64,000 bases of DNA from NCBI GenBank assembly GCA_011052985.1, contig DRHY01000178.1, positions 21,772 to 85,771 on the forward strand, written 5' to 3'. The position numbers and the translations under genes are program-made. Shown here one piece after another: positions 1 to 64,000 of this stretch; position 1 is the stretch's first letter, and each line of letters opens with the position of its first letter. This DNA is from Methylophaga thalassica (GTDB taxonomy: Bacteria; Pseudomonadota; Gammaproteobacteria; Nitrosococcales; Methylophagaceae). The notes below the pieces were generated by a model, which saw nothing but the letters and a program-made list of their open reading frames with translations, made no database searches and was not told the DNA's origin.

Positions 1-1
1 T

Positions 2-133
2 GTATCAATTGCCAAAGGACTTGAAGAAGAACAAAAACAAAGAGCCAAATCAATGAGGTGGCATGTTTTATTTGCTGTACTTGCTTTCGAAATACTAGTT
101 GTCGAAGCCCTTCCAGCCAAATTTATGAGTTAA
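2..133 (+). CDS. 3' end of a membrane protein, probably conjugation-related (partial)
   Basis: An open frame enters from the left edge and stops at TAA 131-133, six bases before the next ATG. The 43 visible residues are a charged stretch (KGLEEEQKQRAK) followed by one strongly hydrophobic segment (WHVLFAVLAFEILVVEAL) and a short tail, so this is the C-terminal membrane anchor of a larger protein. Its tight spacing to the TraG-type gene suggests a shared transfer operon. The family cannot be named from this fragment. Confidence 0.6.
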   Translation, partial: VSIAKGLEEEQKQRAKSMRWHVLFAVLAFEILVVEALPAKFMS

Positions 134-139
134 CAACTT

Positions 140-1681
140 ATGTCAACCGGCAGTTTTATTGAAATGTTCATGACCACCTTTGGGTGGCATTTGTATGAAA
201 TTATATGGGGAGTAATATCTAGCACTGGGCTAGCCTACCTGCCTTTCTTTGCAGTAATAATCGATAACGTAATTAAACCTATCGAAAGTCAGGAGGCAAA
301 AGCTGCTGCAGCAACTTCGTTAAGAAGACTTGAAATCGACATAGTACGACTAATAATTATGATGATGCTCGCTGTATCACCTTATATCACCATTCAGTAT
401 GGTTCCATAGCCTACACTAAGGCATGTCAAGCTGATACTGGCACTGCTGGTGATACATATAAAGCTGGCAATAGCGGTACTAGGTTTGACGAAATATTTA
501 AACCTAACCTACTCAACAATCAGGAAGCAAAAGTTCCCCCCTGGTTTTATATAGTAATGTCAGTCACAGGCGGAATTAATGATGCAGTAATTTCTCGACT
601 TCCTTGTGAAATGAATATGCGTCAAGCGGAATATGAATTGTCGACAATTGAAATATCAGATCCCCACCTGAAAAGGCAAACACAACGCTTTGTGACAGAA
701 TGTTATCAACCAGCAGTAGCTGATTTCTATAACAACCATAGACAGCTACCTGACGAGATGGATGTAACAGATATTCTCTGGCCAGGGTCAAGATATTTTA
801 ATTCTAATTTTTATCAAAATGAATTCGCAAAAAGTCCTGTACCTGGATTCTCATTTGATGCAAGTCGTCAAAGTGATATGGCATATGCTTCATCTGATCC
901 AAATATTGCTATTCCACAGAATGGATATCCAAGCTGTAATGAATGGTGGAATGACTCTTCGACAGGCATAAGAACGGGTTTAGTTAAAGAGTTCCCCCCA
1001 TCCTTCTTTGATACATACTTTTCATCAGCATTTAGCTCCTCTGAGGAAGTTGAAAACCTTGCTATACGTGAAGTACTTAAGAATGAAGGTAAGTCTATAT
1101 ATGACGGACTGAATATTGCAGGCGAAACCGATATCGAATGGGGGTTAAGTAGAGAGACTGCTGGAGACCTTTTAGGTGCTATTGCTGGTACTGGCGGAGC
1201 TTTTATTGCTGAAATGTTGGCTAAGCCAGCGCTATTCATGGTTAAGCAAATGGCACCTTATATTCAAGCAACGCTCCTAATGGCTACCTACTTCTTATTG
1301 CCTTGGGTATTATTAGTAGGTAACTACTCATGGAGTACAATCAAAACAGCAACGGTTACTATTTTTGCTGTCAAATTCTGGACTACCATATGGGCTGTGA
1401 CTGACCTACTAGATGCCAATCTACAAAAAGTTATTACAGGAGCTAAAGATTCAAACTGGTTGATGGAAAGACTAAGTCATGAGAACTGGATGCTTGAATG
1501 CATTATTGTTTTAATAATCCTATCACTATATATGGCTCTTCCGTACTACTTTCTAACTATTCTTGGCTGGAGTGGAGAACGTGGAGCAAGTGCACCAACT
1601 GGTGCTGCTACTTCTGCAAATAGTGAAGGTAAAGCTGCAGGTAATCAAGGTGCAGATATGGCTAAGAATGCTGTTAATTAA
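140..1681 (+). CDS. TraG N-terminal-domain conjugation protein
   Basis: The 513-residue inner-membrane protein has hydrophobic segments near residues 12-45 and 68-90, a long polar, presumably periplasmic, middle with several Cys, then hydrophobic segments around 365-395, 400-425 and 450-475, and an Ala/Gly-rich tail. This layout and the N-terminal sequence fit the TraG_N family found in F-type systems and integrative conjugative elements, where the protein helps mating-pair formation or stabilisation. The family's F-plasmid member also carries a long C-terminal entry-exclusion domain; this protein is short, as in ICE-type versions. The start at 140 follows the upstream stop by 6 bp. Assignment is by overall pattern, not by a search. 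Confidence 0.65.
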   Translation: MSTGSFIEMFMTTFGWHLYEIIWGVISSTGLAYLPFFAVIIDNVIKPIESQEAKAAAATSLRRLEIDIVRLIIMMMLAVSPYITIQYGSIAYTKACQADTGTAGDTYKAGNSGTRFDEIFKPNLLNNQEAKVPPWFYIVMSVTGGINDAVISRLPCEMNMRQAEYELSTIEISDPHLKRQTQRFVTECYQPAVADFYNNHRQLPDEMDVTDILWPGSRYFNSNFYQNEFAKSPVPGFSFDASRQSDMAYASSDPNIAIPQNGYPSCNEWWNDSSTGIRTGLVKEFPPSFFDTYFSSAFSSSEEVENLAIREVLKNEGKSIYDGLNIAGETDIEWGLSRETAGDLLGAIAGTGGAFIAEMLAKPALFMVKQMAPYIQATLLMATYFLLPWVLLVGNYSWSTIKTATVTIFAVKFWTTIWAVTDLLDANLQKVITGAKDSNWLMERLSHENWMLECIIVLIILSLYMALPYYFLTILGWSGERGASAPTGAATSANSEGKAAGNQGADMAKNAVN

Positions 1682-1709
1682 GTAAATATGAAAAATGGTG
1701 GCGGCGGCG

Positions 1710-2240
1710 TTATCTAGTGCGCCGACCACCATGAGTTCTTCTATGTTTTTCTTCGTATGATTCATAACCATGATAACCATAAGGCTCAGCAGGAATATCA
1801 CGAGATGACTTAGTGCTTGCAGCTAATCTAACAAACCATACAAAAGCATTCGCTAAGTAAGGTGTTACAATTACTATAGTTGATATCAATACAGCAACAA
1901 CACGACCTTCAAATGTTTTTTTAGCATTCTCTCTACAGTGCACACTAAACAGGGTCATAAACACTAGCATTAGTTGAAATATTAGTAATCCTGCTGATAA
2001 AAAAGCCATCAACTTCAATACGTCACGGCTAATGTCTGTACCAATAAGGAATGACCAGACGAAAGTTAAGATAATCCCTATTATGGGCATTGATTTAGCT
2101 AATCGCCGAGCTTTGTATGGGACTGTGTTTTCATCAGCCTCTAAAGTAACCCTAAAATAAAGATTCCACATCCAGTAAGAAATAATAGCGAACGATGTAG
2201 TGTAGATTATTGCAGCGGTAAACATCAGTGTGATTTCCAT
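1710..2240 (-). CDS. four-helix membrane protein, unknown function
   Basis: The frame is open further upstream, but the ATG at 2240 has AAAGGATC in front of it and begins MEITLMF, so a 176-residue product is preferred. It shows about four hydrophobic helices (residues ~3-25, 45-65, 72-95, 112-135) and a basic, Tyr/His/Arg-rich cytoplasmic tail. It runs convergent to the TraG-type gene, with 28 bp between their ends. No family was recognised; its location suggests a transfer-region accessory protein. Confidence 0.6.
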   Translation of the reverse strand: MEITLMFTAAIIYTTSFAIISYWMWNLYFRVTLEADENTVPYKARRLAKSMPIIGIILTFVWSFLIGTDISRDVLKLMAFLSAGLLIFQLMLVFMTLFSVHCRENAKKTFEGRVVAVLISTIVIVTPYLANAFVWFVRLAASTKSSRDIPAEPYGYHGYESYEEKHRRTHGGRRTR

Positions 2241-2456
2241 TTCAGATCCTTTTTTATTGTTCTCAACTCTGCATAGACAAGAAAAAATGGATGAATACCA
2301 ATCATACGCACCCCGTAAGCAGAACAATCAATTACTATTAATTTCATTCTATTATGCTTTTATATTAGCGCAAGTGCTCTGAGTACAATAAAGAAGCCAA
2401 GAATTAAGAAGTGTCTACTAGTTCATATTGTATGTAACTCAAATAACGGCATTAGC

Positions 2457-2701
2457 TTGAATGCCAATAACTAAAGCGATATGATTCAATCTTCTTTGTA
2501 ACTATAGAATTTAGTTACAGGAAGTGCCACAACCACTTCATGTTGTGCTCATATGTAACTGCTTATAGACTGGTTACGATGTTAATACCCATACTTCTAC
2601 GGATGTATGGAAGCATCAACCCATAAGGGGATTTATCTCTCCTTATGGGGGATAGATCTATCTCCATGGGTTGTTTTAATCAACTTTGAGGAGAAAGAAA
2701 G
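2457..2701 (+). promoter_or_regulatory. structured leader copy 1 with promoter
   Basis: A promoter TTGAAT (2457-2462), 17-bp spacer, TATGAT (2480-2485) is followed by TCTTTGTAACT, the same start region as copies 3 and 10. Hairpins follow: TGTAACT/AGTTACA, CACAAC/GTTGTG (around 2528-2547), GTAAC/GTTAC and CCATAC/GTATGG. The 3' module has CCCATAAGG (2620-2628) pairing with CCTTATGGG (2641-2649), GGGGATAG pairing with CTATCTCC, and CTCC able to pair with the Shine-Dalgarno GAGGAG at 2688-2693. CAACCCAT (2617-2624) can also pair with ATGGGTTG (2666-2673), so the folds are mutually exclusive. Confidence 0.7.
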
Positions 2702-3127
2702 ATGCAAGATATCATTCCCACATTAGCCACTACTGCTTTTCTTGTTTTTTGTTACGACCAAAAAGTCATTGCTTCACTGCAGCGCCAAGGAAAATACGAT
2801 CCTGATACACATCAAACGGTACTATCAAGGTTGTTTTTATCACCAGTAAAATTGTTGTTATCACTTCTTTTACTACGCTTAAATCCAAATAGTGAGGAGA
2901 GCACAACTTGGAAGCCAGAAGGTGATTTGAGTTTGTTTCAATATGACACAACAGTATGCCTGGACAGTAAAGGAATGAAGACGCGTTTATCCTATTTTTT
3001 TGATGATAACCAGCACGCTTGGTACATGATAGAAAATATTAACAATAAAGGCGTTACGGTTAAGGCACCCCGGTTTGAACCTGCTACAGTATCGTTCGAT
3101 GCTAAAAAGCTTCAGTACGTGTTGTAG
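2702..3127 (+). CDS. leader-controlled protein of unknown function
   Basis: This 141-residue protein has an N-terminal hydrophobic stretch (residues ~5-18), a second one (~48-60), then a soluble C-terminal part with the signature WYMIENINNKG. A decayed paralogue of that C-terminal part lies at about 10540-10697 (WYLDISNKG), so this is a family within the element. The start has TTGAGGAGA upstream. It is transcribed from structured leader copy 1 and is followed by a strong terminator, so it is a one-gene unit. Function unknown. Confidence 0.7.
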   Translation: MQDIIPTLATTAFLVFCYDQKVIASLQRQGKYDPDTHQTVLSRLFLSPVKLLLSLLLLRLNPNSEESTTWKPEGDLSLFQYDTTVCLDSKGMKTRLSYFFDDNQHAWYMIENINNKGVTVKAPRFEPATVSFDAKKLQYVL

Positions 3128-3134
3128 ACATGCC

Positions 3135-3165
3135 AGCCCCATTCAGAAATGAGTGGGGCTTTTCC
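3135..3165 (+). terminator. Rho-independent terminator
   Basis: GCCCCATTC, a loop agaaat, then GAGTGGGGC and TTTTCC lie 8 bp after the stop of the preceding gene. The stem is 9 bp and G/C rich. Confidence 0.8.
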
Positions 3166-3200
3166 TTTGATGATACCTTTATCCCTTATTCAAGCTATCT

Positions 3201-3286
3201 AACCGGCATTGACCAATATCCGGTTATTCCTACACATTTATTGCTTAAACATCTAAATTTGCCGGACTTACACCCCGGAGACAAAG
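3201..3286 (+). promoter_or_regulatory. second-type leader hairpin, copy 1 (AACCGG...CCGGTT)
   Basis: AACCGGCATT at 3201 and the matching TCCGGTTATTC ending at 3229 form a hairpin that is nearly base-for-base repeated at 50883-50911, 71 bp before the AcaB-like gene. Here it is 57 bp before the TraI_2-like gene. Only the loop differs (tgac against aaag). The rest of the interval carries the Shine-Dalgarno CGGAGAC. Sharing between two transfer-related genes suggests a common regulator or RNA control. Confidence 0.5.
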
Positions 3287-4507
3287 ATGTTTGGTCGACG
3301 AAAAAAAAACCCACCTGCATCATCCGCAATTCCATCTGACGGAATACCATTTCTCACTGCAAGCGATCTGCTCAGTCCTCATGATCGACTCATTAAAAAA
3401 ATAAGAAATGACGCCGGTTGTACGCGAGAATACTTTGATAATTATTACTTACCAGCTATAGAGCGCCTTGCTGAGATGTTGCAATTGAGACCGTTTGGGC
3501 ATGAAGGAGAGTATGCAAAGAAAGGCGGTGCCATTGAAGTTGCGATTAAGCGTGTAGCACTCACGCTAAAACTCAGACTAGGAACATTGCTTCCCCTTAA
3601 ATGTAAACCAGAGGAAATATCGCATAGGGGAGAATGTTGGACCTATGGACTATTCATTACCGCTCTACTGAGAGATTTTGGCGGTCAAATGCTTGGAGTA
3701 AAGATAATAGGATTTACTAAAGCAGATAAGGCCGCTGGTGAATGGATTTGTTGGAGACATCCTATCGGTGAATATCATCATTACAGAATGAAGAAAGAAG
3801 AGGGAATAACTAGGTCACTCTCCTATACAACTACTGCTCTACATATTCGAGATATTGTACCGATTCACGGTATTGAGTGGATTTACAGTGATTTAGAGCT
3901 TATGGACTGTATGCTAGATATACTCACCGGCGCACGAAAGATTCAAGATAACCCTCTATATTCCATTATTGTAAGGGCAACATCGACACTTAGAGATGAA
4001 ATCACATTTGAAGCAGCAATGAATACTCTTGAAGAAGGAACACAGAATAACGAACCTCAAAGTTCTACTGATGAGCTCATTGATAAGGAAACTGGTGAAA
4101 TATCGATAGCAAGTGCAAAAATAGATATGCGGCATACTGGTATTGATACACCTACAACTATTACCCCCTCAAGTGGCCAGGTAGAACCATTACCTTCAAA
4201 TGATATCCCACCTGAAATGGATGACCCACCTCAAAGCATTGAAGACTACCCACCTGAACCAGAAGATGAGGTAACTCCTCAGAACTTTGTTGCAAGACTC
4301 AAAATTGATATGCAAAAAAAACGTATTACTCCTGAATACGCAAAATCTGAAGGTAATAATATTAAAGTTAAATATCCGAGTACATTCCGGAGTTATACCG
4401 ATAGTCCATCTGAGCTACTTAATGATCTGAGACTCCTTGGACAGGTTATTGAGGAAGGTGCTGTGAAAGGAATAACCTCTGACCGCATAATTATACTTAA
4501 AGGTTAA
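3287..4507 (+). CDS. MobH/TraI_2-like relaxase-family protein with altered HD motif
   Basis: The 406-residue protein has the TraI_2 layout: YLPAIERLAEMLQLRP (residues 54-69), then the position where MobH relaxases carry HH..GGLL.H.LEVA, here HEGEYAKKGGAIEVA (72-86), then LLRDFGG (127-133) where LLHDIGK is usual. The C-terminal part (residues ~325-406: FVARLKIDM, then YPSTFRSY) resembles the TraI_2_C domain. A Pro/acid-rich linker (residues ~275-320) joins them. In MobH relaxases the HD-type histidines bind metal for nicking; several are missing here, so this could be a non-catalytic partner or a divergent relaxase. It is also shorter than usual MobH proteins. The start has GGAGACAAAG upstream. 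Confidence 0.55.
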   Translation: MFGRRKKNPPASSAIPSDGIPFLTASDLLSPHDRLIKKIRNDAGCTREYFDNYYLPAIERLAEMLQLRPFGHEGEYAKKGGAIEVAIKRVALTLKLRLGTLLPLKCKPEEISHRGECWTYGLFITALLRDFGGQMLGVKIIGFTKADKAAGEWICWRHPIGEYHHYRMKKEEGITRSLSYTTTALHIRDIVPIHGIEWIYSDLELMDCMLDILTGARKIQDNPLYSIIVRATSTLRDEITFEAAMNTLEEGTQNNEPQSSTDELIDKETGEISIASAKIDMRHTGIDTPTTITPSSGQVEPLPSNDIPPEMDDPPQSIEDYPPEPEDEVTPQNFVARLKIDMQKKRITPEYAKSEGNNIKVKYPSTFRSYTDSPSELLNDLRLLGQVIEEGAVKGITSDRIIILKG

Positions 4508-4544
4508 ATTGCCAGGATAAATAAACAAAGGTAAGGTTATTTTT

Positions 4545-4732
4545 ATAAGTTCTGCGTACTTGATTTTTCAAGTACCTGAAGTCTCACAGCTACTTTATGC
4601 TGTGCTATAAAATACTGACTAAGGTTAGTATTTAGAATATGTCGCTGCCTCTGATGAAGCAGTAAACCTCAACCCTGAAGGGAGAATGTCTTCCTTCGGG
4701 GGTGTTCTCCCTTTTTTTCATGGAGAATATAT
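4545..4732 (+). promoter_or_regulatory. structured leader copy 2
   Basis: Hairpins in order: GTACTTG/CAAGTAC (around 4555), CACAGC/GCTGTG (around 4586), ATACTGAC/GTTAGTAT, CTGC/GCAG, then the 3' module. CCCTGAAGG (4673-4681) pairs with CCTTCGGGG; alternatively GGGAGAA (4680-4686) pairs with TTCTCCC (4705-4711), followed by seven T, a textbook terminator. TTCTCC can also pair with the Shine-Dalgarno GGAGAA at 4722-4727. One block therefore serves terminator and ribosome-site masking. Confidence 0.7.
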
Positions 4733-4918
4733 ATGAGGCTAAACTACAAAGATATGAAGGAAGATGTAAGGAAAATGGCAATCGCTCTCATGATTGCTGG
4801 ACTTGCAGGATATATCCTTGAAAGTGTTGGTCTAATTAATACGTCTATAATAGTAGCTATTGGACTAACCCTTTGGATCTTTGGGTTAGTTGAACGTGAT
4901 GCTATGGAGGAAGAGTGA
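4733..4918 (+). CDS. 61-residue two-helix membrane protein
   Basis: A short basic N-terminus is followed by two hydrophobic helices (residues ~14-34 and 37-53) and an acidic tail. It is read from structured leader copy 2 with Shine-Dalgarno TGGAGAA seven bases upstream. Its stop TGA overlaps the ATG of the next small gene (TGATG), indicating translational coupling. No family was recognised. Confidence 0.6.
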   Translation: MRLNYKDMKEDVRKMAIALMIAGLAGYILESVGLINTSIIVAIGLTLWIFGLVERDAMEEE

Positions 4919-5025
4919 TGGAAATTGCAGCATTAATAGGTGTATTAGTACTTGGTGTTTATGCGGTAGCAAGCTACCAAGAACATCATTATTCCAAAAA
5001 ACATAAAAAACACAAAAAGAACTAA
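4918..5025 (+). CDS. 35-residue single-helix membrane peptide
   Basis: The ATG overlaps the stop of the preceding gene by one base, and GGAGGAAGAG lies just upstream. The product starts MEIAALIGVLVLGVYAVAS, one transmembrane helix, and ends in a very basic His/Lys tail (HHYSKKHKKHKKN). It is a coupled partner of the two-helix protein and ends 30 bp before a strong terminator. Function unknown; the basic tail might touch phospholipid headgroups or nucleic acid (inference). Confidence 0.5.
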   Translation: MEIAALIGVLVLGVYAVASYQEHHYSKKHKKHKKN

Positions 5026-5038
5026 CACAAGAGATTAC

Positions 5039-5048
5039 TTCCACGGAA
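5039..5048. repeat. TTCCACGGAA palindrome, copy downstream of the parM operon
   Basis: A 10-bp inverted repeat identical, in reverse complement, to the copy at 6500-6509. It sits just beyond the terminator that closes the partition operon. Candidate centromere or operator site. Confidence 0.4.
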
Positions 5049-5055
5049 ATAATCA

Positions 5056-5092
5056 AAAGCCCCTGTCATTCAACATGTCAGGGGCTTTTTTT
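5056..5092. terminator. bidirectional Rho-independent terminator
   Basis: AAAAGCCCCTG and CAGGGGCTTTTTTT form a strong stem with T-rich sequence on the plus side and A-rich on the other. It lies between the convergent small-membrane operon and the parM operon. Confidence 0.8.
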
Positions 5093-5124
5093 ATGAAATA
5101 AAAAAATCAGAAAGCTAGCCCGGA

Positions 5125-5388
5125 TTAAAACAAAGCATCGACTCCAGCTTCTGATATTAATTCGAATTCATTATCAACGTCAGTTTGTCGTGGCTGATGA
5201 ATTTCATCCTGTTTAGTGTTTCCAGTCAGGGCCTGGCCATTTAATTTACCTAGCTGTACAAGACCTAAAAGCATTAACTTTCTTGCCTGATAAGCGCGAC
5301 CACGATCACTAAACATAGATAGATATTCGTATAGTTCAGGATCTTCTTTACGAGGTATTTTTTGGTTCATTCTAATCTGTTCAACCAT
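5125..5388 (-). CDS. ParR/StbB-like partition adaptor
   Basis: This 87-residue, charged protein follows the ParM-like gene with a one-base TGATG overlap, the usual place for the DNA-binding adaptor of an actin-type partition system (ParR, StbB). It begins with a basic segment (IRMNQKIPRK), has a helical middle (RGRAYQARKLMLLGLVQLGKL) and an acidic C-terminus, as such adaptors do: N-terminal centromere binding, C-terminal filament contact. The family call rests on context and shape. Confidence 0.55.
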   Translation of the reverse strand: MVEQIRMNQKIPRKEDPELYEYLSMFSDRGRAYQARKLMLLGLVQLGKLNGQALTGNTKQDEIHQPRQTDVDNEFELISEAGVDALF

Positions 5389-6386
5389 CAGGCTACCTCA
5401 CGATTTAGCTTTGCAAACCAGGCTTCACCAATCTTTTGGAAACCAAGTACATTTGCCACGACAGAATTCTCATCACAGTGAATGTTATGTTTTGGAAGTA
5501 GTTTCTTGATTGGGTCCAGAAAGATATTTGCTCCACCACCCACAAGGATGATCTGATCTATGCTTCTACCATCACCCACTTTATTGGATATAGCATCGAC
5601 TGCCGGCATAATCTCACTGACTGCAGTTTGGTGGTATTTTGTTAAATCTACATTCTGGCCATACAATCTAAACTGACCTTTTCTGATACCTTCATCAATA
5701 TGAGAGATATTGTCGTAATTAATCTTTAAATCCTCACTTATTCCCTTTGCTACAGCTTTAAGGTAAGCACTCATACCTGTTGGATGACTACCACTTTTAC
5801 CACTAATCTCTCTCAATCCCGTTGAGACAAGAAAGTCCACGGTGAAAAAGCCAGGATCAATAAGTAGGTTACGAGTGCTGCTCAACTCTTCTAGCAATTT
5901 AGCTTGTGATGCGTAGTGAAGGAAACCTCCCAAGGGTTGAGAAATTGCGTTGACTTTGCGAACTTGAACATCTCGATTACCAACGCGATGTGTACCTGTA
6001 AGGATCTTCTCCAAAATAGCCCGCTTGCTACCCATCAAATCGACTGGTAAACCCACAACGAGAAGGTCTATTACATCAACATTCATTTGTGAGATGGCAC
6101 CGTATAATAGAGCCATATAGTCCTCAGTCTCGATATAATTATCGTGCATTATGCGAACACCACCCTCTAGAGCAGCATCAACGCCAGGACCTACTTCATA
6201 GTTATTGCCATTAACAACAACTTGGTAAATATCTTCACTCTCTTGAAAGCTGTTTTTATTAACGCTTGGCCGGTTCACAATAGAAGGGAAATGATCAGCC
6301 ACAGCTATACCATCAATAACATTTCGTATGTATTTAGTATTGCCATAGCCTACGTCTACAGCACGGATAACAGGTGTTTTATTCAC
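5388..6386 (-). CDS. parM: ParM/StbA-type actin-like partition ATPase (PRTRC-D-like)
   Basis: The 332-residue protein has the actin/Hsp70 fold signatures: phosphate-1 loop AVDVGYGNTK near its N-terminus, phosphate-2-like LLIDPGFFTVDF in the middle and adenosine motif ILVGGGANIF near the C-terminus. Such proteins form filaments that push sister plasmids apart. The start is taken as the GTG at 6386, with GTGGAGGA seven bases upstream, rather than an upstream ATG lacking a site. PRTRC protein D belongs to this same family, and a PRTRC cassette lies 20 kb away, so it may serve that system as well. Copies of TTCCRYGGAA surround the operon. Confidence 0.75.
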   Translation of the reverse strand: MNKTPVIRAVDVGYGNTKYIRNVIDGIAVADHFPSIVNRPSVNKNSFQESEDIYQVVVNGNNYEVGPGVDAALEGGVRIMHDNYIETEDYMALLYGAISQMNVDVIDLLVVGLPVDLMGSKRAILEKILTGTHRVGNRDVQVRKVNAISQPLGGFLHYASQAKLLEELSSTRNLLIDPGFFTVDFLVSTGLREISGKSGSHPTGMSAYLKAVAKGISEDLKINYDNISHIDEGIRKGQFRLYGQNVDLTKYHQTAVSEIMPAVDAISNKVGDGRSIDQIILVGGGANIFLDPIKKLLPKHNIHCDENSVVANVLGFQKIGEAWFAKLNREVA

Positions 6387-6394
6387 GAACGTTC

Positions 6395-6404
6395 CTCCAC
6401 GGAA
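6395..6404. promoter_or_regulatory. CTCCACGGAA site over the parM ribosome-binding site
   Basis: A one-mismatch copy of the TTCCACGGAA palindrome overlaps the Shine-Dalgarno of the partition ATPase. A protein bound here would block initiation, as expected for autoregulation. Confidence 0.35.
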
Positions 6405-6439
6405 ATTAGAAACGCGCACAGAGATGGCGTAGATAGCTA

Positions 6440-7659
6440 GAATAAGTGCGCAGAATTAGATATGAAATGTGGCCTAGAGATGGCCGTTTTGATGCACACT
6501 TCCGTGGAAGTTATGCGCAGGAGCGTCAGTAATGACGTTGATAAATAGGTTACATCGAGCCACCCTATAAAATCAAGCCCCTAAGAGTCCCACAGGACTC
6601 CTGTAGAACACGTCCAAGATATTCTCATCAACAATCCCCTCTAAAAATTGAATAAACAATCCATCTCAAGTCCTGCAGGACATCAGCAGGACACCCTAAG
6701 TACAAAAAACTCACATATTTATCAGTTTTCTCAAAAAAGCACTTAAATTGGATTGAAAAAAAACATGCTGGAGACTGAGGGGACGAACCAGAATAGAAAC
6801 CACAGTAAAAACAAGATGATGTAGGAATAATGAGACCTTTATTCCGGACTTAGAGAAAAAATCACTCCGTCAAAATACTTGACAGACTAGGGGGGTATGA
6901 TCTGAAAATGTACCCAATCTTCAAAAGGGCCCGTTGGGTCTGAAGAGAGCAGCAAGCCAACTGCACATCAAATGGCTCTCTCTAGGCGTTGTTTATCAAA
7001 CGATGCCCACTCAAAACAAAGACAAAAGAACTGAAATATGCTGAAAAATGCATGTTGTCAGATATCTATGTCTGAAATTCATCATGGACACGGTAACAAT
7101 CGGATTGCTATGGCGATCAAAGTCCAACAAGTAGGCTGTCTCTATGGAGACACGCATCAATCTAAGTACAGCGAGCTACGGCTTGCCTGTAATCCATACG
7201 AAACCACAAAAAGAATGGCCAAAAACCTGATGTAAACAAAGTCTGCGATCGGAGTAGCGTTTTACTAGGGCGGACATAACGTGATCGAGCATCCTGCTGG
7301 CGGGGATTATTGGGAACAAATTCAATCACGATCGTATTTTTGTGTGTATCAAAACCAACCGAACACTTTGTCTATCTGTGACAGGGAGAAACAAAGTAGC
7401 TGACTATCGTAAAAATGTCTGTGAAGGGGTAGGTCGAACATCTACCAAAGCTTTGCAGTGATAGAAGCATCATGTCGGGTCTGAACCAAGCCTTCCATGA
7501 AAGATATAACTCACGTTTAAGATGATGCCGCAGTTAAGAGCTGCACCTGATGAGAGTTCCCTATCGTATGGTGATTGATTGATAACTACTGATGAAAATT
7601 AACGAGTGAATAGAGAGGAAAAGCTGCTTATGTAAATAGATAAAAACTGGAGATAAAAA
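6440..7659. other. 1.2-kb stretch without a convincing gene
   Basis: No frame with a good start and coding look was found. It holds several short hairpins: GAGTCC/GGACTC with loop caca near 6584-6599, AGAGAGC/GCTCTCT around 6943-6982, and GTCTC/GAGAC with loop tatg near 7137-7150. There are also repeated GTCCTG/CAGGAC words near 6600-6705. It lies between the parM operon and the tyrosine recombinase, so it may contain a centromere, a recombination site or an origin of transfer; none can be shown. Confidence 0.4.
6500..6509. promoter_or_regulatory. TTCCGTGGAA palindrome upstream of parM
   Basis: The perfect copy (within ACTTCCGTGGAAGT) lies about 110 bp upstream of the ParM-like start. Candidate ParR-binding operator/centromere half-site. 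Confidence 0.4.
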
Positions 7660-8727
7660 ATGAATAATTCATTACACGAACCATACAAACCTCAGCTGAC
7701 AATTACTGATGGTGTGTATGTATTTGCTGCACCAGAAATGCGGGGGAGACTAAATAGAAATGGTAAACCTTGGACGGTCAGAACCATATTTGTTTATAAC
7801 GTTCAGCAAGTGCTCTATCGGAATAATTCTAAACATGCAAAACGTCAGAAACCTGTTTCTGAAAAAACAAAAGCAAATAGATTTAATGAAATACGCTCTA
7901 TGGCACATACACTCCATGACCTGGGGTACCGGATTACATTGCCTACACATATTCGTCAAAAGCACGTTAAAGCTTTGACACATTTCTGGGAAGCTAGAGA
8001 AGACCTCCAGACTGCCTCTGTAGTGCAAAAAGTATCTATTCTAAGAACCTTTTTGCGGTGGATGGGTAAAGAGGGTGTCATTACTGGACTTAGTGATAAA
8101 GAGCTATTTTCCAAACCAGAATTAATGAAGAGAGAATATGTTGCGAAAGAAGATAAAAGCTGGGATGACAAGTTCGACATAGACGATCTCATTCAAAAAG
8201 TAAGTGATGACTGTAAGTACTGTGGTCGTCAATTGAAGCTCTCACACTTATTTGGCCTGAGAGCTAAAGAATCAATGTTATTTAGACCCAACCTGGATTA
8301 CGACAGAGAAGGGCAATTCATTCATGTTCGTCGTGGCACTAAAGGTGGCCGTCCTAGAACAGTGCCTATTGAATCAGTTGAGCAACGCCAGTACCTAGAA
8401 GAGCTCTTGACGTATAGCTATGACATCAATGAGTCCATGATTCCACGTCGATATACTCCTAGCAGCTGGATTAAACGTTATTACCGGATAACAAATAGAA
8501 ATGGAATCTCACGGAAAACAGGCATAACACCACACGGCCTGAGACATGGTTACGCACAAAGACTGTATACACGCACTACAGGGCATCCTGCAGCAGTAAA
8601 AGATGTACCTAAAATTGCACGAGATATAGACATGATCGAGGAAAGGATAGCCAGGCTTATGGTTTCAGAAAACCTTGGCCATAGTAGGGAGTCAATCACG
8701 AGCGCTTACATAGGGAGTAATGATTAA
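7660..8727 (+). CDS. tyrosine recombinase/integrase
   Basis: The 355-residue protein has an N-terminal SAM-like core-binding half and a C-terminal catalytic half. The visible catalytic set is Arg in FGLRAKES (~199), a lysine in TKGGRPRTVP (~230), HGLRH (~291-295), His in LGHSRES (~341) and Tyr in SAYIGS (~349). This complete R-K-HxxR-H-Y set indicates an active enzyme of the plasmid/phage integrase class. GGAG lies 8 bp before the ATG. On a plasmid such enzymes resolve dimers or integrate elements. The stop overlaps the ATG of the next gene by one base, so they are co-transcribed. Confidence 0.85.
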   Translation: MNNSLHEPYKPQLTITDGVYVFAAPEMRGRLNRNGKPWTVRTIFVYNVQQVLYRNNSKHAKRQKPVSEKTKANRFNEIRSMAHTLHDLGYRITLPTHIRQKHVKALTHFWEAREDLQTASVVQKVSILRTFLRWMGKEGVITGLSDKELFSKPELMKREYVAKEDKSWDDKFDIDDLIQKVSDDCKYCGRQLKLSHLFGLRAKESMLFRPNLDYDREGQFIHVRRGTKGGRPRTVPIESVEQRQYLEELLTYSYDINESMIPRRYTPSSWIKRYYRITNRNGISRKTGITPHGLRHGYAQRLYTRTTGHPAAVKDVPKIARDIDMIEERIARLMVSENLGHSRESITSAYIGSND

Positions 8728-9098
8728 TGTGCTATTCCCATTCAGCTATGTCATCAACATGTACCTATTCTCTAATGTCCAAGAATTACTATTTCAGTGA
8801 TAACCATTGGGATCGGTTATTAGATATTGTTATTTCAACTGGCCAAGTAGATGATCTGAGCACCACAGCTCTTGATGTTCTAAATAGAATTAGTGATAAC
8901 GGGGACCCAACCACATATGTATCACTTGTTCAGTTGCACGAGTTAAAACAGAAAACTGGCAAAAAATACTCGAGTGTTTTTAGAGCTATTACAGAGTTAG
9001 TTCAAGCAGAAATTATCATTCATCGCTATGACATTGATGCTTCCGTTTACATGCTTCATCCACGTTTAATTCGTACAGTAACAAGGATGGTGTCGTGA
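8727..9098 (+). CDS. winged-helix-like protein downstream of the integrase
   Basis: It is 123 residues long if the overlapping ATG is used; internal ATGs at codons 8 and 17 are alternatives. The middle (VSLVQLHELKQKTGKKYSS, then VFRAITELVQAEIIIHRYD) looks like a helix-turn-helix followed by a beta wing, as in RepL-type or MarR-like DNA-binding folds. It overlaps both neighbours (ATG on the integrase stop; the next GTG on its own stop), so three genes form a coupled operon. It may be a regulator or replication-linked protein; not certain. Confidence 0.5.
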   Translation: MCYSHSAMSSTCTYSLMSKNYYFSDNHWDRLLDIVISTGQVDDLSTTALDVLNRISDNGDPTTYVSLVQLHELKQKTGKKYSSVFRAITELVQAEIIIHRYDIDASVYMLHPRLIRTVTRMVS

Positions 9099-9454
9099 TT
9101 AGAGTCAAAAAAGAACTGCAAACAGCATTCATACCACCAAGACCTTTAAAACTGCATGATGAAGATTCTGGTGATGAAAGAATTACTGCCTATTTTGAAG
9201 AGACCTACCAGGGTGCTGTTGTAATCATTTCAGGTTCAGTTCACTTGGCAACATTACCAAGTGTAAAAGAAGCATTAAAACTAGCCAGCTATACCATTCT
9301 CGGAATACAACATTGCAATAAGCTAGAGTTGATACCTGAATTGGAATTGGAATCGGACCACATCACACATCAGAGCTTTGAGGAGTGGCTTTCTCGTAAC
9401 CAAGATGGTTACACCTCTGAGTCAATGTCTAACCTCCACATATCTAAAAACTGA
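9095..9454 (+). CDS. hypothetical protein in the integrase operon
   Basis: This 119-residue soluble protein starts at a GTG overlapping the upstream stop. It has an alpha/beta look in the middle (GAVVIISGSVHLATLPSV) and an acidic C-terminal part. No family was recognised. Coupling to the integrase suggests a role in its control or in recombination. Confidence 0.5.
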   Translation: MIRVKKELQTAFIPPRPLKLHDEDSGDERITAYFEETYQGAVVIISGSVHLATLPSVKEALKLASYTILGIQHCNKLELIPELELESDHITHQSFEEWLSRNQDGYTSESMSNLHISKN

Positions 9455-9460
9455 AACATA

Positions 9461-9727
9461 ATGATTATCAAAATAATCGACTCTACAGACATAACTATTG
9501 AAAGTATTTTGATGGACTCTTTGGGTGAGAAGGTAGAATTTACCAATGGATGCTCGCTAATACTGGTGGATGATGACGGTCTCTTTTGGGGAACGTCACC
9601 TTATGGATTAGATTGGGCTTGCAACTCCCATGAAGGTTGGGTTGAATCAGTTTTTAAATGGCTTAGTTACTGGAATGATGACAGGGATGAATCGGGAGTA
9701 TTAATAAGCGATGAAGGTACATTCTAG
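9461..9727 (+). CDS. small acidic hypothetical protein
   Basis: 88 residues, acidic, with many aromatic residues (WGTSPYGLDWACNSH, WVESVFKWLSYW). It begins 6 bp after the preceding stop, with no clear Shine-Dalgarno, so translation may depend on coupling. Function unknown. Confidence 0.45.
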   Translation: MIIKIIDSTDITIESILMDSLGEKVEFTNGCSLILVDDDGLFWGTSPYGLDWACNSHEGWVESVFKWLSYWNDDRDESGVLISDEGTF

Positions 9728-9821
9728 GCTGCTAAAGAATCTATATAAAGTCGAGGTTGCATAATAGCTGAGTCCTTTTAAGACAGTGAAAAGTTACCGA
9801 CTGCTAAGCAAGTGCACTAGG

Positions 9822-10496
9822 TTAGCCTAGAGAATCACCGGCGGACTTAGTACTTCCATATCTATCGACTTCTTTTTCCAGCCCGTCGAAAAACACTAGT
9901 AATGTAGCAATGAAATCATCTATTAAATCTGACTCTACTGATAAATAGCCTGCCTCAGCTTTCTTCAGCTTTGGGTATTTTCTGATTACACCATGTAATT
10001 TGTCGCTAGTATTTGACGGTATTTTTCCTCCATTATGCACAATACAGTTCCTAACCTTATTAATGTCCTGTATGTGACTCCATTCCATCTCTACCTTGTT
10101 GAAATCTATACCTACCATTTTTGTTAGATAAAGCTTTGCTCTCTCTACTCCCTTTCCATTTAGGTCTCTTAATTCAATTTTGCTATCAATAGAAACAGCT
10201 AACTTCTCGCACAGGGTATTCATCTGATGCTCAAGAAAATTGTAGAGACTGATCAGCAGAGATTCTCTGTGAAATTCTGGAGTTACAGTTTGGTATTGTT
10301 CCCAGGCATAATCATGGGATATTTCATCATGAGACTCTTCTAGTGAGTCTTGGATCTTGCTCTGATAATCTTTATGGAGTTCTTCTTTTTGCTGTCTCCA
10401 AAAAGATTCTGTTTGAGAGTGAAACGAGCGGAATCGCATGAGCTCAACTTTGGCAATATGACAATGAAAAAAAGTACCATTTCCAAATAAATCCAT
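9822..10496 (-). CDS. HEPN-domain protein, candidate RNase
   Basis: The 224-residue, mostly helical protein carries RNCIVH (residues 149-154), the R-x4-H motif of HEPN ribonucleases with Asn after the Arg, preceded by a helix DINKV and followed by NGGKIP as in MAE_28990-like HEPN proteins. HEPN enzymes act in toxin-antitoxin, abortive infection and stress systems. A strong AGGAGGAAT lies before the ATG. No nucleotidyltransferase partner is adjacent; a RelE-type pair lies 330 bp away on the other strand. The family call rests on the motif and helical pattern. Confidence 0.6.
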   Translation of the reverse strand: MDLFGNGTFFHCHIAKVELMRFRSFHSQTESFWRQQKEELHKDYQSKIQDSLEESHDEISHDYAWEQYQTVTPEFHRESLLISLYNFLEHQMNTLCEKLAVSIDSKIELRDLNGKGVERAKLYLTKMVGIDFNKVEMEWSHIQDINKVRNCIVHNGGKIPSNTSDKLHGVIRKYPKLKKAEAGYLSVESDLIDDFIATLLVFFDGLEKEVDRYGSTKSAGDSLG

Positions 10497-10539
10497 CTTA
10501 ATTCCTCCTTACATATCAATATTTCATTTACGCGAAACA

Positions 10540-10697
10540 GTTATTCCAATTGAACTTGCCAGATCCAGATCGTGATGTATGGTATTTGGATATATCGAAC
10601 AAAGGTAGCACAAGTGTTGATTAAACAATCTGTATACGTGGCTCCCTTCGATAATGTGTCTACACATGAGTTAATTAAAGCTTTGAAAGCAGCCTAA
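10540..10697 (+). pseudogene. decayed paralogue of the gene at 2702-3127
   Basis: Translation gives LPDPDRDVWYLDISNKGSTS, then a one-base frame change, then KQSVYVAPFDNVSTHELIKA and a stop at 10695-10697. The first part matches the WYMIENINNKG region of the 141-residue protein at 2702-3127, and the tail is in the corresponding position. No start or leader remains upstream, so this is a frameshifted remnant. Confidence 0.5.
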
Positions 10698-10757
10698 ATA
10701 ACTCAAGCGAAATTCTTTGAAACTGAAATAAAGGCTATTTCATTGCAACAAAAACAA

Positions 10758-10793
10758 CTAAAGGTTACATTTAGACACCTTTAGTATTATAAT
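10758..10793 (+). promoter_or_regulatory. toxin-antitoxin promoter with operator
   Basis: CTAAAGGT (10758-10765) and ACCTTTAG (10777-10784) form an inverted repeat immediately upstream of TATAAT (10788-10793). This arrangement is typical for binding of an antitoxin or toxin-antitoxin complex that represses its own operon. Confidence 0.55.
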
Positions 10794-10826
10794 GAAACCT
10801 TATTAGTTCAATAAAGAGGTTTAGCC

Positions 10827-11045
10827 ATGGCTAAAGCAATAAAATTATCAGATGAGCTGGTTAATGATGCGACTATAAATGGTAAAGCTCAAGAAAGAAG
10901 TGCACCTAAACAAATTGAGTACTGGGCAAAAATTGGCAAGATTGCTATTGAAAATCCTGATCTACCGTTCAGCTTCATACAAGGGGTTTTGCTTGGTATT
11001 GAAGAAATGAACGCCGGCGAGGTCAGCGAGTACACATTCGGATGA
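10827..11045 (+). CDS. ParD-like antitoxin
   Basis: This 72-residue protein (AIKLSDELVNDATINGKAQE, then APKQIEYWAKIGKIA) matches the pattern of the ParD-like antitoxin family that pairs with RelE/ParE toxins: an N-terminal beta-strand/helix for DNA binding and a helical tail for toxin binding. AAAGAGG lies upstream of the ATG, and its 3' end overlaps the toxin gene by 4 bp. The promoter carries an inverted-repeat operator. It should neutralise the toxin and repress the operon. Confidence 0.75.
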   Translation: MAKAIKLSDELVNDATINGKAQERSAPKQIEYWAKIGKIAIENPDLPFSFIQGVLLGIEEMNAGEVSEYTFG

Positions 11046-11335
11046 TTGTTCGACAAACCAAAGCTTTCAAAAGAAAGATAAAAAAACTTCATAAACAAGA
11101 AAAGTTAGAGCTCGATAAAGCCGTCAAAGAAGTAATGGCGAATCCTTCTATCGGTGATAAAAAGAAGGGCGATCTGAAAGATATTCAAGTCTATAAGTAT
11201 AAGTACAAAACACAGCAGTATTTATTGGCGTATCACTTTCAGGATGATGAACTCATTTTGACTTTTATTGAGTATGGCCAGCATGAAAACTTTTATCGTG
11301 ATCTTAAAAATAGCAATTTAGAAGTTATCAGATAA
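11042..11335 (+). CDS. RelE/ParE-superfamily toxin
   Basis: The 97-residue basic protein has the RelE fold pattern: helices rich in Lys (FKRKIKKLHKQEKLELDKAV), GDLKDIQVYKYKYKTQQYLLAYHFQDDEL as the central sheet, and a C-terminal LTFIEYGQHENFYRDL, which resembles the ...IGtHenFYr.L ending of this group. Members are ribosome-dependent mRNA interferases or gyrase poisons; the HENFYRDL ending favours the RelE side. It overlaps the antitoxin by 4 bp. It stabilises mobile elements by post-segregational killing. Confidence 0.75.
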   Translation: MIVRQTKAFKRKIKKLHKQEKLELDKAVKEVMANPSIGDKKKGDLKDIQVYKYKYKTQQYLLAYHFQDDELILTFIEYGQHENFYRDLKNSNLEVIR

Positions 11336-11359
11336 TGCAACAAGATAACGGAGTGTGAA

Positions 11360-11617
11360 ATGACAGATTTTAACATTGATGTACTTGATGGTTCTTTTCA
11401 GGCTCAAGCTGAACGTCTGACTAGGATGGTAGAAAGTAAGCGAATAACACCTGAGCTGGCATCACTTCTGCTTTCATATTACGCATTGGGAAGAGCTGAA
11501 GCTACAGGTGAAGTTTGTGATGTCGTTTCTTCAGCAAAAGTTTTTAATCCTGATCATGATGTGACCATGCAGCTTTTTAGAAAATCAAGGTCCGCACATC
11601 TTGTCTTTACTAAATAG
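11360..11617 (+). CDS. hypothetical protein after the toxin-antitoxin pair
   Basis: 85 residues, helical at first (FQAQAERLTRMVESKRITPE), no membrane segment. Its start, with AACGGAGTGTGAA upstream, is 25 bp after the toxin stop, so it may be co-transcribed. Function unknown. Confidence 0.5.
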   Translation: MTDFNIDVLDGSFQAQAERLTRMVESKRITPELASLLLSYYALGRAEATGEVCDVVSSAKVFNPDHDVTMQLFRKSRSAHLVFTK

Positions 11618-11644
11618 AACCGCAACAAAACCAGGGAATCAGTA

Positions 11645-11782
11645 ATGAATTGTGAAGAAAGACTTAATTGTTGTTCATGTGGGGATAACAACTGTGGATG
11701 CCGTTACTGTTGGGACTGTAACGCTTGCGAAAATTGTAAAAATGATATCGAGCCATGTGAAAACATGAGCATGGATGATTAA
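11645..11782 (+). CDS. 45-residue cysteine-rich mini-protein
   Basis: The ATG at 11645 follows CAGGGAATCAGTA. Eleven of the 45 residues are Cys, arranged as CC.C...C.C..C..C..C..C and C near the end (NCCSCGDNNCGCRYCWDCNA), as in small zinc- or metal-binding proteins. The frame stays open for 57 more codons after its TAA, to 11956 (FYSPFTLDIPFGDDWRIHDY), with no obvious start. Either that is a second gene without a standard start, or the stop split a longer gene. Confidence 0.45.
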   Translation: MNCEERLNCCSCGDNNCGCRYCWDCNACENCKNDIEPCENMSMDD

Positions 11783-11982
11783 CTGCTTCACACATGTGTT
11801 TTTAATGGCTGCATTATACTCAGGGGCAGTGATAACAAGTTCTATAGCCCGTTTACACTTGATATTCCCTTCGGTGATGATTGGCGAATCCATGACTATG
11901 AAGGATTTGGAGTATTCACAAATACTGACAAGATAGCGAATGATATATTTCGATAATAGATATTCATAAGGAAGGTCGATAA

Positions 11983-12183
11983 ATGCAATCATCAACGATT
12001 TCTTTTACTGCTCAGTTGAGCGGTGATTATTCAACTGAAGATGTCGAAAAGGCTCTATCATCATTATCAAGTGCTTTAATTACAATCACTGAAAATCAAT
12101 CAGAATATAAGTTCAGACCATTAACTGCTTTTTCACTCTCTTCCGAGGGTGAGTTAATGATGAATGTTCGATTCGTAGAATAA
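11983..12183 (+). CDS. small hypothetical protein
   Basis: 66 residues, Ser/Thr-rich, beta-like at the ends (ISFTAQLSGDYS and ELMMNVRFVE). AAGGAAGG lies upstream of the ATG. It begins a run of three short genes on the plus strand. Function unknown. Confidence 0.5.
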   Translation: MQSSTISFTAQLSGDYSTEDVEKALSSLSSALITITENQSEYKFRPLTAFSLSSEGELMMNVRFVE

Positions 12184-12200
12184 AAATAGAAGGATAATCA

Positions 12201-12398
12201 ATGCTTGCCAGTGTTTTTTTAATACTTCTTTTTTGTGGTGCTGTACTTTTATTTGATCATGTTCAAAATGTTGGTTTTGTAGTTGCCACCGATCAGCTTG
12301 GAATCATTAGTTTAGCTCTATTTATCTCTGTCTTCGTAGTACCAATGATTGTGAAACTTATCGCTTTCTACACGAATAATTCAAAACAGGATAAGTAA
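12201..12398 (+). CDS. small two-helix membrane protein
   Basis: 65 residues with hydrophobic helices at ~2-20 and ~34-55 and a short polar C-terminus. AGAAGGATAATC provides the ribosome site. The next gene begins one base after its stop, so the two membrane proteins are co-translated. Confidence 0.5.
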   Translation: MLASVFLILLFCGAVLLFDHVQNVGFVVATDQLGIISLALFISVFVVPMIVKLIAFYTNNSKQDK

Positions 12399-12399
12399 G

Positions 12400-12678
12400 A
12401 TGGAGCCAAACGATATATTTTACTTTCTCCTCTTACTGCTAGGCTTATCAGTCTCAGTCCCAATCATTCAAGCTGCTACGATTAAAAATAAGGTCAGTCA
12501 CTCCAATACTTTTATTCTAGTGTCGTTGAACGTAGCATCCTGGATAGGATTGATTTCGAGTCAATTGAAACCTGATCCGCTCATGGCTTTATTTTGCTCA
12601 ATTGTGGCTTTTGAGATTGCCATGTATTTAAAAAGAAGACTCATTGCTCGTTGGCAAAAGCTCGGCTATCTACTCTGA
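12400..12678 (+). CDS. small three-helix membrane protein
   Basis: 92 residues with hydrophobic segments near 7-26, 37-52 and 59-77, ending in a basic tail (KRRLIARWQK). It begins directly after the preceding membrane protein. No family was recognised; the two could form a complex. Confidence 0.5.
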   Translation: MEPNDIFYFLLLLLGLSVSVPIIQAATIKNKVSHSNTFILVSLNVASWIGLISSQLKPDPLMALFCSIVAFEIAMYLKRRLIARWQKLGYLL

Positions 12679-12746
12679 TACTGATGGCCTCTTTTAAGTG
12701 ATTAGTTTGCTTAATCAACGCCTCAAGTGTTATCCCATTTTTAAAC

Positions 12747-14501
12747 TCAAGCAGCTTCAAACATATCAAGTTGCATTGGAATTACATTGATTATCTCTGC
12801 AGTTTTACTGTCTATTTTTTCTGGATAAAATGAACGTGACAACAACTCTTCGACGTCTATACCTGGACCTACCAGTCCGAGACCTTCTTTAACTACAGTT
12901 CGCCTCAGAATAGCATCGTGAAGTGATAGCTGCTGAGGACTAAGACTAACAACTCCCATACTCACCCACCATTTATATCCTCGTGTGTAGCCGCGAGATA
13001 GAGTTGTGTCACTTCGTATATCCATCATTCTGTCATACTCAAAATCGATAGCTAGTACAGCTCCCTCAAAATCAACATCAAAGCTGGACTCGGTTTCGAC
13101 ATCCATTACAACCTTACCATTCTTAAGCGTCCGTACTCCCATACAATGGCTAGGGTCGAAGAATTCCATTTCAATCATTCGTAGTCCGTCAAAGACACCT
13201 TGCGAATAGGCATCACCCTCGACTTTAAAATACTTAGTTTTGGGCATAGGAGTTCGTTTTACATAGTCAATGTCGGGGACAGGGTAGCGAACACCATTCT
13301 CGAAGATATCCTTATACTCAACAATAGCCTGAAATGGCCTGTGCATCCCTTGTAATGACCATAAAGCATCAATAGCAATCAGTCCTTCAAACGAGATTAA
13401 TTGAAATCGTGGAAGAGATAAGCCGGCAGCGTATGCTGCTTCCTGTTCCTCGGCGTCAATAGTCAATGCATAACGAAGTAAGTCCAGGCACATCTCTGGT
13501 GAATAAGTGTCAGGACGTATTTTCAAACAACCATCATCTGTAAGTGTACGGCCAACCCAATTACGTCGAGAGTAGTCCCACTGAGTTTTAAACATGAAAT
13601 TTCTAAGACGATTAGCATTGACCATGTAGCCATATTTTTCTCGATCCGATTGAATCATATTTTCCAGAGACTTATCAGTTTTCCCCACTCTAAGACAAGT
13701 AATACAACCGCTTCGCGCCGTACAACTATTACCTCTCTGAGATTTTAAGCTTTCCGTGATTGAATCCGAAATTACAGCACACCCAGAAGCTCCAGAGTCT
13801 GCGTATATACGAGTCAAATCTTCAAAGTCAGAGTAAGACTCAATCAAACCAGAACGTACATAACCAATCCATTCCCACACGTCATCTGTTTCAAAGTCAG
13901 CAATAGCAGCAAACACCAAATCTCCGTCTTTGTTTCTCATGGGTGAAAGGTGTGTTTCCTTACGCTTTTCCATTTTCTTTCCTCTGGCCACAGATTCAGA
14001 ATAACGAGTGCCAACCAAAGTGACGACTTCTTTTCCTGATTTCCCAGCGACATCATTCAGCATTTTCTTACGCAGCCGCTTCATAGGCTTTATTTTGAGG
14101 TCAGTAGTGCAATCGGAATTGGTAGTAGGGAAAGAAGGCAAGCAACGACCACTAAAGATGCCTACTGCCCATTCATCATTCAGGTTTGGTCGAGCTATCT
14201 GAAAATCTAGATCCAGGCCATGCTTATCAGCAAACTTGAGTAATCTCTGAGAGTCCTTCAGTACGTGCATAGATATTTCGGGGTTTTCAACACCGGTATC
14301 ACTATTGGTAGCCAGAATACGAGGGAATATACCTTTTGATTTTGCTCGAAGGGCAGCATGGAGAGTAATGTCCATCAAAACACTACTATCTTTACCTGAA
14401 CTGGTACTGACAGCTATAGGTATACCATCCATAAATAACTCTTCAATTCTTGTTATAGCAGCTTCAAATTTAGGATTATTCATGGTGCTCATTTTGTTCA
14501 C
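12747..14501 (-). CDS. DndC-like PAPS-reductase-family ATP pyrophosphatase
   Basis: The 584-residue protein has the PP-loop SGKDSS (residues 35-40), a downstream CTTDLKIKPMKR segment typical of PAPS reductase/DndC, and a Cys cluster around residues 240-267 (SGCAV, then NSCTARSGCITCLRVGKTDKS) that resembles the iron-sulfur ligand region of DndC. DndC activates DNA for phosphorothioation with DndA, B, D and E, none of which is seen here. So it is an orphan relative, perhaps acting on another nucleic-acid or sulfur substrate. A GTG at 14501 gives the longest form; ATGs at codons 4 and 7 are alternatives. Confidence 0.7.
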   Translation of the reverse strand: MNKMSTMNNPKFEAAITRIEELFMDGIPIAVSTSSGKDSSVLMDITLHAALRAKSKGIFPRILATNSDTGVENPEISMHVLKDSQRLLKFADKHGLDLDFQIARPNLNDEWAVGIFSGRCLPSFPTTNSDCTTDLKIKPMKRLRKKMLNDVAGKSGKEVVTLVGTRYSESVARGKKMEKRKETHLSPMRNKDGDLVFAAIADFETDDVWEWIGYVRSGLIESYSDFEDLTRIYADSGASGCAVISDSITESLKSQRGNSCTARSGCITCLRVGKTDKSLENMIQSDREKYGYMVNANRLRNFMFKTQWDYSRRNWVGRTLTDDGCLKIRPDTYSPEMCLDLLRYALTIDAEEQEAAYAAGLSLPRFQLISFEGLIAIDALWSLQGMHRPFQAIVEYKDIFENGVRYPVPDIDYVKRTPMPKTKYFKVEGDAYSQGVFDGLRMIEMEFFDPSHCMGVRTLKNGKVVMDVETESSFDVDFEGAVLAIDFEYDRMMDIRSDTTLSRGYTRGYKWWVSMGVVSLSPQQLSLHDAILRRTVVKEGLGLVGPGIDVEELLSRSFYPEKIDSKTAEIINVIPMQLDMFEAA

Positions 14502-14724
14502 GTCCGGTTAATTGCAAATACAAAAACCATTTGATCACGTAAATCAGAAGGGGCAACCCTTAGAACTAATAATGCAGTTAGCCACCACAAGAATAATATT
14601 AAGAGCGCTAAGCAATAGAGTCTGCCTAGCCTTCAGAAATGGGGTAATGTAATGAGAAATATTCCGTCTCAGAGCAATAGAATAATAAGGAATTATATTT
14701 GGCCTGCTATAAAACGGTTAGACA

Positions 14725-14765
14725 TAAAAAAAGCCCCATGTCCTATCGGTACAAGGGGCTTTTTG
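14725..14765. terminator. Rho-independent terminator
   Basis: AAAAAAAGCCCC and GGGGCTTTTT flank a loop with an inner TGT/ACA pair. It closes the lipoprotein gene on the minus strand (its stop is at 14779) and could work in both directions. The rest of 14502-14724 shows no gene. Confidence 0.75.
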
Positions 14766-14778
14766 TGCTTGATTAGTA

Positions 14779-15423
14779 TTAACGCACCAACTTACCATGC
14801 TTCCATTTATCACTCATTTGAATTAATGGAGCAGAGCCTTCTTTGATGGTTTCAGGATGCTCAGTAGCTTGAGCAATAGAAGAAAACTTCTCATTTAAAT
14901 AAGGTGAGTCCTTAGCCCAGTCAGCAATATTAGCTAGTTTATAGGTATAACTCACTTGTGACATGACGTAGCCAAATCTTTCAGCTGGCTCGGTAAAGTC
15001 AGTAACTTCCACCACTTCATTATTTGCATAACAAAAACGGACCCTTTCACGTGAGTTTATATTCGCATTGTTTTCACCTTCAGCGGTCAGACTGTATTTA
15101 CTACCAGGTACAAGCTTTGGTGCTTCATCATCAAACATTGCAGCAAATGCAGGGTTTTTGATTTGTACATCTTCGACTTTCAAAAAACCAATATCCACAA
15201 ACTCATCAAAAACCGTGTGTTTTTTTGCTAACTCTCTCGTATAGGGCAGCACCCCAATATCTAAGCACTCCGGTTTCTGCTCATAATAATCATTTATCGC
15301 AGCCTTAAAATTCTCTTTATTTGCATCAGTTGGGCTAGAACAACCGATTACTGATGTTAATACAATTGCCGTGAGGCTTAGAGTTCCTAATCTATTTATC
15401 ACTAATAAATCCTTATTTTGCAT
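14779..15423 (-). CDS. putative lipoprotein
   Basis: 214 residues. The N-terminus has a hydrophobic signal (LGTLSLTAIVLTSVIGC) with a lipobox-like SVIGC and Cys at residue 28, so it should be lipid-modified and exported. The mature part is soluble, acidic, and contains NSRERVRFCYANNEVVEV. The start overlaps the upstream gene by 11 bp, so the two are an operon. Function unknown; on conjugative elements such lipoproteins often serve exclusion or pilus assembly, but nothing here proves it. Confidence 0.6.
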   Translation of the reverse strand: MQNKDLLVINRLGTLSLTAIVLTSVIGCSSPTDANKENFKAAINDYYEQKPECLDIGVLPYTRELAKKHTVFDEFVDIGFLKVEDVQIKNPAFAAMFDDEAPKLVPGSKYSLTAEGENNANINSRERVRFCYANNEVVEVTDFTEPAERFGYVMSQVSYTYKLANIADWAKDSPYLNEKFSSIAQATEHPETIKEGSAPLIQMSDKWKHGKLVR

Positions 15424-15718
15424 GGTGTGGAAATTCTTTTTCTAAGTGTTTTAACACAGTGTCCAACGCTTCATCAGATGAGCAGCCAGCAACACTCATT
15501 AACCCGGTTACAGCAAGACTGGAAACACTATCTAATGTCTCTATGTCATCAAGGGTAGGGTTCAGCTCAAACTCTGAGTTAGTCACCAAAAGAGATTGAG
15601 CCTGAAACTGTTTAGCTAAAATAACTGCCAGCTTTTTAACTTGTTCAATATCCATTGATGTTTGTGAGGACAGTGTGGCCATAAGCAATTTTGCTTCTTC
15701 GTTTATGTTATTTGTCAT
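15413..15718 (-). CDS. hypothetical protein, operon with the lipoprotein
   Basis: 101 residues, acidic and helical (MDIEQVKKLAVILAKQFQAQ). It overlaps the lipoprotein gene start. No membrane segment or known family. Confidence 0.5.
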   Translation of the reverse strand: MTNNINEEAKLLMATLSSQTSMDIEQVKKLAVILAKQFQAQSLLVTNSEFELNPTLDDIETLDSVSSLAVTGLMSVAGCSSDEALDTVLKHLEKEFPHHAK

Positions 15719-15845
15719 GAGAGTTCCAATAATAATATTAAGCTGCAGCTGCTCACTTGATGGTTAGGTTATCTTACGACCCCATAAACACAAGTAAACA
15801 TGTCACAGTTTGTTTTTTCTATACATCACCAATAATAGTGGCGAC

Positions 15846-16016
15846 TTATTTACGAGCATGTGAAAGTAGAGTGCATGTAATATAGATGATTACTCCAATT
15901 GCTAGATATGTGCTTAGCCCTATAACCTCTTGACCTCTCAAATCACCATATACAGAGATCGAAAAATAGATGATGGCAACAACTTTAATTAGGTTACCTT
16001 TAAATAAATGTTCCAT
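15846..16016 (-). CDS. 56-residue two-helix membrane protein
   Basis: The ATG (complement of 16014-16016) has TGAGGTAG upstream. The product starts MEHLFKGN and contains two hydrophobic segments (LIKVVAIIYFSISVYG and YLAIGVIIYITCTLLS). The gene fills most of the gap between the methyltransferase and the next operon. Function unknown. Confidence 0.5.
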   Translation of the reverse strand: MEHLFKGNLIKVVAIIYFSISVYGDLRGQEVIGLSTYLAIGVIIYITCTLLSHARK

Positions 16017-16120
16017 AGGTTTACTACCTCATTAATTCCAATACGCTTGTCGATTGACAATTCATTAGCAAAAGGGCAAAGAAACAAGTCTGTTTATTTG
16101 CCCTAAGCCACTGCCACTAA

Positions 16121-17818
16121 TTAAGCTGCTTCTTTGAACCCTAATTGCAAGAAAGAGGTATTGGTTAATTTTAGATTTTGATTAAAGCTTTCTGCTGCTT
16201 CATCAATAGTAATATCAAGTTCATCTGCAGCTTCCTGGGCTGACTTTAGCCATCCCTCTAATCGTCCAAACTCGACATTCAGTTTCCGCATGAAAGCTTG
16301 GTTAAACTTCACATGGCAGTTACCATTTTTGAAGGCCTTAACCGTCATCAAAAGTGATGTTTTACCAGTGACATGATCCCAGAAATGAAATTCTTTACCT
16401 TTGTTACTTTCCCATTGATAGTCCATTGGCCGTTCATAGTTTGTTGTGTCAAACCCAAGGTTAGTCGCTACCGTTAGGATGTCCATGATGAGGTCATGTG
16501 CTCTCTCTGTTAGCCCGTTGTATCGGTTTAAATCAAAGCTCCATTCACTTACAACTAATCCCCCAGCTCGTTCTAAAACCAGTCGCGTTTCTAATGAATA
16601 TCGGCTTAATCCTTCTGGTGTTCGACAGTAACGCCATTTCTCCTCGCCATAGGTCTTAGTATTCGATTTATATAAAACAATGTTGGCTTTTTCGACCATT
16701 CTTTTAACAAGCGAGACTAGTTGTTCATCAAAGTAATGGTTGGCATTCTTTATGACCCAAATTACAACTGCATAGATATTTTCTGAATTGAAATCAACAT
16801 CGGTTCTGGTTGTCAGGTTAGATAGCAATCTCTCGCGTGATGATTTAGTTAATTTGTCGGTGATTTTTTTCAGGTTATTAAACAATTCCTGCCAATAAAT
16901 ATTTTTGAGACCTTTTACTTTTAGTCTCAAACCTTCTCTGACATCTTTGAAGCTAACCCCTAGTTCATCAAGTAAGTCTGCATCAAGTGTTTCAAATGCT
17001 CTGTAGTTTTCCATAAGTTTAGAGAGATCACGTTCATACAATTGAATAAGTACTTGAATTAGATCCTTACCTGTCACTAACTCATTTTGTATGCGCTCCT
17101 GACTTAAGCTAGCAGATACATCATTCAAATCACGACCAGATGTTTTCTCAATCTTGAAATTATCGTTAAACCAAATAGTAAATGGATCAGTGTCGGCTCG
17201 ACTTGAGCTTGAACGATGTCTGCTTTTTGTCACCAGAGAGACTTTAATAATGTCGACTTTTGCTCTGGAAACACGGTCGGCTGATAAGAAATCTTTTTGT
17301 TTAAGCGTTTCTGCTTTAGCACCTCTAATTTCGATTGCATCTTGAATATTTTTACTCGACTTCCACCGACTGGGGATAACGAGATAAATATAAGCTGAAT
17401 TGGACTCTCTAATGATCTTACTGGACCAGTCTTCAAATTCTGAATAGGGAGGATTCGCAATCGTTAGTGTCGTGTTTTTATCCATTAAAGTCTGCTGGTG
17501 GAACTCTGCACCAATAACAAATATTGATTTATCCATAGCTTGGATAAGCGGCTTAGACTTCTCTATGGCGTATCGCTGCCCTTCAGTGAGATATTTAAGA
17601 GAACGCCCATCTCCAGCCCCACAGTCAAGAATAGAAGGGTTAGGATTAATATCATAGTCATCAACCATTTTATCGATGTCGTCTTTTATGACTTTGAGCA
17701 TCTCTTCAGTAGTGGGATACCATTCAAAGTCCTGACCTTCACTTTTTATCCTTGATACTAAGGCCATCGTTGATTTTTTGTTATCAGGGTTGAAACTATT
17801 TTGTTGTGACAAATTCAT
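16121..17818 (-). CDS. adenine-specific DNA methyltransferase with DUF4942-like C-terminus
   Basis: The 565-residue protein has SAM-binding motif I (ILDCGAGDGRS, residues 63-73) and catalytic motif IV ANPPY (121-125), as in N6-adenine methyltransferases. The C-terminal half (residues ~300-540, with W.ELFNNL and WRYCRTPEG) resembles DUF4942, often fused to or next to such enzymes on plasmids. Strong GGAGGAATAA lies before the ATG. No restriction enzyme is nearby, so it is an orphan enzyme, probably protecting the plasmid from host restriction or marking DNA. Confidence 0.75.
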   Translation of the reverse strand: MNLSQQNSFNPDNKKSTMALVSRIKSEGQDFEWYPTTEEMLKVIKDDIDKMVDDYDINPNPSILDCGAGDGRSLKYLTEGQRYAIEKSKPLIQAMDKSIFVIGAEFHQQTLMDKNTTLTIANPPYSEFEDWSSKIIRESNSAYIYLVIPSRWKSSKNIQDAIEIRGAKAETLKQKDFLSADRVSRAKVDIIKVSLVTKSRHRSSSSRADTDPFTIWFNDNFKIEKTSGRDLNDVSASLSQERIQNELVTGKDLIQVLIQLYERDLSKLMENYRAFETLDADLLDELGVSFKDVREGLRLKVKGLKNIYWQELFNNLKKITDKLTKSSRERLLSNLTTRTDVDFNSENIYAVVIWVIKNANHYFDEQLVSLVKRMVEKANIVLYKSNTKTYGEEKWRYCRTPEGLSRYSLETRLVLERAGGLVVSEWSFDLNRYNGLTERAHDLIMDILTVATNLGFDTTNYERPMDYQWESNKGKEFHFWDHVTGKTSLLMTVKAFKNGNCHVKFNQAFMRKLNVEFGRLEGWLKSAQEAADELDITIDEAAESFNQNLKLTNTSFLQLGFKEAA

Positions 17819-18038
17819 TTATTCCTCCAGAGTGATTGAATTAATTTGCTGTAGGGTGATTTCCTAAAGCTCAAATCCAATCTCTCATGGAAGTCTGATC
17901 GCGCAAGTGCCCTCCAGAATGGTAACGATCACGTGATGATTTTGTATCGAATTTAAAAACTGGGGGAGTAGATAGTGATGTAATAAATGTGTTTATTTCT
18001 ATCTTGGAAGTACAACTAAGACTAGTTGAGTTATAGTC

Positions 18039-18064
18039 TTTGACGGATCTCGTGATCCGTCAAA
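18039..18064. repeat. perfect 11-bp palindrome (TTTGACGGATC/GATCCGTCAAA)
   Basis: Arms of 11 bp with loop TCGT lie about 50 bp beyond the stop of the gene at 18113. There is no T run on the transcript side, so it is less like a terminator and more like an operator or a processed RNA hairpin. The remainder of 17819-18112 shows no gene. Confidence 0.4.
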
Positions 18065-18112
18065 ACTTATGCTTTTGTTAGTCTGAAAAGTAAATTAAGG
18101 AATATCGTTAAT

Positions 18113-19009
18113 TTAATTTTTAGTAAGGGATAGTGCTTTGGCTATAGCACTATCTAAATCATTAGAAACACCATGGTTTGTACTTCGGTCCCAAGCACCA
18201 CCATCAAGAACACGCACTAGGTATTGGGTTTCGTCATTTTCACCGATTGTTCTAATAAACGGCCTATTCCACCAGTGCTGAATTTCAAGTTTTGTACGTA
18301 ATGAGTTATCTTTATTCTCAAAATTTTGTGGTAGATTTGGATCGATACAAATACCTGACACAATATTGGTTTGATTTTCTGGCCAATGCTCAGGAAGATA
18401 GCTCTCATCATCTTCGAACCATTCGTTATCGAAGATATAGTCATTCTCTAAAAACTTACCTTTGACAATATAGAGTGCGGGTAATTTAAATGTGGCTTTA
18501 TCGAGAAGGGTATTCAACGAATAACAGGCACCTTCGTCACTCAGTCCCGGAATCATGAAGTTAATGCGATAAAATTTCTTGCTTGATATTTCATTATCAA
18601 AAATTTCTTTAAGTTCTTCTTCACTATAGATGTCTTTCAGTTGCCGGTTATCTTCATCATCTTCTTCAATGAGATGGATGAAGTACTGATAATAAGCATC
18701 GTGAATCACAACCTCGGCTAGTTCATCTTCTGTGAGGTAGAACTTGGTATCAAAAATCTCCATTGCATCTTCAAGGTTAAATACGGCAAAGATTCCTTCA
18801 TTGAAATATCGTTCTGTTTCGTGAAAGACTTTATTTCCATCTATGACTTGGTGCCAATTATCGAAACCAAATTTCTTGGCCACTTTTTCAAGTGCTTCAG
18901 TGTGAGTGATATTTTCAGCACGCTTAAGCTTTTTAGCCTGGGCCTTGAGTTTACTAACAGAAGAAGAGTCTATGTGGGCATTATTGCCACGTATGATTTT
19001 GGTAATCAT
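18113..19009 (-). CDS. hypothetical protein with Glyoxalase_8-like N-terminus
   Basis: 298 residues, very acidic. The N-terminal ~60 residues (VSKLKAQAKKLKRAENI, then THTEALEKVAKKFGFDNW) match the short helical domain annotated as Glyoxalase_8 in many plasmid proteins, although no enzyme activity is proven for it. The rest (residues ~65-298) has no recognised motif. It is a single gene whose upstream 19010-19307 region is non-coding. Confidence 0.5.
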   Translation of the reverse strand: MITKIIRGNNAHIDSSSVSKLKAQAKKLKRAENITHTEALEKVAKKFGFDNWHQVIDGNKVFHETERYFNEGIFAVFNLEDAMEIFDTKFYLTEDELAEVVIHDAYYQYFIHLIEEDDEDNRQLKDIYSEEELKEIFDNEISSKKFYRINFMIPGLSDEGACYSLNTLLDKATFKLPALYIVKGKFLENDYIFDNEWFEDDESYLPEHWPENQTNIVSGICIDPNLPQNFENKDNSLRTKLEIQHWWNRPFIRTIGENDETQYLVRVLDGGAWDRSTNHGVSNDLDSAIAKALSLTKN

Positions 19010-19307
19010 CTTTGTACTCCTATGATGTCATTACGAGTACCCACTGCCCGTACATCACGGAAAAAGATTTCACCATATAGTTGTTTTGCATCGTCTCGTT
19101 TGAGTTTGCATAGTGGGTAGCCGGCGTCGATAAGCCAGATTTAAGATTAGCAAACTGGAGAATTAGATGCCAGAGAAAATTTACAGCGGTGAATCTTTAA
19201 CTATTTTGTTATAGGGAACTGGGCTTTCTAATGAGAAGCATAGTTTTTGAAGATATTTCTGGAATGATGCAATATAAGTCTCCACAGTTTGAGAGACTTA
19301 TAGCAGT

Positions 19308-19955
19308 ATGAAATGTTATGCCAAATGGGAAGAAGACGACAATGCTAAGATTTTCTTTCGAGATCAAACAATCTTACAGTTTGGTAATAGTTGGGATTTA
19401 ATTGCTAACTTAATTCTGCTCAATCCTGGCAGTGCATCACCCGTAAATAACGAATCGAAGACTGACTACTTACGCTCCCAAGAACTGCCATTCTTCATAG
19501 AACCTAAACAACACGAGATGTATGTTGAATTCAAACTCGACCCTTTAATGCGTAACATTCTAAATCTGTTCTCATCTCATTATCATGGCGGAACAATCAA
19601 GATATATAACTTGTTTAACCTTAAAAATCAGGACTCGACAAAAGCCATAGAAGACTTTCAACAGAATTTAATGCATCCCAAGATGTTTACAGCCGATTCA
19701 GACATTCTTTATTGTGCATCGCCGGTCATTGTTGCTTCGGGTACAAAAGCAAAATCTCAAGAGCTGCTTATTCAGCTAATCAGACATATCAGGTTGGCAT
19801 CAAGTGAAAAGCTATTTGCCCTGGAACAAAAAAACGAGAAATTATTTCACATAAAAAAAGCCGAAGTGAATGCATCAGGATATGTAGATAGCTACCATCC
19901 ATCATTCACGTTCAAATATGGAAATAAAACTGAATTAGGTGAACTACCTATCTAA
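19308..19955 (+). CDS. hypothetical protein, DUF1643-like
   Basis: 215 residues. LILLNPGSASP near residue 35 recalls the LLNPS.A start of DUF1643 proteins, followed by a segment for a folded alpha/beta domain (YNLFNLKNQDS, then VIVASGTKAKSQELL). Function of that family is unknown. No strong Shine-Dalgarno is seen; TAGCAG precedes the ATG. The match to DUF1643 is partial. Confidence 0.45.
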   Translation: MKCYAKWEEDDNAKIFFRDQTILQFGNSWDLIANLILLNPGSASPVNNESKTDYLRSQELPFFIEPKQHEMYVEFKLDPLMRNILNLFSSHYHGGTIKIYNLFNLKNQDSTKAIEDFQQNLMHPKMFTADSDILYCASPVIVASGTKAKSQELLIQLIRHIRLASSEKLFALEQKNEKLFHIKKAEVNASGYVDSYHPSFTFKYGNKTELGELPI

Positions 19956-19970
19956 ACTAATGTGCGACGT

Positions 19971-20151
19971 TTGACACTTACTACCGCATAAGATAAATTC
20001 AAACTATCTTTGCAACTCAGTTGCATTGAAAGTTCTGCCACACTTTTAAGCTGGCACTCATTATCAAAGCTGTAAAATGCTTTGCCTACGAACCCAAGGG
20101 GTATGCTACCCCTTCGGGGACGGCTGCCCCTTTTTCTTATGGAGAATTTCC
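19971..20151 (+). promoter_or_regulatory. structured leader copy 3 with promoter
   Basis: TTGACA (19971-19976), 17 bp, TAAATT (19994-19999), then ATCTTTGCAACT as in copies 1 and 10. Hairpins: GCAAC/GTTGC, GCCA/TGGC (with ACACTTTTAAGC loop), CAAAGC/GCTTTG. The 3' module has CCCAAGGGG pairing with CCCCTTCGGG, or GGGG with CCCC followed by five T (terminator form). The Shine-Dalgarno ATGGAGAA is 7 bases before the ATG. Confidence 0.7.
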
Positions 20152-20616
20152 ATGATTAAAGAAGAAGTGGTGAACAGCCAAGATTCATTGAACCTTAAAG
20201 ATGTACTCAATTTTTATGCTGATATTGGTAGATATCAATTTTTGGCAAAAGTTGAATGTGTTTCATGTGATTTCGAAGAAGCAGTTTCTTACTACGAATT
20301 AGCCGTGGGTCGCGTGTATAACTTTACTTATGATGCGATAAGATCTGGCTCTTCCTGGTGTGAATCTGTTTTCCTTCAGCAATTTCCAGAGTTCAAAGAC
20401 GCAGTATCTGATGCAACTCTAGCAGCAGAAATGCATTTACTTCATGATCCACAAGCTAAAGGTATCGTTACCGTTTACTGTCCTCGTGGCTGTAATCAGA
20501 CCACAGTGTCAGCATCTGATCCATGGGATGAGTGTGCAGCATGTGGTCAAGTAATGCATCCTGACTCTGAAGATGAGTACATGTCTTCTCTAGTCCGTGC
20601 TGGACAAGTTCAATAG
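20152..20616 (+). CDS. leader-controlled zinc-ribbon protein, paralogue of 54983-55282
   Basis: The ATG at 20152 follows the leader's GGAGAA; the frame is open upstream through the leader but that part is regulatory. The 154-residue product has an N-terminal domain (LKDVLNFYADIGRYQF) similar to FSDVINFYLDLGN in the protein at 54983, and a C-terminal part with CPRGC and CAACG, a likely zinc ribbon absent from the paralogue. Function unknown. Both paralogues follow the same RNA leader class. Confidence 0.65.
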   Translation: MIKEEVVNSQDSLNLKDVLNFYADIGRYQFLAKVECVSCDFEEAVSYYELAVGRVYNFTYDAIRSGSSWCESVFLQQFPEFKDAVSDATLAAEMHLLHDPQAKGIVTVYCPRGCNQTTVSASDPWDECAACGQVMHPDSEDEYMSSLVRAGQVQ

Positions 20617-20624
20617 AAAAACAG

Positions 20625-20720
20625 TTCTCCCAATACGTTGGGACGACAAAGCATCAACACCCTACAGGGGATTACTCCCTCTGTATGGGAGTGGTCTCCT
20701 AAAAACTGGAGACAATCACG
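20625..20720 (+). promoter_or_regulatory. structured leader copy 4 (short form)
   Basis: It has one hairpin CCCAA/TTGGG (20628-20642) with loop TACG, then CCCTACAGGGG pairing with CCCTCTGTATGGG, then GTCTCC (20694-20699), which is perfectly complementary to the Shine-Dalgarno GGAGAC (20708-20713). It lies directly after the upstream gene, so it acts inside an operon. Confidence 0.65.
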
Positions 20721-20930
20721 ATGAAAAAATATCCATCAAGAAAAATTCACCAAAGAGACTTTCGCCCAGGAGGTAAGTTACACAATCTTCAAGACTGGTT
20801 CTGTACAGGCTGTCAGGTAAATCACTCGGGTTATAGAGAAAGTGTTAAAAGACCAGATGGACTGTACTGCCATGTATCTTTCTATGAGAAATATAAGTCA
20901 GAACAGCTAAGAGCAAATCAACAAGGTTGA
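20721..20930 (+). CDS. leader-controlled small Cys-containing protein
   Basis: 69 residues, very basic. It contains WFCTGCQVNHSGYRES and a later GLYCHVSFYEKY, so CxxC plus one Cys and His residues could form a small zinc knuckle. Shine-Dalgarno TGGAGA is eight bases upstream, inside leader copy 4. Function unknown; nucleic-acid binding is plausible. Confidence 0.55.
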   Translation: MKKYPSRKIHQRDFRPGGKLHNLQDWFCTGCQVNHSGYRESVKRPDGLYCHVSFYEKYKSEQLRANQQG

Positions 20931-20939
20931 TATGCAATT

Positions 20940-21154
20940 GAATACCTTCTCCACAGAGAGGGTATTCCAAAGTAATTTGAAGAGATTATTTTGGAATAAC
21001 GATTCTTGGTGACTTTGTTGCCATGAAAAGTAATCCGGACTTATCAAAACCGGACTCAATGTTCATTCAGTACGCTGAATGATGATGAAAACCCAAGGGG
21101 TGTTACCTATTCCCTTGGGGGTAGCTGGCATCCCTTTTTTTATGGAGAAAGGAA
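20940..21154 (+). promoter_or_regulatory. structured leader copy 5
   Basis: Hairpins: GAATACC/GGTATTC, CCAAA/TTTGG, CCGG...CCGG with the loop ACTTATCAAAA also seen in copy 12, and CATTCAG-TACG-CTGAATG (21064-21081). The 3' module has CCCAAGGG pairing with CCCTTGGG, or GGG with CCC followed by seven T. The Shine-Dalgarno is TGGAGAAAGG. Confidence 0.7.
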
Positions 21155-21355
21155 ATGCAAAAACAGTTACTCAAAGACTTGATTGATTGGATAGAAAAAT
21201 CCAGCCTTGAAGACTTAGCCCTAAGAAGGCTAAAGCTAGAAGAATTAATTGGCAACACAATGGGTACCGAAGTGCAATCTGACTTAAAACTGGCTATTCG
21301 CCTGATTGATGAGGAAGTCGTGACTCGGGCCTGTTTACTACCGAAGTCAGCTTAG
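21155..21355 (+). CDS. leader-controlled 66-residue helical protein
   Basis: The protein is almost wholly helical (LKDLIDWIEKSSLEDLALRR, then AIRLIDEEVVTRACL). Its C-terminal part shares spaced residues with the equally long product at 58641-58838 (ED..., T..G..., AI..I.EE...RA), and both are followed by a convergent, overlapping small gene. Function unknown. Confidence 0.55.
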   Translation: MQKQLLKDLIDWIEKSSLEDLALRRLKLEELIGNTMGTEVQSDLKLAIRLIDEEVVTRACLLPKSA

Positions 21356-21491
21356 CTCGACTATTAATTCTTTTAACAATTTCGGCAGCCTTTTCATCAT
21401 CGTTTTCAAGCACGATGGCACGAATTAAGGCCTCTGAAAGTGGTTGTTCAGTATTTTGATGAACAAGCTTTAGTTCTGTGTGTTTTTTCAT
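21294..21491 (-). CDS. small convergent gene overlapping the previous one
   Basis: 65 residues starting at the ATG at 21491 (MKKHTELKLVHQ). The frame extends further upstream but then overlaps the start of the next gene. It has a helical centre (ALIRAIVLENDDEKAAEIVK) that resembles EILKALLVDKDRDTAFQIAE of the product at 58831-59022. Its 3' end overlaps the plus-strand gene by 62 bp. No good Shine-Dalgarno was found, so confidence is limited. Confidence 0.4.
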   Translation of the reverse strand: MKKHTELKLVHQNTEQPLSEALIRAIVLENDDEKAAEIVKRINSRAKLTSVVNRPESRLPHQSGE

Positions 21492-21531
21492 GTGAATGAG
21501 GATAGCACACAATTTATTTAGGAGAAGTACC

Positions 21532-21969
21532 ATGGGAGTTGGAAATTTCACACTAGCAAATGCTGAAACTGTGTATATCGAGGACCTACATGTTCACGGT
21601 TATTACAGCGGAGGTGAGCTAGATCATGATCAAACCAATCTGGATTATGAGAATTTAGAAGAAACATTAGTAAGCCTTTTACCAGATAGCTTTTGTAAGG
21701 TTGAAAACGAAAGCTATGGAGGCGGTAGCATAATTGCTGAGAACAACTTTTATAGCATTGTACTTACTCACTGGGTAGGTTACTACGCATTAAGTGTTGT
21801 GATTAGAGATAACGATGTCCGGTATGACTGGGGCATTAACCCTCTCGCTGCACATCATCATGCAAGAGTTGCTTTACGATTCTTCGACAAAATTCATGAT
21901 ATCTATCCGCTGCGAGTCCCAACTAGTGCATGGACGAGCGATGTGTACCAGAAAACACTGGCAGCGTAA
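21532..21969 (+). CDS. hypothetical protein
   Basis: The ATG at 21532 is preferred because AGGAGAAG lies seven bases upstream; the frame is open to 21496. The 145-residue acidic product has aromatic-rich beta-like stretches (YSIVLTHWVGYYALSVVIRD) and many His. No family was recognised. It sits inside the series of leader-driven small genes but without its own complete leader. Confidence 0.55.
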   Translation: MGVGNFTLANAETVYIEDLHVHGYYSGGELDHDQTNLDYENLEETLVSLLPDSFCKVENESYGGGSIIAENNFYSIVLTHWVGYYALSVVIRDNDVRYDWGINPLAAHHHARVALRFFDKIHDIYPLRVPTSAWTSDVYQKTLAA

Positions 21970-21989
21970 GGACAGGTAATTAATCACAA

Positions 21990-22080
21990 ATATATCTGGA
22001 CTATTGACCAGATATTTACTCACCCCCTGGGAGGTATTTCACTCCCGCATAGGGGGTGGAGTACTTCTCGCATCAGGAGA
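21990..22080 (+). promoter_or_regulatory. structured leader copy 6
   Basis: A hairpin ATATCTGG/CCAGATAT (around 21991-22015) is followed by CACCCCCTGGGAG pairing with CTCCCGCATAGGGGGTG, then TTCTC complementary to the Shine-Dalgarno GGAGAA (22076-22081). The same order of blocks is seen in the other copies. Confidence 0.65.
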
Positions 22081-22551
22081 ATGATGATGAGAAAGAAATT
22101 TCTAGTTGCATATGGATTAAGTGGATGCTGGCCTGGCTACAAAAATGCCTGCATTATTGAGTCATGTGACGAAGCAATAGAACAAGATGCTTTTAATATT
22201 GCTACCGAGCTTTGGCACAATCAGAAGCCAGGTTCCTCTCTAAGTTATATCTGGGAGGAAATAACAACAATAGTGAATGATTGTGTCTTATATCAATCTC
22301 GACTGACCCTTAAAGCGAAAGCCAAAGTTAATCAACTGCCTTATGCGGTTCATAGCATGGGTAAAACATTTTTGGCCAAGCAAATCTATGGACTTAGAAG
22401 TGCCAATGATTTTCTGAAATCCAACAAGGATTATGGAGTTATCCATGCCAATTATGCAGAGGATGTTTATTTGGTTGCAGAAAATGAGTCACCAGGCATC
22501 AATGAGGTAGAACTTTCTTCCACGCTGATTGCAGGCCACGTTACGTTATAG
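22081..22551 (+). CDS. leader-controlled hypothetical protein
   Basis: 156 residues. Three ATGs in a row follow the leader; the third (22087) has the best distance to GGAGA. The protein starts with a beta-like KKFLVAYGLSGCWPGYKNAC, which may be a folded core, and is otherwise alpha/beta without membrane parts. No family was recognised. It is followed 11 bp later by a small gene with a consensus ribosome site. Confidence 0.55.
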   Translation: MMMRKKFLVAYGLSGCWPGYKNACIIESCDEAIEQDAFNIATELWHNQKPGSSLSYIWEEITTIVNDCVLYQSRLTLKAKAKVNQLPYAVHSMGKTFLAKQIYGLRSANDFLKSNKDYGVIHANYAEDVYLVAENESPGINEVELSSTLIAGHVTL

Positions 22552-22562
22552 GAGGTTGTCAG

Positions 22563-22718
22563 ATGTTTATTTATGCATTACTTCAGACGACTTCCATGGA
22601 TAACACGGTCACTGAGCAAATATTCGTAGAAGAGAAAGACTTTGATGACGCATATTGGTCAGCAATGAAAGATTCAAACATAAAATTAGTCACAGTCAAT
22701 CCGCAAGCGAGCGACTGA
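22563..22718 (+). CDS. 51-residue acidic protein
   Basis: ATAGGAGGTTGTCAG gives a consensus Shine-Dalgarno 7 bases before the ATG. The product starts MFIYALLQTTSMDN and has an acidic centre (FVEEKDFDDAYW). It is the second gene of the unit begun at 22081. Function unknown. Confidence 0.5.
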   Translation: MFIYALLQTTSMDNTVTEQIFVEEKDFDDAYWSAMKDSNIKLVTVNPQASD

Positions 22719-22720
22719 TA

Positions 22721-22790
22721 AATCTATCCCAAGGGGAGCTGGCCTCCCCAAAAGGGAGACCAGTTTCTCTACTAAATTGGAGAAACAAAG
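22721..22790 (+). promoter_or_regulatory. structured leader copy 7 (short form)
   Basis: CCCAAGGGGAG and CTCCCC pair first; then GTTTCTC (22761-22767) is a perfect match for the Shine-Dalgarno GAGAAAC (22781-22787). No upstream promoter hairpins are present, so this copy acts within an operon as in copy 4. Confidence 0.6.
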
Positions 22791-23069
22791 ATGGAAACAT
22801 ACAGCGTTCTAGCATTAAGTACTGGCCATATTGAAGAATCTGATAATGTTGCATTAAAAGCAGCTGCGTATCAGACAAATATGGTAATGGTTCGAGATTC
22901 TGGCTATTTCATTAAGCTTTACCAAGATGATAAAACTAGAAATATCAGACCAGGCTACAGTTCTTCACTACAAAAACTTATTGAGTTTGCTCTCGATAAA
23001 GGATTTGGGATGATCGAACTGGACAGTGCTGCAGATACGTTAGAAGAGTTTATTCTGCACGACTGGTAA
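22791..23069 (+). CDS. leader-controlled protein, DUF5983-like
   Basis: 92 residues. The start YSVLALSTGHIEESDNVAL recalls the STaH(L/I)...D..L opening of DUF5983 proteins of plasmids and genomic islands, and RDSGYFIKLY matches their next conserved strand. That family has no known function. Leader copy 7 provides a TTGGAGAAAC ribosome site. A CCCCCC/GGGGGG hairpin follows the stop. Confidence 0.5.
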   Translation: METYSVLALSTGHIEESDNVALKAAAYQTNMVMVRDSGYFIKLYQDDKTRNIRPGYSSSLQKLIEFALDKGFGMIELDSAADTLEEFILHDW

Positions 23070-23077
23070 ACATTGAT

Positions 23078-23094
23078 CCCCCCATTACGGGGGG
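23078..23094. repeat. CCCCCC-GGGGGG hairpin after a leader-driven unit
   Basis: A six-base G/C stem with loop attac lies eight bases after the stop. There is no T run. An analogous hairpin follows the last gene of the 54-56 kb set at 55974. It may protect the transcript end. Confidence 0.45.
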
Positions 23095-23209
23095 TATCTC
23101 AAAGCAGTTTGTTCACAGATTTTTTTGAGATGTCTATTTCGCTCCAATAAAAAATGTGCTTAATTTTATTAAAATAATTGAAATAATAGATATACAGCGC
23201 CCTAATGAC

Positions 23210-24322
23210 CTAGCCTAAAGTCCTCCATTCAGATGCTGTTTTTAAGATCTTTAAACTGTTGATCATACAAGGAACAGTGTCACTAATCTTACCCTCAATA
23301 CAATCTAAAATTAATAATTGGAATGCTGCCACTGCTGCTTGAAAGTTTGCTGTAGCTAAGCCTACAAACGTAGCTTTTATGACTGCATCCTCGAAGCATG
23401 AAAGAGCAACTTTCTCCATAGTGGTATTTATAGGATTAAACCCTGTAAAAGCCCATAAAGCACGATTACAATCACGTACGCATAACTGATAAACAGTAAT
23501 TGTTATGGTAAAACAGCCACTTCTAACTCTTTCTCGTTTCGAAACCATTTTAAATTCTGGATACGTAAACAAGTCAGCAACTTTTCTCTGGTCTTTATTT
23601 ATAAGTAAGCAGTCATTGTCACGAGCAATATCTTCAAGTTCACGCTCTAGAACATCTCCAGGATTCTCTGGATCTGATACGACCACTGAATCATCATCTA
23701 CTTCAGGGAGACCAGCTTGCCACTCATCTCGCATACTTATAATTTTATAATCACTTTCCAAATAAGCTTGTTCTAGACTTTGCCAAGCTATCAAATGTTC
23801 ATTGATATGCTGCTGACGGTACAATGTAATGTAAAGCTCAACCTTATAATGACTACTAGGAACGCCTAAGCTAGGGCCAATATCATTTGGATCAATGCCG
23901 GAGTCAAGGTCAAAATTATAAAACTGCTCTGAAATTTGCGTTTTCTCTTCACCTGATAGATCATTTTTAATCCATAGACGAGCATAAATATCACAAGTGC
24001 ATGTAAAAGTGACTGGAATAATACAAATACCTTGAGTCATCAAATGAGAGGTATTTCTATCGAATAAACCATAGTGTCTAACTTTTGTTGCATATAAAAC
24101 TGGATCTTTTGGAGGCGTAGAGTTACCGTTTTCATCTACACGGGGTAATTGTAGGTTTTCTATTACTTTTCTACCAACCCCATCAAGACCATATCCTTCT
24201 TTAGAATATGTATCACCAAGCACTTCTTTTGCTTCATCGAAAGTCTTACGAGAGGTATTAATTAACCACTCATTAATTTCCGGTGTAGAAAAACTTCTCT
24301 GTATATTTTGTTCGATAGACAT
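23210..24322 (-). CDS. hypothetical protein, 370 residues
   Basis: The ATG at 24322 has AAGGAATG upstream; seven more codons are open before it. The product is soluble, with an N-terminal helical part, a mid region (IPVTFTCTCDIYARLWIK), an acidic loop and a C-terminal hydrophobic, Ala-rich segment (FVGLATANFQAAVAAFQLLI). No family was recognised. It is a single minus-strand gene between leader-driven sets. Confidence 0.5.
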   Translation of the reverse strand: MSIEQNIQRSFSTPEINEWLINTSRKTFDEAKEVLGDTYSKEGYGLDGVGRKVIENLQLPRVDENGNSTPPKDPVLYATKVRHYGLFDRNTSHLMTQGICIIPVTFTCTCDIYARLWIKNDLSGEEKTQISEQFYNFDLDSGIDPNDIGPSLGVPSSHYKVELYITLYRQQHINEHLIAWQSLEQAYLESDYKIISMRDEWQAGLPEVDDDSVVVSDPENPGDVLERELEDIARDNDCLLINKDQRKVADLFTYPEFKMVSKRERVRSGCFTITITVYQLCVRDCNRALWAFTGFNPINTTMEKVALSCFEDAVIKATFVGLATANFQAAVAAFQLLILDCIEGKISDTVPCMINSLKILKTASEWRTLG

Positions 24323-24447
24323 AACCATTCCTTGTAAAAACAAATAAAAATACTATTTTTCAATCACCTACAACTTTCACAGTCTCATAATACTGGGCAT
24401 AATACAAATTCAAATAAATTAAACATAAGGTTATCTAAAGGACTAGT

Positions 24448-24702
24448 ATGAAGCTAGAGGTCGAGCACCTAGACGATAAAACGAAGAACTCATTTATTCG
24501 TTACATCTTCACCGATATTGAGAAAGCTAGCCCTAAAGGGACTAGCAAAAAGATAATAGAAGCATGGAAAAGCCAGCCTAAAACTATCAGTCTTCATCAT
24601 ATTAAAAATAATTTAGAAGCCCTAAAGCAATACAACCAGCATGTAGTCTACCAAGCACATAAAAGCGTCCTATCTGCTTCAAAAGTATGCTATGGCTTAT
24701 AA
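24448..24702 (+). CDS. integron cassette gene, unknown function
   Basis: The 84-residue basic, helical protein (RYIFTDIEKASPKGTSKKII) ends in TTATAAC, the first core of an attC site, the usual arrangement of integron gene cassettes. TAAAGGACTAG precedes the ATG. The product is unlike its neighbours. Function unknown; small cassette proteins are often toxin-antitoxin or defence parts, but nothing here shows that. Confidence 0.55.
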   Translation: MKLEVEHLDDKTKNSFIRYIFTDIEKASPKGTSKKIIEAWKSQPKTISLHHIKNNLEALKQYNQHVVYQAHKSVLSASKVCYGL

Positions 24703-24757
24703 CAATCGCATTCAATCCGACGCCCACCACTCCGGTTGCTTTATACGGGCGTTATAG
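24697..24757 (+). other. attC recombination site (integron cassette)
   Basis: The 61-bp site begins TTATAACAATCGCATTC and ends CGGGCGTTATAG. The outer arms TATAAC and GTTATA are complementary, the inner part (AATCCGACGCC, then CCGGTTG) resembles attC sites of aadA and Vibrio cassettes, and it starts within the stop of the cassette gene. No integron integrase gene is in the window, so this looks like a cassette placed alone. Confidence 0.7.
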
Positions 24758-24767
24758 GGGGAACACT

Positions 24768-24869
24768 ATGAATGAAAAAGAAAAACTTCCAATCATAAGG
24801 TTTGAAGTGGAGATTCCAAAAGAACTAAATACTCCAATCAATACAATATCATTCGCTAGCTCGTTATAA
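24768..24869 (+). CDS. 33-residue peptide just after the attC site
   Basis: A short frame (MNEKEKLPIIRFEVEIPK...) begins 10 bases after the attC core with GGGGGAAC upstream and ends TTATAAC, which again resembles an attC outer core. It may be a tiny second cassette or a remnant. Low certainty. Confidence 0.3.
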   Translation: MNEKEKLPIIRFEVEIPKELNTPINTISFASSL

Positions 24870-24916
24870 CTGTCCCTTGTAATTATGTTCACAAAAAAGA
24901 ATAAGATTGAAAACAC

Positions 24917-25639
24917 ATGAAATCAAAAGCCGCAAACTTATTTCATTTCACCAAATCATTAGATATTCTAAAATCTATCTTGGAAAACGGAATACAACCA
25001 AAATATTGTTTAGAAGACTTTAAATGGCAAAATTGGGATACACACAAATATCTTGCATTTCCAATAAGTTGTTTCTGCGACATTCCTTTGTCACGAATTA
25101 ATGAACACACCGATTTTTATGGGAGTTACGGCATCGGACTGAGTAAAGAGTGGGGTTACAGAAACCACCTTGAGCCTGTTATCTATACTCATGAGAATAG
25201 TGATATCAAAAAACTAGTTACATTTATGCTTGGTATGAACTATAACTCACTCACTGAAAAGGGTGAGGCAGAATATGAAAGATTAATATTTAAATTCTTA
25301 TCATTGATAAAACCTATTAAAGGAAGGATGGTTATTTCAAATAAGGAGTATGAAAAAGAATTCTATCATGAGAATGAGTGGAGATATGTGGCCAACCACC
25401 GGTTCATGATGTATCAAGAACACTTTAATGAGTCGCGGCATATTGCTAATGAGTTATTGATAGAGCACACACTAAAGTTCACTACTAAAGATATAAAGTA
25501 TTTGTTTGTCAAAGATGATTCCGACATACCAAATTTAATCGAATTTATTAATGACTCTCTAAGTCAAAACTGTAACGATGATTTAAAAATACTTTCTTCC
25601 AGAATATTGTCTCTTGACACACTTAAATATGATTTATGA
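24917..25639 (+). CDS. AbiGi-like protein (abortive infection antitoxin family)
   Basis: The 240-residue protein opens with NLFHFTKSLDILKSILENGI, then FPISCFCDIPLS and YGSYGIGLSKEWG, a series characteristic of AbiGi, the antitoxin part of the AbiG abortive-infection pair. EFYHENEWRYV is a further conserved-looking motif. The toxin partner AbiGii, a nucleotidyltransferase-like protein, is not found next to it, so the system seems partial or has a different partner. It lies directly after the integron cassette. Confidence 0.65.
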   Translation: MKSKAANLFHFTKSLDILKSILENGIQPKYCLEDFKWQNWDTHKYLAFPISCFCDIPLSRINEHTDFYGSYGIGLSKEWGYRNHLEPVIYTHENSDIKKLVTFMLGMNYNSLTEKGEAEYERLIFKFLSLIKPIKGRMVISNKEYEKEFYHENEWRYVANHRFMMYQEHFNESRHIANELLIEHTLKFTTKDIKYLFVKDDSDIPNLIEFINDSLSQNCNDDLKILSSRILSLDTLKYDL

Positions 25640-25659
25640 ACTCCATCACAATAGTTCGT

Positions 25660-25837
25660 TTGACAGGAAAAGTGGTGAATAGTAATTTATATCCATCGCT
25701 GTAACTCTGTTACACAACAGGTCTTGTCGCACCACAAAACGACACTCTATATTTAATCAGTAAGCTGATTTAGTTCACCCAAGGGGTATATCTATCCTCC
25801 TTGGGATAAATGTATCCCGTAACTTTAGGAGAGTATT
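25660..25837 (+). promoter_or_regulatory. structured leader copy 8 with promoter
   Basis: TTGACA (25660-25665), 17 bp, TAATTT (25683-25688). Hairpins: TGTAAC/GTTACA, TGTCG/CGACA, and AATCAG-TAAG-CTGATT (25755-25770). The 3' module has CCCAAGG pairing with CCTTGGG, or GGGATA pairing with TATCCC. The Shine-Dalgarno is TTAGGAGAG, nine bases before the ATG. Confidence 0.7.
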
Positions 25838-26236
25838 ATGGGACACATAATCATTGACCATTTCCCTGAATATCATTTCATTGAGAAAGATTTTGGTTTT
25901 AATAGGCCAGCACTTCTTAATGCTCAAAGCGATACACCAAAACGATTAGCACTAAATCCAAAAGCTGTTGCTGGCTATGAAACAGTGATGATTGAAACTA
26001 ATCGACCAGGGCCACCGAACACCAAAAGCGACAAGATTAAAGGTGTGAGGATTAGAAGCTCGTGGGGGCAGCACTTCATCATCTTTGATGATCTCTCTCG
26101 GAGCTTTGAGAAGGTTCTTGAAGAAGCATGCCAAAGTGAAGTTAATAAATATTTTACAACCGATGACTCGAAGTACTTTAAAAAGATCGGAATACATCCT
26201 TCATCAGCTAAGAATCAATTAGCTGCAAACTCATAA
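25838..26236 (+). CDS. leader-controlled protein, paralogue of 54248-54610
   Basis: 132 residues starting MGHIIIDHF; the paralogue at 54248 starts MGCIVIEHF. They share DFG near residue 20, N.PA, a GVRI..SWG.H..(I/V)F.D core (here GVRIRSSWGQHFIIFDD) and a following helix with AC. The pattern suggests a small beta-sandwich-like fold with a helical tail. Both copies start on the same RNA leader type. Function unknown. A strong terminator follows. Confidence 0.65.
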   Translation: MGHIIIDHFPEYHFIEKDFGFNRPALLNAQSDTPKRLALNPKAVAGYETVMIETNRPGPPNTKSDKIKGVRIRSSWGQHFIIFDDLSRSFEKVLEEACQSEVNKYFTTDDSKYFKKIGIHPSSAKNQLAANS

Positions 26237-26237
26237 T

Positions 26238-26271
26238 AAAAAAGGCACTACCTTCCGGTGGTGCCTTTTTA
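26238..26271 (+). terminator. Rho-independent terminator
   Basis: AAAAAAGGCACTACC, loop TTCC, GGTGGTGCCTTTTT: a nearly perfect stem with UUCG-like loop and T run, just after the stop. Works on either strand. Confidence 0.85.
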
Positions 26272-26299
26272 GTTTAGAGCTATTACTTAAATATGAATT

Positions 26300-26710
26300 C
26301 TATCTAAGTTTAACCGCAGCCATAGTGCATCCAAATTCATCGTATGCATTGCTGACAATCTTATAACCTGTTCTATGCCCCAATAAATCTCTCTCGACAA
26401 ATGACATATCATGCAAGGGAACAGCTCCGAAAAGCTTTACAACATCGCCTTGTTCTTCAATCCAGTATGACTTCAAATAGGTTCTTTTAAGTATCTTCAA
26501 AATAGTCTTTATAAAAAACATATTCATCATGCCAACACCGGCTAAAGCGAATACTGCCATAAAATACTTGTCAATCAGGTTGCCTTCTTTGCCCAAACTC
26601 CAGCCGTAAGGCACTGATATGACCAACAAGGCTATTGCAATCGAGTAGATCACAATAGCACTTCCCAAATCTCGTCTCTTTAGTCGTTTTTCGAATGTAT
26701 CTTTGTCCAA
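26300..26710 (-). CDS. two-helix membrane protein
   Basis: 136 residues: a charged N-terminus, hydrophobic helices at ~18-38 and ~48-70 and a C-terminal soluble domain (VKLFGAVPLHDMSFVERDLL). No family was recognised. It lies at the downstream end of the PRTRC cassette on the same strand but separated by 81 bp. Confidence 0.55.
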   Translation of the reverse strand: MDKDTFEKRLKRRDLGSAIVIYSIAIALLVISVPYGWSLGKEGNLIDKYFMAVFALAGVGMMNMFFIKTILKILKRTYLKSYWIEEQGDVVKLFGAVPLHDMSFVERDLLGHRTGYKIVSNAYDEFGCTMAAVKLR

Positions 26711-26791
26711 CTTGAATCTTCTACAATCTATATCTTTATCTATCAGTTTCGATATTCAAACCCGTACATCATTCAAACTGATACTAGCCAC

Positions 26792-27139
26792 TTAAGCGAC
26801 ACCAGATAGTGAGTTGGCTGTACTTGTTACTGCCAATTGCACTGCTGTCTCTTGGCTCAGAACAGGAACCTTTAAACCTGATACTATTGGCTCAATCCTG
26901 ATAAACGTCCCAGTTGGACTCATCAACATTCTATCCCAATGTCCTTGTGTATCTCGGTAGATTATTAGCTCAGGTAATTGTCCAATTTCATTGGCTATAT
27001 CTTTCAAAACATACTCAGCTGTATTAGTCACAGTGATACTCGGCCTACTATTATCAAAATCATCAGTAATGCATAAAACGTGATGACCAGCATAGTGTTG
27101 TAATGTATATGAGAATACGGGCGGGGTAGGGGTTTTCAT
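26792..27139 (-). CDS. PRTRC-cassette-associated small protein
   Basis: 115 residues, beta-rich (FSYTLQHYAGHHVLCITDDF, then LPELIIYRDTQGHWDRMLM). It follows the PRTRC B gene in the same direction, the position where many cassettes carry protein A, but it is shorter and no metalloprotease-like motif (as in Mov34/JAB proteins) is visible. So it is named only by context. Confidence 0.45.
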   Translation of the reverse strand: MKTPTPPVFSYTLQHYAGHHVLCITDDFDNSRPSITVTNTAEYVLKDIANEIGQLPELIIYRDTQGHWDRMLMSPTGTFIRIEPIVSGLKVPVLSQETAVQLAVTSTANSLSGVA

Positions 27140-27242
27140 GGCTAATAAGCACCTCTTTTTATTGCTTGAATATCTATAAAGCCAAATAATTAAAAGCGAA
27201 TTTAATCACATTCATTTTTATCTGGCTGTGAACTACTTCTTT

Positions 27243-27986
27243 TTATGCTGCCCAATTTTCCAGAGTCATTCTGAGTGGCGTCATATCTGAAACATTAAAC
27301 GCTGCCCCTGACTTGGCTTTCTTTTTAATGAAAGCCAAATACGAGCGTTGTTTACCTGCTTTATTATTTGAAAGGACATTGTTGTGATTAGAGTGAGTGA
27401 AGACGGTATCAAAGACAGCCTCTTCCCAAATCACCATAGATTCCACTGAGATTACGTCAGTGGTCAATGCTGTACCGCTGCATAGGCGTGTATTAGCATA
27501 GATATTCCATAACGGAGCATGATATAGCGGCTGAGTTAGCTTTGGACGACCAGAGCCAGCATAAGCAGCAACCTTTAGACTACCACTGCTATCTGCTTGG
27601 AAAACAAGGGAAGGAAATTTCAGTTTTATATGCAAGATTTCATCACCAGCTTTTATGTGCATGGTGCGAATCTTAGACGGAACATACCAGACCATTTTCT
27701 GACTATTAATCAACAATAAGTTAGGCGGCAACCATTGGCTTTTAATACCATCTTCACCGTTCAGATAATCTCGTAACTCTTGCTTATCAACTTCACTTAT
27801 TAGTCTTCCTGCCCCTATTACTGAGCCTGTAGGGGATTGTTTTACGTCATGGATTGTTAGGGATAGCGATTGCTGCTTTGAGTGGTGAGGAGAATAGATA
27901 TCCTCATGGTACATTCCTTCCAGTTCCTGCTTATCTATAGTGTGAAATAATAAAGCCTTGTGTGTTGTTATTGCTTGCTGTGTCAT
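27243..27986 (-). CDS. PRTRC system protein B
   Basis: 247 residues. The family hallmarks are visible: a WYVPSKIRTM segment, KFPSLVFQAD, RPKLTQPLYHAPLWNIY and ANTRLCSG. PRTRC (ParB-related, ThiF-related cassette) sets occur on large proteobacterial plasmids; protein B is of unknown biochemical role. GGAGG lies before the ATG. The stop-start distance to the F gene upstream is 12 bp, so they share an operon. Confidence 0.8.
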   Translation of the reverse strand: MTQQAITTHKALLFHTIDKQELEGMYHEDIYSPHHSKQQSLSLTIHDVKQSPTGSVIGAGRLISEVDKQELRDYLNGEDGIKSQWLPPNLLLINSQKMVWYVPSKIRTMHIKAGDEILHIKLKFPSLVFQADSSGSLKVAAYAGSGRPKLTQPLYHAPLWNIYANTRLCSGTALTTDVISVESMVIWEEAVFDTVFTHSNHNNVLSNNKAGKQRSYLAFIKKKAKSGAAFNVSDMTPLRMTLENWAA

Positions 27987-27998
27987 TTTATGTCCTCC

Positions 27999-29144
27999 TT
28001 AACTTTCATTATCCACACATTTCGAATCAGGCAAGTTTTGCTCAAAACTCTCTGTCATTAGTGCCATATCAGTGAACAACGCTGCACCACGATAGATTCT
28101 TTCAGCAGTTAATATAGAGGCACCTGAATGCTCACCGTAAACCCAACCATAAAAAGTTGGTGTCTCTCCGGCTTCCATCATGTTGTTGAAGACATCAGAT
28201 TGAATGTCCCACCAGAAGCCATTATCTACCCATGCAAGCATGTACCCCATATCTACTGGTGGATCATCAGTTTCAACACCTGTATTTAGGACATACGATA
28301 AAGATAAATAATCAGACCATGACTTAATATCAGGGAAATTTTTGAGATACTCAGATATAGAATTAATTGTCTTATTGAGAAACTCAACAACCTCTTTGTG
28401 ATGTGATTTACCTCTCAAGCGTTTTAGTCTGGATAAGGCTTTAAACGGATCGTCTTTCCCTATTCCTTTGTCCAATTCAGCCACCCATTTTGGGAATGGC
28501 TTCTTAAACTCGCAGTAACCCTCTACTACTTCTTCCATTTCATCTAATGAATAAAACTCTAATTTATCTTGGTTCTCTTCCAAGTATTGTTCTATTGCAT
28601 CAGTTCCCGCAGTCTTAATCTTCTTAGGTAGAAAATCATCAAGATATTCATAAATCTCTACTCGATAACCAGCAAAATCTATCAAGTCGGTGACATTGGG
28701 GTTATAGAGAAAAATTGAACGTATTTCGGCTATACAACGCACGACTACATTCCGGTCTATTTGAGACAAGAGTGAAAGAGGTTTGATGTCATAAGCATAT
28801 GGGGTTGTTGATATACTCAACAGAAGTTTTTCGCGATCGTTATCATTAGAGTCTGATGCCAACCCCAGAGATGGAGATAAATAATTGAACCTCTCATCAG
28901 TGGAGTGACTTAATCGTCTATCCCATTGACTGATACCTTCCCGAAAAACTTCATTAATTCCTCCTCGACTAAGCGTTTGCACACTATTGGATAGTTTTTT
29001 TGCATCGAGAAGATTAAGTGAGTTCAAAAATAAACCGATTTCTCCCGTTAATCGTTTTTCTTTCTCATTAAAAGCCAGCACATCATCGAACTGCTGATAT
29101 GTTTTATCTAACGCTGTTGGTTCAAAGGTAGGTAAAGCAATCAT
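27999..29144 (-). CDS. PRTRC system protein F
   Basis: 381 residues, the usual length of PRTRC F. It has an N-terminal acidic helical part and a C-terminal segment with MGYMLAWVDNGFWWDIQ. It stands between the small gene and PRTRC B, as in other cassettes. Its biochemical role is unknown. The family call rests on length, position and general pattern rather than a strong motif. Confidence 0.65.
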   Translation of the reverse strand: MIALPTFEPTALDKTYQQFDDVLAFNEKEKRLTGEIGLFLNSLNLLDAKKLSNSVQTLSRGGINEVFREGISQWDRRLSHSTDERFNYLSPSLGLASDSNDNDREKLLLSISTTPYAYDIKPLSLLSQIDRNVVVRCIAEIRSIFLYNPNVTDLIDFAGYRVEIYEYLDDFLPKKIKTAGTDAIEQYLEENQDKLEFYSLDEMEEVVEGYCEFKKPFPKWVAELDKGIGKDDPFKALSRLKRLRGKSHHKEVVEFLNKTINSISEYLKNFPDIKSWSDYLSLSYVLNTGVETDDPPVDMGYMLAWVDNGFWWDIQSDVFNNMMEAGETPTFYGWVYGEHSGASILTAERIYRGAALFTDMALMTESFEQNLPDSKCVDNES

Positions 29145-29153
29145 TGTCTAAGC

Positions 29154-29339
29154 TCACACTGGCAGTAAAGTACTAGCAGGTAATTTTTGTGCTTTACCTC
29201 GTTTAGCAGTTGTTATTTGATAAATCTTGGAAACATCATTAGACAGTTTTAACTCATGGCTATTTTGTGAGTCTTCACGAGTGTTTAATTGTGACCATTT
29301 AATTAATGTGTCAATGATTTCGTGATGTTGTTGAGTCAT
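29154..29339 (-). CDS. small hypothetical protein in the PRTRC operon
   Basis: 61 residues from the ATG at 29339, with GGAGAAG eight bases upstream; MTQQHHEII is followed by a helical and then basic part (TTAKRGKAQKLPAS). It ends 9 bp before the F gene start. Function unknown. Confidence 0.5.
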   Translation of the reverse strand: MTQQHHEIIDTLIKWSQLNTREDSQNSHELKLSNDVSKIYQITTAKRGKAQKLPASTLLPV

Positions 29340-29420
29340 GCAAATCTTCTCCATAGTCGTGGCTTAAAGGCTTACTTTTAGTGTCACACGACTTTAAATT
29401 CACGCAACTTAATAAAAACA

Positions 29421-29444
29421 AAGACCGGCTATTGCCGGTCTTAA
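29421..29444. terminator. hairpin terminator within the PRTRC cassette
   Basis: AAGACCGGC, loop TATT, GCCGGTCTT lies between the small genes on the minus strand. A T-rich sequence (complement of AAAAAC) follows on the minus strand. It could reduce transcription from parB-E-C into F-B. Confidence 0.6.
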
Positions 29445-29468
29445 TCTCAGGTTTGAACTGGATATGAA

Positions 29469-29636
29469 TTAGGATTTAGAATCCTGCTTATTGTGCTGCT
29501 CTTTTTTGTATAGAAACTGTTTTGCCAAAATATCTATACTGATGTGGGATAGTGGTCGATTTTTATTAACTTGATGATTGCAGACAGCCATGAGATTCTC
29601 TGCAAAATCTTTAAGCTCATCTAATGTAGTATTCAT
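29469..29636 (-). CDS. 55-residue protein after PRTRC C
   Basis: The ATG (complement of 29634-29636) has AAGGATAGAGAG upstream. The product (MNTTLDELKDFAENLMAV...) has an acidic helix and a basic tail (FLYKKEQHNKQDSKS). It starts 10 bp after PRTRC C ends and is followed by a hairpin. Function unknown. Confidence 0.5.
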   Translation of the reverse strand: MNTTLDELKDFAENLMAVCNHQVNKNRPLSHISIDILAKQFLYKKEQHNKQDSKS

Positions 29637-29646
29637 CTCTCTATCC

Positions 29647-29856
29647 TTATCCCTTGGTCTTCACAGGGGCGGGTACAAACTCATATACCATATAATCGCC
29701 CTGCGTGCTCGGCCCTTCGACAACAGCATTTGTAAGGTGCTGATAGTTTGCACTATATAGCTCTCTGACTTGCTCAGGTTTCATGGTTGGGTCTGGATCA
29801 GGCATTTGTACTGAACCACTTCGAAAGATGCGAGTTAACGTTTTTATTTTGGACAT
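29647..29856 (-). CDS. PRTRC system protein C
   Basis: This 69-residue protein shows the whole family pattern: R.F..G...MPDPDPTMKPEQVRELY, then Y.HLTNAVVEGP, GDYMVYEF and a C-terminal TKG. PRTRC C proteins resemble multiubiquitin/ubiquitin-like small partners placed near the ThiF (E1-like) protein in the cassette; that link is a known hypothesis, not shown here. It follows PRTRC E by 15 bp. Confidence 0.85.
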   Translation of the reverse strand: MSKIKTLTRIFRSGSVQMPDPDPTMKPEQVRELYSANYQHLTNAVVEGPSTQGDYMVYEFVPAPVKTKG

Positions 29857-29871
29857 ATTTGGCTCCCCCTC

Positions 29872-30432
29872 TTAGAAAGAAAATTTAAAAGCTTCATTGG
29901 CACTTGTAGGCAGCTCGTGGCCATCTGCTGCATTAGAGACTTCGTTTTCTGTATCTGTCTCAGAAACAGCTTCTGGCTGTACTGAATCCGCAGACAAAGC
30001 CTCGCTGGATGGTTGAGTTTGCTTTTCTTCATCATCCTGCACAGCAGGGGAGTCATTCTTAGCTTTTGGCTTAGTTTTAGCCTCGGCTTTTGATTTTGAG
30101 TTTTTGGCATTAGCCGTGGCATCTTTTAATGACATTAACAACTCTTGATACGCATCATTTGCTTGCTGGCGAACCTGACCATATCCAGAAAGCCTTTCTC
30201 CAAATTCAGTACTTAGCTCATCAAGTGACATATTTCTCATAGCCAGAGGCATTGAGAGGGCGCTACGGACTTGTTTTGCTTCTTCTGGCACTTTGGTTTC
30301 ATCATCACTGAGTAATGGCAATACGATGATGTCTAAAGAGTCACCCGAACGTGTAATATCCAAACGAAGATTTTCATTCTCAGCCAACGCCCCATGTATG
30401 CTAGTTAGAAAGTTTAAAATGCTGTTTTCCAT
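29872..30432 (-). CDS. PRTRC system protein E
   Basis: The start is the ATG at 30432 with AAAGGATC upstream. The 186-residue product has a conserved N-terminal domain (LTSIHGALAENENLRLDITR, then LDIIVLPLL, ALSMPLAM) and a low-complexity Lys/Ala and Ser/Glu-rich tail, as usual in PRTRC E. It follows parB in the same operon. Role unknown. Confidence 0.8.
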   Translation of the reverse strand: MENSILNFLTSIHGALAENENLRLDITRSGDSLDIIVLPLLSDDETKVPEEAKQVRSALSMPLAMRNMSLDELSTEFGERLSGYGQVRQQANDAYQELLMSLKDATANAKNSKSKAEAKTKPKAKNDSPAVQDDEEKQTQPSSEALSADSVQPEAVSETDTENEVSNAADGHELPTSANEAFKFSF

Positions 30433-30500
30433 TGTTTGATCCTTTTGTGAGATAAGTGGGGCAGTAGGTCTGCCCCATGCATTAGTTGTAACGCAGATTA

Positions 30501-32291
30501 TTAATCGCGCAACTGAGCCTCTATTGGTAAATAGCCTTTCCAATCGAATCCAGCCTTGAATATGGCTTTTATCTGATCGTCACGCTTACCTTTGAGTATT
30601 TCTTTCTCACAGTGACCAGCTTGTTTCCCTTCCTTTGCTTCATACCATTCTAAGAATCCTGACTCCATTACCAGCGCTTTTAAGCCACTAACTGTTAAGG
30701 TTTGCAGATACTCTTCATCAACAAGAAAATGATTACGCATATCTACATTTTCAGCTTTTAGAATGGCATGTGCTGTTTTCAACCCGTCTGATTCTTCGTA
30801 TTGAATACGTTCTGGGGCAATGCCGCCTGCCAGCGTTGCAGCAAATGCACTAATAGTCATATCCAGAGTTGATTCATCTAAGCTATGCAGCAATGACACC
30901 TTCTCTGCACGTGAAGTCATAGTGAGCAATTTTTCTGCTCCGTATGTTTTTAGCCCTCTTTCAAGCTTGTCAGTCACTCGTAGATGCTTGATAGCTTCTG
31001 TTAAGGCAATAAGTGACATGACCTTAGTTAATTTAATATTCGACCAAACTGTCGCTGCTGCAGCTTTGTACTTTCTTGCCTGAACAAATTCTTTGACACG
31101 TTTTGGTGTATCAGCCGCTTTCTTTCTTTCCTTTGGCTTTTCCGGCTTGATAATAGAGGGAGTTTCAGTGTTGCTATTAGGCTGAACTGATGACAATTGT
31201 TCACTTACCAGCTCATTTTGATGTGATTTAATCATTTTGCTGTTACACGTCACATCAAAGCATAAGCCCGTTTCTACCTGCCCCTCGTTGCCTTTAGAGG
31301 TACTCATTAATGCACCAAAATTGCCACAGCCTTGGCAGGCAGAATACTGCTCACGACCAACCCCGTTTTCACCTTCACGCATTAAATGACATCGAGTGTC
31401 AGCAGGGCGCTCAACATCGAGCCAAATGACAGGATATTCTTTGGACAACTCAGTCTTTTTTTCTTCAAGATGCTGTCTGGTTTTCTGTTCATAACAATCT
31501 CGATTCAGACAGTGACCATCAGATAGGCTTTCATCAAACAGGTCGGCTGTAATACTTGAGTTATGAGGACAGCCATTACAGCCAGTCAGATTAAATACTG
31601 CATCTGATAGTTTGAATGCAAATTTGCCCAACTGGTCACGCAACACGGAAACCGTTACTCGTTTTTCAATCACGCTTACAAGAATTGAGTCCTGTAGTTC
31701 TGCTGTCAGTCCAGCAAATAACTCAGCATGACCAATTGCTATCTTTCTCTGTTCAAGAGCATCCAATACGCTATCTGTACAATGTAAAAGAGTCAGTCGA
31801 GTTTCTAGTTTCTTTTCAGTCCAACCTAATGCCAGTGCAGCCTCTGTTCTGTCACCTTTACATAGGGTCAGCATTCTTTGACAAGCTTTTGCTTCCTCGG
31901 CAGCACTAACGTCCTGACGCTCACTATTTTCAGCAACCGCCATTGCTAGGGCTTCTTCATCACTGACAAGACGGATAATGACAGGGACTTTTTCAACGCC
32001 TGCAATAGTTGCAGCCCGATATCGTCTTTCACCAGCAATTAAATAAAATGTTGTTCTATCATGACTTGGTTTAACAACGATAGGTTGAAGAATGCCTTGT
32101 GTCTTAATGCTTGCAACCATTTCATTTAGTTTGTCCTCAGAGAAATATCTGCGAGGGTTAAAACCTTCACGAACACTAATCATGTCTTTAGGCAGATGAA
32201 GCATTTGTTTGTCGTAAACATTTTCCATTACGTCTGCTATTTCAAAAGATACTGGTTTTTCACTAAGCGTTTTTGTGAGAGGTGCGTTCAT
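30501..32291 (-). CDS. PRTRC-type ParB family protein
   Basis: 596 residues. The N-terminal ParB/sulfiredoxin-like domain has the signature FNPRRYF, then AGERRYRAA (86-94) and the NSERQDVSAAEEA motif; a helix-turn-helix follows (TEAALALGWTEKKLETRL). The middle has several Cys pairs (CNGCPHNSS, HCLNRDC, CQGCGNFG) that suggest metal binding, and a long helical C-terminus. ParB proteins bind centromere DNA; the PRTRC version lacks a cassette ParA. Its upstream neighbour is the broken thiF gene, so its original promoter may have been displaced by the insertion. Confidence 0.85.
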   Translation of the reverse strand: MNAPLTKTLSEKPVSFEIADVMENVYDKQMLHLPKDMISVREGFNPRRYFSEDKLNEMVASIKTQGILQPIVVKPSHDRTTFYLIAGERRYRAATIAGVEKVPVIIRLVSDEEALAMAVAENSERQDVSAAEEAKACQRMLTLCKGDRTEAALALGWTEKKLETRLTLLHCTDSVLDALEQRKIAIGHAELFAGLTAELQDSILVSVIEKRVTVSVLRDQLGKFAFKLSDAVFNLTGCNGCPHNSSITADLFDESLSDGHCLNRDCYEQKTRQHLEEKKTELSKEYPVIWLDVERPADTRCHLMREGENGVGREQYSACQGCGNFGALMSTSKGNEGQVETGLCFDVTCNSKMIKSHQNELVSEQLSSVQPNSNTETPSIIKPEKPKERKKAADTPKRVKEFVQARKYKAAAATVWSNIKLTKVMSLIALTEAIKHLRVTDKLERGLKTYGAEKLLTMTSRAEKVSLLHSLDESTLDMTISAFAATLAGGIAPERIQYEESDGLKTAHAILKAENVDMRNHFLVDEEYLQTLTVSGLKALVMESGFLEWYEAKEGKQAGHCEKEILKGKRDDQIKAIFKAGFDWKGYLPIEAQLRD

Positions 32292-32385
32292 ATTTGTCTC
32301 CTTAATATTTACTTGTTGCCCGATTGGGTTACTTCTATTTGATCACGAAGTTTCAATCGCGCAACCACTAGTAAATACGATGCTT

Positions 32386-32994
32386 TCAGGCTGCTTTTTC
32401 GTTTTGTTTATAGCCGTAGAAAGCCCATGCTTGTTCATCAATTAGCATTGGAGCTGATTTGAGCGTTTGAACATCAACTGTCATCCCGTGATGGTCTAGT
32501 TCGCCTTTTGTTAGCAACTGCCAGATGATATTCATGGAATAAGTAGCAAGGGTTCCGTTGATAAATAAATCTTGCCCATTTTTACCTGTGAGTGCCTCTG
32601 CGAGAGAGCAGCGTGGAGCGTCATCATTGTCATGTTGAGGATTCGCGAGGTCAGGATAAAGATCAAATACAGTTGGAAGCCTAAAGGTGTCATTGTGAGA
32701 CGTCACAATATGACCAAGGACACATTGACCAGAATGTTGACCGTTACCCATATCTAGCCAGAGAACAGGGGAGTGTGATGTATGATTCTTTTGTGCTAAT
32801 TGTCCAAGTTCTACTCGGAAAGATGCTTTATCTACACACCCTATAATTAAATCAAATGATTCAACATTGTTCATTGTAGGTTCAAAAAAATTAGGCTCTG
32901 CATCCCAATCTGTTCCATAGAACATATTAATACGATGGGTAAGTGCAATGGATTTATAGTGACCTACATCTGATTCAGAGAAACGCTGTCTACC
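32386..32994 (-). pseudogene. PRTRC ThiF gene, 3' part (split by transposon)
   Basis: Reading backwards from the stop at 32386, the frame is open to 32994 and gives GRQRFSESDVGHYKSIALTH..., MFYGTDWDAEP..., and the ThiF-type core LIIGCVDKASFRVEL and VLWLDMGNG. It continues exactly the N-terminal fragment at 50123-50314 (...DADIVEPHNIG). Together they make a 265-residue E1-like, adenylating ThiF protein. The N-terminal GxGGTGG nucleotide loop is on the other fragment, so neither part should work alone. Confidence 0.9.
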
Positions 32995-33378
32995 TAAATT
33001 ATATGTACCATAAATTCGTATTCTTCAGATAATATTAAATTAATTATCATTATTACTCAATAGCATACGAAAATATAGGGGGCTAATTTAGCATTCATTT
33101 TATGGAATTCAGTAATTTCAAAACTTAACTTCTTACTGAACTACTAGAAAAGCAGATATTTCGGATACGTTTTTCGACATGAGAACGTTGCCCAAGTAAT
33201 CACTTGCTCACGAATCAATCAGTGATATCTGGCTGCAAAGTACGTTTACTTTTAACGAGGGTTGTGGTGGTAGCACCTTTGAGTTAGGTCAAATAGAATC
33301 GCACTTTCAAATTTAACTCATTAACTCTGATATTATATTAATAATTCTTCTTTCACCAACCGATAGGTCTTAATTATC

Positions 33379-34644
33379 TTGCAAAAATCATTTTTTGGAA
33401 ATGAGGATAATGTAACTGCATCGTCTCCACTCGCATACAAGCTTAGGCCACAGAATAAATTTGAATTCGTTGGGTTAGAGAGTCTAGAAGACAGATACCC
33501 CTTTCTCCAATCAACCAAGCCTACAAGTATGGTGTTATATGGCCCTCCAGGTTCAGGGAAAACATCATTAGCACATGCCTTGTGTGCTTCTGAGGATATT
33601 GAGCTTCTCTCTTTCTCTGCTGTTCTATCGGGATTACCAGAACTTAAGAAACTTTTCCAAGTGGCGCAAGATACAAACAATCTTGGAAAACGCACGCCTG
33701 TTATCTTCATCGACGAAATACACCGGTTTAATCGTGCTCAACAGGATGCCCTGCTTCCGTACGTTGAAAGTGGACGCTTTGTCTTAATAGGAGCAACCAC
33801 AGAAAACCCGAGAAGTAGCATTAACAAAGCACTATTATCGCGACTGCACATCGTCGAACTGCAAGCAATGAACTATGCAGACACCTTGCAGATATTGCAT
33901 TCTGCAGCACGCAAACTTGAAACGGAGCTTAGTGCTGATGAGGCGGAGTTAATTGCTGAATATTCTGGTGGTGATGCCAGAAAGGCTATTGGCAATCTAG
34001 AATTAGCATTAAAACTCAAAGACAGTAATCAATTCTCCATTCCCACGTTCAAGAAAATTATTCTTGAAAATTCTCGAGCTTATGACCGAAACAAAGATCG
34101 CCACTACGATGTGATTTCTGCCTTCATTAAAAGTCTCAGAGGCTCCGATCCTGACGGAGCACTTCTATGGCTTGCAGTAATGCTTGATGGAGGTGAAGAT
34201 CCTGTCTTTATTGCTAGGCGCTTAGTTATTTTTGCTTCGGAAGATGTAGGAAATGCTGATATCAACGGACTCACAATGGCGAACAATACATTGAATGTCG
34301 TAAGTAATATTGGCATGCCAGAAGCACGCATTACACTTGCTCAAGCAACCACATATCTGGCTAGCACAGTAAAAAGTAATGCTGTGTACAAAGCAATGGA
34401 TGGTGCTCTGGCCTATATTCAGGAGAATTCCACAATTGATGTCCCTGAACATCTGAAAAACTTCCCTGCAAAAAATCATCCAATTAAGTATCAATATCCA
34501 CACAACTTCCCAGAAAGCTGGGTTAACCAACAGTACTCACCAGACGAAACACCACAGTTTTACACTCCCAAAGATATTGGCATCGAAAAAAACATTCGGA
34601 ATAGGCTAATGACCCTTTGGGGACAAGACAAAAAATACGATTAA
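33379..34644 (+). CDS. rarA: RarA/MgsA-like replication-associated AAA ATPase
   Basis: The 421-residue protein has Walker A GPPGSGKT (55-62), Walker B VIFIDEIHRFNRAQQDA, sensor GATTENPR and a C-terminal MgsA/RarA region (EDVGNAD, then YQYPHNFP). RarA acts at stalled replication forks with SSB; most genomes have a chromosomal copy, so this is an extra, transposon-borne version. The N-terminal YKLRPQN...VGLESL stands where the family has MRP...YIGQ, so it is divergent. The start is a TTG without a clear ribosome site. Possible role in the element's replication or transposition. Confidence 0.85.
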   Translation: MQKSFFGNEDNVTASSPLAYKLRPQNKFEFVGLESLEDRYPFLQSTKPTSMVLYGPPGSGKTSLAHALCASEDIELLSFSAVLSGLPELKKLFQVAQDTNNLGKRTPVIFIDEIHRFNRAQQDALLPYVESGRFVLIGATTENPRSSINKALLSRLHIVELQAMNYADTLQILHSAARKLETELSADEAELIAEYSGGDARKAIGNLELALKLKDSNQFSIPTFKKIILENSRAYDRNKDRHYDVISAFIKSLRGSDPDGALLWLAVMLDGGEDPVFIARRLVIFASEDVGNADINGLTMANNTLNVVSNIGMPEARITLAQATTYLASTVKSNAVYKAMDGALAYIQENSTIDVPEHLKNFPAKNHPIKYQYPHNFPESWVNQQYSPDETPQFYTPKDIGIEKNIRNRLMTLWGQDKKYD

Positions 34645-34909
34645 CACGGTACTTGGTTAGTTTATTTGAGGGAGTAAGATCTCTATAAGGTCTTGCTTGA
34701 AATATCACTTAACTTGTCATGCCCCATACAAATGGCTGCTATTGCACGTTAGCGTGGATTTATTCAAAAGTCTCTTGTCGACCTGTAATCCCCCCGAAAA
34801 ATAATCGAAGTCAAAAGTAGAATTTTCTCGTATGCTTAACGGCAGGAGATTATTCATGTGTATTAAAGCAATAAGGTTAGAGTGAAAAAATAGCTAGGGG
34901 AGAATGGTG

Positions 34910-35242
34910 ATGTATAAAGAACTACCAGCAGGACATGTCAGATTACTTGATTGGAACATAATTGTACTTGATCTTCCAAATGAAAATTTAACTGAAATAT
35001 TTGTGGGATATAGCCAAACTGACCTAATTGGCCGCGTAAGTACACCTATACAGGAATTTGATATTAAAACAGGTCAAGGTAAAACTAAGTCTGGATCTAT
35101 TTATGAGGTTATTGGTGAGCCGGGAAAGCCTCATGATGATGCTATTTATGTGCTCGAACGGATAATTGGACTAGATTTAGTCCAAAAAGAATTGTTTGTC
35201 GACCCTTATAAGGGCAAAATTAGATTTAAATATCCTATTTAA
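34910..35242 (+). CDS. hypothetical protein (transposon cargo)
   Basis: The ATG at 34910 is preferred over 34904 because AGGGGAGA lies 7 bases before it. The 110-residue product is beta-rich (HVRLLDWNIIVLDLPNENL, then GKIRFKY). It precedes two ParS-like genes, where a RES toxin would be expected, but it shows no RES motif. Function unknown. 34645-34903 and 35243-35507 show no gene. Confidence 0.5.
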   Translation: MYKELPAGHVRLLDWNIIVLDLPNENLTEIFVGYSQTDLIGRVSTPIQEFDIKTGQGKTKSGSIYEVIGEPGKPHDDAIYVLERIIGLDLVQKELFVDPYKGKIRFKYPI

Positions 35243-35507
35243 TGTAGTTCTAACTTGTTGTGCCACTAGGATTGGTTTTTAACATGCAACTAGCTAACAT
35301 TTGAATACCATTGGAGCAGTGCAAATCAGAATGGATTAATAAGGGTCGTCATGGAGTTTAATACAGTATTTTGAGGAATATAATATTGGCTGGCAGTATA
35401 ACTAATTAGCAATATTAAATTCAAAACATCCCGTTATCTGTATAGGTTGAGGAAACGCTCTAATTAGATTATTTCAAGTGCCTAAATATTGAAAAGGGTG
35501 TACGCGA

Positions 35508-35849
35508 ATGAACTATCTAAAATACAAAATAGTGGAACGATTAAGAATTGATTTAAATCTTCCATTATCTAATATTGCGAATATTCTTAATATTTCAGAA
35601 CGCACACTCGCTCGAAGAAAAAAAGAAGGCCAGTTTCACGAAAAGGAGTCGAGGCGGTTATCTCAATTTTTAGAATTAATAAAAATAGCCGAAGATGTCA
35701 TGGGTGATCGTGAAACGGCAATAATATGGCTTAAATCATCTAAACGTCTATTTAAAGGAGTTTCACCTATTGAATATGCATATACTGAATCGGGACTGAA
35801 TGAAGTTGTAGATTTTCTGGGGCGTATTGATCATGGTGTTTTTTCATAA
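35508..35849 (+). CDS. Xre/MbcA/ParS-type antitoxin-like protein
   Basis: 113 residues. The N-terminal helix-turn-helix (LPLSNIANILNISERTLARR) is followed by an MbcA/ParS C-terminal region (IIWLKSSKRLFKGVSPIEYA, then VVDFLGRIDHGVFS). Such proteins pair with RES toxins. None is found here or downstream, where a second related gene lies. AAAAGGGTG precedes the ATG. Confidence 0.7.
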   Translation: MNYLKYKIVERLRIDLNLPLSNIANILNISERTLARRKKEGQFHEKESRRLSQFLELIKIAEDVMGDRETAIIWLKSSKRLFKGVSPIEYAYTESGLNEVVDFLGRIDHGVFS

Positions 35850-35897
35850 TGAATTATTACTCTATATTTTTAAATAAGCAGAGGCTTCAAGGCTTCG

Positions 35898-36242
35898 ATG
35901 GATAATAGTAATAAGTTAAATAGTGATGTGCTTAAAAAGTCTTTATTAAAGCTAGGTGATATTTTGGGATTATCACTATCTGACTTAGCCGTAATTATCG
36001 GTGCAGATCAAACCATTTTCAGTGATGGAATAAAACTGGGAAATAAAGAAGCTGATAATGCTTTAATTTTACTAAATTGTTACAAAAATGTTTATCAACT
36101 CGTTGGGGGTGATGCGGATTGGTTGAAGCATTGGTTTTCAACATACAACAATCAGACTTCTGGAGTACCATTAGAACAAATACAAACCCATGAAGGATTA
36201 ATGAAGATTTCTGGTTGTTTGGAATTGTTCATCGAAAAATAA
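35898..36242 (+). CDS. second, divergent ParS-like protein
   Basis: 114 residues; the N-terminal half (LGLSLSDLAVIIGADQT) looks like a helix-turn-helix, and the end (DWLKHWFSTYNNQTSGVP, then L.KISGCLELFI) matches the W...N....G..P..l pattern of the MbcA/ParS tail. It is 48 bp downstream of the first. The two could form a mixed complex or have lost the RES partner. Confidence 0.6.
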   Translation: MDNSNKLNSDVLKKSLLKLGDILGLSLSDLAVIIGADQTIFSDGIKLGNKEADNALILLNCYKNVYQLVGGDADWLKHWFSTYNNQTSGVPLEQIQTHEGLMKISGCLELFIEK

Positions 36243-36330
36243 CATGTGGTTGTCCAGGTTTCTCCTTGACACCAGATGTCACCTGGCACGTTAGCGACCA
36301 CCGTTAAGTGATCGCTAATTTGCTGCTGAC

Positions 36331-36957
36331 TTAGACCTCTGTTTGTTCTGCCATTTCTAAAGCATCATCAACCTCAATACCGAGATAACGCACAGTGCTT
36401 TCAAGCTTTGTGTGACCGAGCAACAGTTGTATGGCTCGTAGATTCTTAGTTCGGTGATAAATTAGTGTTACTTTAGTTCTTCTCATTGTGTGAGTTCCAT
36501 AAAGTGCGGTATCAAGTCCAATCATGTCTATCCACTTATGTACGATCCTAGCGTATTGGCGAGTTGAGATATGATCCGAGTCATGTATACGACTTGAAAA
36601 TAAATAGTCACTTGATGCAAGACCTTGTAATGCAATCCACTTTGATAAAGAGTCACGAGTCTGTTCTGTGATCTCAAATTGAACAGGCTTTTTTGTCTTT
36701 TGTTGTAGAATCATAGCTCGGTGCAATATTGTGTTGCCATTAGTTACATCTCTAACTTTTAGCTTCACTAAATCACAGCTTCTTAGTTTACTGTCGATAG
36801 CTAGGTTGAATAATGCCACTTCTTTGATTCTATGTTCCAATTGAAGTTGAATACGAATCGCCCATATTTCACGTAACTTAAGTGGTGGCTTTTGACCTAT
36901 GAGCTTACCTTTATTCCAAGGTTCCTGCGGTTTTCTCAATATTGGTAAATAAAGCAT
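36331..36957 (-). CDS. short tyrosine recombinase
   Basis: The 208-residue protein is mainly a catalytic domain: Arg in SKLRSCDL, HTMRR, LLGHT and RYLGI (Y). A full-length N-terminal core-binding domain is missing, as in a known class of ~200-residue solo integrases on plasmids. AGGAGG lies before the ATG. Inverted words CCTTTTGGG and CCCAAAGG lie upstream (36969 and 37021), a possible site. It is separate from the transposition module at 43-50 kb. Confidence 0.75.
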   Translation of the reverse strand: MLYLPILRKPQEPWNKGKLIGQKPPLKLREIWAIRIQLQLEHRIKEVALFNLAIDSKLRSCDLVKLKVRDVTNGNTILHRAMILQQKTKKPVQFEITEQTRDSLSKWIALQGLASSDYLFSSRIHDSDHISTRQYARIVHKWIDMIGLDTALYGTHTMRRTKVTLIYHRTKNLRAIQLLLGHTKLESTVRYLGIEVDDALEMAEQTEV

Positions 36958-37092
36958 GGTGTAGCCCTCCTTTTGGGATAGGCTTTAAGTATGAGCGCTA
37001 GTAATGTTGGTCGCTATCGACCCAAAGGAGACAGTTGAGTTATTAAACCTTCTAAGATCTGAATTTTCAAGTACTTTGGGTATGTAAACATG

Positions 37093-37125
37093 AAAAAGCC
37101 CAACACTCCAGTGCTGGGCTTTTTC
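37093..37125. terminator. Rho-independent terminator
   Basis: AAAAAGCCCA, inner CAC/GTG, TGGGCTTTTT. It lies beyond the stop of the sorbosone dehydrogenase-like gene on the minus strand and before the short recombinase. Confidence 0.8.
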
Positions 37126-37211
37126 ATATAAGATGGTTTTTTTACGTGAATCGACCTTTATTTGTTATTAGTCATAGCTATTAACAAAACCGAAAACCCG
37201 TTAGTAAGTTA

Positions 37212-39176
37212 TCATTTAATACTTAAAGGTATTAACTGACCTGCCTTCATATCTGGCATAAGAATATACTTTCCATCAACAGAGAGTGCTATATCTGCAG
37301 CAGACTGGTGTCCTTCTGATATTAATTGCGGCGTTGCTTTAGGCTCACTTAGTTGCCAAACTTTGCCGTTGGCCCAATCACTGATATATAAAACACCGTC
37401 TGTATCTCTGACCAATCCATCCGCGCCACCAAATCCACTGTTAAGTAATGATACTTTTGACTTTGGTTTAGATGACATCCCATTAAAAGTAACTTGAAAT
37501 AGCTTACCTGTACCAAAATCAGCAACTAGCAACTTATTTGGACCATCCATTAATAAGCCGTTAGGTCGTTTTATACCTGACTTATCATTTACAATCTGGA
37601 TAACCTTACCTGCTGGTGTTATTTTATAAATAGCACCATGCTTACCATTGTCATCCCCACTATCTGAAACAAAGACATTACCAAGCCCATCAATCTCAAT
37701 ATCATTTAAAAAGATAGGCTTATCTTGAAAGTCAGATGGTTTTGCAATAATTGTTTTCTTACCATCAAAATCAACTCGTACTATATGATCAACATCAGCG
37801 ATATAAAGCTGATTATTAAACATATCAATCCCTTTAGGGTCGTTTAAGTCATCAGCTAGTGTTTTAGTTGAGCCATCTTTGTTTAAAATGGTCACTTTGC
37901 CATCACCATTTTTACCAAACTCACCAATTTCGGTGATAAATACACGACCGTCATAATGAGAAATTGAAGACTCAGGCATCTGCAAATTGTTCAGTACTTT
38001 ACCTGATTCTTTAGACAATACAGCTGAAGCAGTCGCTTGTTCACCATAACTGACTCGGTATATCACGCCATTGTAATCATCAGAAATCAATAAAGAACCA
38101 TCTGGCATCTGCAAGACGTCAGTTGGACGCCCCCAAACTTCACCATTATTAAGCCAGCCATCAATAAATACTTCACTGCTTTCAACATTATGCTGAGCGT
38201 CGTACTTAACACGCATTAACTGATAACCAACAGGGGTGTCCCTATTCCATGATCCGTGTTGGGCAACAATAGCATCGCCTTGATACTCAGAAGGGAATTG
38301 TTGACCTGTGTAAAATTTAAACCCTAGATTTGCACTATGAGCTTGAAACTCTGCCACAGGGTATGCAACATCTTTAGGGGCAACTTTACTTGCCCAATCT
38401 TGTTGTCTTGCATCACCACCTGCGTAGAAAGGGAATCCAAAATGCATCCCCTTTTTAGGCGCCGCATTAAATTCATCATGAGGAATGTCATTCCCCATCA
38501 TATCTACACCGTTATCAGTAAAGTGAAGTGTATTAGTGCCTGGTTGAAAATCCATACCTACAGAGTTTCTAACGCCTTTTGCATAGGTTTCTACATCACT
38601 ACCATCAGCGTTCATGCGAATAATGCTGGCTTCGATACCTTCAGGATTACAAATATTACACGGTGCACCGATAGTGACATACAGCTTTTCGTCAGGTCCA
38701 AACGCAATATAACGCCATCCATGATGAAACTTATCGGGTAGTTTGTCGTAAATAACTTCTCGCATTTGTTTAAAAGGGAGATTTAAGTCAAAGTCGGGAG
38801 CGGCATAACGTGTAATACGATGTTGTTCTGCAACATATAAATTTCCTCTATACATAGCAACACCATTGCCGACATTAAGATCATCTAATATGGTCACAAC
38901 TTGATCAGCTTTATGGTCTTTATCTTTATCGACTACGGCATAGACATTTTTACCACGCGTGCCTACATATACATTGCCGTTTGTGCCAAGCGTCATTTGA
39001 CGTGCGCCTGGCACATCAGCATAAACTTCTACTTTAAAGCCTGCTGGCATCTTGAGTTTACTCAAGTTTTCCTCAACCTCTGCAGAGCCAGCAAAACTAG
39101 TTACTGCTTGTGTACTTAATATTGCAAAGGTTAAAGCCTTGATTGCTGTGTATTTTCTCTTCTTAGATAGCTTCAT
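37212..39176 (-). CDS. periplasmic PQQ-type sugar/sorbosone dehydrogenase-like beta-propeller
   Basis: The 654-residue protein has a Sec signal (KALTFAILSTQAVTSFAGS) and two propeller halves. Residues ~35-380 carry sorbosone-dehydrogenase landmarks (LGTNGNVYVGTRG, HHGWRYIAFGPDEKLYV, GAPCNIC, HGSWNR, GRPTDVLQMPDGSLLISDD). Residues ~390-650 are SMP-30/gluconolactonase-like (DGLVRDTDGVLYISDW). The fusion is longer than single-domain enzymes. It would oxidise a sugar or aldehyde with a quinone cofactor, or bind one. AGAGGTTA precedes the ATG. Confidence 0.7.
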   Translation of the reverse strand: MKLSKKRKYTAIKALTFAILSTQAVTSFAGSAEVEENLSKLKMPAGFKVEVYADVPGARQMTLGTNGNVYVGTRGKNVYAVVDKDKDHKADQVVTILDDLNVGNGVAMYRGNLYVAEQHRITRYAAPDFDLNLPFKQMREVIYDKLPDKFHHGWRYIAFGPDEKLYVTIGAPCNICNPEGIEASIIRMNADGSDVETYAKGVRNSVGMDFQPGTNTLHFTDNGVDMMGNDIPHDEFNAAPKKGMHFGFPFYAGGDARQQDWASKVAPKDVAYPVAEFQAHSANLGFKFYTGQQFPSEYQGDAIVAQHGSWNRDTPVGYQLMRVKYDAQHNVESSEVFIDGWLNNGEVWGRPTDVLQMPDGSLLISDDYNGVIYRVSYGEQATASAVLSKESGKVLNNLQMPESSISHYDGRVFITEIGEFGKNGDGKVTILNKDGSTKTLADDLNDPKGIDMFNNQLYIADVDHIVRVDFDGKKTIIAKPSDFQDKPIFLNDIEIDGLGNVFVSDSGDDNGKHGAIYKITPAGKVIQIVNDKSGIKRPNGLLMDGPNKLLVADFGTGKLFQVTFNGMSSKPKSKVSLLNSGFGGADGLVRDTDGVLYISDWANGKVWQLSEPKATPQLISEGHQSAADIALSVDGKYILMPDMKAGQLIPLSIK

Positions 39177-39248
39177 GAAATAACCTCTTGATTATAATTT
39201 ATTTTTTCACTGTGAATTTGTAACTTAATCATTCTAGATCCCTTATGA

Positions 39249-40259
39249 TTAAAATTCAAGGCATATTTTTCCAAAATGACGATTGCTTTCCTGATACTCA
39301 AATGCATCCACCATATCCTCAAGTGAAAACACCTTGTCTATTACTGGTTTTATTTGATTAACCTCAATAGCTTTAATCATTTCTTCTTGCTGAGATCGGC
39401 TTCCTACAAGAACTCCTTGAAGTCTAACTTGTTGTATAAATGCTTTAACAATATTAATTTCACATGTTTGGCCTGATAAAATTCCAATTAATGAAATTTG
39501 CCCTCCCACTCTTACAGCTGCTAATGATTGCTCTAATGTTTCTCCACCACCAATTTCAACTACATGATCGACACCAACACCACCATTTAATTCTATTGCA
39601 CGTTTTCCCCAGTTGGGTTCGGTTTTATAATTGATAACATGATCGGCGCCCATTTCTATTAACCGTTCCAATTTTTGTTCACTTGAAGAGGTTGCAATGA
39701 CTTTCGCACCCACCATTTTTGCAAACTGCAAGGCAAAGATGGAAACACCACCAGTACCTTGTAATAAAACGGTTTCGCCGGATTTGATAGTGTTGAAGCA
39801 CATCAATGCACGCCAAGCTGTTAGCGCAGCCGTAGTCAATGTTGAAGCTTCTACATGTGACCAGCCTTTAGGCGCTTTTGTGAATGAATTTGACGAAGAT
39901 GTAACATATTCACGGGCGTAACCATCAATACCATCTCCAGGTACAGTGGAAAACCCATCAACGATAGGTTCGCCATTTTCCCATGTCGGGAAAAATGTAC
40001 TAACGACACTATCACCGACCTTAAATTCAGTCACGTTTTCACCAACCTCAATCACTTCCCCTGCACCATCAGCCATAGGGATCCTCCGTTCTGAGGGTGC
40101 CCAGAGACCTTTCACTACAGCATAGTCATGATAATTCAACGAATTAGCATGAAGCCTGACTGTTATTTCATCTGTAGCTGGATTTTTTACTGTCACCTGC
40201 TCAGTTGTGACCGTGTTGAAGCCGCCGCCCGCATTTACAAAAATTGCTTTGCTTTCCAT
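39249..40259 (-). CDS. NAD(P)-dependent quinone oxidoreductase-like MDR enzyme
   Basis: The 336-residue medium-chain dehydrogenase has an N-terminal GroES-like domain (RLHANSLNYHDYAVVKG, IPMADGAGEVIEVG) and a Rossmann domain with GTGGVSIFALQFAKMVGA. It lacks the zinc Cys set, so it is of the zeta-crystallin/QOR kind that reduces quinones or enals. A divergent HxlR regulator shares its promoter region. It is a likely redox-stress module carried by the transposon. Confidence 0.8.
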   Translation of the reverse strand: MESKAIFVNAGGGFNTVTTEQVTVKNPATDEITVRLHANSLNYHDYAVVKGLWAPSERRIPMADGAGEVIEVGENVTEFKVGDSVVSTFFPTWENGEPIVDGFSTVPGDGIDGYAREYVTSSSNSFTKAPKGWSHVEASTLTTAALTAWRALMCFNTIKSGETVLLQGTGGVSIFALQFAKMVGAKVIATSSSEQKLERLIEMGADHVINYKTEPNWGKRAIELNGGVGVDHVVEIGGGETLEQSLAAVRVGGQISLIGILSGQTCEINIVKAFIQQVRLQGVLVGSRSQQEEMIKAIEVNQIKPVIDKVFSLEDMVDAFEYQESNRHFGKICLEF

Positions 40260-40305
40260 TAGTGTTTTCTCATAAGATTAAAATGTTGTGAGAACTATAA
40301 CATTA

Positions 40306-40342
40306 AGGTTACAATAGTCAACTAGTTAACTTTTTGTAACCT
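40306..40342. promoter_or_regulatory. operator between oxidoreductase and HxlR regulator
   Basis: AGGTTACAA (40306-40314) and TTGTAACCT (40334-40342) are perfect inverted repeats around GTCAACTAGTTAAC, in the 89-bp divergent promoter region. The right arm ends 7 bp before the regulator ATG. HxlR regulators typically bind such sites as dimers and respond to electrophiles. Confidence 0.65.
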
Positions 40343-40348
40343 GTAATT

Positions 40349-40663
40349 ATGAATAAAGAATGTTATGAACCTTGCCCAGTGGAGAGAGGCATGCGTATTA
40401 TTGGACACAAATGGACAGGATCTATTTTATGGCACTTAAAAGACCAACCTATGCGGTTTAATGAAATTGCGAGACAGCTTGCCGGAGCCAGTAAAAAAGT
40501 TATTGCTGAGCGGTTAAAAGCGATGGAAGCAAATAAACTCATCACTAGGAAAGTAATTTCAACTAAACCTATTGCGGTAAGGTACCAGATAGCAAAAAGA
40601 GGAGTAAGTGCACTATCGATTCTTGAAGAACTAAAAGAATGGACGATTGAAAATAATCTGTAA
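40349..40663 (+). CDS. HxlR-family transcriptional regulator
   Basis: The 104-residue protein has the HxlR pattern: CPVERGMRIIGHKWTGSILW, then MRFNEIARQLAGASKKVIAERLK and the wing VRYQIAKRGVS. Two Cys (residues 5 and 9) near the N-terminus could sense quinones or aldehydes. It is divergent from the oxidoreductase, with inverted-repeat operators between them, so probably controls both. Confidence 0.85.
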   Translation: MNKECYEPCPVERGMRIIGHKWTGSILWHLKDQPMRFNEIARQLAGASKKVIAERLKAMEANKLITRKVISTKPIAVRYQIAKRGVSALSILEELKEWTIENNL

Positions 40664-41005
40664 TAGTACTAACAGAGTATCTTGTGTCTATAGCAAAAAG
40701 TGATATGTACTCACCAACCAAAAAGTAAGACTGGAGTGATAATCGAGAGACCGCTATTGGCACAAAACGGACGGTTAAACGGCATCAAAACCTTACTTTA
40801 AGCGTGTCGGTTCAAGTTTGATAAATACACTTAAATGAAAAGCATAGCTGAACGTTTATAGTGCTACTTATTGGCAGTCAGTTCAGTAGGGTTGGCAGTG
40901 AGGTCTGAATTCGTTATCAGTTTGGTGTGGAATGCGCATAATGACGGGCAATGGTTTGATAGCTAAAAAGGGTCAATTTTAGGGTGCTATTGACAGTTAT
41001 CAGCG

Positions 41006-41232
41006 TTATCTTAGTTCACTTAAACCTAAGGCAATGGATTCTTGTTGAAAACGCCCAAATATATTGACCACTTTCTCATAAGAGCTTGTTAAAAAGTGTT
41101 CGTCAGTTATTTCACTAATCTTATCAGGGGAAACATTAACATTAAAGTGATCCAATAAATCTAATTCAAGCTCTTTTGAGGATGGTTTGTTTCTTGAGTT
41201 GTCGAAGGTGTTAGTGTCGAAAACGCCATCGT
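41006..41232 (-). pseudogene. C-terminal gene fragment cut by the IS3 element
   Basis: On the minus strand a frame without a start runs from the IS end to TAA at 41006-41008: DGVFDTNTFDNSRNKP..., DHFNVNVSPDKISEITDEHF, ...GRFQQESIALGLSELR. It has a coding look and stops at the IS boundary, so the 5' part was lost. The gene cannot be named. 40664-41005 shows nothing else. Confidence 0.5.
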
Positions 41233-41281
41233 GAATCGCACCGGGTTTGTCGGAGGCTAATAATCTTGAGAGAATTAGCCA

Positions 41282-41605
41282 ATGAACAAGAAAGTAACGT
41301 ATTCCCCAGAAGTCCGCGAACGCGCCGTTCGCATGGTATTGACCTCAGAGCATGAACATCCTTCAAGGTGGGCGACTTTGGTGTCTATTTCATCTAAAAT
41401 CGGTTGTACGCCTGAGACATTAAGAACATGGGTAAGCAAAATGAAAGTGGATTCAGGTAAGAAACCGGGTGTCCCTTCTGATGCTGCAGCTAAAATAAAA
41501 GATCTTGAGCGAGAGAATCGAGAGCTTAAACAAGCCAATGAGATCCTGAAAAAAGCAGCCGCATTTTTTGCTCAGGCGGAGCTCGACCGCAAACCTCGAA
41601 AATAA
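41282..41605 (+). CDS. IS3-family transposase OrfA
   Basis: The 107-residue protein has a helix-turn-helix (YSPEVRERAVRMVL, SKIGCTPETLRTWV) and a leucine-zipper-like helix (KIKDLERENRELKQANEILK). AAAAAAG at 41549-41555 is the -1 frameshift site expected to join it to OrfB. Confidence 0.9.
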   Translation: MNKKVTYSPEVRERAVRMVLTSEHEHPSRWATLVSISSKIGCTPETLRTWVSKMKVDSGKKPGVPSDAAAKIKDLERENRELKQANEILKKAAAFFAQAELDRKPRK

Positions 41606-41619
41606 TCCAATTCATTGAT

Positions 41620-42498
41620 GTGTATAGAGCGTTGCATGGTGTCGAGCCGATCTGTCGTGTGTTACAGATCGCACCCTCAACGTATTACCGTTGCAAAGTG
41701 CTGGAGGCTGAGCCTGAACGTCGCTGCCAGCGTTACCATCAGGATGAAGCAATAAAACCACAAATCCAGCGTGTCTGGCAGGAGAATCGTCGATGTTATG
41801 GTGTCAGGAAGGTATGGAAGCAGTTACAACGCGAGGGCTTTCATGTGGCTCGTTGTACTGTTGCTCGACTTATGGCCGTATTGGAACTGCAAGGTGTACG
41901 CCGAGGCCGGCGTTGCATTACGACGATTCCTGATGAGAGTGCCGCCAAACCTCTGGACTTGGTCAATCGTGAGTTCACAGCTCAGCGCCCCAATCAATTG
42001 TGGGTTGCCGATATTACTTATGTGGCTACTTGGTCAGGTTTTGTCTATGTAGCCTTTGTGACCGATGTATTTTCACGCAAGATCGTCGGTTGGCGAGTCA
42101 TGAAGTCCATGCGGACACAACTCATTCTTGATGCACTGGAACAAGCTTTATGGGCACGAGGTAAACCTAAAGGCGTTATTCATCATAGTGATCGTGGCAG
42201 TCAGTATGTGTCCATTCGCTATTCCGAGCGACTGTCAGAAGCGGGATTCAGTGCCTCTGTCGGCAGTGTTGGTGATTCTTACGACAACGCGTTGGCAGAA
42301 ACCATCAACGGACTATACAAAACGGAAGTAATCCACAAAGACGGTCCATGGAAAGGACTGGAGCAAGTCGAATTGGCCACGTTGGATTGGGTTGATTGGT
42401 TCAACAATAAACGACTACTCAGTCCTATCGGTGATATTCCACCGGTTGAGTATGAGGAAAATTATTATCGACAATTTGCCGAAAATGCGGCAGCATGA
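41620..42498 (+). CDS. IS3-family transposase OrfB (DDE)
   Basis: The 292-residue catalytic part has WVADITYV (first Asp), HHSDRGSQY (second Asp) and DNALAETINGLYKTE (Glu), the complete DDE triad of the retroviral integrase-like fold, preceded by an HTH_21-type region (RRCYGVRKVWKQL). Its frame is -1 to OrfA and can be made as OrfAB through the A6G slip. It seems intact. Confidence 0.9.
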   Translation: MYRALHGVEPICRVLQIAPSTYYRCKVLEAEPERRCQRYHQDEAIKPQIQRVWQENRRCYGVRKVWKQLQREGFHVARCTVARLMAVLELQGVRRGRRCITTIPDESAAKPLDLVNREFTAQRPNQLWVADITYVATWSGFVYVAFVTDVFSRKIVGWRVMKSMRTQLILDALEQALWARGKPKGVIHHSDRGSQYVSIRYSERLSEAGFSASVGSVGDSYDNALAETINGLYKTEVIHKDGPWKGLEQVELATLDWVDWFNNKRLLSPIGDIPPVEYEENYYRQFAENAAA

Positions 42499-42537
42499 CT
42501 CAAACAAATACGCCTCCGAATTTACCGGCGCGATTCA

Positions 42538-43205
42538 ACACCTCGGTTTTGAAGTTCTGTCAGGACATTGAGCCAGAACTTAGCCCCTTCATTTTCCGAT
42601 AGCCACATGCCTAATAACTCTTTGTGACCTTCCATATTCACGCCTAATGCAAGATAAATAGCCTTGTTGATGACGTGCTTGTCTTGCCGTATTTTAACCA
42701 CGATACAGTCTAAATAAACAATAGGATAAACAGCATCAAGTGGACGGGACTGCCATTCCACAACCTGTTCAATCACCGCATCAGTGACCCTGGAAATAAG
42801 TGTGGCTGAAATATCAGCATCGTACATTTCTTTGAAGGTTGCCACGATCTCTCGTGTAGTCATGCCTTTGGCATAAAGGCTTAATATTTTGTCATCCATC
42901 GAGGTGAAGCGGCTTTGATGTTTTTTGACTAACTTGGGTTCAAAGCTACTGTCACGATCACGAGGAAGTTCAAGGTCAAACTGACCATCTTCGGTTTTAA
43001 TTTGTTTGTTTGAGAAGCCGTTACGACTGTTGCCACCTGATGAGGACTGATGCTTCTCATAGCCTAAATGTTCTTCCAACTCAGCATTGAGGGCGGCTTC
43101 AACGGTGACCTTTGTCATCATTAAACTGAAGTCATTTAGATCTTGTTCAGTTTTAATGCCTTTAGCTGCTTCACGAGCAAAAGCTTCAAGTTCTTTCTTG
43201 TTCAT
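42538..43205 (-). pseudogene. IS256-family transposase, truncated
   Basis: From the ATG at 43205 (MNKKELEAFAREAAK) about 220 residues of a normally ~400-residue mutator-type transposase remain: VEAALNAELEEHLGYEKH, GNSRNGFSNKQIKTEDGQFD, PRDRDSSFEPK, YLDCIVVKIRQD (first Asp). The sequence then runs into the IS3 end. The second Asp and Glu are missing, so it is inactive. Confidence 0.85.
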
Positions 43206-43271
43206 AGTACCTATCCTTTTTCCCATTATGGGGTTAATGATAGGCAGATACACAAATTAATTTACAGTCTC
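42538..43271 (-). mobile_element. IS256-family remnant
   Basis: The right end keeps the terminal repeat GAGACTGTAAATTAATTTG (read on the minus strand from 43271); the left end is gone, replaced by the IS3 copy at 42537. Only about half of the transposase remains. Confidence 0.75.
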
Positions 43272-43277
43272 TAATTA

Positions 43278-43793
43278 TTAGCTAATCAACTTTAACTTTC
43301 TTTTAACATCTAAAGACAAACTATTAATCGTTCTCTCATAAACTTTATCAACTGTCTCAACCAGAAGATCTTCATTTTTATTTTTTGCTTCTTGCAATCC
43401 CTTAACAAGTTCCTCTTTACGCTCCCCCCTCAAGCCAGAATTATTCTTTGCAATTTTCTGTAGCTTTGCTTGTTCTAACTTTTCATTTATTTCTTCACGA
43501 TACCTAGAAAGAGCGCCTGCATAATCAACGCTGTTGAAAATCGCTTGTGGCGTAGTGCCAACAATACGAGCTACCGATGCCTTAGATATCTGATAATTAG
43601 ACTTTTTGGTATATTGAGATTTCAAGCCATGACGACGAATGTATTGTTTTTTTATACCGTTCAATTCATTAATGGCTTCATAGGCTTTAAATGAGCTGTT
43701 CGATTTACTGACCCAGACTGGCAATGATTCGTTGCTATTTTCTTCCAAATCATCTTTATCTAGAAATCCATCAAGATAATCTGCATCGTTCAT
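43278..43793 (-). CDS. TnpC-like accessory protein of the recombinase module
   Basis: 171 residues, charged, with a helix-turn-helix-like region (YQISKASVARIVGTTPQAIF) and a coiled-coil (YREEINEKLEQAKLQKIA). It is the last gene of the module, next to the large recombinase, like TnpC in Tn554, which affects transposition efficiency. The IS256 remnant lies 7 bp beyond its stop, so the true C-terminus may have been changed. Confidence 0.55.
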   Translation of the reverse strand: MNDADYLDGFLDKDDLEENSNESLPVWVSKSNSSFKAYEAINELNGIKKQYIRRHGLKSQYTKKSNYQISKASVARIVGTTPQAIFNSVDYAGALSRYREEINEKLEQAKLQKIAKNNSGLRGERKEELVKGLQEAKNKNEDLLVETVDKVYERTINSLSLDVKRKLKLIS

Positions 43794-43794
43794 A

Positions 43795-46554
43795 TCATGC
43801 TACCTCTTCGCTTATTGATGACATTTCTAATGTTTCTTTTAGATATGAAATGAATTTGTCGTATTTCGCATTATTGCTATTTTTTCTAAGTTGGTCGACC
43901 CTCTGCAAAGCAAACTTTACAATTTTGATATGCGGTTCCTTAATAAATAAAGGAAGCTTTGGATTTCTGCATGCCGCTATATCATGCTTGATATAAACAA
44001 CAATGCCATTGAAATTACCCTCCGCAATATCAGCATTGACACAGCCTAGACATAATTTAGGTTCTGCATTGCGCCTTTGTGGCACTCCATCTTCTGAACA
44101 TTTTGCTGTTTTCTCTGTTCCAGCTCGCAAAAAGCATGATGCCCAAGGGGTTGATTTCATATCAATAACACGATGCTCCGAGATAGTAGTAGCGAGCTCT
44201 TCAAGTTCGTTTTGACTAACTACCTTTGTAAACTTTACAGCTTTAGATAAAAAACGATCAAAACCGCCAGAAAATTCACGACTATTGTCTGTCATTGCCT
44301 TTATTTTCTGACGAACAATACTATTAATCACAGTTCTTGTGGCTACCTGAAAAACAGCCTTAGTTTCCTTGTCTCTAAGGTAAGCCATAAAGAAGCGTTC
44401 ATCTAAATGCTTAAAATTTGCTCGTATGAATTTACCAATATCACCACGATAGCGTTGCAATACAGCTTCTGCCCAAATGTGTCGAAAAGCATGTACCGTT
44501 GGATAAACATTATTTTCAAGTAACTCCAAACGAACAAACTTTGTTGTCATAGCTTGTTTTGTTGGATATTCACCATTTCGAAGTTTTTCCTTTGTTTCAT
44601 AGGAAAGGAATTGATTACAAATGATAACAGACTCATTATCAAGGCTACCTTTTACATATTGATCAATTTTTACTCCTAAAGTAACCGTACCAGTATCAGC
44701 AATGATGTTATACCTTGGTAGCGCATCTCTCAGGTTATTTCTAATTTCAATAATAGTTTTCGTCTGACTATTGTTTAGATCGTAATAGCTTTTAAGTTCA
44801 TCTAAATTTGAACGTTCTACACTGTTGAGCTTAGTCTTAGCAATTAGCCTCTCAAGCTCATCGAGCTCTTTAAATACGGAATATCTAACTATAAAATCAA
44901 TCCATAACGTTTGGCACCTATTGCTAACAAAGCCACTGGAATTATATCCAGAGCTCTTCGTTTTTATACCGGGCTTATAAAGAGCTGGGGCTACAGACAT
45001 TGATCCGTTCAATTTATCCAGCATTAACGCTATTTGATATGCATATGATGTAATTTCACGGTTCAACAAGGTTTTGCCACTAGTCTTATGAACAGACCAA
45101 TTAATATGAAACCTCCAAGGTGTGTATAAATTATCAAGAACATCATTATTTATTGATACCCTTACTGCTGATAATGGAAAACCAAACTCGCTTCGCCGCC
45201 AACCGGTCAGCGCAACAAAAAAAGTTAAACCTGCGGATTGGGTATGATATTGAATTGAGTCTAGCTTATCTTTAAGCACTGAAGTAGGTGATTTCGGTGC
45301 ATTATTTACTATCTCATACAAACATTTTGACATTGCATCATTGTCATCTGGTAAAACATGAGAACACTTATTAACAATTGATCGAACAAGCTCAATGAAA
45401 TCAACGTAGCTTATACTAAAGTTGATTTCATCAGCATTTATTAGTGCAATGTACTCTTGATATATATTTTCTGGTTTTTTCTCAAAATCACATACATAAC
45501 AAGCAATTAGAATTGACCGTATAAACTCTTGTGTATCATATCTGTCAGGCAATCCCGACTCTAGTATGATTTGATTAATTGTATGCAATTTAAATGCTTG
45601 GGCAATGCTTGCTAAGGAATTGTATTTTTCACGAAATATTTCAAACACTACATCACCCAGATGTTTTTTTGTTTCTATATTCCAAGAAGAAAGCGCCGGA
45701 AGAACCTCAAATATGTTTGAACCAGATAAAGCATAGGCGGCAAACCTTTTTATGGACAATTCATTTTTGACTTTGGTTTTAGTGCGAACTTCACCCACAA
45801 TAATATTCATTGTTTGTTCATACGCAGTTGAAAATTGGAAATACTTTTCAAAAACATTTGCACAATGATCAATATAATGCTTTCCAATATCCAGCCCTAA
45901 AAAATTAAAGCTCCCCCCCCCCTTGTAATCGGTCAACGTAATATCCATTATTGAAATACAAGCATCGTTTAAAATCTTATCTGCTCTGCTCCTAGAGATA
46001 AATTCAAGAATGCCTTGAACCTGATACAGTTGGAGGACTCTAGACGCCCTTTGCAGTTTGAAGTGACCAACTCTTGAATAGTAAGCTGGAGGAGTTATTC
46101 TTTTCTTTACACCCTCTGTTGTTACATCAAATGTAAGTAAAAAACTGTAGAAACTTTCTAAAGTTGACTTATCAACTATGTCAATGTCATTTTCCTTTAA
46201 AAAATAAAATAAAGAGCATATTCCATCATATTGAGCCGAAAATATTACGTTAGCAACTTTATATTCAAAGACATTTTCAAGCCATAGTAATTTTGCAAAA
46301 TCAACTACTGATAGATCTATTTTTATTTCGTTAAAAACAACTTCAATTGTAGTGAATGGTTGAAGGTAATCGTTGTTAAAGATATCAAAATCAAATGTTA
46401 TATTATAATTGTGCATGTGACTTTTATTATTAAACTGCCAAATATTATCCGTGAAGTTTGCATCATTTACTGGCCCTAACAAGTTAAGTTTGTCACTAAG
46501 GTGTTTGATTAACTGGCTATAACCGATAGATTGTTCTTCTGTTAAAACCAACAT
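43795..46554 (-). CDS. large tyrosine recombinase (third recombinase of the module)
   Basis: 919 residues. The catalytic half has ALTGWRRSEFG (Arg, ~450), VHAFRHIW (HxxRH, ~690), FKHLDERFFMAYLRD (His and Tyr). The C-terminal ~130 residues contain several Cys (CFLRAG, CLGCVNADIAEG, CRNPKLPL) like a zinc-binding module. The N-terminal ~400 residues are unique. Such a large member occurs in Tn554/RIT-like sets, where several recombinases act together. It follows the preceding gene by 2 bp. Confidence 0.75.
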   Translation of the reverse strand: MLVLTEEQSIGYSQLIKHLSDKLNLLGPVNDANFTDNIWQFNNKSHMHNYNITFDFDIFNNDYLQPFTTIEVVFNEIKIDLSVVDFAKLLWLENVFEYKVANVIFSAQYDGICSLFYFLKENDIDIVDKSTLESFYSFLLTFDVTTEGVKKRITPPAYYSRVGHFKLQRASRVLQLYQVQGILEFISRSRADKILNDACISIMDITLTDYKGGGSFNFLGLDIGKHYIDHCANVFEKYFQFSTAYEQTMNIIVGEVRTKTKVKNELSIKRFAAYALSGSNIFEVLPALSSWNIETKKHLGDVVFEIFREKYNSLASIAQAFKLHTINQIILESGLPDRYDTQEFIRSILIACYVCDFEKKPENIYQEYIALINADEINFSISYVDFIELVRSIVNKCSHVLPDDNDAMSKCLYEIVNNAPKSPTSVLKDKLDSIQYHTQSAGLTFFVALTGWRRSEFGFPLSAVRVSINNDVLDNLYTPWRFHINWSVHKTSGKTLLNREITSYAYQIALMLDKLNGSMSVAPALYKPGIKTKSSGYNSSGFVSNRCQTLWIDFIVRYSVFKELDELERLIAKTKLNSVERSNLDELKSYYDLNNSQTKTIIEIRNNLRDALPRYNIIADTGTVTLGVKIDQYVKGSLDNESVIICNQFLSYETKEKLRNGEYPTKQAMTTKFVRLELLENNVYPTVHAFRHIWAEAVLQRYRGDIGKFIRANFKHLDERFFMAYLRDKETKAVFQVATRTVINSIVRQKIKAMTDNSREFSGGFDRFLSKAVKFTKVVSQNELEELATTISEHRVIDMKSTPWASCFLRAGTEKTAKCSEDGVPQRRNAEPKLCLGCVNADIAEGNFNGIVVYIKHDIAACRNPKLPLFIKEPHIKIVKFALQRVDQLRKNSNNAKYDKFISYLKETLEMSSISEEVA

Positions 46555-46556
46555 CT

Positions 46557-47315
46557 CTAACTTCCCATTTGCGCTGAAAACAGTGGTGGTAATATATCTT
46601 TATATCGCTTATATATTTCAAGACCTTCTGTCATACTTTTTTTACTAAAGCTTTTTTTATCAAAAACATTTTCTATCCACTCAACTGTTGGTAGAACAGT
46701 AAATAACAGAAATTCGGGAGCATTATCTGTTAGAGACCTATGTTTTATACTCACCTCATTCAAGTAGTGTTTTAATTTCATAACAGTTTCAGGAGTATCT
46801 ACTAAATAAATAGCATTGTGTTGTCCGTTAGGTTCACTACTCTTAGTCAAGTCGATAAACCCAAAATCATCAATTTTTCCATTTAGTTTTCCTGTAACCA
46901 GTTTCATCCTTGAAAGAACCTCATCTCTTTTAATGTCAATAGTGACTGAAGCTTTAATAAATTCATTATTGAATAGTTTTTGCTCTTTATCGCTTGCTCT
47001 ATAAAGGTTAACTAACAAGTCTTGCATAACAGCCCTTGTAATACGGCCACAGTTATTAATCCATTCCTCATTCTGGGGAGATAAATAACTTTTGCGTTCA
47101 GTCCCATTAGAATGAGAGTGATAATTTAGCAGCTGTGTGGGAGTGAATAAATCTGAACGTGCATGAACTGAAGAATTCTTTATCGCTGTCAAAGAAAAGT
47201 AAGCTTTCTTCATAGGAAAATTTACTTGAGCTCTATAATTCTCAATGCTTTTATGTATGTTGTAGTCATACCTCTCACCGAAATTAAGTAATGCTATTAT
47301 TGAATCTAAAAACAC
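46557..47315 (-). CDS. second recombinase, C-terminal part (joined by -1 frameshift)
   Basis: 252 residues. The frame opens within the end of the gene at 47306-48820. It contains SLTAIKNSSVHARSDLF and LLNYHSHSNGTERKSYL, a recombinase-like H/R...H...Y tail, without the first part of the fold. Reading -1 at the A8 run (47339-47346) continues EKK-IVIEKASSVFLDS smoothly into it. It is therefore probably not a separate gene but the second half of a ~757-residue protein. Confidence 0.65.
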   Translation of the reverse strand: MFLDSIIALLNFGERYDYNIHKSIENYRAQVNFPMKKAYFSLTAIKNSSVHARSDLFTPTQLLNYHSHSNGTERKSYLSPQNEEWINNCGRITRAVMQDLLVNLYRASDKEQKLFNNEFIKASVTIDIKRDEVLSRMKLVTGKLNGKIDDFGFIDLTKSSEPNGQHNAIYLVDTPETVMKLKHYLNEVSIKHRSLTDNAPEFLLFTVLPTVEWIENVFDKKSFSKKSMTEGLEIYKRYKDILPPLFSAQMGS

Positions 47316-48820
47316 ACTTGACGCCTTTTCGATAACAATTTTTTTTCAATTTTATCTCTTAACTCGTTTCCACAGAGCTTGAACAACTGAGACGCGGGGT
47401 TTCCATTCCCCGTTTCCAACTTGATAATGGACTCTATATGTAGATTGTTTTTAGTCGATATTTTCTTATCTTGCAGATACTTTAAAATAGCTTTCCCAAT
47501 ATCTGTTTTTGTTTCTAATGATTTTACTTGATGCAACCTACCTGAACGTCCTTTGAAATACTCAAGTTCAATATGTGTAACTTCACCATTTCTTCGACGA
47601 ATAAACTTAAAGTCATTTGAAGAAAGTTTGAATATATCCGATGGCTGTACAGTTTGGTATGCCATAATCCAGCAAAAGCAAATGTTTTCAGCCGAACAGG
47701 TTGGCACAGGCTTTAAATCCGAAGAGGCATTTGCAAATAAAACTAATTCACGTAAGAATGATAATGAGAACGTAGTATCGTTTTTAGATGTTCTAGCTAT
47801 ACTCTGTTTATTATGCCAAATATTTATATATTCATTCGAAAGAATGCATTGATAAACATAGCCTTGAGAGCGAGGTAGAATTGTTTCAGATAGTATTAAC
47901 TTAAATGCAAATTCAATACTTTTTTTATCTTTATTATATTCGTGATACTTTGTTCTTAGTAAATTCAAAACACTTAACAAATACCTCCTACAAAACAATT
48001 GGTATTCTCTAGGTGAATCAAATTCATTCTCGGTTTGAAACTCTGGTAAATTATCAAGCGTAACCCCAGAACTCCTAAAGAAATGGATTAATGTATCCTT
48101 AGCTTTTTGTATTTCTCGTAGAGCAGTAACTATTGTAATTCGAAATGATGTAATAACTGTTTTCGGTGAACCTAAGCTTGTATATAGATTGTGCCCTATA
48201 CCTACATCATCCCTTCTTAGCCATGTGTGTGAACCAATCCAGTCTGTTAATGTAGTCTGAACTACATCATCATCTGGAGCTGGTTTCGTTTTTGTTAACG
48301 TATAAAGATACCCGTACTCAATATCATTTAACCGACATCGAAATCTAGCAAAATCAATAGCTTCTCGAATTGTACACGTCATGACCTTTAACCCAGTTGA
48401 TTGGGGCTTTAATTTTTCAACATTAACTCGGTAAGTTTCGAAATTCTTTAGAATGTTAATTCTACTATCACTATCAAATTCATATTTGTTAAGGAAATCA
48501 ACAAATTTTGTAATTACGGTTATGAATTCTCGTTTTCTATTTCTAGTAAAATCATCTGTATAAAAATATAGGTAGTGTGCTACATAAAGAGCTGAAAATA
48601 ATAGTTTTGCATCATCACTTGCATGGTCTGACAATTTAACTAGTCTTTCCTTATAACTGGAATATTTTGGTATAAAATATTGCTGTAAATCAGGTCTGAA
48701 AGGTAGGTTTGTAACGGTTTGTTTAGATTTCTTTTCTTTAGACATTTTGTCTTGCTGGTCCAGCATCTCTTTAAGATTACTCTTATCTCGTTCAGCGTAG
48801 AAATCAGTTAAATCATTCAT
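47306..48820 (-). CDS. second recombinase, N-terminal part
   Basis: 504 residues. N-terminal core-binding-like helices are followed by the start of a catalytic fold: FCWIMAYQTVQPSDIFKLSS aligns with the T..R..El..L element, but Gln stands for the active Arg, and the protein stops soon after the A8 run. AAGGTG precedes the ATG. With the C-terminal half it would match TnpB-like partners of the first recombinase. Confidence 0.65.
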   Translation of the reverse strand: MNDLTDFYAERDKSNLKEMLDQQDKMSKEKKSKQTVTNLPFRPDLQQYFIPKYSSYKERLVKLSDHASDDAKLLFSALYVAHYLYFYTDDFTRNRKREFITVITKFVDFLNKYEFDSDSRINILKNFETYRVNVEKLKPQSTGLKVMTCTIREAIDFARFRCRLNDIEYGYLYTLTKTKPAPDDDVVQTTLTDWIGSHTWLRRDDVGIGHNLYTSLGSPKTVITSFRITIVTALREIQKAKDTLIHFFRSSGVTLDNLPEFQTENEFDSPREYQLFCRRYLLSVLNLLRTKYHEYNKDKKSIEFAFKLILSETILPRSQGYVYQCILSNEYINIWHNKQSIARTSKNDTTFSLSFLRELVLFANASSDLKPVPTCSAENICFCWIMAYQTVQPSDIFKLSSNDFKFIRRRNGEVTHIELEYFKGRSGRLHQVKSLETKTDIGKAILKYLQDKKISTKNNLHIESIIKLETGNGNPASQLFKLCGNELRDKIEKKLLSKRRQVCF

Positions 48821-48831
48821 ATCAAAACACC

Positions 48832-50031
48832 TTACATATAACGTAATTTAATGTGACATGAACGAATGTAGCCGCTTGTCGTTTTAGGTGCAGAATTATC
48901 ATTTGCACTATGGCCTAATAGCGCAGCCACTGTCAGGTAGGGCTGTGAAGTTGGCGTAACATCATCAACGCATATATTATTCTGCTCGGAATACTCGTAA
49001 AATTTATCTGTACCAAAGCTATGACGAAGAATATGATGAGTATGGGCTGGCTCTAATTGCTGTCCTTCTTCTGGTAATAAACCTTTTTCTTGTTGTTCCA
49101 GGGCAATTTTTCTTATTGCCGTAAAAACTCTACTGGCACGACTTTTGGCAATTGCAGTTTTTGAATTTGACGACGAATCATTTACAAAAAAAGTGTTTGC
49201 TTCTGTTTTAGGTCGTTCTTTCTCATAATAGTCCTTAAATCTTGATAGTAAATCACGGTGAATATAGAGTGTTCTTGATTTACCACCACTATACCTATGA
49301 GATTTAGTAAATTTACCTTGTAGGAAATATTCAAATTCTATTTGGTCTGGACTTGCTTCCATTATTTTAAATAATGAAAGCATCCCTGGGTAATTTTTTC
49401 CTTGATAATTAAAGTCGCTAACTAAAAAGCCGAGGTTCTCACCTGATCTGCATCCTATCTCACCACCTGTTTTTAGAAGAAGTTCATCTCGAATCGAACT
49501 GGTGTTCCGATATAGTATTGATCTAAGCTCTGGCGTCAGATATTTAACTGGGTTTCTGGATTTAGTGTTTGTTCTCGCTTGTTCTTTGTTATCAGGCTTT
49601 ATGTACAAATTCTTTGTAGTCGTAAATCCTGAGTAAGCTAGGTAATTATAATAAGCATTAAGAGCCATTAGATGTTGGTGTATAGACTTCTCACCTCTTC
49701 CACGTTCTTTAATCAAAACATCATTAATGATTGTTCCTGGTAAATTATGATGCGTACTAAGTGAAACATATTTGCTTTCTTGCGAATAATCCTCAATCCA
49801 CTCTAAAAATGTTTCAAGACGATTTAAAATCACCCTAATTGTGTTGTCATCAACATCTTTTTCAACTAACTGGGAGTTTACGACGCCATTGATATTTTCA
49901 TTTTCAATAACTTTAAATATAGTTCCCCGCTCGATTAATACATTGCTAAAAATGCATGGCATAAGTACAAGAGAGAGGTCATTTTCCACAAACAGTGGGA
50001 AACTATATTTTTTTGAGCCAATTTTTAACAT
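48832..50031 (-). CDS. first tyrosine recombinase of the module (TnpA-like)
   Basis: 399 residues with the full set: Arg in IGCRSGENL, Lys-containing hairpin (FTKSHRYSGGKSR), HHILRHSF (HxxRH), LLGHSAND and GYIRSCH (Tyr). The N-terminal third is a SAM-like core-binding domain (residues ~60-150). It lies next to the right end of the transposon and heads the operon of four frames, as TnpA does in Tn554. Confidence 0.85.
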   Translation of the reverse strand: MLKIGSKKYSFPLFVENDLSLVLMPCIFSNVLIERGTIFKVIENENINGVVNSQLVEKDVDDNTIRVILNRLETFLEWIEDYSQESKYVSLSTHHNLPGTIINDVLIKERGRGEKSIHQHLMALNAYYNYLAYSGFTTTKNLYIKPDNKEQARTNTKSRNPVKYLTPELRSILYRNTSSIRDELLLKTGGEIGCRSGENLGFLVSDFNYQGKNYPGMLSLFKIMEASPDQIEFEYFLQGKFTKSHRYSGGKSRTLYIHRDLLSRFKDYYEKERPKTEANTFFVNDSSSNSKTAIAKSRASRVFTAIRKIALEQQEKGLLPEEGQQLEPAHTHHILRHSFGTDKFYEYSEQNNICVDDVTPTSQPYLTVAALLGHSANDNSAPKTTSGYIRSCHIKLRYM

Positions 50032-50122
50032 ACATTTTTACCCATTAAAATGTACTACACATAATAGTATGTTACAGACAAAATACAATACGTTTTCCTA
50101 CATTAAATTAACGGGGCATAGA

Positions 50123-50314
50123 ACCGATATTGTGTGGCTCTACAATATCGGCATCAAATGCTGTGACGTGGATTCCTTTTGGGTGTCCTAACGCCTTTAG
50201 TCCAAAGTCTAAACGGGTTAATGCATCCATAACTTCTCCACCCGTACCACCTACACCAACTACTGCAATTTTGAGTCTATTTTGAATAAATGAATGGGGT
50301 ACTAAAAATTTCAT
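50123..50314 (-). pseudogene. PRTRC ThiF gene, 5' part (split by transposon)
   Basis: The ATG at 50314 has AGGAGACTCTC upstream. The fragment (64 residues up to HNIG) has the adenylate-binding loop VVGVGGTGGEVMDAL and the conserved DADIVEPHNIG of ThiF/E1 proteins. After 50123 the frame runs into the transposon end (SMPR, stop at 50108). The rest of the gene is at 32386-32994. 50315-50494 shows no gene. Confidence 0.9.
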
Positions 50315-50494
50315 GAGAGTCTCCTGTCTTGTTAGTTAAATAAACACTTTCAGGTTCTCACGAAGTGACAATGACGCAAGTAGGTTAACCCCACATATAA
50401 CGTGATTGATGATGTCTAATACGGATTTTGAAAAGGGGTAGGAGAGCTATGTCTGAGGAGGATTGTAAGGCTAGTAAATATGAAGAATGGAATA

Positions 50495-50806
50495 CTACTT
50501 AGAATGTTCAGATTTTAGACGTTTGTAGGTCACTCTGATCATCCAACCAAAAGTCAAAGAAGTAGATATAAACGAACCGATTACACCGGGACCCGGCTCC
50601 GCATAGACAAGTGTGATTAGTCCGAACATAGGAACAATGAATAGCATCAATGTGAAATAGAAAGATGCAAAAGTCAGCTCAACTGTATTGTGACCCTCAT
50701 CGAGTATTCCCAAACTCATTAATATTCCCATACTTGCAAGCATGGCATAGAACCAACCAGCTATTGCAGCAAGACAAAATAGTATTAGAGCACCAATTGT
50801 AGTCAT
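50495..50806 (-). CDS. small membrane protein
   Basis: 103 residues from the ATG at 50806, which has ATGAGGCAT upstream; five further codons are open. Three hydrophobic segments (~5-27, 42-66, 75-92) and a basic tail. No family was recognised. Confidence 0.5.
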   Translation of the reverse strand: MTTIGALILFCLAAIAGWFYAMLASMGILMSLGILDEGHNTVELTFASFYFTLMLFIVPMFGLITLVYAEPGPGVIGSFISTSLTFGWMIRVTYKRLKSEHSK

Positions 50807-50882
50807 GACTATATGCCTCATGCTGTGTCTTAGATAGACGTTAGAGTATCAATTACTGGATGGACGTGGTAGTTATCTACTT

Positions 50883-50982
50883 AACCGGCATAAAGCAATA
50901 TCCGGTTATTCATGGACTCCTGCAGCGTAGTCATTTTAAATGCCACCCTGAGCATTACATTAATCAAAACAAGGTGAGCATT
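50883..50982 (+). promoter_or_regulatory. second-type leader hairpin, copy 2 (AACCGG...CCGGTT)
   Basis: AACCGGCATA...CAATATCCGGTTATTC (50883-50911) matches the copy at 3201-3229 except for the loop. A Shine-Dalgarno AAGGTGAG lies near the end. The upstream in-frame ATG at 50860 would read through this hairpin and is not preferred. Confidence 0.5.
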
Positions 50983-51666
50983 ATGGCTGAAGATTCCGAA
51001 GCTTTTGACTCAAAACGAGAGCAGAAACAAAATGCTGAAATGGAAAAGGTAAAACAGTTTTTAACCGAAGAGGAGGTGAAAAGCGAGTATTACATGGAGA
51101 TGACCGTGAAACTCCAGTCAGCTCAAGCAAAGCGAATATTTCGCCGTACATTTGACCATATCCAGACTCAAATGACAGCAGCAACCTTACTGACACGGAA
51201 GTTTGGCCTGCGTGAGCTTTCAGATGAGAATGTAAATAAGATCACAGAAAGTATAAAGCAGCTATCAGCTGAAATGAACCGTGACTTGGAGCAGGCTAAT
51301 CACCTCTTTAATGATATTGGTCTCAAGAACTCTGCAGTAACAGATGATAGTGTTGACTTGAATATTAAAATTACTTGTCCGGAAGGCATGGCGTTTATGA
51401 ACCTTATTCGCCAGTTGGATAATTTAACGATGAAGCTAAAAACACTATGGATGGCTGGCGAAATTCCTTTGTCTCACTCAGAAGATAGATCGCATGCCTG
51501 GCAGGTAAGAATTTTTAAAACTGCTGATGCAATTAGAGCGTTAGGACAGCAAGCTTATATTGCTGCAGATAAAAAGAAAGATAGTGACCAGAAAAAAGCT
51601 AAAGCTAAGCAATCAGCATACAAACAACGTCAGAATAATAATGTGAAAAAGGCTACTGCAGTCTGA
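50983..51666 (+). CDS. AcaB/DUF1845-like protein
   Basis: 227 residues from the ATG at 50983 (AAGGTGAGCATT upstream). It is helical with VKLQSAQAKRIFRRTFDH, then IKITCPEGMAFMNLIRQLDN and LKTLWMAGEIP, then a Lys/Gln-rich tail. The order matches the DUF1845/AcaB family of conjugative elements, some members of which act in transcription of transfer genes. The hairpin shared with the TraI_2-like gene supports a transfer role. The family call is moderate. Confidence 0.5.
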   Translation: MAEDSEAFDSKREQKQNAEMEKVKQFLTEEEVKSEYYMEMTVKLQSAQAKRIFRRTFDHIQTQMTAATLLTRKFGLRELSDENVNKITESIKQLSAEMNRDLEQANHLFNDIGLKNSAVTDDSVDLNIKITCPEGMAFMNLIRQLDNLTMKLKTLWMAGEIPLSHSEDRSHAWQVRIFKTADAIRALGQQAYIAADKKKDSDQKKAKAKQSAYKQRQNNNVKKATAV

Positions 51667-51700
51667 TTTTTACCCTGACATAGTAAGTTTGCAGAAAAGA

Positions 51701-51728
51701 TGAGAAGGAATAAGTTTATTCCTTCTCA
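51701..51728. terminator. 13-bp perfect inverted repeat between convergent genes
   Basis: TGAGAAGGAATAA and TTATTCCTTCTCA (loop GT) lie between the AcaB-like gene and csrA and overlap the csrA stop. Likely a bidirectional terminator, although T runs are weak. Confidence 0.6.
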
Positions 51729-51889
51729 GGCTGCGTCTCACGACTTAGTAGCTCTTCACGAACGATATTCACATCATCCGGTGCCTTTATTCCTATCCGA
51801 ACTTGATTACCTTTAACCCCAAGTACTGTCACGACGGTATCATCATCAATAATAAGTGACTCATCTATTCTTCTTGTAAGTATCAGCAT
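51716..51889 (-). CDS. csrA: CsrA/RsmA-family carbon storage regulator
   Basis: The 57-residue product begins [18 protein letters not shown], followed by [19 protein letters not shown] and NIVREELL, the complete CsrA pattern. RNA-binding residues corresponding to Leu4 and the Arg44 of the VxREEL motif (here IVREEL) are present. CsrA dimers bind GGA in hairpin loops of 5' leaders and block or promote translation. GAGG lies before the ATG. A plasmid-borne copy beside many GGA-rich leaders makes them possible targets (inference). Confidence 0.9.
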
Positions 51890-51903
51890 GAAAACCTCTT
51901 TTT

Positions 51904-52881
51904 TTATTTACAGTTACCAGCTTTACGAAAGCCAGCATTTTGAGCATCTATTTCAGAACTAAATGGAACAATATTCCTTGGACTTACCTTTTCATATGAG
52001 GGGCAGCCTTTGGGTAGGTGATAGACTTTACTGTTTCGGTTTCCTCTTATGGTAAGACCTGAACCGATTTCAGTGGGTGCTGCAGACATTTGTTTACTAT
52101 CTGAATTGATTCCATCCCCTGAATTTTTATATCCCAACGACCACACCTTTTGGCCAGTCACAAAAGGATTATGATTTCCCATACGAACGGCAATTCGTTT
52201 ATCACGTTCTAACTCCCAGACAGAGGGAGGGTATTGCTTATTCCAGACCATATATAACTGTTGTTGTTGACGACTCATAGGCAAGTTATATCGATCGTGC
52301 ATATAAAATTGAACACGAGCAATAAAGCCACGAACTTCAGGCCTAGGCTCAGCAACACGTGCTTTAAAATCCACTTTAAATGGACAAGCTCCGTGCTTAC
52401 TTTCTGTATCTGGCAGCACCCCAAAACGATAATTACTCCGGTCAGCATTGAGCTCACCCACAGCTGGAGAAAGGTTATGCATATCAGCTTCCATCATTCT
52501 GAATACGTCATCATTCTTCTGGCAGTACTTACGTCCACCTTTTTGCCAACATTGGCGAGCTCTTCCAAAGTTGTATGCGCTAACAATATGTTCATATTCA
52601 ATTCGAGCACCACGCGTCCTCTGTTTTCTTACCTGGTACCCACATTTTTTTGCATTGATTGTGCCACCGGATCGGCCGTGCCAATCCCAGTCACAACCAC
52701 AATAAAGCGTACCCGCAGCACCATTATGATTTTGGTCAAAATACACAAAACTTCTAAGCTCTGCTTTTGCATCTACAAACGAATCTGGAGCTGCAAATGC
52801 ATGCAAAGACATTATTAATCCGGCGATAAGCCAAATAGTTTTCTTATTCATCGATTCTTTTAGTATTGTTTTTATGTTCAT
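51904..52881 (-). CDS. endA: endonuclease I with C-terminal Ada-like zinc domain
   Basis: The first ~225 residues are the periplasmic endonuclease I family: signal ([15 protein letters not shown]), [14 protein letters not shown], the catalytic [15 protein letters not shown] region, [20 protein letters not shown], and the usual Cys. An extra C-terminal part (residues ~270-325: [26 protein letters not shown]) looks like a metal-binding Ada-type motif. Such nucleases cut DNA in the periplasm. Its start overlaps the upstream stop by 4 bp (ATGA); an internal ATG at codon 11 begins just before the signal. Confidence 0.85.
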
Positions 52882-53585
52882 GCGATAACTGTCACAACTC
52901 GGCTTACCTTTGGGTTACGTACAATGACAATATCAATTGATGGAGTATTATCTCGGATTAAGGCCCATGTTTCTGTGGTCCGGTTTGGCTTTCCTTCACG
53001 TAATGGGCGCTGAGGCTTTTTAATTGTCCAGTTCGATGATGTCAACATTTTAGAAAGACGACGCCAGGCTCTATCGATCGAACTAATAGACATCCGTTCA
53101 CAAAAACGTTCAACAGCATGACGAGTCAGATGAATATCCCCAATATGAGTTTTGATTGGTGGATCTAGGCAGTCATTAGGTGAGATATCTTCAACTTCAC
53201 CGTTAAACAATGTAATCCAGTCAGTTCGTCGCGCTACTTTAATAGAGGCTTCTGCAAATCGTGTTTGAAGAAAGCGTGCATGGAGATGCATGTCGCTATT
53301 GGTAGTGTGTAGTTTTTGAGCCTTTCTAAGGGCACCTGAAGAGACATTCAGTTGCAGATCTTTCCCGGTACGATTTACACCTACATATGTTTTATGAAGC
53401 AAAACATACTTAATAGCCAATAACTCAGCGAGCTTGTATGGTTCATCATGAGAAGTGATTACCGATACATCAATAGCCCTTACCGGTGAAAACCTGTCAC
53501 CATTTTGGGTTCTAAAAAAGACACGGTATTGATTTTGTGAAATTGGATCTCGTTGAACAAAAGTTTCAAGAATTGTAAGTGACAT
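52878..53585 (-). CDS. hypothetical protein, operon with endonuclease I
   Basis: 235 residues. The one striking motif is [19 protein letters not shown] ([15 protein letters not shown], ~155-169), seen in several phage and plasmid proteins, and a following basic region ([20 protein letters not shown]). No function assigned. The stop overlaps the endonuclease start, so they are coupled. GGAGAA lies upstream of the ATG. Confidence 0.5.
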
Positions 53586-53738
53586 AGTTAGTTCTCCTGG
53601 TTAAGTGATTTATCTCGAAGAGACAAATTCATCAAAACACGGATTTTTAACCATGCAAGTACCCTTAACCCCCAATAAATAAGGGGGGTTGCGTGAATCT
53701 GATTCTATGTAATAGTGGTATTAAAACAGGAGAAGTTT

Positions 53739-54011
53739 ATGTTCGAGTTTATTCAACAGATGTCTGTATCACCGATGACTGCAGTGATGTACTACCTTAT
53801 TGCCGGCCTGGTGCTTTTTCATGATATGAAGCGTATTAGATGGTATTCATTAAGTTTGTTATGGATTACATTTGGCAGCTTTGATAGGGGATTTCTAATT
53901 GAAACCTCAATGCTTGGGTTCACATTTATGCTAACTGAGAGTTTCTTCAATACTTACTATCAGCATGAATTAGCTAAAAAGAACGCTCGGGCAGAGAAAA
54001 ACAAAAATTAA
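53739..54011 (+). CDS. small membrane protein
   Basis: 90 residues from the ATG at 53739 with GGAGAAG upstream. Two or three hydrophobic stretches (~13-28, 38-50, 58-72) and a basic C-terminal tail. The upstream AACCCCC/GGGGGGTT hairpin (53666-53690) is a reduced echo of the leader family. Function unknown. Confidence 0.5.
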   Translation: MFEFIQQMSVSPMTAVMYYLIAGLVLFHDMKRIRWYSLSLLWITFGSFDRGFLIETSMLGFTFMLTESFFNTYYQHELAKKNARAEKNKN

Positions 54012-54043
54012 TACGTAAATATCGAACCTTGTCACATTTTCGT

Positions 54044-54247
54044 TTGACACCTAAAAGGCTGAACTTTACTATCTAGTTATCTTTGTAACTCTAAGTTGCA
54101 ATGAGAGTTATGCCACACTCCAAGCTGGCACTATCTAGAGATTCAGTACGCTGAACCCTCACACCCCCACGGGATATAAATATTCCCGTCGGGGAGACAT
54201 ATATCCCATGGTTTTATTCAACTTAACCTAATTTAGGAGAACTACCT
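54044..54247 (+). promoter_or_regulatory. structured leader copy 9 with promoter
   Basis: TTGACA (54044-54049), 17 bp, TACTAT (54067-54072), then ATCTTTGTAACT. Hairpins: TTGTAAC/GTTGCAA, TGCCA/TGGCA, and TTCAG-TACG-CTGAA (54142-54155). The 3' module has CCCCCACGGG pairing with CCCGTCGGGG, or GGGATATA pairing with TATATCCC across it. The Shine-Dalgarno TTAGGAGAA precedes the ATG. Confidence 0.75.
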
Positions 54248-54610
54248 ATGGGATGCATAGTCATTGAACACTTTGAAGAAGAGCAGATTACAGACACCGA
54301 TTTTGGTAAAAACAAACCGGCTCATGTAGATGTTCATAAAGCTCAGCGCGGAATAATTTCTCTGCACTCAATCTCTGTAGCAGCATTTGAAAATATAACT
54401 ATTCACACTACTCGTCCTGGCACAACAGCAAATAAAATCGATCAGATTGCTGGAGTGAGAATCAAGACAAGTTGGGGTGATCATTTAGTTGTATTTAATG
54501 ATCAGCCTATGGATTTTAGCAAAGCAATGGACGCAGCGTGTTCACATCAAAAAATCAATGAAATAACCACCAAAATGTCACCTTATTGGCAACAATTCGG
54601 TAAGCAATAA
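54248..54610 (+). CDS. leader-controlled protein, paralogue of 25838-26236
   Basis: 120 residues beginning MGCIVIEHFEEEQI, with TDFGKNKPA, GVRIKTSWGDHLVVFND and AMDAACSHQ, matching the paralogue at 25838 in the same order. Both have the same leader and promoter. The core may be a beta-rich fold. Function unknown. Confidence 0.65.
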   Translation: MGCIVIEHFEEEQITDTDFGKNKPAHVDVHKAQRGIISLHSISVAAFENITIHTTRPGTTANKIDQIAGVRIKTSWGDHLVVFNDQPMDFSKAMDAACSHQKINEITTKMSPYWQQFGKQ

Positions 54611-54621
54611 CAAATTGTCCA

Positions 54622-54660
54622 TACGGGGATGATAATCCCCGCTAGGGGATTGTCCCCGTA
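54622..54660. repeat. G/C-block hairpin after a leader-driven gene
   Basis: TACGGGG, ATGATAAT, CCCCG, CTA, GGGG, ATTGT, CCCCGTA: three C/G blocks that can pair in alternative ways, like the leader 3' module but without a following large gene. A degenerate copy or a regulatory 3' end. Confidence 0.45.
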
Positions 54661-54774
54661 AATTATCGTTATGTTTGCTGAACAATGCCCTAATGTGAAC
54701 ACCTTAAAATTATTCCGATAAAGTATGGAATCCTTATTAAGGATAGGAGCCTTACAGGTTACTGTGAGGCGAAA

Positions 54775-54982
54775 TACTCTCTTAATATGAGGGTATTCCA
54801 AAACTTAAACCAGAAAGCTTTGGAATACCGCAATCAAAATAAGACGCTTTTATTTATTTTGAATATTAACCGGGACTCAGAGTTTCGGTTTCGTAGACCC
54901 ATCAGTATTCTGATAGACAAAACAAAGGGATGATCAACTCCCTTGGAGCTCGTCACCCTTATTTTTCATTATTGGAAAAATT
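54775..54982 (+). promoter_or_regulatory. structured leader copy 10
   Basis: The 5' part (GAAATACTC, then GGGTATTCCAAA and TTTGGAATACC) matches the start of copy 5. ATCAG-TATT-CTGAT (54901-54914) corresponds to the TAMG hairpin. AAGGGA pairs with TCCCTT; GGGATGA can pair with TCACCC. The ribosome site is weak (TTGGAAAAATT). Confidence 0.6.
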
Positions 54983-55282
54983 ATGGAAATTAATGACCAA
55001 AGATCCTTCCAGGAAGCTATGACTTTTTCAGATGTCATCAACTTTTATCTCGACCTTGGAAACATCCGTCTCAAGACTAAAATTGAGAATTCTTTGGGTA
55101 ATAAAATGAAAGCCCTAGAATTAGTAAAAAGTGGAGAAAAGCTGGTCCTCAATTTTTCATACAAAGCAGAATTTATAGAGTATAGGTGGAGCAATGAGGT
55201 ATTTATTAAGCAAAATCCTACCTACGCACATTTAGTCTATAGAGGGGCTATGAATGCTCGTTATGATAAATATGTTAAATAG
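54983..55282 (+). CDS. leader-controlled protein, paralogue of 20152-20616
   Basis: 99 residues with TFSDVINFYLDLGN near the start and LVLNFSYKAEFIEYRW in the centre, similar to LKDVLNFYADIGR and VYNFTYDAIRSGSSW of the paralogue. It lacks the paralogue's C-terminal zinc ribbon. Function unknown. Confidence 0.6.
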   Translation: MEINDQRSFQEAMTFSDVINFYLDLGNIRLKTKIENSLGNKMKALELVKSGEKLVLNFSYKAEFIEYRWSNEVFIKQNPTYAHLVYRGAMNARYDKYVK

Positions 55283-55345
55283 TAAGTCTACTATTTTTAG
55301 AAACTCTCTATATATTCAATAAATAAGTTATGGAATAGATATCTT

Positions 55346-55495
55346 GTAGATAGCTAAATAATATCTACATTATGAGTTAGTCGGACTTATAAAACCGACC
55401 TCAACCTACAAACAGTAAGCTGTTTGTTTATTTCAACCCCATAAGGGATCACGCCCCCTTATGGGAGGGGTGTTCTCTAAAGTTAGGAGATCGAC
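55346..55495 (+). promoter_or_regulatory. structured leader copy 11
   Basis: Hairpins: GTAGATA/TATCTAC, GTCGG/CCGAC (loop ACTTATAAAA, like copy 5), CAAACAG-TAAG-CTGTTTG (55409-55426). CCCATAAGGG pairs with CCCTTATGGG; TCTC can mask the Shine-Dalgarno AGGAGA. Very regular copy. Confidence 0.75.
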
Positions 55496-55915
55496 ATGAA
55501 AACACACCCCGTGCTTGATAAATCAATACCTTCTGATCGTTTAACCGTTCAAGAAAATAAGAAGGCTAAAACACCATTTACTCTTGAAGTAACTGTGGAG
55601 AAAATACGTCACTTTCTTGAGGCAACAAAGCTTGAAGGCGGACTCGTTTTACTAGAAAAGGCTATTAATAAATCGAAAGTAGATGAAAGCTATGCATTGC
55701 GTATGGAGAATGCGTTATTACATGGTTCAACAGTTGAGTTCCGTGAGCTGTTTTCTGATTTCGGTAGCTACTGGGCCAAGAGGAGTGATGTTAGCCCATA
55801 TTACCCACATAGTGATGCAGTTGATAGTATTGATTCAGCAATGCTTAGCATTAGGCTAGGTGATGAGGATGAAGCTATTGAGGATTATAATTACTTACAT
55901 AATCGTAAGAAGTAA
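55496..55915 (+). CDS. leader-controlled hypothetical protein
   Basis: 139 residues, charged and helical (TLEVTVEKIRHFLEATKLEG). No motif was recognised. It is the last gene of the set; a CCCCCC/GGGGGG hairpin follows at 55974. Function unknown. Confidence 0.55.
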   Translation: MKTHPVLDKSIPSDRLTVQENKKAKTPFTLEVTVEKIRHFLEATKLEGGLVLLEKAINKSKVDESYALRMENALLHGSTVEFRELFSDFGSYWAKRSDVSPYYPHSDAVDSIDSAMLSIRLGDEDEAIEDYNYLHNRKK

Positions 55916-55973
55916 TTAAATTTGGACACTCGAATAATCAGAGATAAGAAGTGAAGATAACTCATCTTCACTG

Positions 55974-55998
55974 CCCCCCTCAAGCATAATGAGGGGGG
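55974..55998. repeat. CCCCCCTC-GAGGGGGG hairpin at the end of a leader-driven set
   Basis: Eight-base stem with loop AAGCATAAT, after a GAAGA/TCTTC hairpin, between convergent genes. Like the hairpin at 23078, it ends a unit and lacks a clear T run. Confidence 0.5.
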
Positions 55999-56028
55999 AA
56001 TTATTAAGCTTTCGATAAATAGTTACTT

Positions 56029-57129
56029 TTATTTTTTTGTAAGCCGTAATGATTTTTCTTTTACGATTTTCTGTCTAGCATTAGCTGCTTTCATCTCTTT
56101 GATGAATTTCATGGAGGCATGTAACATGAAAACTGCATCAACTATCTTTTTACCATCTTTAATGCTATTCATTTCATATCGCATCAATACACCGCTTTCA
56201 ACTAACTCTTCTACGGCCATTTTCAATGTTTCGATACGACGAGTAACCAATCTGTGATGCATAAGACCTGAATCTCTATCTATTTCAGTAAAGATAATCT
56301 TGTAAGCTGGTGCATCAATACCTGCATTGATAAATCTATCAGCCAACCTTTTAAATAACCATCTTGCTAAAGGTTGTTTCAAACTCATAGCATCAGCGTA
56401 GTTATATTGCCGATAATCGAATTTATTAATTGCTCTGCTTATAAGTGATGAGAACTTTACTGCAGATAGGGCATTACTGTTTGTTCTGTATGAGGCTCTA
56501 TCTTGTAATAGCTTGTCAGAGAGGATATTCGAACTGTAGGCCTGTTTTCCGTTAACAGTTATAGTTAGACGGCAATTTTCCATTATTTCTAACGCTTGCT
56601 TAACTTCCTCATGACTTCTGACTTTACCAAATGCTTTTAACTCTTTCACTATCATGTTGATTGTGAACTTACACCATGACTCATCTCGATCAGAATCATG
56701 GAAACCATGTCTTTGTTGTAAAAATATCTTCCGTAAAATATCTTCTATTAATTCTTCTGACTCTGCAGGGTAAAAGTCTTTTTCTTCTCCACCAACTTCA
56801 ATACGTGCAGGCTTTAACTCCATTTCACATATTTCACCAGCAGGTGTTTGAAATTCTTTTCTAAGAATAGGTAAATTACCGGCTTCATTTCGCATAGAAG
56901 CTTGGATTTGTCTGGATACGCTGTATCGTGGAATTGAATCCCAGAAACTAAGTAGGTTCGATAATTGTTCTGTATCGCCTGAAGGACCAAGCAAAGTAGC
57001 AAACAAATCATAATTTTGATTATTCTGTGGTAAAGAGGGTGCTTTCTCTTGAGTTTCTTGAATGTCGTCTAGGATAGAGCGAGCATTTTTTTTAGCAGCA
57101 CTGTCTTCTTTGAAGTTATTACCTGACAT
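56029..57129 (-). CDS. repA: plasmid replication initiator (RepA-like)
   Basis: 366 residues. The central segment LKQPLARWLFKRLADRFINA resembles the conserved LK.p.AR.L...L..... region of RepA/TrfA-type initiators, and a second winged-helix-like part follows (DRDSGLMHHRLVTRRIETLK, then AVEELVESGVLMRYEM). Such initiators bind iterons and recruit DnaA/helicase. The promoter region to its right holds about 20 iterons and a DnaA box. Family choice between RepA subtypes is not possible without a search. Confidence 0.7.
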   Translation of the reverse strand: MSGNNFKEDSAAKKNARSILDDIQETQEKAPSLPQNNQNYDLFATLLGPSGDTEQLSNLLSFWDSIPRYSVSRQIQASMRNEAGNLPILRKEFQTPAGEICEMELKPARIEVGGEEKDFYPAESEELIEDILRKIFLQQRHGFHDSDRDESWCKFTINMIVKELKAFGKVRSHEEVKQALEIMENCRLTITVNGKQAYSSNILSDKLLQDRASYRTNSNALSAVKFSSLISRAINKFDYRQYNYADAMSLKQPLARWLFKRLADRFINAGIDAPAYKIIFTEIDRDSGLMHHRLVTRRIETLKMAVEELVESGVLMRYEMNSIKDGKKIVDAVFMLHASMKFIKEMKAANARQKIVKEKSLRLTKK

Positions 57130-57300
57130 TCTTGGTTGATACCTTTGTCCTGAAAAACTGTATTACGAGATGATGACATAAAAAGCTGGATACGCAACCC
57201 TTTATCAGATTGAAAAGATCTTTGCTTTTTTTTTAAAGAGGGATAGAGGAGAGGATAGAAGGTAAATACTAAATATTTCAATTAGTTATAAGCCTAAAAA

Positions 57301-58331
57301 TCCTAAGAACCTCGAACACCACTATTTTTAACAACTTTTCAATATCAAATATCCTCAAAACCTTGAAGCTAAATTACAAATTCTCCCAGAAACCTTGAGG
57401 GTGTCTCCTGAGAACCTCGAACATTTTAGTCAAATTATGATGTTTGTATTTAACATAACGTTGTGGATAACTGCTGATATCCTCAAAACCTTGAACAAAA
57501 ATCCTAGAAACCTTGAAGGGTGCTTTGTAAACTCTCCCGAAAACCTCGAATGTCATCTTCTCGAACTCTCCTGAAAACCTCGAACACACGCGCAAACAAA
57601 GGTCTTAAGTAAAAATATAACTCTCCCGAAAACCTTGAACTAATCTCGGTTAAGCATGGAAGATCCAGGGCACTAGTTTTTCTCTATGAACTCTCCTAGA
57701 AACCTTTATGCTAAACGTAAGTCTCCCGAAAACCTCGAACCCTCTAAGGTAGGTTATTCACTATTAAGCCATTATGATGCCCAACTATCCGCAAAACCTC
57801 GAACAAAAGTCTATATATTTCATTGACATACAAAAGTGACGTGATAACTATACTAACTATTCGACAGCGTTGCACGTTAAATCTTATGTTAATCCATCCA
57901 TATTCAGGATCATATTAAGCAAAGGCTCGATATACTCACTCGTATCTTACTTTTTGCACCCCAACTATCCGCAATTCCTCGAATCTAATATTAATTAAAT
58001 CAATAAGATATGAAACTCTCCTGAAAACCTCGACCATTTCCTAATGGAATTGATTAAGCCGATAATTCTTTAATTCTCCGCAAAACCTCGAATCTTCAGG
58101 CAACATTTTCTGGATAAATAATTTCTGCTAATAGCTCAACTATCCGCAAAACCTCGAACTACAATCTATATAAATCAATAACATAGGTAAATGTCCTGGA
58201 AACCTAGAACCTGAAAAATTCCTAACTATCCGCAATACCTAGAACTAAACCATATGATAAACAACAACTTATGAAAATATCCTGAAAACCTCGAAGGGTT
58301 TATAGTATTAACTCTCCCAGAAACCTTGAGC
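57301..58331 (+). repeat. origin of replication: about 20 direct iterons
   Basis: All repeats have one orientation, consensus TCCYRNAAACCTYGAAC (17 bp). First bases: 57301, 57352, 57384, 57406, 57480, 57502, 57535, 57569, 57624, 57694 (weak), 57724, 57788, 57968, 58019, 58077, 58143, 58194, 58229, 58280 and 58315. Two subtypes exist: CTCCYGAAAACC and AACTATCCGCAAAACC. Spacing is irregular, with a long gap at 57805-57967. AT-rich runs and a DnaA box lie inside. This is the expected layout of an iteron-controlled plasmid origin next to repA; it holds no gene. Confidence 0.85.
57462..57470 (-). promoter_or_regulatory. DnaA box
   Basis: TGTGGATAA is the exact complement of the consensus TTATCCACA. 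It lies between iterons 4 and 5, as expected for a host-initiator site at a plasmid origin. Confidence 0.7.
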
Positions 58332-58479
58332 TGGTTATGTAGGTCCTTAGAAGCTGGAAAATTAAACATGTGTTTAAAGAAGTGTGAAGAAGATCACGAC
58401 CTGACTTTGACTTGGTTGTAAGTAAGCGCTATCTTTTATCTATTGATTTTATACCTGCTAATTTCTGATTAGTTTGGTG

Positions 58480-58640
58480 TGAAGTGTTCGTCCAACACAT
58501 CAATTGGACGCTCAAATACTCACCTGTACTCAGGTGATGCCAATTAATTTTAATTATCTGTAAGCAGATGATTTACCCATAGGGGAATACATTCCCTTGT
58601 GGGCATTGTGTTCTCCTTTTTTATCTTTGAGGAGTTCACC
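58480..58640 (+). promoter_or_regulatory. structured leader copy 12
   Basis: Hairpins: CGTCCAA/TTGGACG, TCACCT/AGGTGA and ATCTG-TAAG-CAGAT (58556-58569), where the stem order CTG/CAG is opposite to other copies (compensatory change). CCCATAGGGGAA pairs with TTCCCTTGTGGG; CTCC can pair with the Shine-Dalgarno GGAG (58631-58634). A six-T run follows TTCTCC. Confidence 0.75.
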
Positions 58641-58838
58641 ATGACAAAAACCACCGTTCTTGAAGTAAGTTTTGAGAATTCGTCTGAGCAAATGCTGGAA
58701 GACACTATGAATGATCTGATTACATTATCAGATAGCATGACAACACCGGCTGGCAAAAAGACAATTGAGGCTGCTATTGAAGCAATTGCTGAAGAGCAAC
58801 GTCGACGTGCTGCTAAACCAGTTCTTGTTTCTATTTAG
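58641..58838 (+). CDS. leader-controlled small helical protein
   Basis: 65 residues from the ATG after TTGAGGAGTTCACC. The body is helical (EQMLEDTMNDLITLSDSMTT, then IEAAIEAIAEEQRRRA) and shares position-specific residues with the product at 21155-21355. It overlaps a convergent small gene by 8 bp, again as at 21 kb. Function unknown. Confidence 0.55.
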   Translation: MTKTTVLEVSFENSSEQMLEDTMNDLITLSDSMTTPAGKKTIEAAIEAIAEEQRRRAAKPVLVSI

Positions 58839-59022
58839 GTTTCCGCTGATTATCTTCAGCAAGAGTTAACGCCCCTTTGGGCGTTAACGATTCTGCAATC
58901 TGAAAGGCAGTGTCTCTATCCTTATCCACCAGTAATGCTTTAAGAATTTCATTAGCTTTTTTTACTTCTAATGTTTCTCTATCACCTTGGATAATTTTTA
59001 GAGGTTTCTTTGTATCTGCCAT
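58831..59022 (-). CDS. small convergent protein
   Basis: 63 residues, basic at both ends; the centre EILKALLVDKDRDTAFQIAE resembles ALIRAIVLENDDEKAAEIVK of the convergent gene at 21294. The start has GGAAACT upstream. Both are 3'-overlapping partners of a leader-driven gene. Confidence 0.5.
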   Translation of the reverse strand: MADTKKPLKIIQGDRETLEVKKANEILKALLVDKDRDTAFQIAESLTPKGALTLAEDNQRKPK

Positions 59023-59048
59023 TTAGTTTCCATAGTTAGGGGGAGCTT

Positions 59049-59300
59049 ATGCATTTAATACTCAATTTAACAAAACAAATGACATGGTGCGAGTTTGCCG
59101 GGTCATTACTTGGACTGATAGGTGCATTTGTTGTGGCCAAACAGAACCAGGGATCTGAGTTTGGATTTGTTTTCTTTTTAATCTCAAACCTTTTCTTTAT
59201 TCAATTCTCACTTACTAATCGTTATTACGCGCTTCTACTTATGCAAGTTGGCTTCACAGCAACAAGCTTAATGGGAATATATAACGGGTTTTTCCTTTGA
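59049..59300 (+). CDS. small membrane protein
   Basis: 83 residues with three hydrophobic segments (~14-30, 40-53, 60-80). GGGGGAG lies before the ATG. The pattern (WCEFAGSLLGLIGAFVVAKQ) is like small YgjV/PnuC-type proteins, but no family is certain. A terminator follows. Confidence 0.5.
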   Translation: MHLILNLTKQMTWCEFAGSLLGLIGAFVVAKQNQGSEFGFVFFLISNLFFIQFSLTNRYYALLLMQVGFTATSLMGIYNGFFL

Positions 59301-59338
59301 CTCTATCGATGTATTAACAAAGTAACCTTCATCTAAAC

Positions 59339-59370
59339 CAATGAGCTCATTAAATGGGCTCATTTTTTTT
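59339..59370 (+). terminator. Rho-independent terminator
   Basis: AATGAGC, loop, GGCTCATT and eight T, 38 bp after the stop. Confidence 0.85.
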
Positions 59371-59471
59371 ACATATTATTAATATCACACGGACAGAAAT
59401 GGGCAATGTTGATTAGAATAATCGAAATAAAGTTAATTTATTTTATATAGAACATCCAGGGAGGAGAGGAC

Positions 59472-60476
59472 TTGAGAACGGTTAATAAAACTGCCCAAAG
59501 TGATCAAATTGGACGATTACTAGGTTATGACATCTACAGATATGATTTTTCAATTCAAGAAATGGATGCTTATGAGTCTGTAAAGCAAGGTTATCGTGAG
59601 GCTGAGATACAGAGTGTCAGTAAAATTAAGCGACCAAGTATGTTTCAACGAAAGCTTATGCAGATTCGATGTAGAGCATTTCGAAAAGGTATTGAGGTCA
59701 CTATTTCAGAATCTGATCTCAAGTCGGCCTATGATGAATGTAAAGGTGTCTGCCCAGTTACGTTACATCAAATGACATCGGCAGAAACGACTGATACGGA
59801 CTGGTCTGTTGATAGACTCGATAATCATCTTGGGTATATTCCTAACAATATTGTCGTTATGAGCAGTGTAGCTAACATTGCTAAAGGAGATCTGTCTCTT
59901 CACGACCTGGTTATCTACTGCATAATCAAAGAAACAAATGAGCATAACCAAGACAGGTTGAGTCAAAAAAGTAATAAGTTCTGGATGAACATGCTTAGGG
60001 CATACGCCCAGAAAATGCCAGATTACTTATTTGCTAACGTAATGAAGGAAATATGCGAAGATGATGATTATTGTACCGGACTGATTAAATCCCTTTATCT
60101 TCAGCTAATCCCATCTTTGTATCAAGACTCTCTAAATAAAACAAAGAAAATCTGGAAAAACAGCCCACTCCTGTCCAGATACATGCATGATGGCACTATC
60201 AGTCAGGCAGATTTAATAAAGATGCGAAAAACTGCCAGCAGCACGGTGAAGAAGGTCAAAATAAATTCATACAATCTATCTCAACTAGATATTCTTCGTT
60301 TCACTGATCAGCTTTTCATTAACGACCCTAGAACGAAAGATATCATGAGTAAATTAGTACTAAGCTGGATAAATGAAATAGAAAATGATGAACAGCGAAG
60401 ACCAGTAATCATGCGAGCACTTATCCATGGAAAGCATGAATGGGCAGCAGTTCATCGCGAAATTACTGTTGGTTAG
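59472..60476 (+). CDS. HNH-type endonuclease-like protein
   Basis: The start is a TTG with GGGAGGAGAGG upstream. Residues ~88-145 (CKGVCPVTLHQM, then WSVDRLDNHLGYIPNNIVVM and ANIAKGDLS) fit the HNH fold: D-R-hydrophobic-D, GYIPNN and N..KGD. The first catalytic His is not clear. The long C-terminal helical part (residues ~150-330) is unique. It could nick or cut DNA as a homing or plasmid endonuclease; activity is uncertain. Confidence 0.6.
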   Translation: MRTVNKTAQSDQIGRLLGYDIYRYDFSIQEMDAYESVKQGYREAEIQSVSKIKRPSMFQRKLMQIRCRAFRKGIEVTISESDLKSAYDECKGVCPVTLHQMTSAETTDTDWSVDRLDNHLGYIPNNIVVMSSVANIAKGDLSLHDLVIYCIIKETNEHNQDRLSQKSNKFWMNMLRAYAQKMPDYLFANVMKEICEDDDYCTGLIKSLYLQLIPSLYQDSLNKTKKIWKNSPLLSRYMHDGTISQADLIKMRKTASSTVKKVKINSYNLSQLDILRFTDQLFINDPRTKDIMSKLVLSWINEIENDEQRRPVIMRALIHGKHEWAAVHREITVG

Positions 60477-61332
60477 CTTGTTTTATCATAACAGCATGAC
60501 ATTTTAGATTAGCGAGTACGCCTTCTGTACCAATTTCTGGTCTGTTTTTAATTAACTGGGCCAGAATAAGTCCACGAACCTCAAATATATCGCTTGCTGA
60601 GATTGGTACTGCAATTTGGTTGTAACCTTTAGCAGACATATTCACAAAGTACTTATTTCCTTGATTTTCGATCATTAAACGCTTTGTATTATCAGCCCCA
60701 TAATTAGATAGCTCTACTTTCTTTAATAAACCGAACACAACCGCTGCTACATTGGGTAGGTCTGATCGTGTTATCTGAATTCTTAGTTTTTTAGTCCAAT
60801 CATATTGCCGAGGACCTAATGACATAGCCCCATCTATCGCAATAGTGTTATCTCCATTTCGTGTCTTGTCGTAAGAGAAGTAAATAGCTGCATTTTTGCC
60901 ATAAACGTGGTGACCAATAAATTCCTGAGATGAATTGTCAGTGTGGGGTTGCTCAACTGGCGAATTAGGGCTTGAAGCTTGGCTTATCTCAGTTTGATTT
61001 TCTGTTAGTTGTGGTTGTTGTCCAGTTGCTGAATTCTGGGCATGGTGATGTCCAACAGATTCCTGAGCCTTATTGTTTTTAGATGAAACAGGCTCATGCA
61101 TATTCTGGTATTGCGACTGATTAGCAGCTACAACCAATTCAGGCTGATCATTGTAGTGAGACAAAATGGTAATTAAATCATCACGGGCTTTTGAGTTAGA
61201 AGTGCAATGAGCAAGCGCTTTAGCAAACAGTTCCATCTTGCTTACTAATTGTAATCCTCTGTGCGTAACACGCATGGAAATGCCAGCATTGGCTAAGGTT
61301 TGATTTGTACTTTCAACAGTAAGCGCAGTCAT
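60463..61332 (-). CDS. conserved-looking plasmid protein, possible ssDNA-binding fold
   Basis: 289 residues. The N-terminal ~60 residues are helical, residues ~65-135 are Gln/Asn/Ser-rich linker, and the C-terminal ~150 residues (GPRQYDWTKKLRIQITRSDL, NVAAVVFGLLKKVEL, then NQGNKYFVNMSAKGYNQIAV) look like the duplicated Whirly/MRP1-type beta domain reported in plasmid proteins, although that link is by memory only. It overlaps the HNH gene by 14 bp, convergently. Its promoter carries the same 26-bp site as the Tus-like gene. Confidence 0.5.
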   Translation of the reverse strand: MTALTVESTNQTLANAGISMRVTHRGLQLVSKMELFAKALAHCTSNSKARDDLITILSHYNDQPELVVAANQSQYQNMHEPVSSKNNKAQESVGHHHAQNSATGQQPQLTENQTEISQASSPNSPVEQPHTDNSSQEFIGHHVYGKNAAIYFSYDKTRNGDNTIAIDGAMSLGPRQYDWTKKLRIQITRSDLPNVAAVVFGLLKKVELSNYGADNTKRLMIENQGNKYFVNMSAKGYNQIAVPISASDIFEVRGLILAQLIKNRPEIGTEGVLANLKCHAVMIKQANQQ

Positions 61333-61361
61333 AAAACTCTCCTGTTATAATATATAGCTAC

Positions 61362-61387
61362 ATACATATTATAACACAACCACATTA
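61362..61387 (-). promoter_or_regulatory. 26-bp candidate Tus-like site, left copy
   Basis: Read on the minus strand, TAATGTGGTTGTGTTATA and the next TATGTAT match the copy at 61642 with one difference. It lies between a TTGCGT (-35) and TAATAT (-10) of the leftward gene, so binding would block its promoter. Confidence 0.55.
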
Positions 61388-61641
61388 ACGCAACCCTAAA
61401 GCAGAGCCTTGTTTTTCTGCCTTGAAATATAGGATCTTTCTTGCTGCTTACTTTCTTTTGTTTTTGTTTTTTTTATTCTTTTTTACTATCTATTTATGTC
61501 TATTTAACGCTACGCGGGTCATTCATAGCAGTTGATATTTGATGATAAATGTCTTACCGGGTAGCAAAGACTCAATACGATCACGGATGGCTGTGCAGTA
61601 AGAAAGGTGTGTTGTTCGTAGAAAGAGTGTAAAGCTTGCTA

Positions 61642-61667
61642 TAATGTGGTTGTGTTATATTATGTAT
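61642..61667 (+). promoter_or_regulatory. 26-bp candidate Tus-like site, right copy
   Basis: TAATGTGGTTGTGTTATA then TATGTAT, spacing a TTGCTA and TATTAT promoter for the Tus-like gene. The inverse copy is 254 bp away. In E. coli, Tus binds TerB across its own promoter; this arrangement would fit. Confidence 0.55.
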
Positions 61668-61694
61668 TATATAACTTATTCTAAAAGGCTATTT

Positions 61695-62564
61695 ATGAGT
61701 ATGGCGCCCGAGTTAATGAGTCTTATTGAGCGTTTTGAAGGGATATATCTTCCTTTGCAAGAACTGCAGTATGCAGTAGCCGAGTTTGTTCGTGTCGATA
61801 ATGAATATCCGTATTGGGCTCATCTGGATGCGAGTAGAGAGTTAGTCGCATCACATATCGAATCTATGGAGTACCAGGATGATGATTCCAAAGCAGGGAG
61901 TACTTCGTCTATGCCCGCTGTTTTGGGCGTACCTTATGGAATGCTCTCTGAAGTACGTGCAATTAATGAAATGAGAGAAAACCTCATGGCTTTTCTCCGT
62001 GAAACCGACAAAGAGACTACTCCTGAGGGATATCGACTGAGCAAGTATTTGTTAGAAAAAGCAGGATTACATCGTTTTAATCGTAAAACTGCTGGACGAA
62101 CATTTCGCGTACTTGATAATAAGCCCGAATCTATCAGTTTTATCTGGTCGCAATCAAGATCAACACATAAATTGTCACGAGATGAGGCCATAGAGGTCGC
62201 TAATCGTAAAATTGCAAAAGTACGTGATGAAAAAGAGCTTCAAATTTTAAAATCTGAGCATGCTAGGTTAATGGAATTGCCCGAAGATGAAATTCTGGCC
62301 AGAGTTTATGTGACAACCGCCCAACCCAAAATGAATATAATCATTTTGGATAAGCGTATGCCGGTCACGACTGCTCATTTACCTTTATTCTATCCAGCAG
62401 ATAGCGATGATCACCTACCTATCATTGTCCCATTAGCAGAGAAATGGGAGGACCGACCACGAATCAGGCGCAGTGATGCGACGTTATGTGAAACGGCTTA
62501 CTGCCCAGTATTAAATATCTATCGTTATTTACCCGAGGATAAGCTTAGGAAAAAGAAAAAATGA
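61695..62564 (+). CDS. Tus-like replication terminus-binding protein
   Basis: The ATG at 61695 has AAAAGG upstream. The 289-residue protein aligns by eye with E. coli Tus (309 residues): PAVLGVPYGMLSEVRAINEM near residue 75 (Tus LPGVLCY...), then GRTFRVLDNKPESISFIWSQ (Tus YRTLTVLHDPATLRFGWAN), KLSRDEAIEV, and a C-terminal TAYCPVLNIYRYL (Tus IPRLHLYV). Tus arrests forks at Ter sites. A plasmid-borne copy may end or direct plasmid replication and repress its own and the divergent gene. Confidence 0.7.
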   Translation: MSMAPELMSLIERFEGIYLPLQELQYAVAEFVRVDNEYPYWAHLDASRELVASHIESMEYQDDDSKAGSTSSMPAVLGVPYGMLSEVRAINEMRENLMAFLRETDKETTPEGYRLSKYLLEKAGLHRFNRKTAGRTFRVLDNKPESISFIWSQSRSTHKLSRDEAIEVANRKIAKVRDEKELQILKSEHARLMELPEDEILARVYVTTAQPKMNIIILDKRMPVTTAHLPLFYPADSDDHLPIIVPLAEKWEDRPRIRRSDATLCETAYCPVLNIYRYLPEDKLRKKKK

Positions 62565-62923
62565 CTGGGACTATTCAAACTTTTATATTACTTACAGTAG
62601 TAATTGTTGCCGGGGTTTGTTTCTACAACCTAGCTGATACACCAAATCAACCCAGTCCTAAGGAATTTATACTAATTTCTAATGGCTGTATTGCTGAGCA
62701 GAATCTTCATCATGGGAAGTGTCCGAAATTATTACTGTTTGGCGTAGATGCTTCTTTATATCTCTACAATACTCGCTATAAGGCCATAATCAGTGAATCT
62801 TCTAATGATTTTTCAAATATTCTTCAAATGAGAGAGCATATGGTGCAAGAGACTTATAAATTTGCTGAACAAAATGGCATTTCATTGTCTGACAGTTATA
62901 CTTCTCACTGGCCAGAGCACTAA
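62561..62923 (+). CDS. single-helix membrane or exported protein
   Basis: 120 residues. It overlaps the Tus-like gene by 4 bp (ATGA). One N-terminal hydrophobic helix (IQTFILLTVVIVAGVCFYNL) anchors a soluble domain with two Cys (SNGCIAEQNL and GKCPKLL). Function unknown. Confidence 0.5.
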   Translation: MTGTIQTFILLTVVIVAGVCFYNLADTPNQPSPKEFILISNGCIAEQNLHHGKCPKLLLFGVDASLYLYNTRYKAIISESSNDFSNILQMREHMVQETYKFAEQNGISLSDSYTSHWPEH

Positions 62924-62949
62924 ATCAAAATCTAACATGGAGGTTCATT

Positions 62950-63396
62950 TTGCTAGAAAGCAATGTCATTAAACTGGCAAAAGCTCGACTTGAGGCGTTA
63001 AAAGTACTTGCCAATGATCATGTCGAATTTCAGGATGTATTCAATTTATATAGTGAAATTAAAGGGCTGGTGGATCTTCGATATATGAATCCAACCCATC
63101 TTTCTGATGATGCAATTAACGAATTAATATTAATTGATAATCTGGCTAGTCTAACAATGAGAAATGTTAATCCCACAGCGATAAAAGTCAGAACAGAGCA
63201 AGGCTCTCGACTTGATGAATACATGACTATGAACGAACGTGAACTCATAGATCTCATATTCAAACACGGAGGCCGCTTTAACAATCAGGATGCCATTTCT
63301 GTTGCAATCCACCGCGGGCTACTCGACGACGTGTTAAATGAGCGTCTCGCATACGAACAAGTTGCCAAAATAGAAGCTGAAATAACTAACAACTAA
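62950..63396 (+). CDS. hypothetical protein, TTG start
   Basis: 148 residues from the TTG, with ATGGAGGTTC seven bases upstream. Helical throughout (VIKLAKARLEALKVLANDHV, then NDAISVAIHRGLL). No motif was recognised. Confidence 0.5.
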   Translation: MLESNVIKLAKARLEALKVLANDHVEFQDVFNLYSEIKGLVDLRYMNPTHLSDDAINELILIDNLASLTMRNVNPTAIKVRTEQGSRLDEYMTMNERELIDLIFKHGGRFNNQDAISVAIHRGLLDDVLNERLAYEQVAKIEAEITNN

Positions 63397-63454
63397 CAAT
63401 TTATCTGCAAAGAACAATACTTATACCAATAGAACAATAAATGATTGTGGATGA

Positions 63455-63913
63455 ATGGCCATAAAAAGTTTTGATCACCTAAACCTTTATTTTGAAATGT
63501 CACAAAGTGACAATGCCATTGACCATGGCGTAGTTGCTTTGATGCAAGCTGAAGATATTCTTGCAGCGATAACATTCAGCGAGGTTTCAGGCATCTGGAG
63601 AGTACAAAAATCTGCCTCTAAAAAAGATTCTGGGTATGGACCTACGATATACAAAATATTGATGTCATTCGCTTGCGAGAGGGGCATATCTGGAATATCT
63701 CCAGTAAGTTGTAGGGCTAATAAAGAAGGTCAGACTAATGCAAGGGCGCAAAAGATATGGATGGGATTTGCCAAAGATCCCAAAGTGAATCGTAAAGCGT
63801 TGCCTAATGAGCTTCCAAACCCTGACTTAAATTTTAAATATTTTATTACAGAAGAAGGGGTCAGCTCACGAAACGGAAAAAATCGTACGCTAAGACCTCT
63901 GCAGTGTTCGTAA
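63455..63913 (+). CDS. hypothetical protein cut by a Tn3-family transposon
   Basis: The ATG at 63455 begins [15 protein letters not shown]. Genuine codons run to 63856 (about 134); the last 18 residues ([16 protein letters not shown] region) are read from the transposon terminal repeat. The native part has [18 protein letters not shown], slightly like acetyltransferase folds. The product is truncated. Function unknown. Confidence 0.5.
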
Positions 63914-64000
63914 CGATCGGTACTTTCCTTGTTCGACCTGTTTGTCCTGCTGCCAGATATAGTCGCCGGTCAGGTTGATGTGCTCCCAGCCCAAGGGAGA
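63857..64000 (-). mobile_element. Tn3-family (Tn21-type) transposon end
   Basis: The 38-bp terminal repeat begins GGGGTCAGCTCACGAAACGG and ends CGTACGCTAAG, the form found in Tn21/Tn501 transposons. The transposase C-terminus is read from the right. The transposon continues beyond the window. Confidence 0.85.
63890..64000 (-). CDS. tnpA: Tn3-family transposase TnpA, C-terminus (partial)
   Basis: The minus strand reads [16 protein letters not shown] then [15 protein letters not shown] and a stop at 63890-63892, the typical ending of Tn3-family TnpA ([12 protein letters not shown]). The rest is outside the window. Confidence 0.85.

Follow-up and report, generated by a model that had tools for sequence, protein, structure and literature searches.

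A candidate bistable Shine-Dalgarno module in twelve leaders of a Methylophaga plasmid-like contig and downstream of radC RNA

Introduction

Gene regulation in conjugative elements is usually sought in promoters. Among RNA leaders, erm-type translational attenuators consist of four segments, in which pairing of 1 with 2 and of 3 with 4 hides the Shine-Dalgarno sequence and an alternative pairing frees it. The radC RNA family has a gene list of RadC and related genes, and a DUF3577 RNA motif (Weinberg et al. 2017) is said to be named for its place upstream of DUF3577 genes. The radC RNA (RF01754) was listed in 2010 in Table 1 of Weinberg et al. (PMC2864571) as a cis-regulatory RNA of Proteobacteria, its switching marked ‘?’. 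The STAXI motif of the same paper comprises pseudoknots near genes for SSB, topoisomerase, antirestriction proteins and integrase; as described there for this motif, the pseudoknot stands in two or three tandem repeats and so differs from the leaders presented here.

We analysed 64,000 nucleotides of Methylophaga thalassica (contig DRHY01000178.1, positions 21,772 to 85,771; hereafter the window). The leaders found in it resemble the erm-type attenuators in having four segments, with 1:2 and 3:4 pairing that would hide the Shine-Dalgarno sequence, but the alternative pairing is 2:3 in the erm type and joins the end of block 1 to block 3 here. STAXI has no row in the Rfam results for the window and the other loci at the thresholds used, and the DUF3577 RNA motif resembles the DUF3577 leaders below in its name and its position; the Rfam results hold no family named DUF3577, and none was matched at the DUF3577 leaders of L061 and L062 or at those of eight other loci.

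Results

Twelve leaders in the window

A sequence-only reading had placed twelve leaders in the window, each abutting an ATG and all sharing a 3′ pattern of four blocks, the last being the Shine-Dalgarno sequence. All twelve were located on the plasmid-like contig with the last base directly 5′ of the ATG, and the block pattern is present in every one. Three helices are considered: P (block 1 with block 2), T (the end of block 1 with block 3) and S (block 3 with the Shine-Dalgarno sequence). The copies, referred to below by their last base, are as follows.

2457–2701, + strand: Leader 1, stand-alone; promoter-like sequence TTGAAT-17-TATGAT at 2457; predicted pseudoknot 2515–2547; P ~2620–2649; T ~2626–2663
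4509–4732, + strand: Leader 2; TTGCCA-17-TAAGGT at 4509; predicted pseudoknot 4571–4604; P 4674–4700; T 4677–4714, then 7 T
19971–20151, + strand: Leader 3; TTGACA-17-TAAATT at 19971; predicted pseudoknot 20021–20055; P 20093–20118; T 20096–20132, then 5 T
20631–20720, + strand: Leader 4, intergenic, platform plus one UACG hairpin; P 20660–20689; T 20666–20700
21020–21154, + strand: Leader 5; predicted pseudoknot 21020–21053; UACG hairpin 21068; P 21092–21119; T 21095–21136, then 7 T
22010–22080, + strand: Leader 6, intergenic, start approximate; T 22028–22070 (19 bp); rival P-like helix ~22017–22063; missed by the strict scan
22700–22790, + strand: Leader 7, intergenic, DUF5983 gene next, start approximate; P inner stem 22733–22749; T 22732–22770; S 9 bp; missed by the strict scan
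25660–25837, + strand: Leader 8; TTGACA-17-TAATTT at 25660; predicted pseudoknot 25710–25743 (3 bp only); UAAG hairpin 25758; P 25778–25805; T 25783–25818
54044–54247, + strand: Leader 9; TTGACA-17-TACTAT at 54044; predicted pseudoknot 54098–54129; UACG hairpin 54144; P 54165–54194; T 54167–54211
54880–54982, + strand: Leader 10, the weakest, start approximate; P 54925–54944 without outer CCC; T-like helix 54920–54965; TTATTTTT; missed by the strict scan
55365–55495, + strand: Leader 11; predicted pseudoknot 55365–55398; UAAG hairpin 55413; P 55438–55465; T 55444–55478
58407–58640, + strand: Leader 12; TTGACT-17-TATCTT at 58407; predicted pseudoknot 58476–58508; flipped UAAG hairpin 58558; P 58576–58603; T 58581–58617, then 6 T

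With a descriptor of the three helices, 11 of the 12 copies beat all 100 of their own dinucleotide shuffles and 55495 beat 99 of 100; among 16 more copies from two related plasmids, 12 gave 0/100 and four gave 1, 2, 6 and 19/100. A strict descriptor scan (both strands; ATG or GTG starts of ORFs of at least 35 codons, each with a Shine-Dalgarno-like sequence) returned 10 places in the window, which correspond to nine of the 12 leaders (4732 twice, via an inner start) and to nothing else, and 0 places in the reversed window; the descriptor was shaped on the window copies themselves and misses 22080, 22790 and 54982. A first regex scan and a loose descriptor scan (348 matches, many within GC-rich genes) were set aside as too unspecific without the CCC/GGG filter. 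A match to an existing Rfam family had been named as an argument against a new class; the search with the window leaders matched none.

Two mutually exclusive, copy-specific folds

In an exchange test on the 12 window copies, P scored 22.7 against 17.0 and T 21.6 against 16.0 (0/2000 permutations each), whereas block 2:3 pairing was weakly copy-specific (15/2000) and S was not copy-specific in this set (578/2000). S is copy-specific in a set of 60 modules and in a set chosen by gene (0/2000 each). In terms of copy specificity, the pairing scheme proposed at the outset is upheld in the window for 1:2 and for the end of 1 with 3, weakly so for 2:3, and not for 3:4; block 3 has the end of block 1 as its partner, not mainly block 2. 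The folds had also been said to exclude each other, and {P+S} and {T} do so by complementarity, beyond shuffles. Riboswitch-like alternative folds, in which a terminator or the Shine-Dalgarno sequence is either exposed or masked, are present here as sequence complementarity only.

Covariation, the check proposed for this family, is seen in P across 30 of the 39 kept modules (also the input of model R2; all selected for at most two mismatches), where 93.3% of cells are paired against 75.4% when shuffled (0/500) and 69 cells are two-sided against 21.7, with slid controls 43–64% paired. In a set of 32 nonredundant leaders, out of 88 that had been selected solely by their gene, P and S gave 0/2000 each and T gave 2/2000. 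RNAalifold recovered P and S unaided from 29 RadC leaders; T is weak in the gene-chosen set and on the RadC alignment (77.7% vs 75.1%), though fixed registers penalise it. Constrained {P+S} energies were discarded, being impossible where the helices overlap, and values for the hairpins alone were used: the gap between P and T is at most 4 kcal/mol in 8 of the 12 window copies. We consider it probable that each site is a leader with one bistable P/T module that controls translation via the Shine-Dalgarno sequence.

U-runs downstream of T

A run of at least five T near the end of T occurs in five of the 12 window copies (4732, 20151, 21154, 54982 and 58640), or in four without the broken run TTATTTTT of 54982. 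Terminators had been proposed in the copies at 4.7, 20.1 and 21.1 kb; the U-runs of these three stand, and the list was incomplete. The M. pinxianii set has a flagged U-run in 10 of its 14 copies and the nonredundant set in 11 of 60 modules, and the T hairpins of U-run copies have energies between −8.6 and −26.5 kcal/mol. The leaders could be transcription attenuators in the main, with T as intrinsic terminator, P as antiterminator and the Shine-Dalgarno pairing secondary, as the U-runs in the window and in M. pinxianii and the energies of the T hairpins ahead of them suggest; but the small share of U-runs among the nonredundant modules, and the copy specificity of S in the 60-module and gene-chosen sets, which are mostly U-run-free, argue against this, and we regard it as unlikely.

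As a separate observation, the T helix of U-run copies would terminate transcription, a sign opposite to that of T as an ON state, which puts the two outputs at odds.

The 5′ domain and the intergenic copies

A predicted 5′ H-type pseudoknot is common to eight of the 12 window copies. Its test gave 14/20000 for these eight, 1/20000 for 24 leaders and 208/20000 after reduction to 12; the 24 are those of 44 leaders with a recognisable hairpin X, and include the eight. UAMG-type hairpins occur in six window copies, with a variant loop in 54982. The flipped stems reported for this hairpin amount to a single case in the window (CTG/CAG at 58558), and more were found in M. pinxianii leaders. Contact of the UAMG loop with hairpin X was rejected, since by eye just one or two copies allow it. 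No sensor is obvious in platform-only copies.

A stop codon precedes, and a start codon follows, copies 20720, 22080 and 22790 as well as the RadC leaders from other genera; these intergenic copies are platform-only or carry one extra hairpin. This would suit constitutive insulators or translational couplers, which keep translation at a low fixed rate or couple a gene to translation of its upstream neighbour, and which sense nothing. An insulator, however, has no need of a second, exclusive fold when P and T are both copy-specific, nor of the pseudoknotted 5′ domain predicted in eight copies, and we give such a role little credence.

RNA or DNA

Single mismatches in the 60 modules show an excess of G.U in P (34, against 12 A.C and 46 other), hardly any in T (61, against 47 and 84) and none in S (18, against 18 and 32). 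The argument for action as RNA therefore rests on P and on the placement at the Shine-Dalgarno sequence. Linear promoter-like −35/−10 sites lie upstream of six of the 12 window copies, and in 19800–26300 such sites are not enriched (16 vs 21.2 in shuffles). A DNA-level element, either a Frpo/ssi-type single-stranded promoter or a recombination site in folded transfer-strand DNA, would account for gene company that resembles Frpo leading regions (antirestriction, near SSB genes) as these are presented in PMC11541004, yet it is very improbable given that the fold extends into the Shine-Dalgarno sequence, that P favours G.U over A.C and, weakly, that promoter-like sites precede half of the copies.

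Relation to radC RNA

RF01754 has no match in the window at the gathering cut-off (40 bits) and none in the window’s genome at E up to 10; the latter search spanned 27 genomes, one of them (G152) without a module match. The module lies directly 3′ of radC RNA in 10 of 12 matches (11 distinct copies; two loci picked for their DUF3577 gene) and behind 12 of 29 radC RNAs in another genus, the other 17 having none. Where both occur, the 149-position Rfam model stops before the module. The DUF3577 leaders of L179, L185 and L191 match radC in Rfam; a radC match was expected at RadC or DUF3577 leaders of eleven more loci (L058, L061, L062 and eight others), and none was obtained. Further Rfam rows in other loci (U3, miRNA, DicF and others), far below cut-offs, were discarded as chance.

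Like radC RNA, modules stand in cis before RadC and related genes (RadC, DUF3577, ArdC and Antirestrict), and both precede DUF3577 and other conjugative-element genes. The radC hairpin loop can pair with a downstream sequence, and the order of the partners matches that in DUF3577 leaders (GGATC:GATCC vs GGATTG:CAATCC); the pseudoknot of this 5′ domain gave 0/20000 in 18 leaders (14 DUF3577 and 4 radC; windows hand-picked). In DUF3577 leaders from other genera this radC-like order occurs without any match in Rfam. In the predicted pseudoknot of the eight window leaders the partner of the loop lies before the hairpin, whereas in radC RNA it lies after. The claim of an undescribed class holds in that the window has no Rfam match, but the class is not wholly undescribed: the module sits behind RF01754, a known RNA whose model ends before it.

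Spread and genes served

In the class sample of 369 gammaproteobacterial genomes, the model of P matches 42 and RF01754 matches two. The leaders had been taken to serve small unknown genes of one element; the class is confined to neither, as modules outside the window precede genes for DUF3577 (ICE replication), RadC, DUF6573, ArdC, a further antirestriction protein (Antirestrict domain) and RecT. Matches before genes in other elements, proposed as a check, were found: 19 of 30 model matches have an ORF with a Shine-Dalgarno sequence 12–36 nt on, against 506 of 3000 randomly chosen positions within 80 nt. Because P is nearly palindromic, the reverse strand is matched by models R1 and R2 as well, and single matches need a check of strand and gene. 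The DUF3577 set comprises 34 unique leaders from 38 loci, with L130 and L134 omitted from alignment A12. A literature search that included radC and DUF3577 RNA, partly covering titles and opening lines of abstracts, returned no paper on the present module class.

Discussion

These results are best read as a shared bistable expression platform that stands behind radC-type or other pseudoknotted 5′ domains and, inside operons, alone. Block 3 would act as an anti-Shine-Dalgarno sequence and the end of block 1, which mimics the Shine-Dalgarno sequence, as its decoy. P would conceal the decoy, so that with P and S formed translation is predicted to be OFF; with T formed it is likely ON, a state that, like switching in the cell, we infer from the pairing. 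Where a U-run trails T (five of 12), transcription might also end there, adding a second, transcriptional layer. The predicted output is thus translational control, plus termination in the U-run copies, its sign and input being unproven.

The predicted 5′ pseudoknot of the eight copies is taken as the putative sensor, a place that radC RNA would fill elsewhere, and intergenic copies would be the module only. The genes served (DUF3577, RadC, ArdC, antirestriction protein, RecT) suggest control at entry into a new cell, and our first guess at the signal is an element-encoded factor missing from the fresh recipient. More tentatively, and with the balance somewhat against it, one bistable Shine-Dalgarno switch may be the common output of a large unrecognised RNA superfamily in proteobacterial conjugative elements. 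At operon heads it would stand behind different pseudoknotted sensors (radC RNA, DUF3577-type, Methylophaga-plasmid type), and within operons it would recur by itself before the genes, which would let a single signal set the translation of the whole establishment programme gene by gene.

If the module is the output part of radC RNA, that RNA gains a testable readout and a set of target genes, as well as relatives in elements without any Rfam match, and genes for antirestriction and replication in conjugative elements would come under RNA-level control. As for the input, CsrA came into question through its gene on the M. thalassica plasmid; the entries in PLSDB's incomplete table for the M. pinxianii plasmid, which bears many leaders, include no CsrA.

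Twelve leaders share mutually exclusive complementarities

All 12 leaders picked out by the sequence-only reading, each named by its end coordinate before an ATG, proved to be real. They were scored with a descriptor of three helices: P, pairing block 1 with block 2; T, whose 5′ arm overlaps that of P and whose 3′ arm lies downstream of P; and S, in which the T 3′ arm pairs with the Shine-Dalgarno end. In 11 of the 12 copies no dinucleotide shuffle out of 100 reached the combined P/T/S score, and in the twelfth a single one did. For 16 copies from two related plasmids, no shuffle out of 100 matched the score in 12, and 1, 2, 6 and 19 did so in the other four. A stricter descriptor, run with ATG or GTG starts on both strands of the window, returned 9 of the 12 leaders and no other site, the descriptor having been shaped on these copies; the reversed window, used as a control, gave 0 matches. 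Three short copies (20720, 22080 and 22790) each occupy a gap between genes on the same strand.

Cognate block pairs were compared with pairs made by swapping blocks among copies (2000 permutations). In the 12 window copies, P scored 22.7 for cognate and 17.0 for exchanged blocks, and T (end of block 1 with block 3) 21.6 and 16.0, both above all 2000 permutations. Pairing of block 2 with 3 was slightly above exchange (14.1 vs 12.2; 15/2000) and S was not (14.2 vs 13.8; 578/2000). A gene-chosen set, 32 nonredundant of 88 leaders picked solely for preceding DUF3577, RadC or DUF6573 genes, gave 0/2000 for P, 0/2000 for S and 2/2000 for T, with 2:3 not above exchange (1735/2000). These tests therefore yield a scheme of 1:2 versus end-of-1:3, with block 3 also complementary to the Shine-Dalgarno. 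Of the pairings originally proposed, these first two stand, 2:3 is at most a minor pairing, and 3:Shine-Dalgarno is copy-specific in the gene-chosen leaders and not in the window. The complementarities that would form P+S on one side and T on the other are demonstrably mutually exclusive, and the P and T hairpins alone differ in stability by ≤4 kcal/mol in 8 of the 12 window copies.

Two further sites were seen in the window. A module-like sequence (GGGGATGATAATCCCC...GGGGATTGTCCCC) at 54621-54666, directly 3′ of a leader-controlled gene and followed by ~300 nt without a gene, may be a copy that is orphaned or decayed. From an in-frame ATG at 20077, the reading frame runs across a whole module (20077-20151) and into the gene at 20152, so that the listed ORF is longer than that gene; the shared frame is probably chance.

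Covariation

The covariation claimed from the sequence holds for P. Among 30 P hairpins, prefiltered for ≤2 mismatches and with loops trimmed to one register, 93.3% of cells were paired vs 75.4% in shuffles, and two-sided changes numbered 69 vs 21.7 (0/500); a one-column slide lowered pairing to 64%. Gene-picked leaders also carry an excess, smaller than in the filtered hairpins: for P+S, 89.4% vs 85.2% in RadC leaders (n=29) and 84.4% vs 82.1% in 32 of 34 DUF3577 leaders (0/500 each), and for T in the RadC leaders, 77.7% vs 75.1% (3/500). Counts of two-sided changes and further pair types in these three comparisons were not all above shuffles (for DUF3577, 265/500 and 322/500), because the pairs are much conserved. 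RNAalifold recovered P and S unprompted from the RadC set. Single in-helix mismatches in 60 modules were more often G.U than A.C in P (34 vs 12), hardly so in T (61 vs 47) and equally frequent in S (18 vs 18).

The 5′ domain

In eight window copies there is a common hairpin with a loop that could pair with a strand just 5′ of it (GAAGUG/CACUUC, GAGU/ACUC, GUGU/ACAC and others; just 3 bp in 25837), a predicted H-type pseudoknot. With hand-picked stretches, cognate pairing was 12.0 vs 9.58 exchanged in these eight (14/20000); it also exceeded exchange in 24 Methylophaga leaders (1/20000) and after reduction to 12 different loops (208/20000). Promoter-like TTG...-17-TA...T sites lie upstream of 6 of the 12 copies and are no commoner than chance in the region scanned. 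Several full leaders also have GGTATTCC...GGAATACC in common, a further hairpin upstream that encloses a nested one and suggests a second 5′-domain subtype:

Locus L012, 44955-47688, minus strand: leaders with this hairpin
Locus L049, 8866 and 10909: leaders with this hairpin
Window, 21155 and 54983: leaders with this hairpin

Relation to the radC RNA

Table 1 of Weinberg 2010 (PMC2864571) lists the radC motif (RF01754) for Proteobacteria as RNA 'Y', cis-regulatory 'y' and switch '?'. RF01754 had no match in the window's genome at E up to 10, a match above cut-off in one of 27 genomes (26 with module hits), and in one of the 369-genome class sample (2/369 at E of 0.01). In conjugative elements, a CC..GG-ended hairpin lies 3′ of 10 of 12 RF01754 matches; the remaining two are one copy seen twice, where the Rfam match spans a CCC/GGG sequence. 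Plasmids with names, one from Pseudomonas veronii and one from Stutzerimonas stutzeri, both picked for DUF3577 genes, are among the elements with a module behind the match. The module thus tends to sit directly 3′ of radC RNA in these elements.

Taking the best radC RNA of each of 29 genomes of one further genus, P, T, S and then a start codon followed in 12 and the module was missing in 17; a P-like hairpin alone followed in 12/29 vs 130/580 shuffles. The module-less matches represent a different context for radC RNA:

L200, L202, L203, L205-L208, L210-L218, L220: 17 module-less radC RNA matches, one genus

Many of these have a similar 3′ stretch (..CTGCGGCA..CTGCAGCAACC..), with no start codon found within 140 nt.

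In DUF3577 leaders of other genera the 5′ domain goes unscored by Rfam, and it has the hairpin-loop pseudoknot in the same order as radC RNA, with covarying pairs (GGATTG:CAATCC, GGACCG:CGGTCC, GGGCTG:CAGCCC, GGATC:GATCC; 0/20000 over 18 leaders, 14 DUF3577 and 4 radC). Leaders with different 5′ domains thus have the module in common. The proposed undescribed class is accordingly covered in part by radC RNA, and otherwise extends as a family beyond RF01754.

Distribution and genes served

That a covariance search would find relatives in other genomes was borne out. R1, a P model from five copies, had matches in 13 of 58 relatives, a count that includes the genome of the window. The broader R2 matched 42/369 gammaproteobacterial genomes at E ≤0.01 (41/271 genera), two of the 42 (G000, G054) having supplied seeds, and 35/398 genomes of a phylum-wide draw; G780, outside Gammaproteobacteria, has six matches within ~8 kb. 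What R2 describes is mostly a single GC-rich hairpin that is close to a palindrome, so single matches may be chance. Among the 30 best R2 matches with a locus given, 19 have a same-strand ORF with a Shine-Dalgarno 12-36 nt downstream; at random positions, 506/3000 had both within 80 nt. The full descriptor was satisfied in 12 of 28 phylum-level loci. Named genomes gave 38 loci with a close DUF3577 relative (Alcanivorax, Haliea, Seongchinamella, Porticoccus, Thiogranum, others); in 30 of these the descriptor found 62 starts, some repeated at inner starts and a few probably false.

The small unknown genes of the sequence-only reading have their counterpart in numerous small proteins behind modules that lack a Pfam match; modules also precede genes for DUF3577/STY4534 ICE replication protein, RadC, DUF6573, DUF3150, CobT/VWA, RecT, MoxR-type AAA, ArdC, an Antirestrict-domain protein and DUF5983. 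The module before a group II intron maturase and the one before a glycine-zipper protein may be chance. The genes served are largely the company of genes helping foreign DNA settle, and we infer an establishment role for them. On a Stutzerimonas plasmid (L191, 6629), a platform-only module, lacking the 5′ domain, precedes a DNA cytosine methyltransferase gene.

Proposed mechanism

Block 3 would act as an anti-Shine-Dalgarno and the end of block 1 as a decoy Shine-Dalgarno that P would mask, making P+S the putative OFF state and T the ON state. T plus a U-run may also terminate transcription, which may put a double lock on the U-run copies. At operon heads, the predicted 5′ pseudoknot is the likely sensor; the internal copies have no obvious one. 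The leader class is real, widespread and structured, and its two-state design is unusually clear; a Shine-Dalgarno switch is of a known kind, and radC RNA covers the family just partly. Both the breadth of the class and the link of the module to radC RNA, which would give the latter an output domain, would surprise a specialist.

The element and its relatives

The window comes from a contig of 85.8 kb. Among annotated plasmids it is nearest to a 320-kb Methylophaga thalassica plasmid, which is 96% identical across 98% of window 2300-5100, and to the M. pinxianii plasmid pWTT2411, where identity is 71-77% in pieces. The annotation of both includes a TraI-domain protein and transfer proteins of the 'integrating conjugative element' type, despite which PLSDB types them as non-mobilizable. 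An iteron-like motif, [AG]AA[CT]CT[CT][GT]A, has 17 matches in window 57307-58321 vs 8 in the rest; this cluster, beside the 366-aa gene, is a probable replication origin. Features of the window are:

3287-4504: TraI_2 protein
41560-41676: ALIL frameshift pseudoknot (RF01497, Rfam search), which marks IS3-type transposase genes
56029-57129, minus strand: 366-aa gene without Pfam match, adjoining the iteron-like cluster

The M. thalassica plasmid also has its own csrA gene (L007, 37813-37986).
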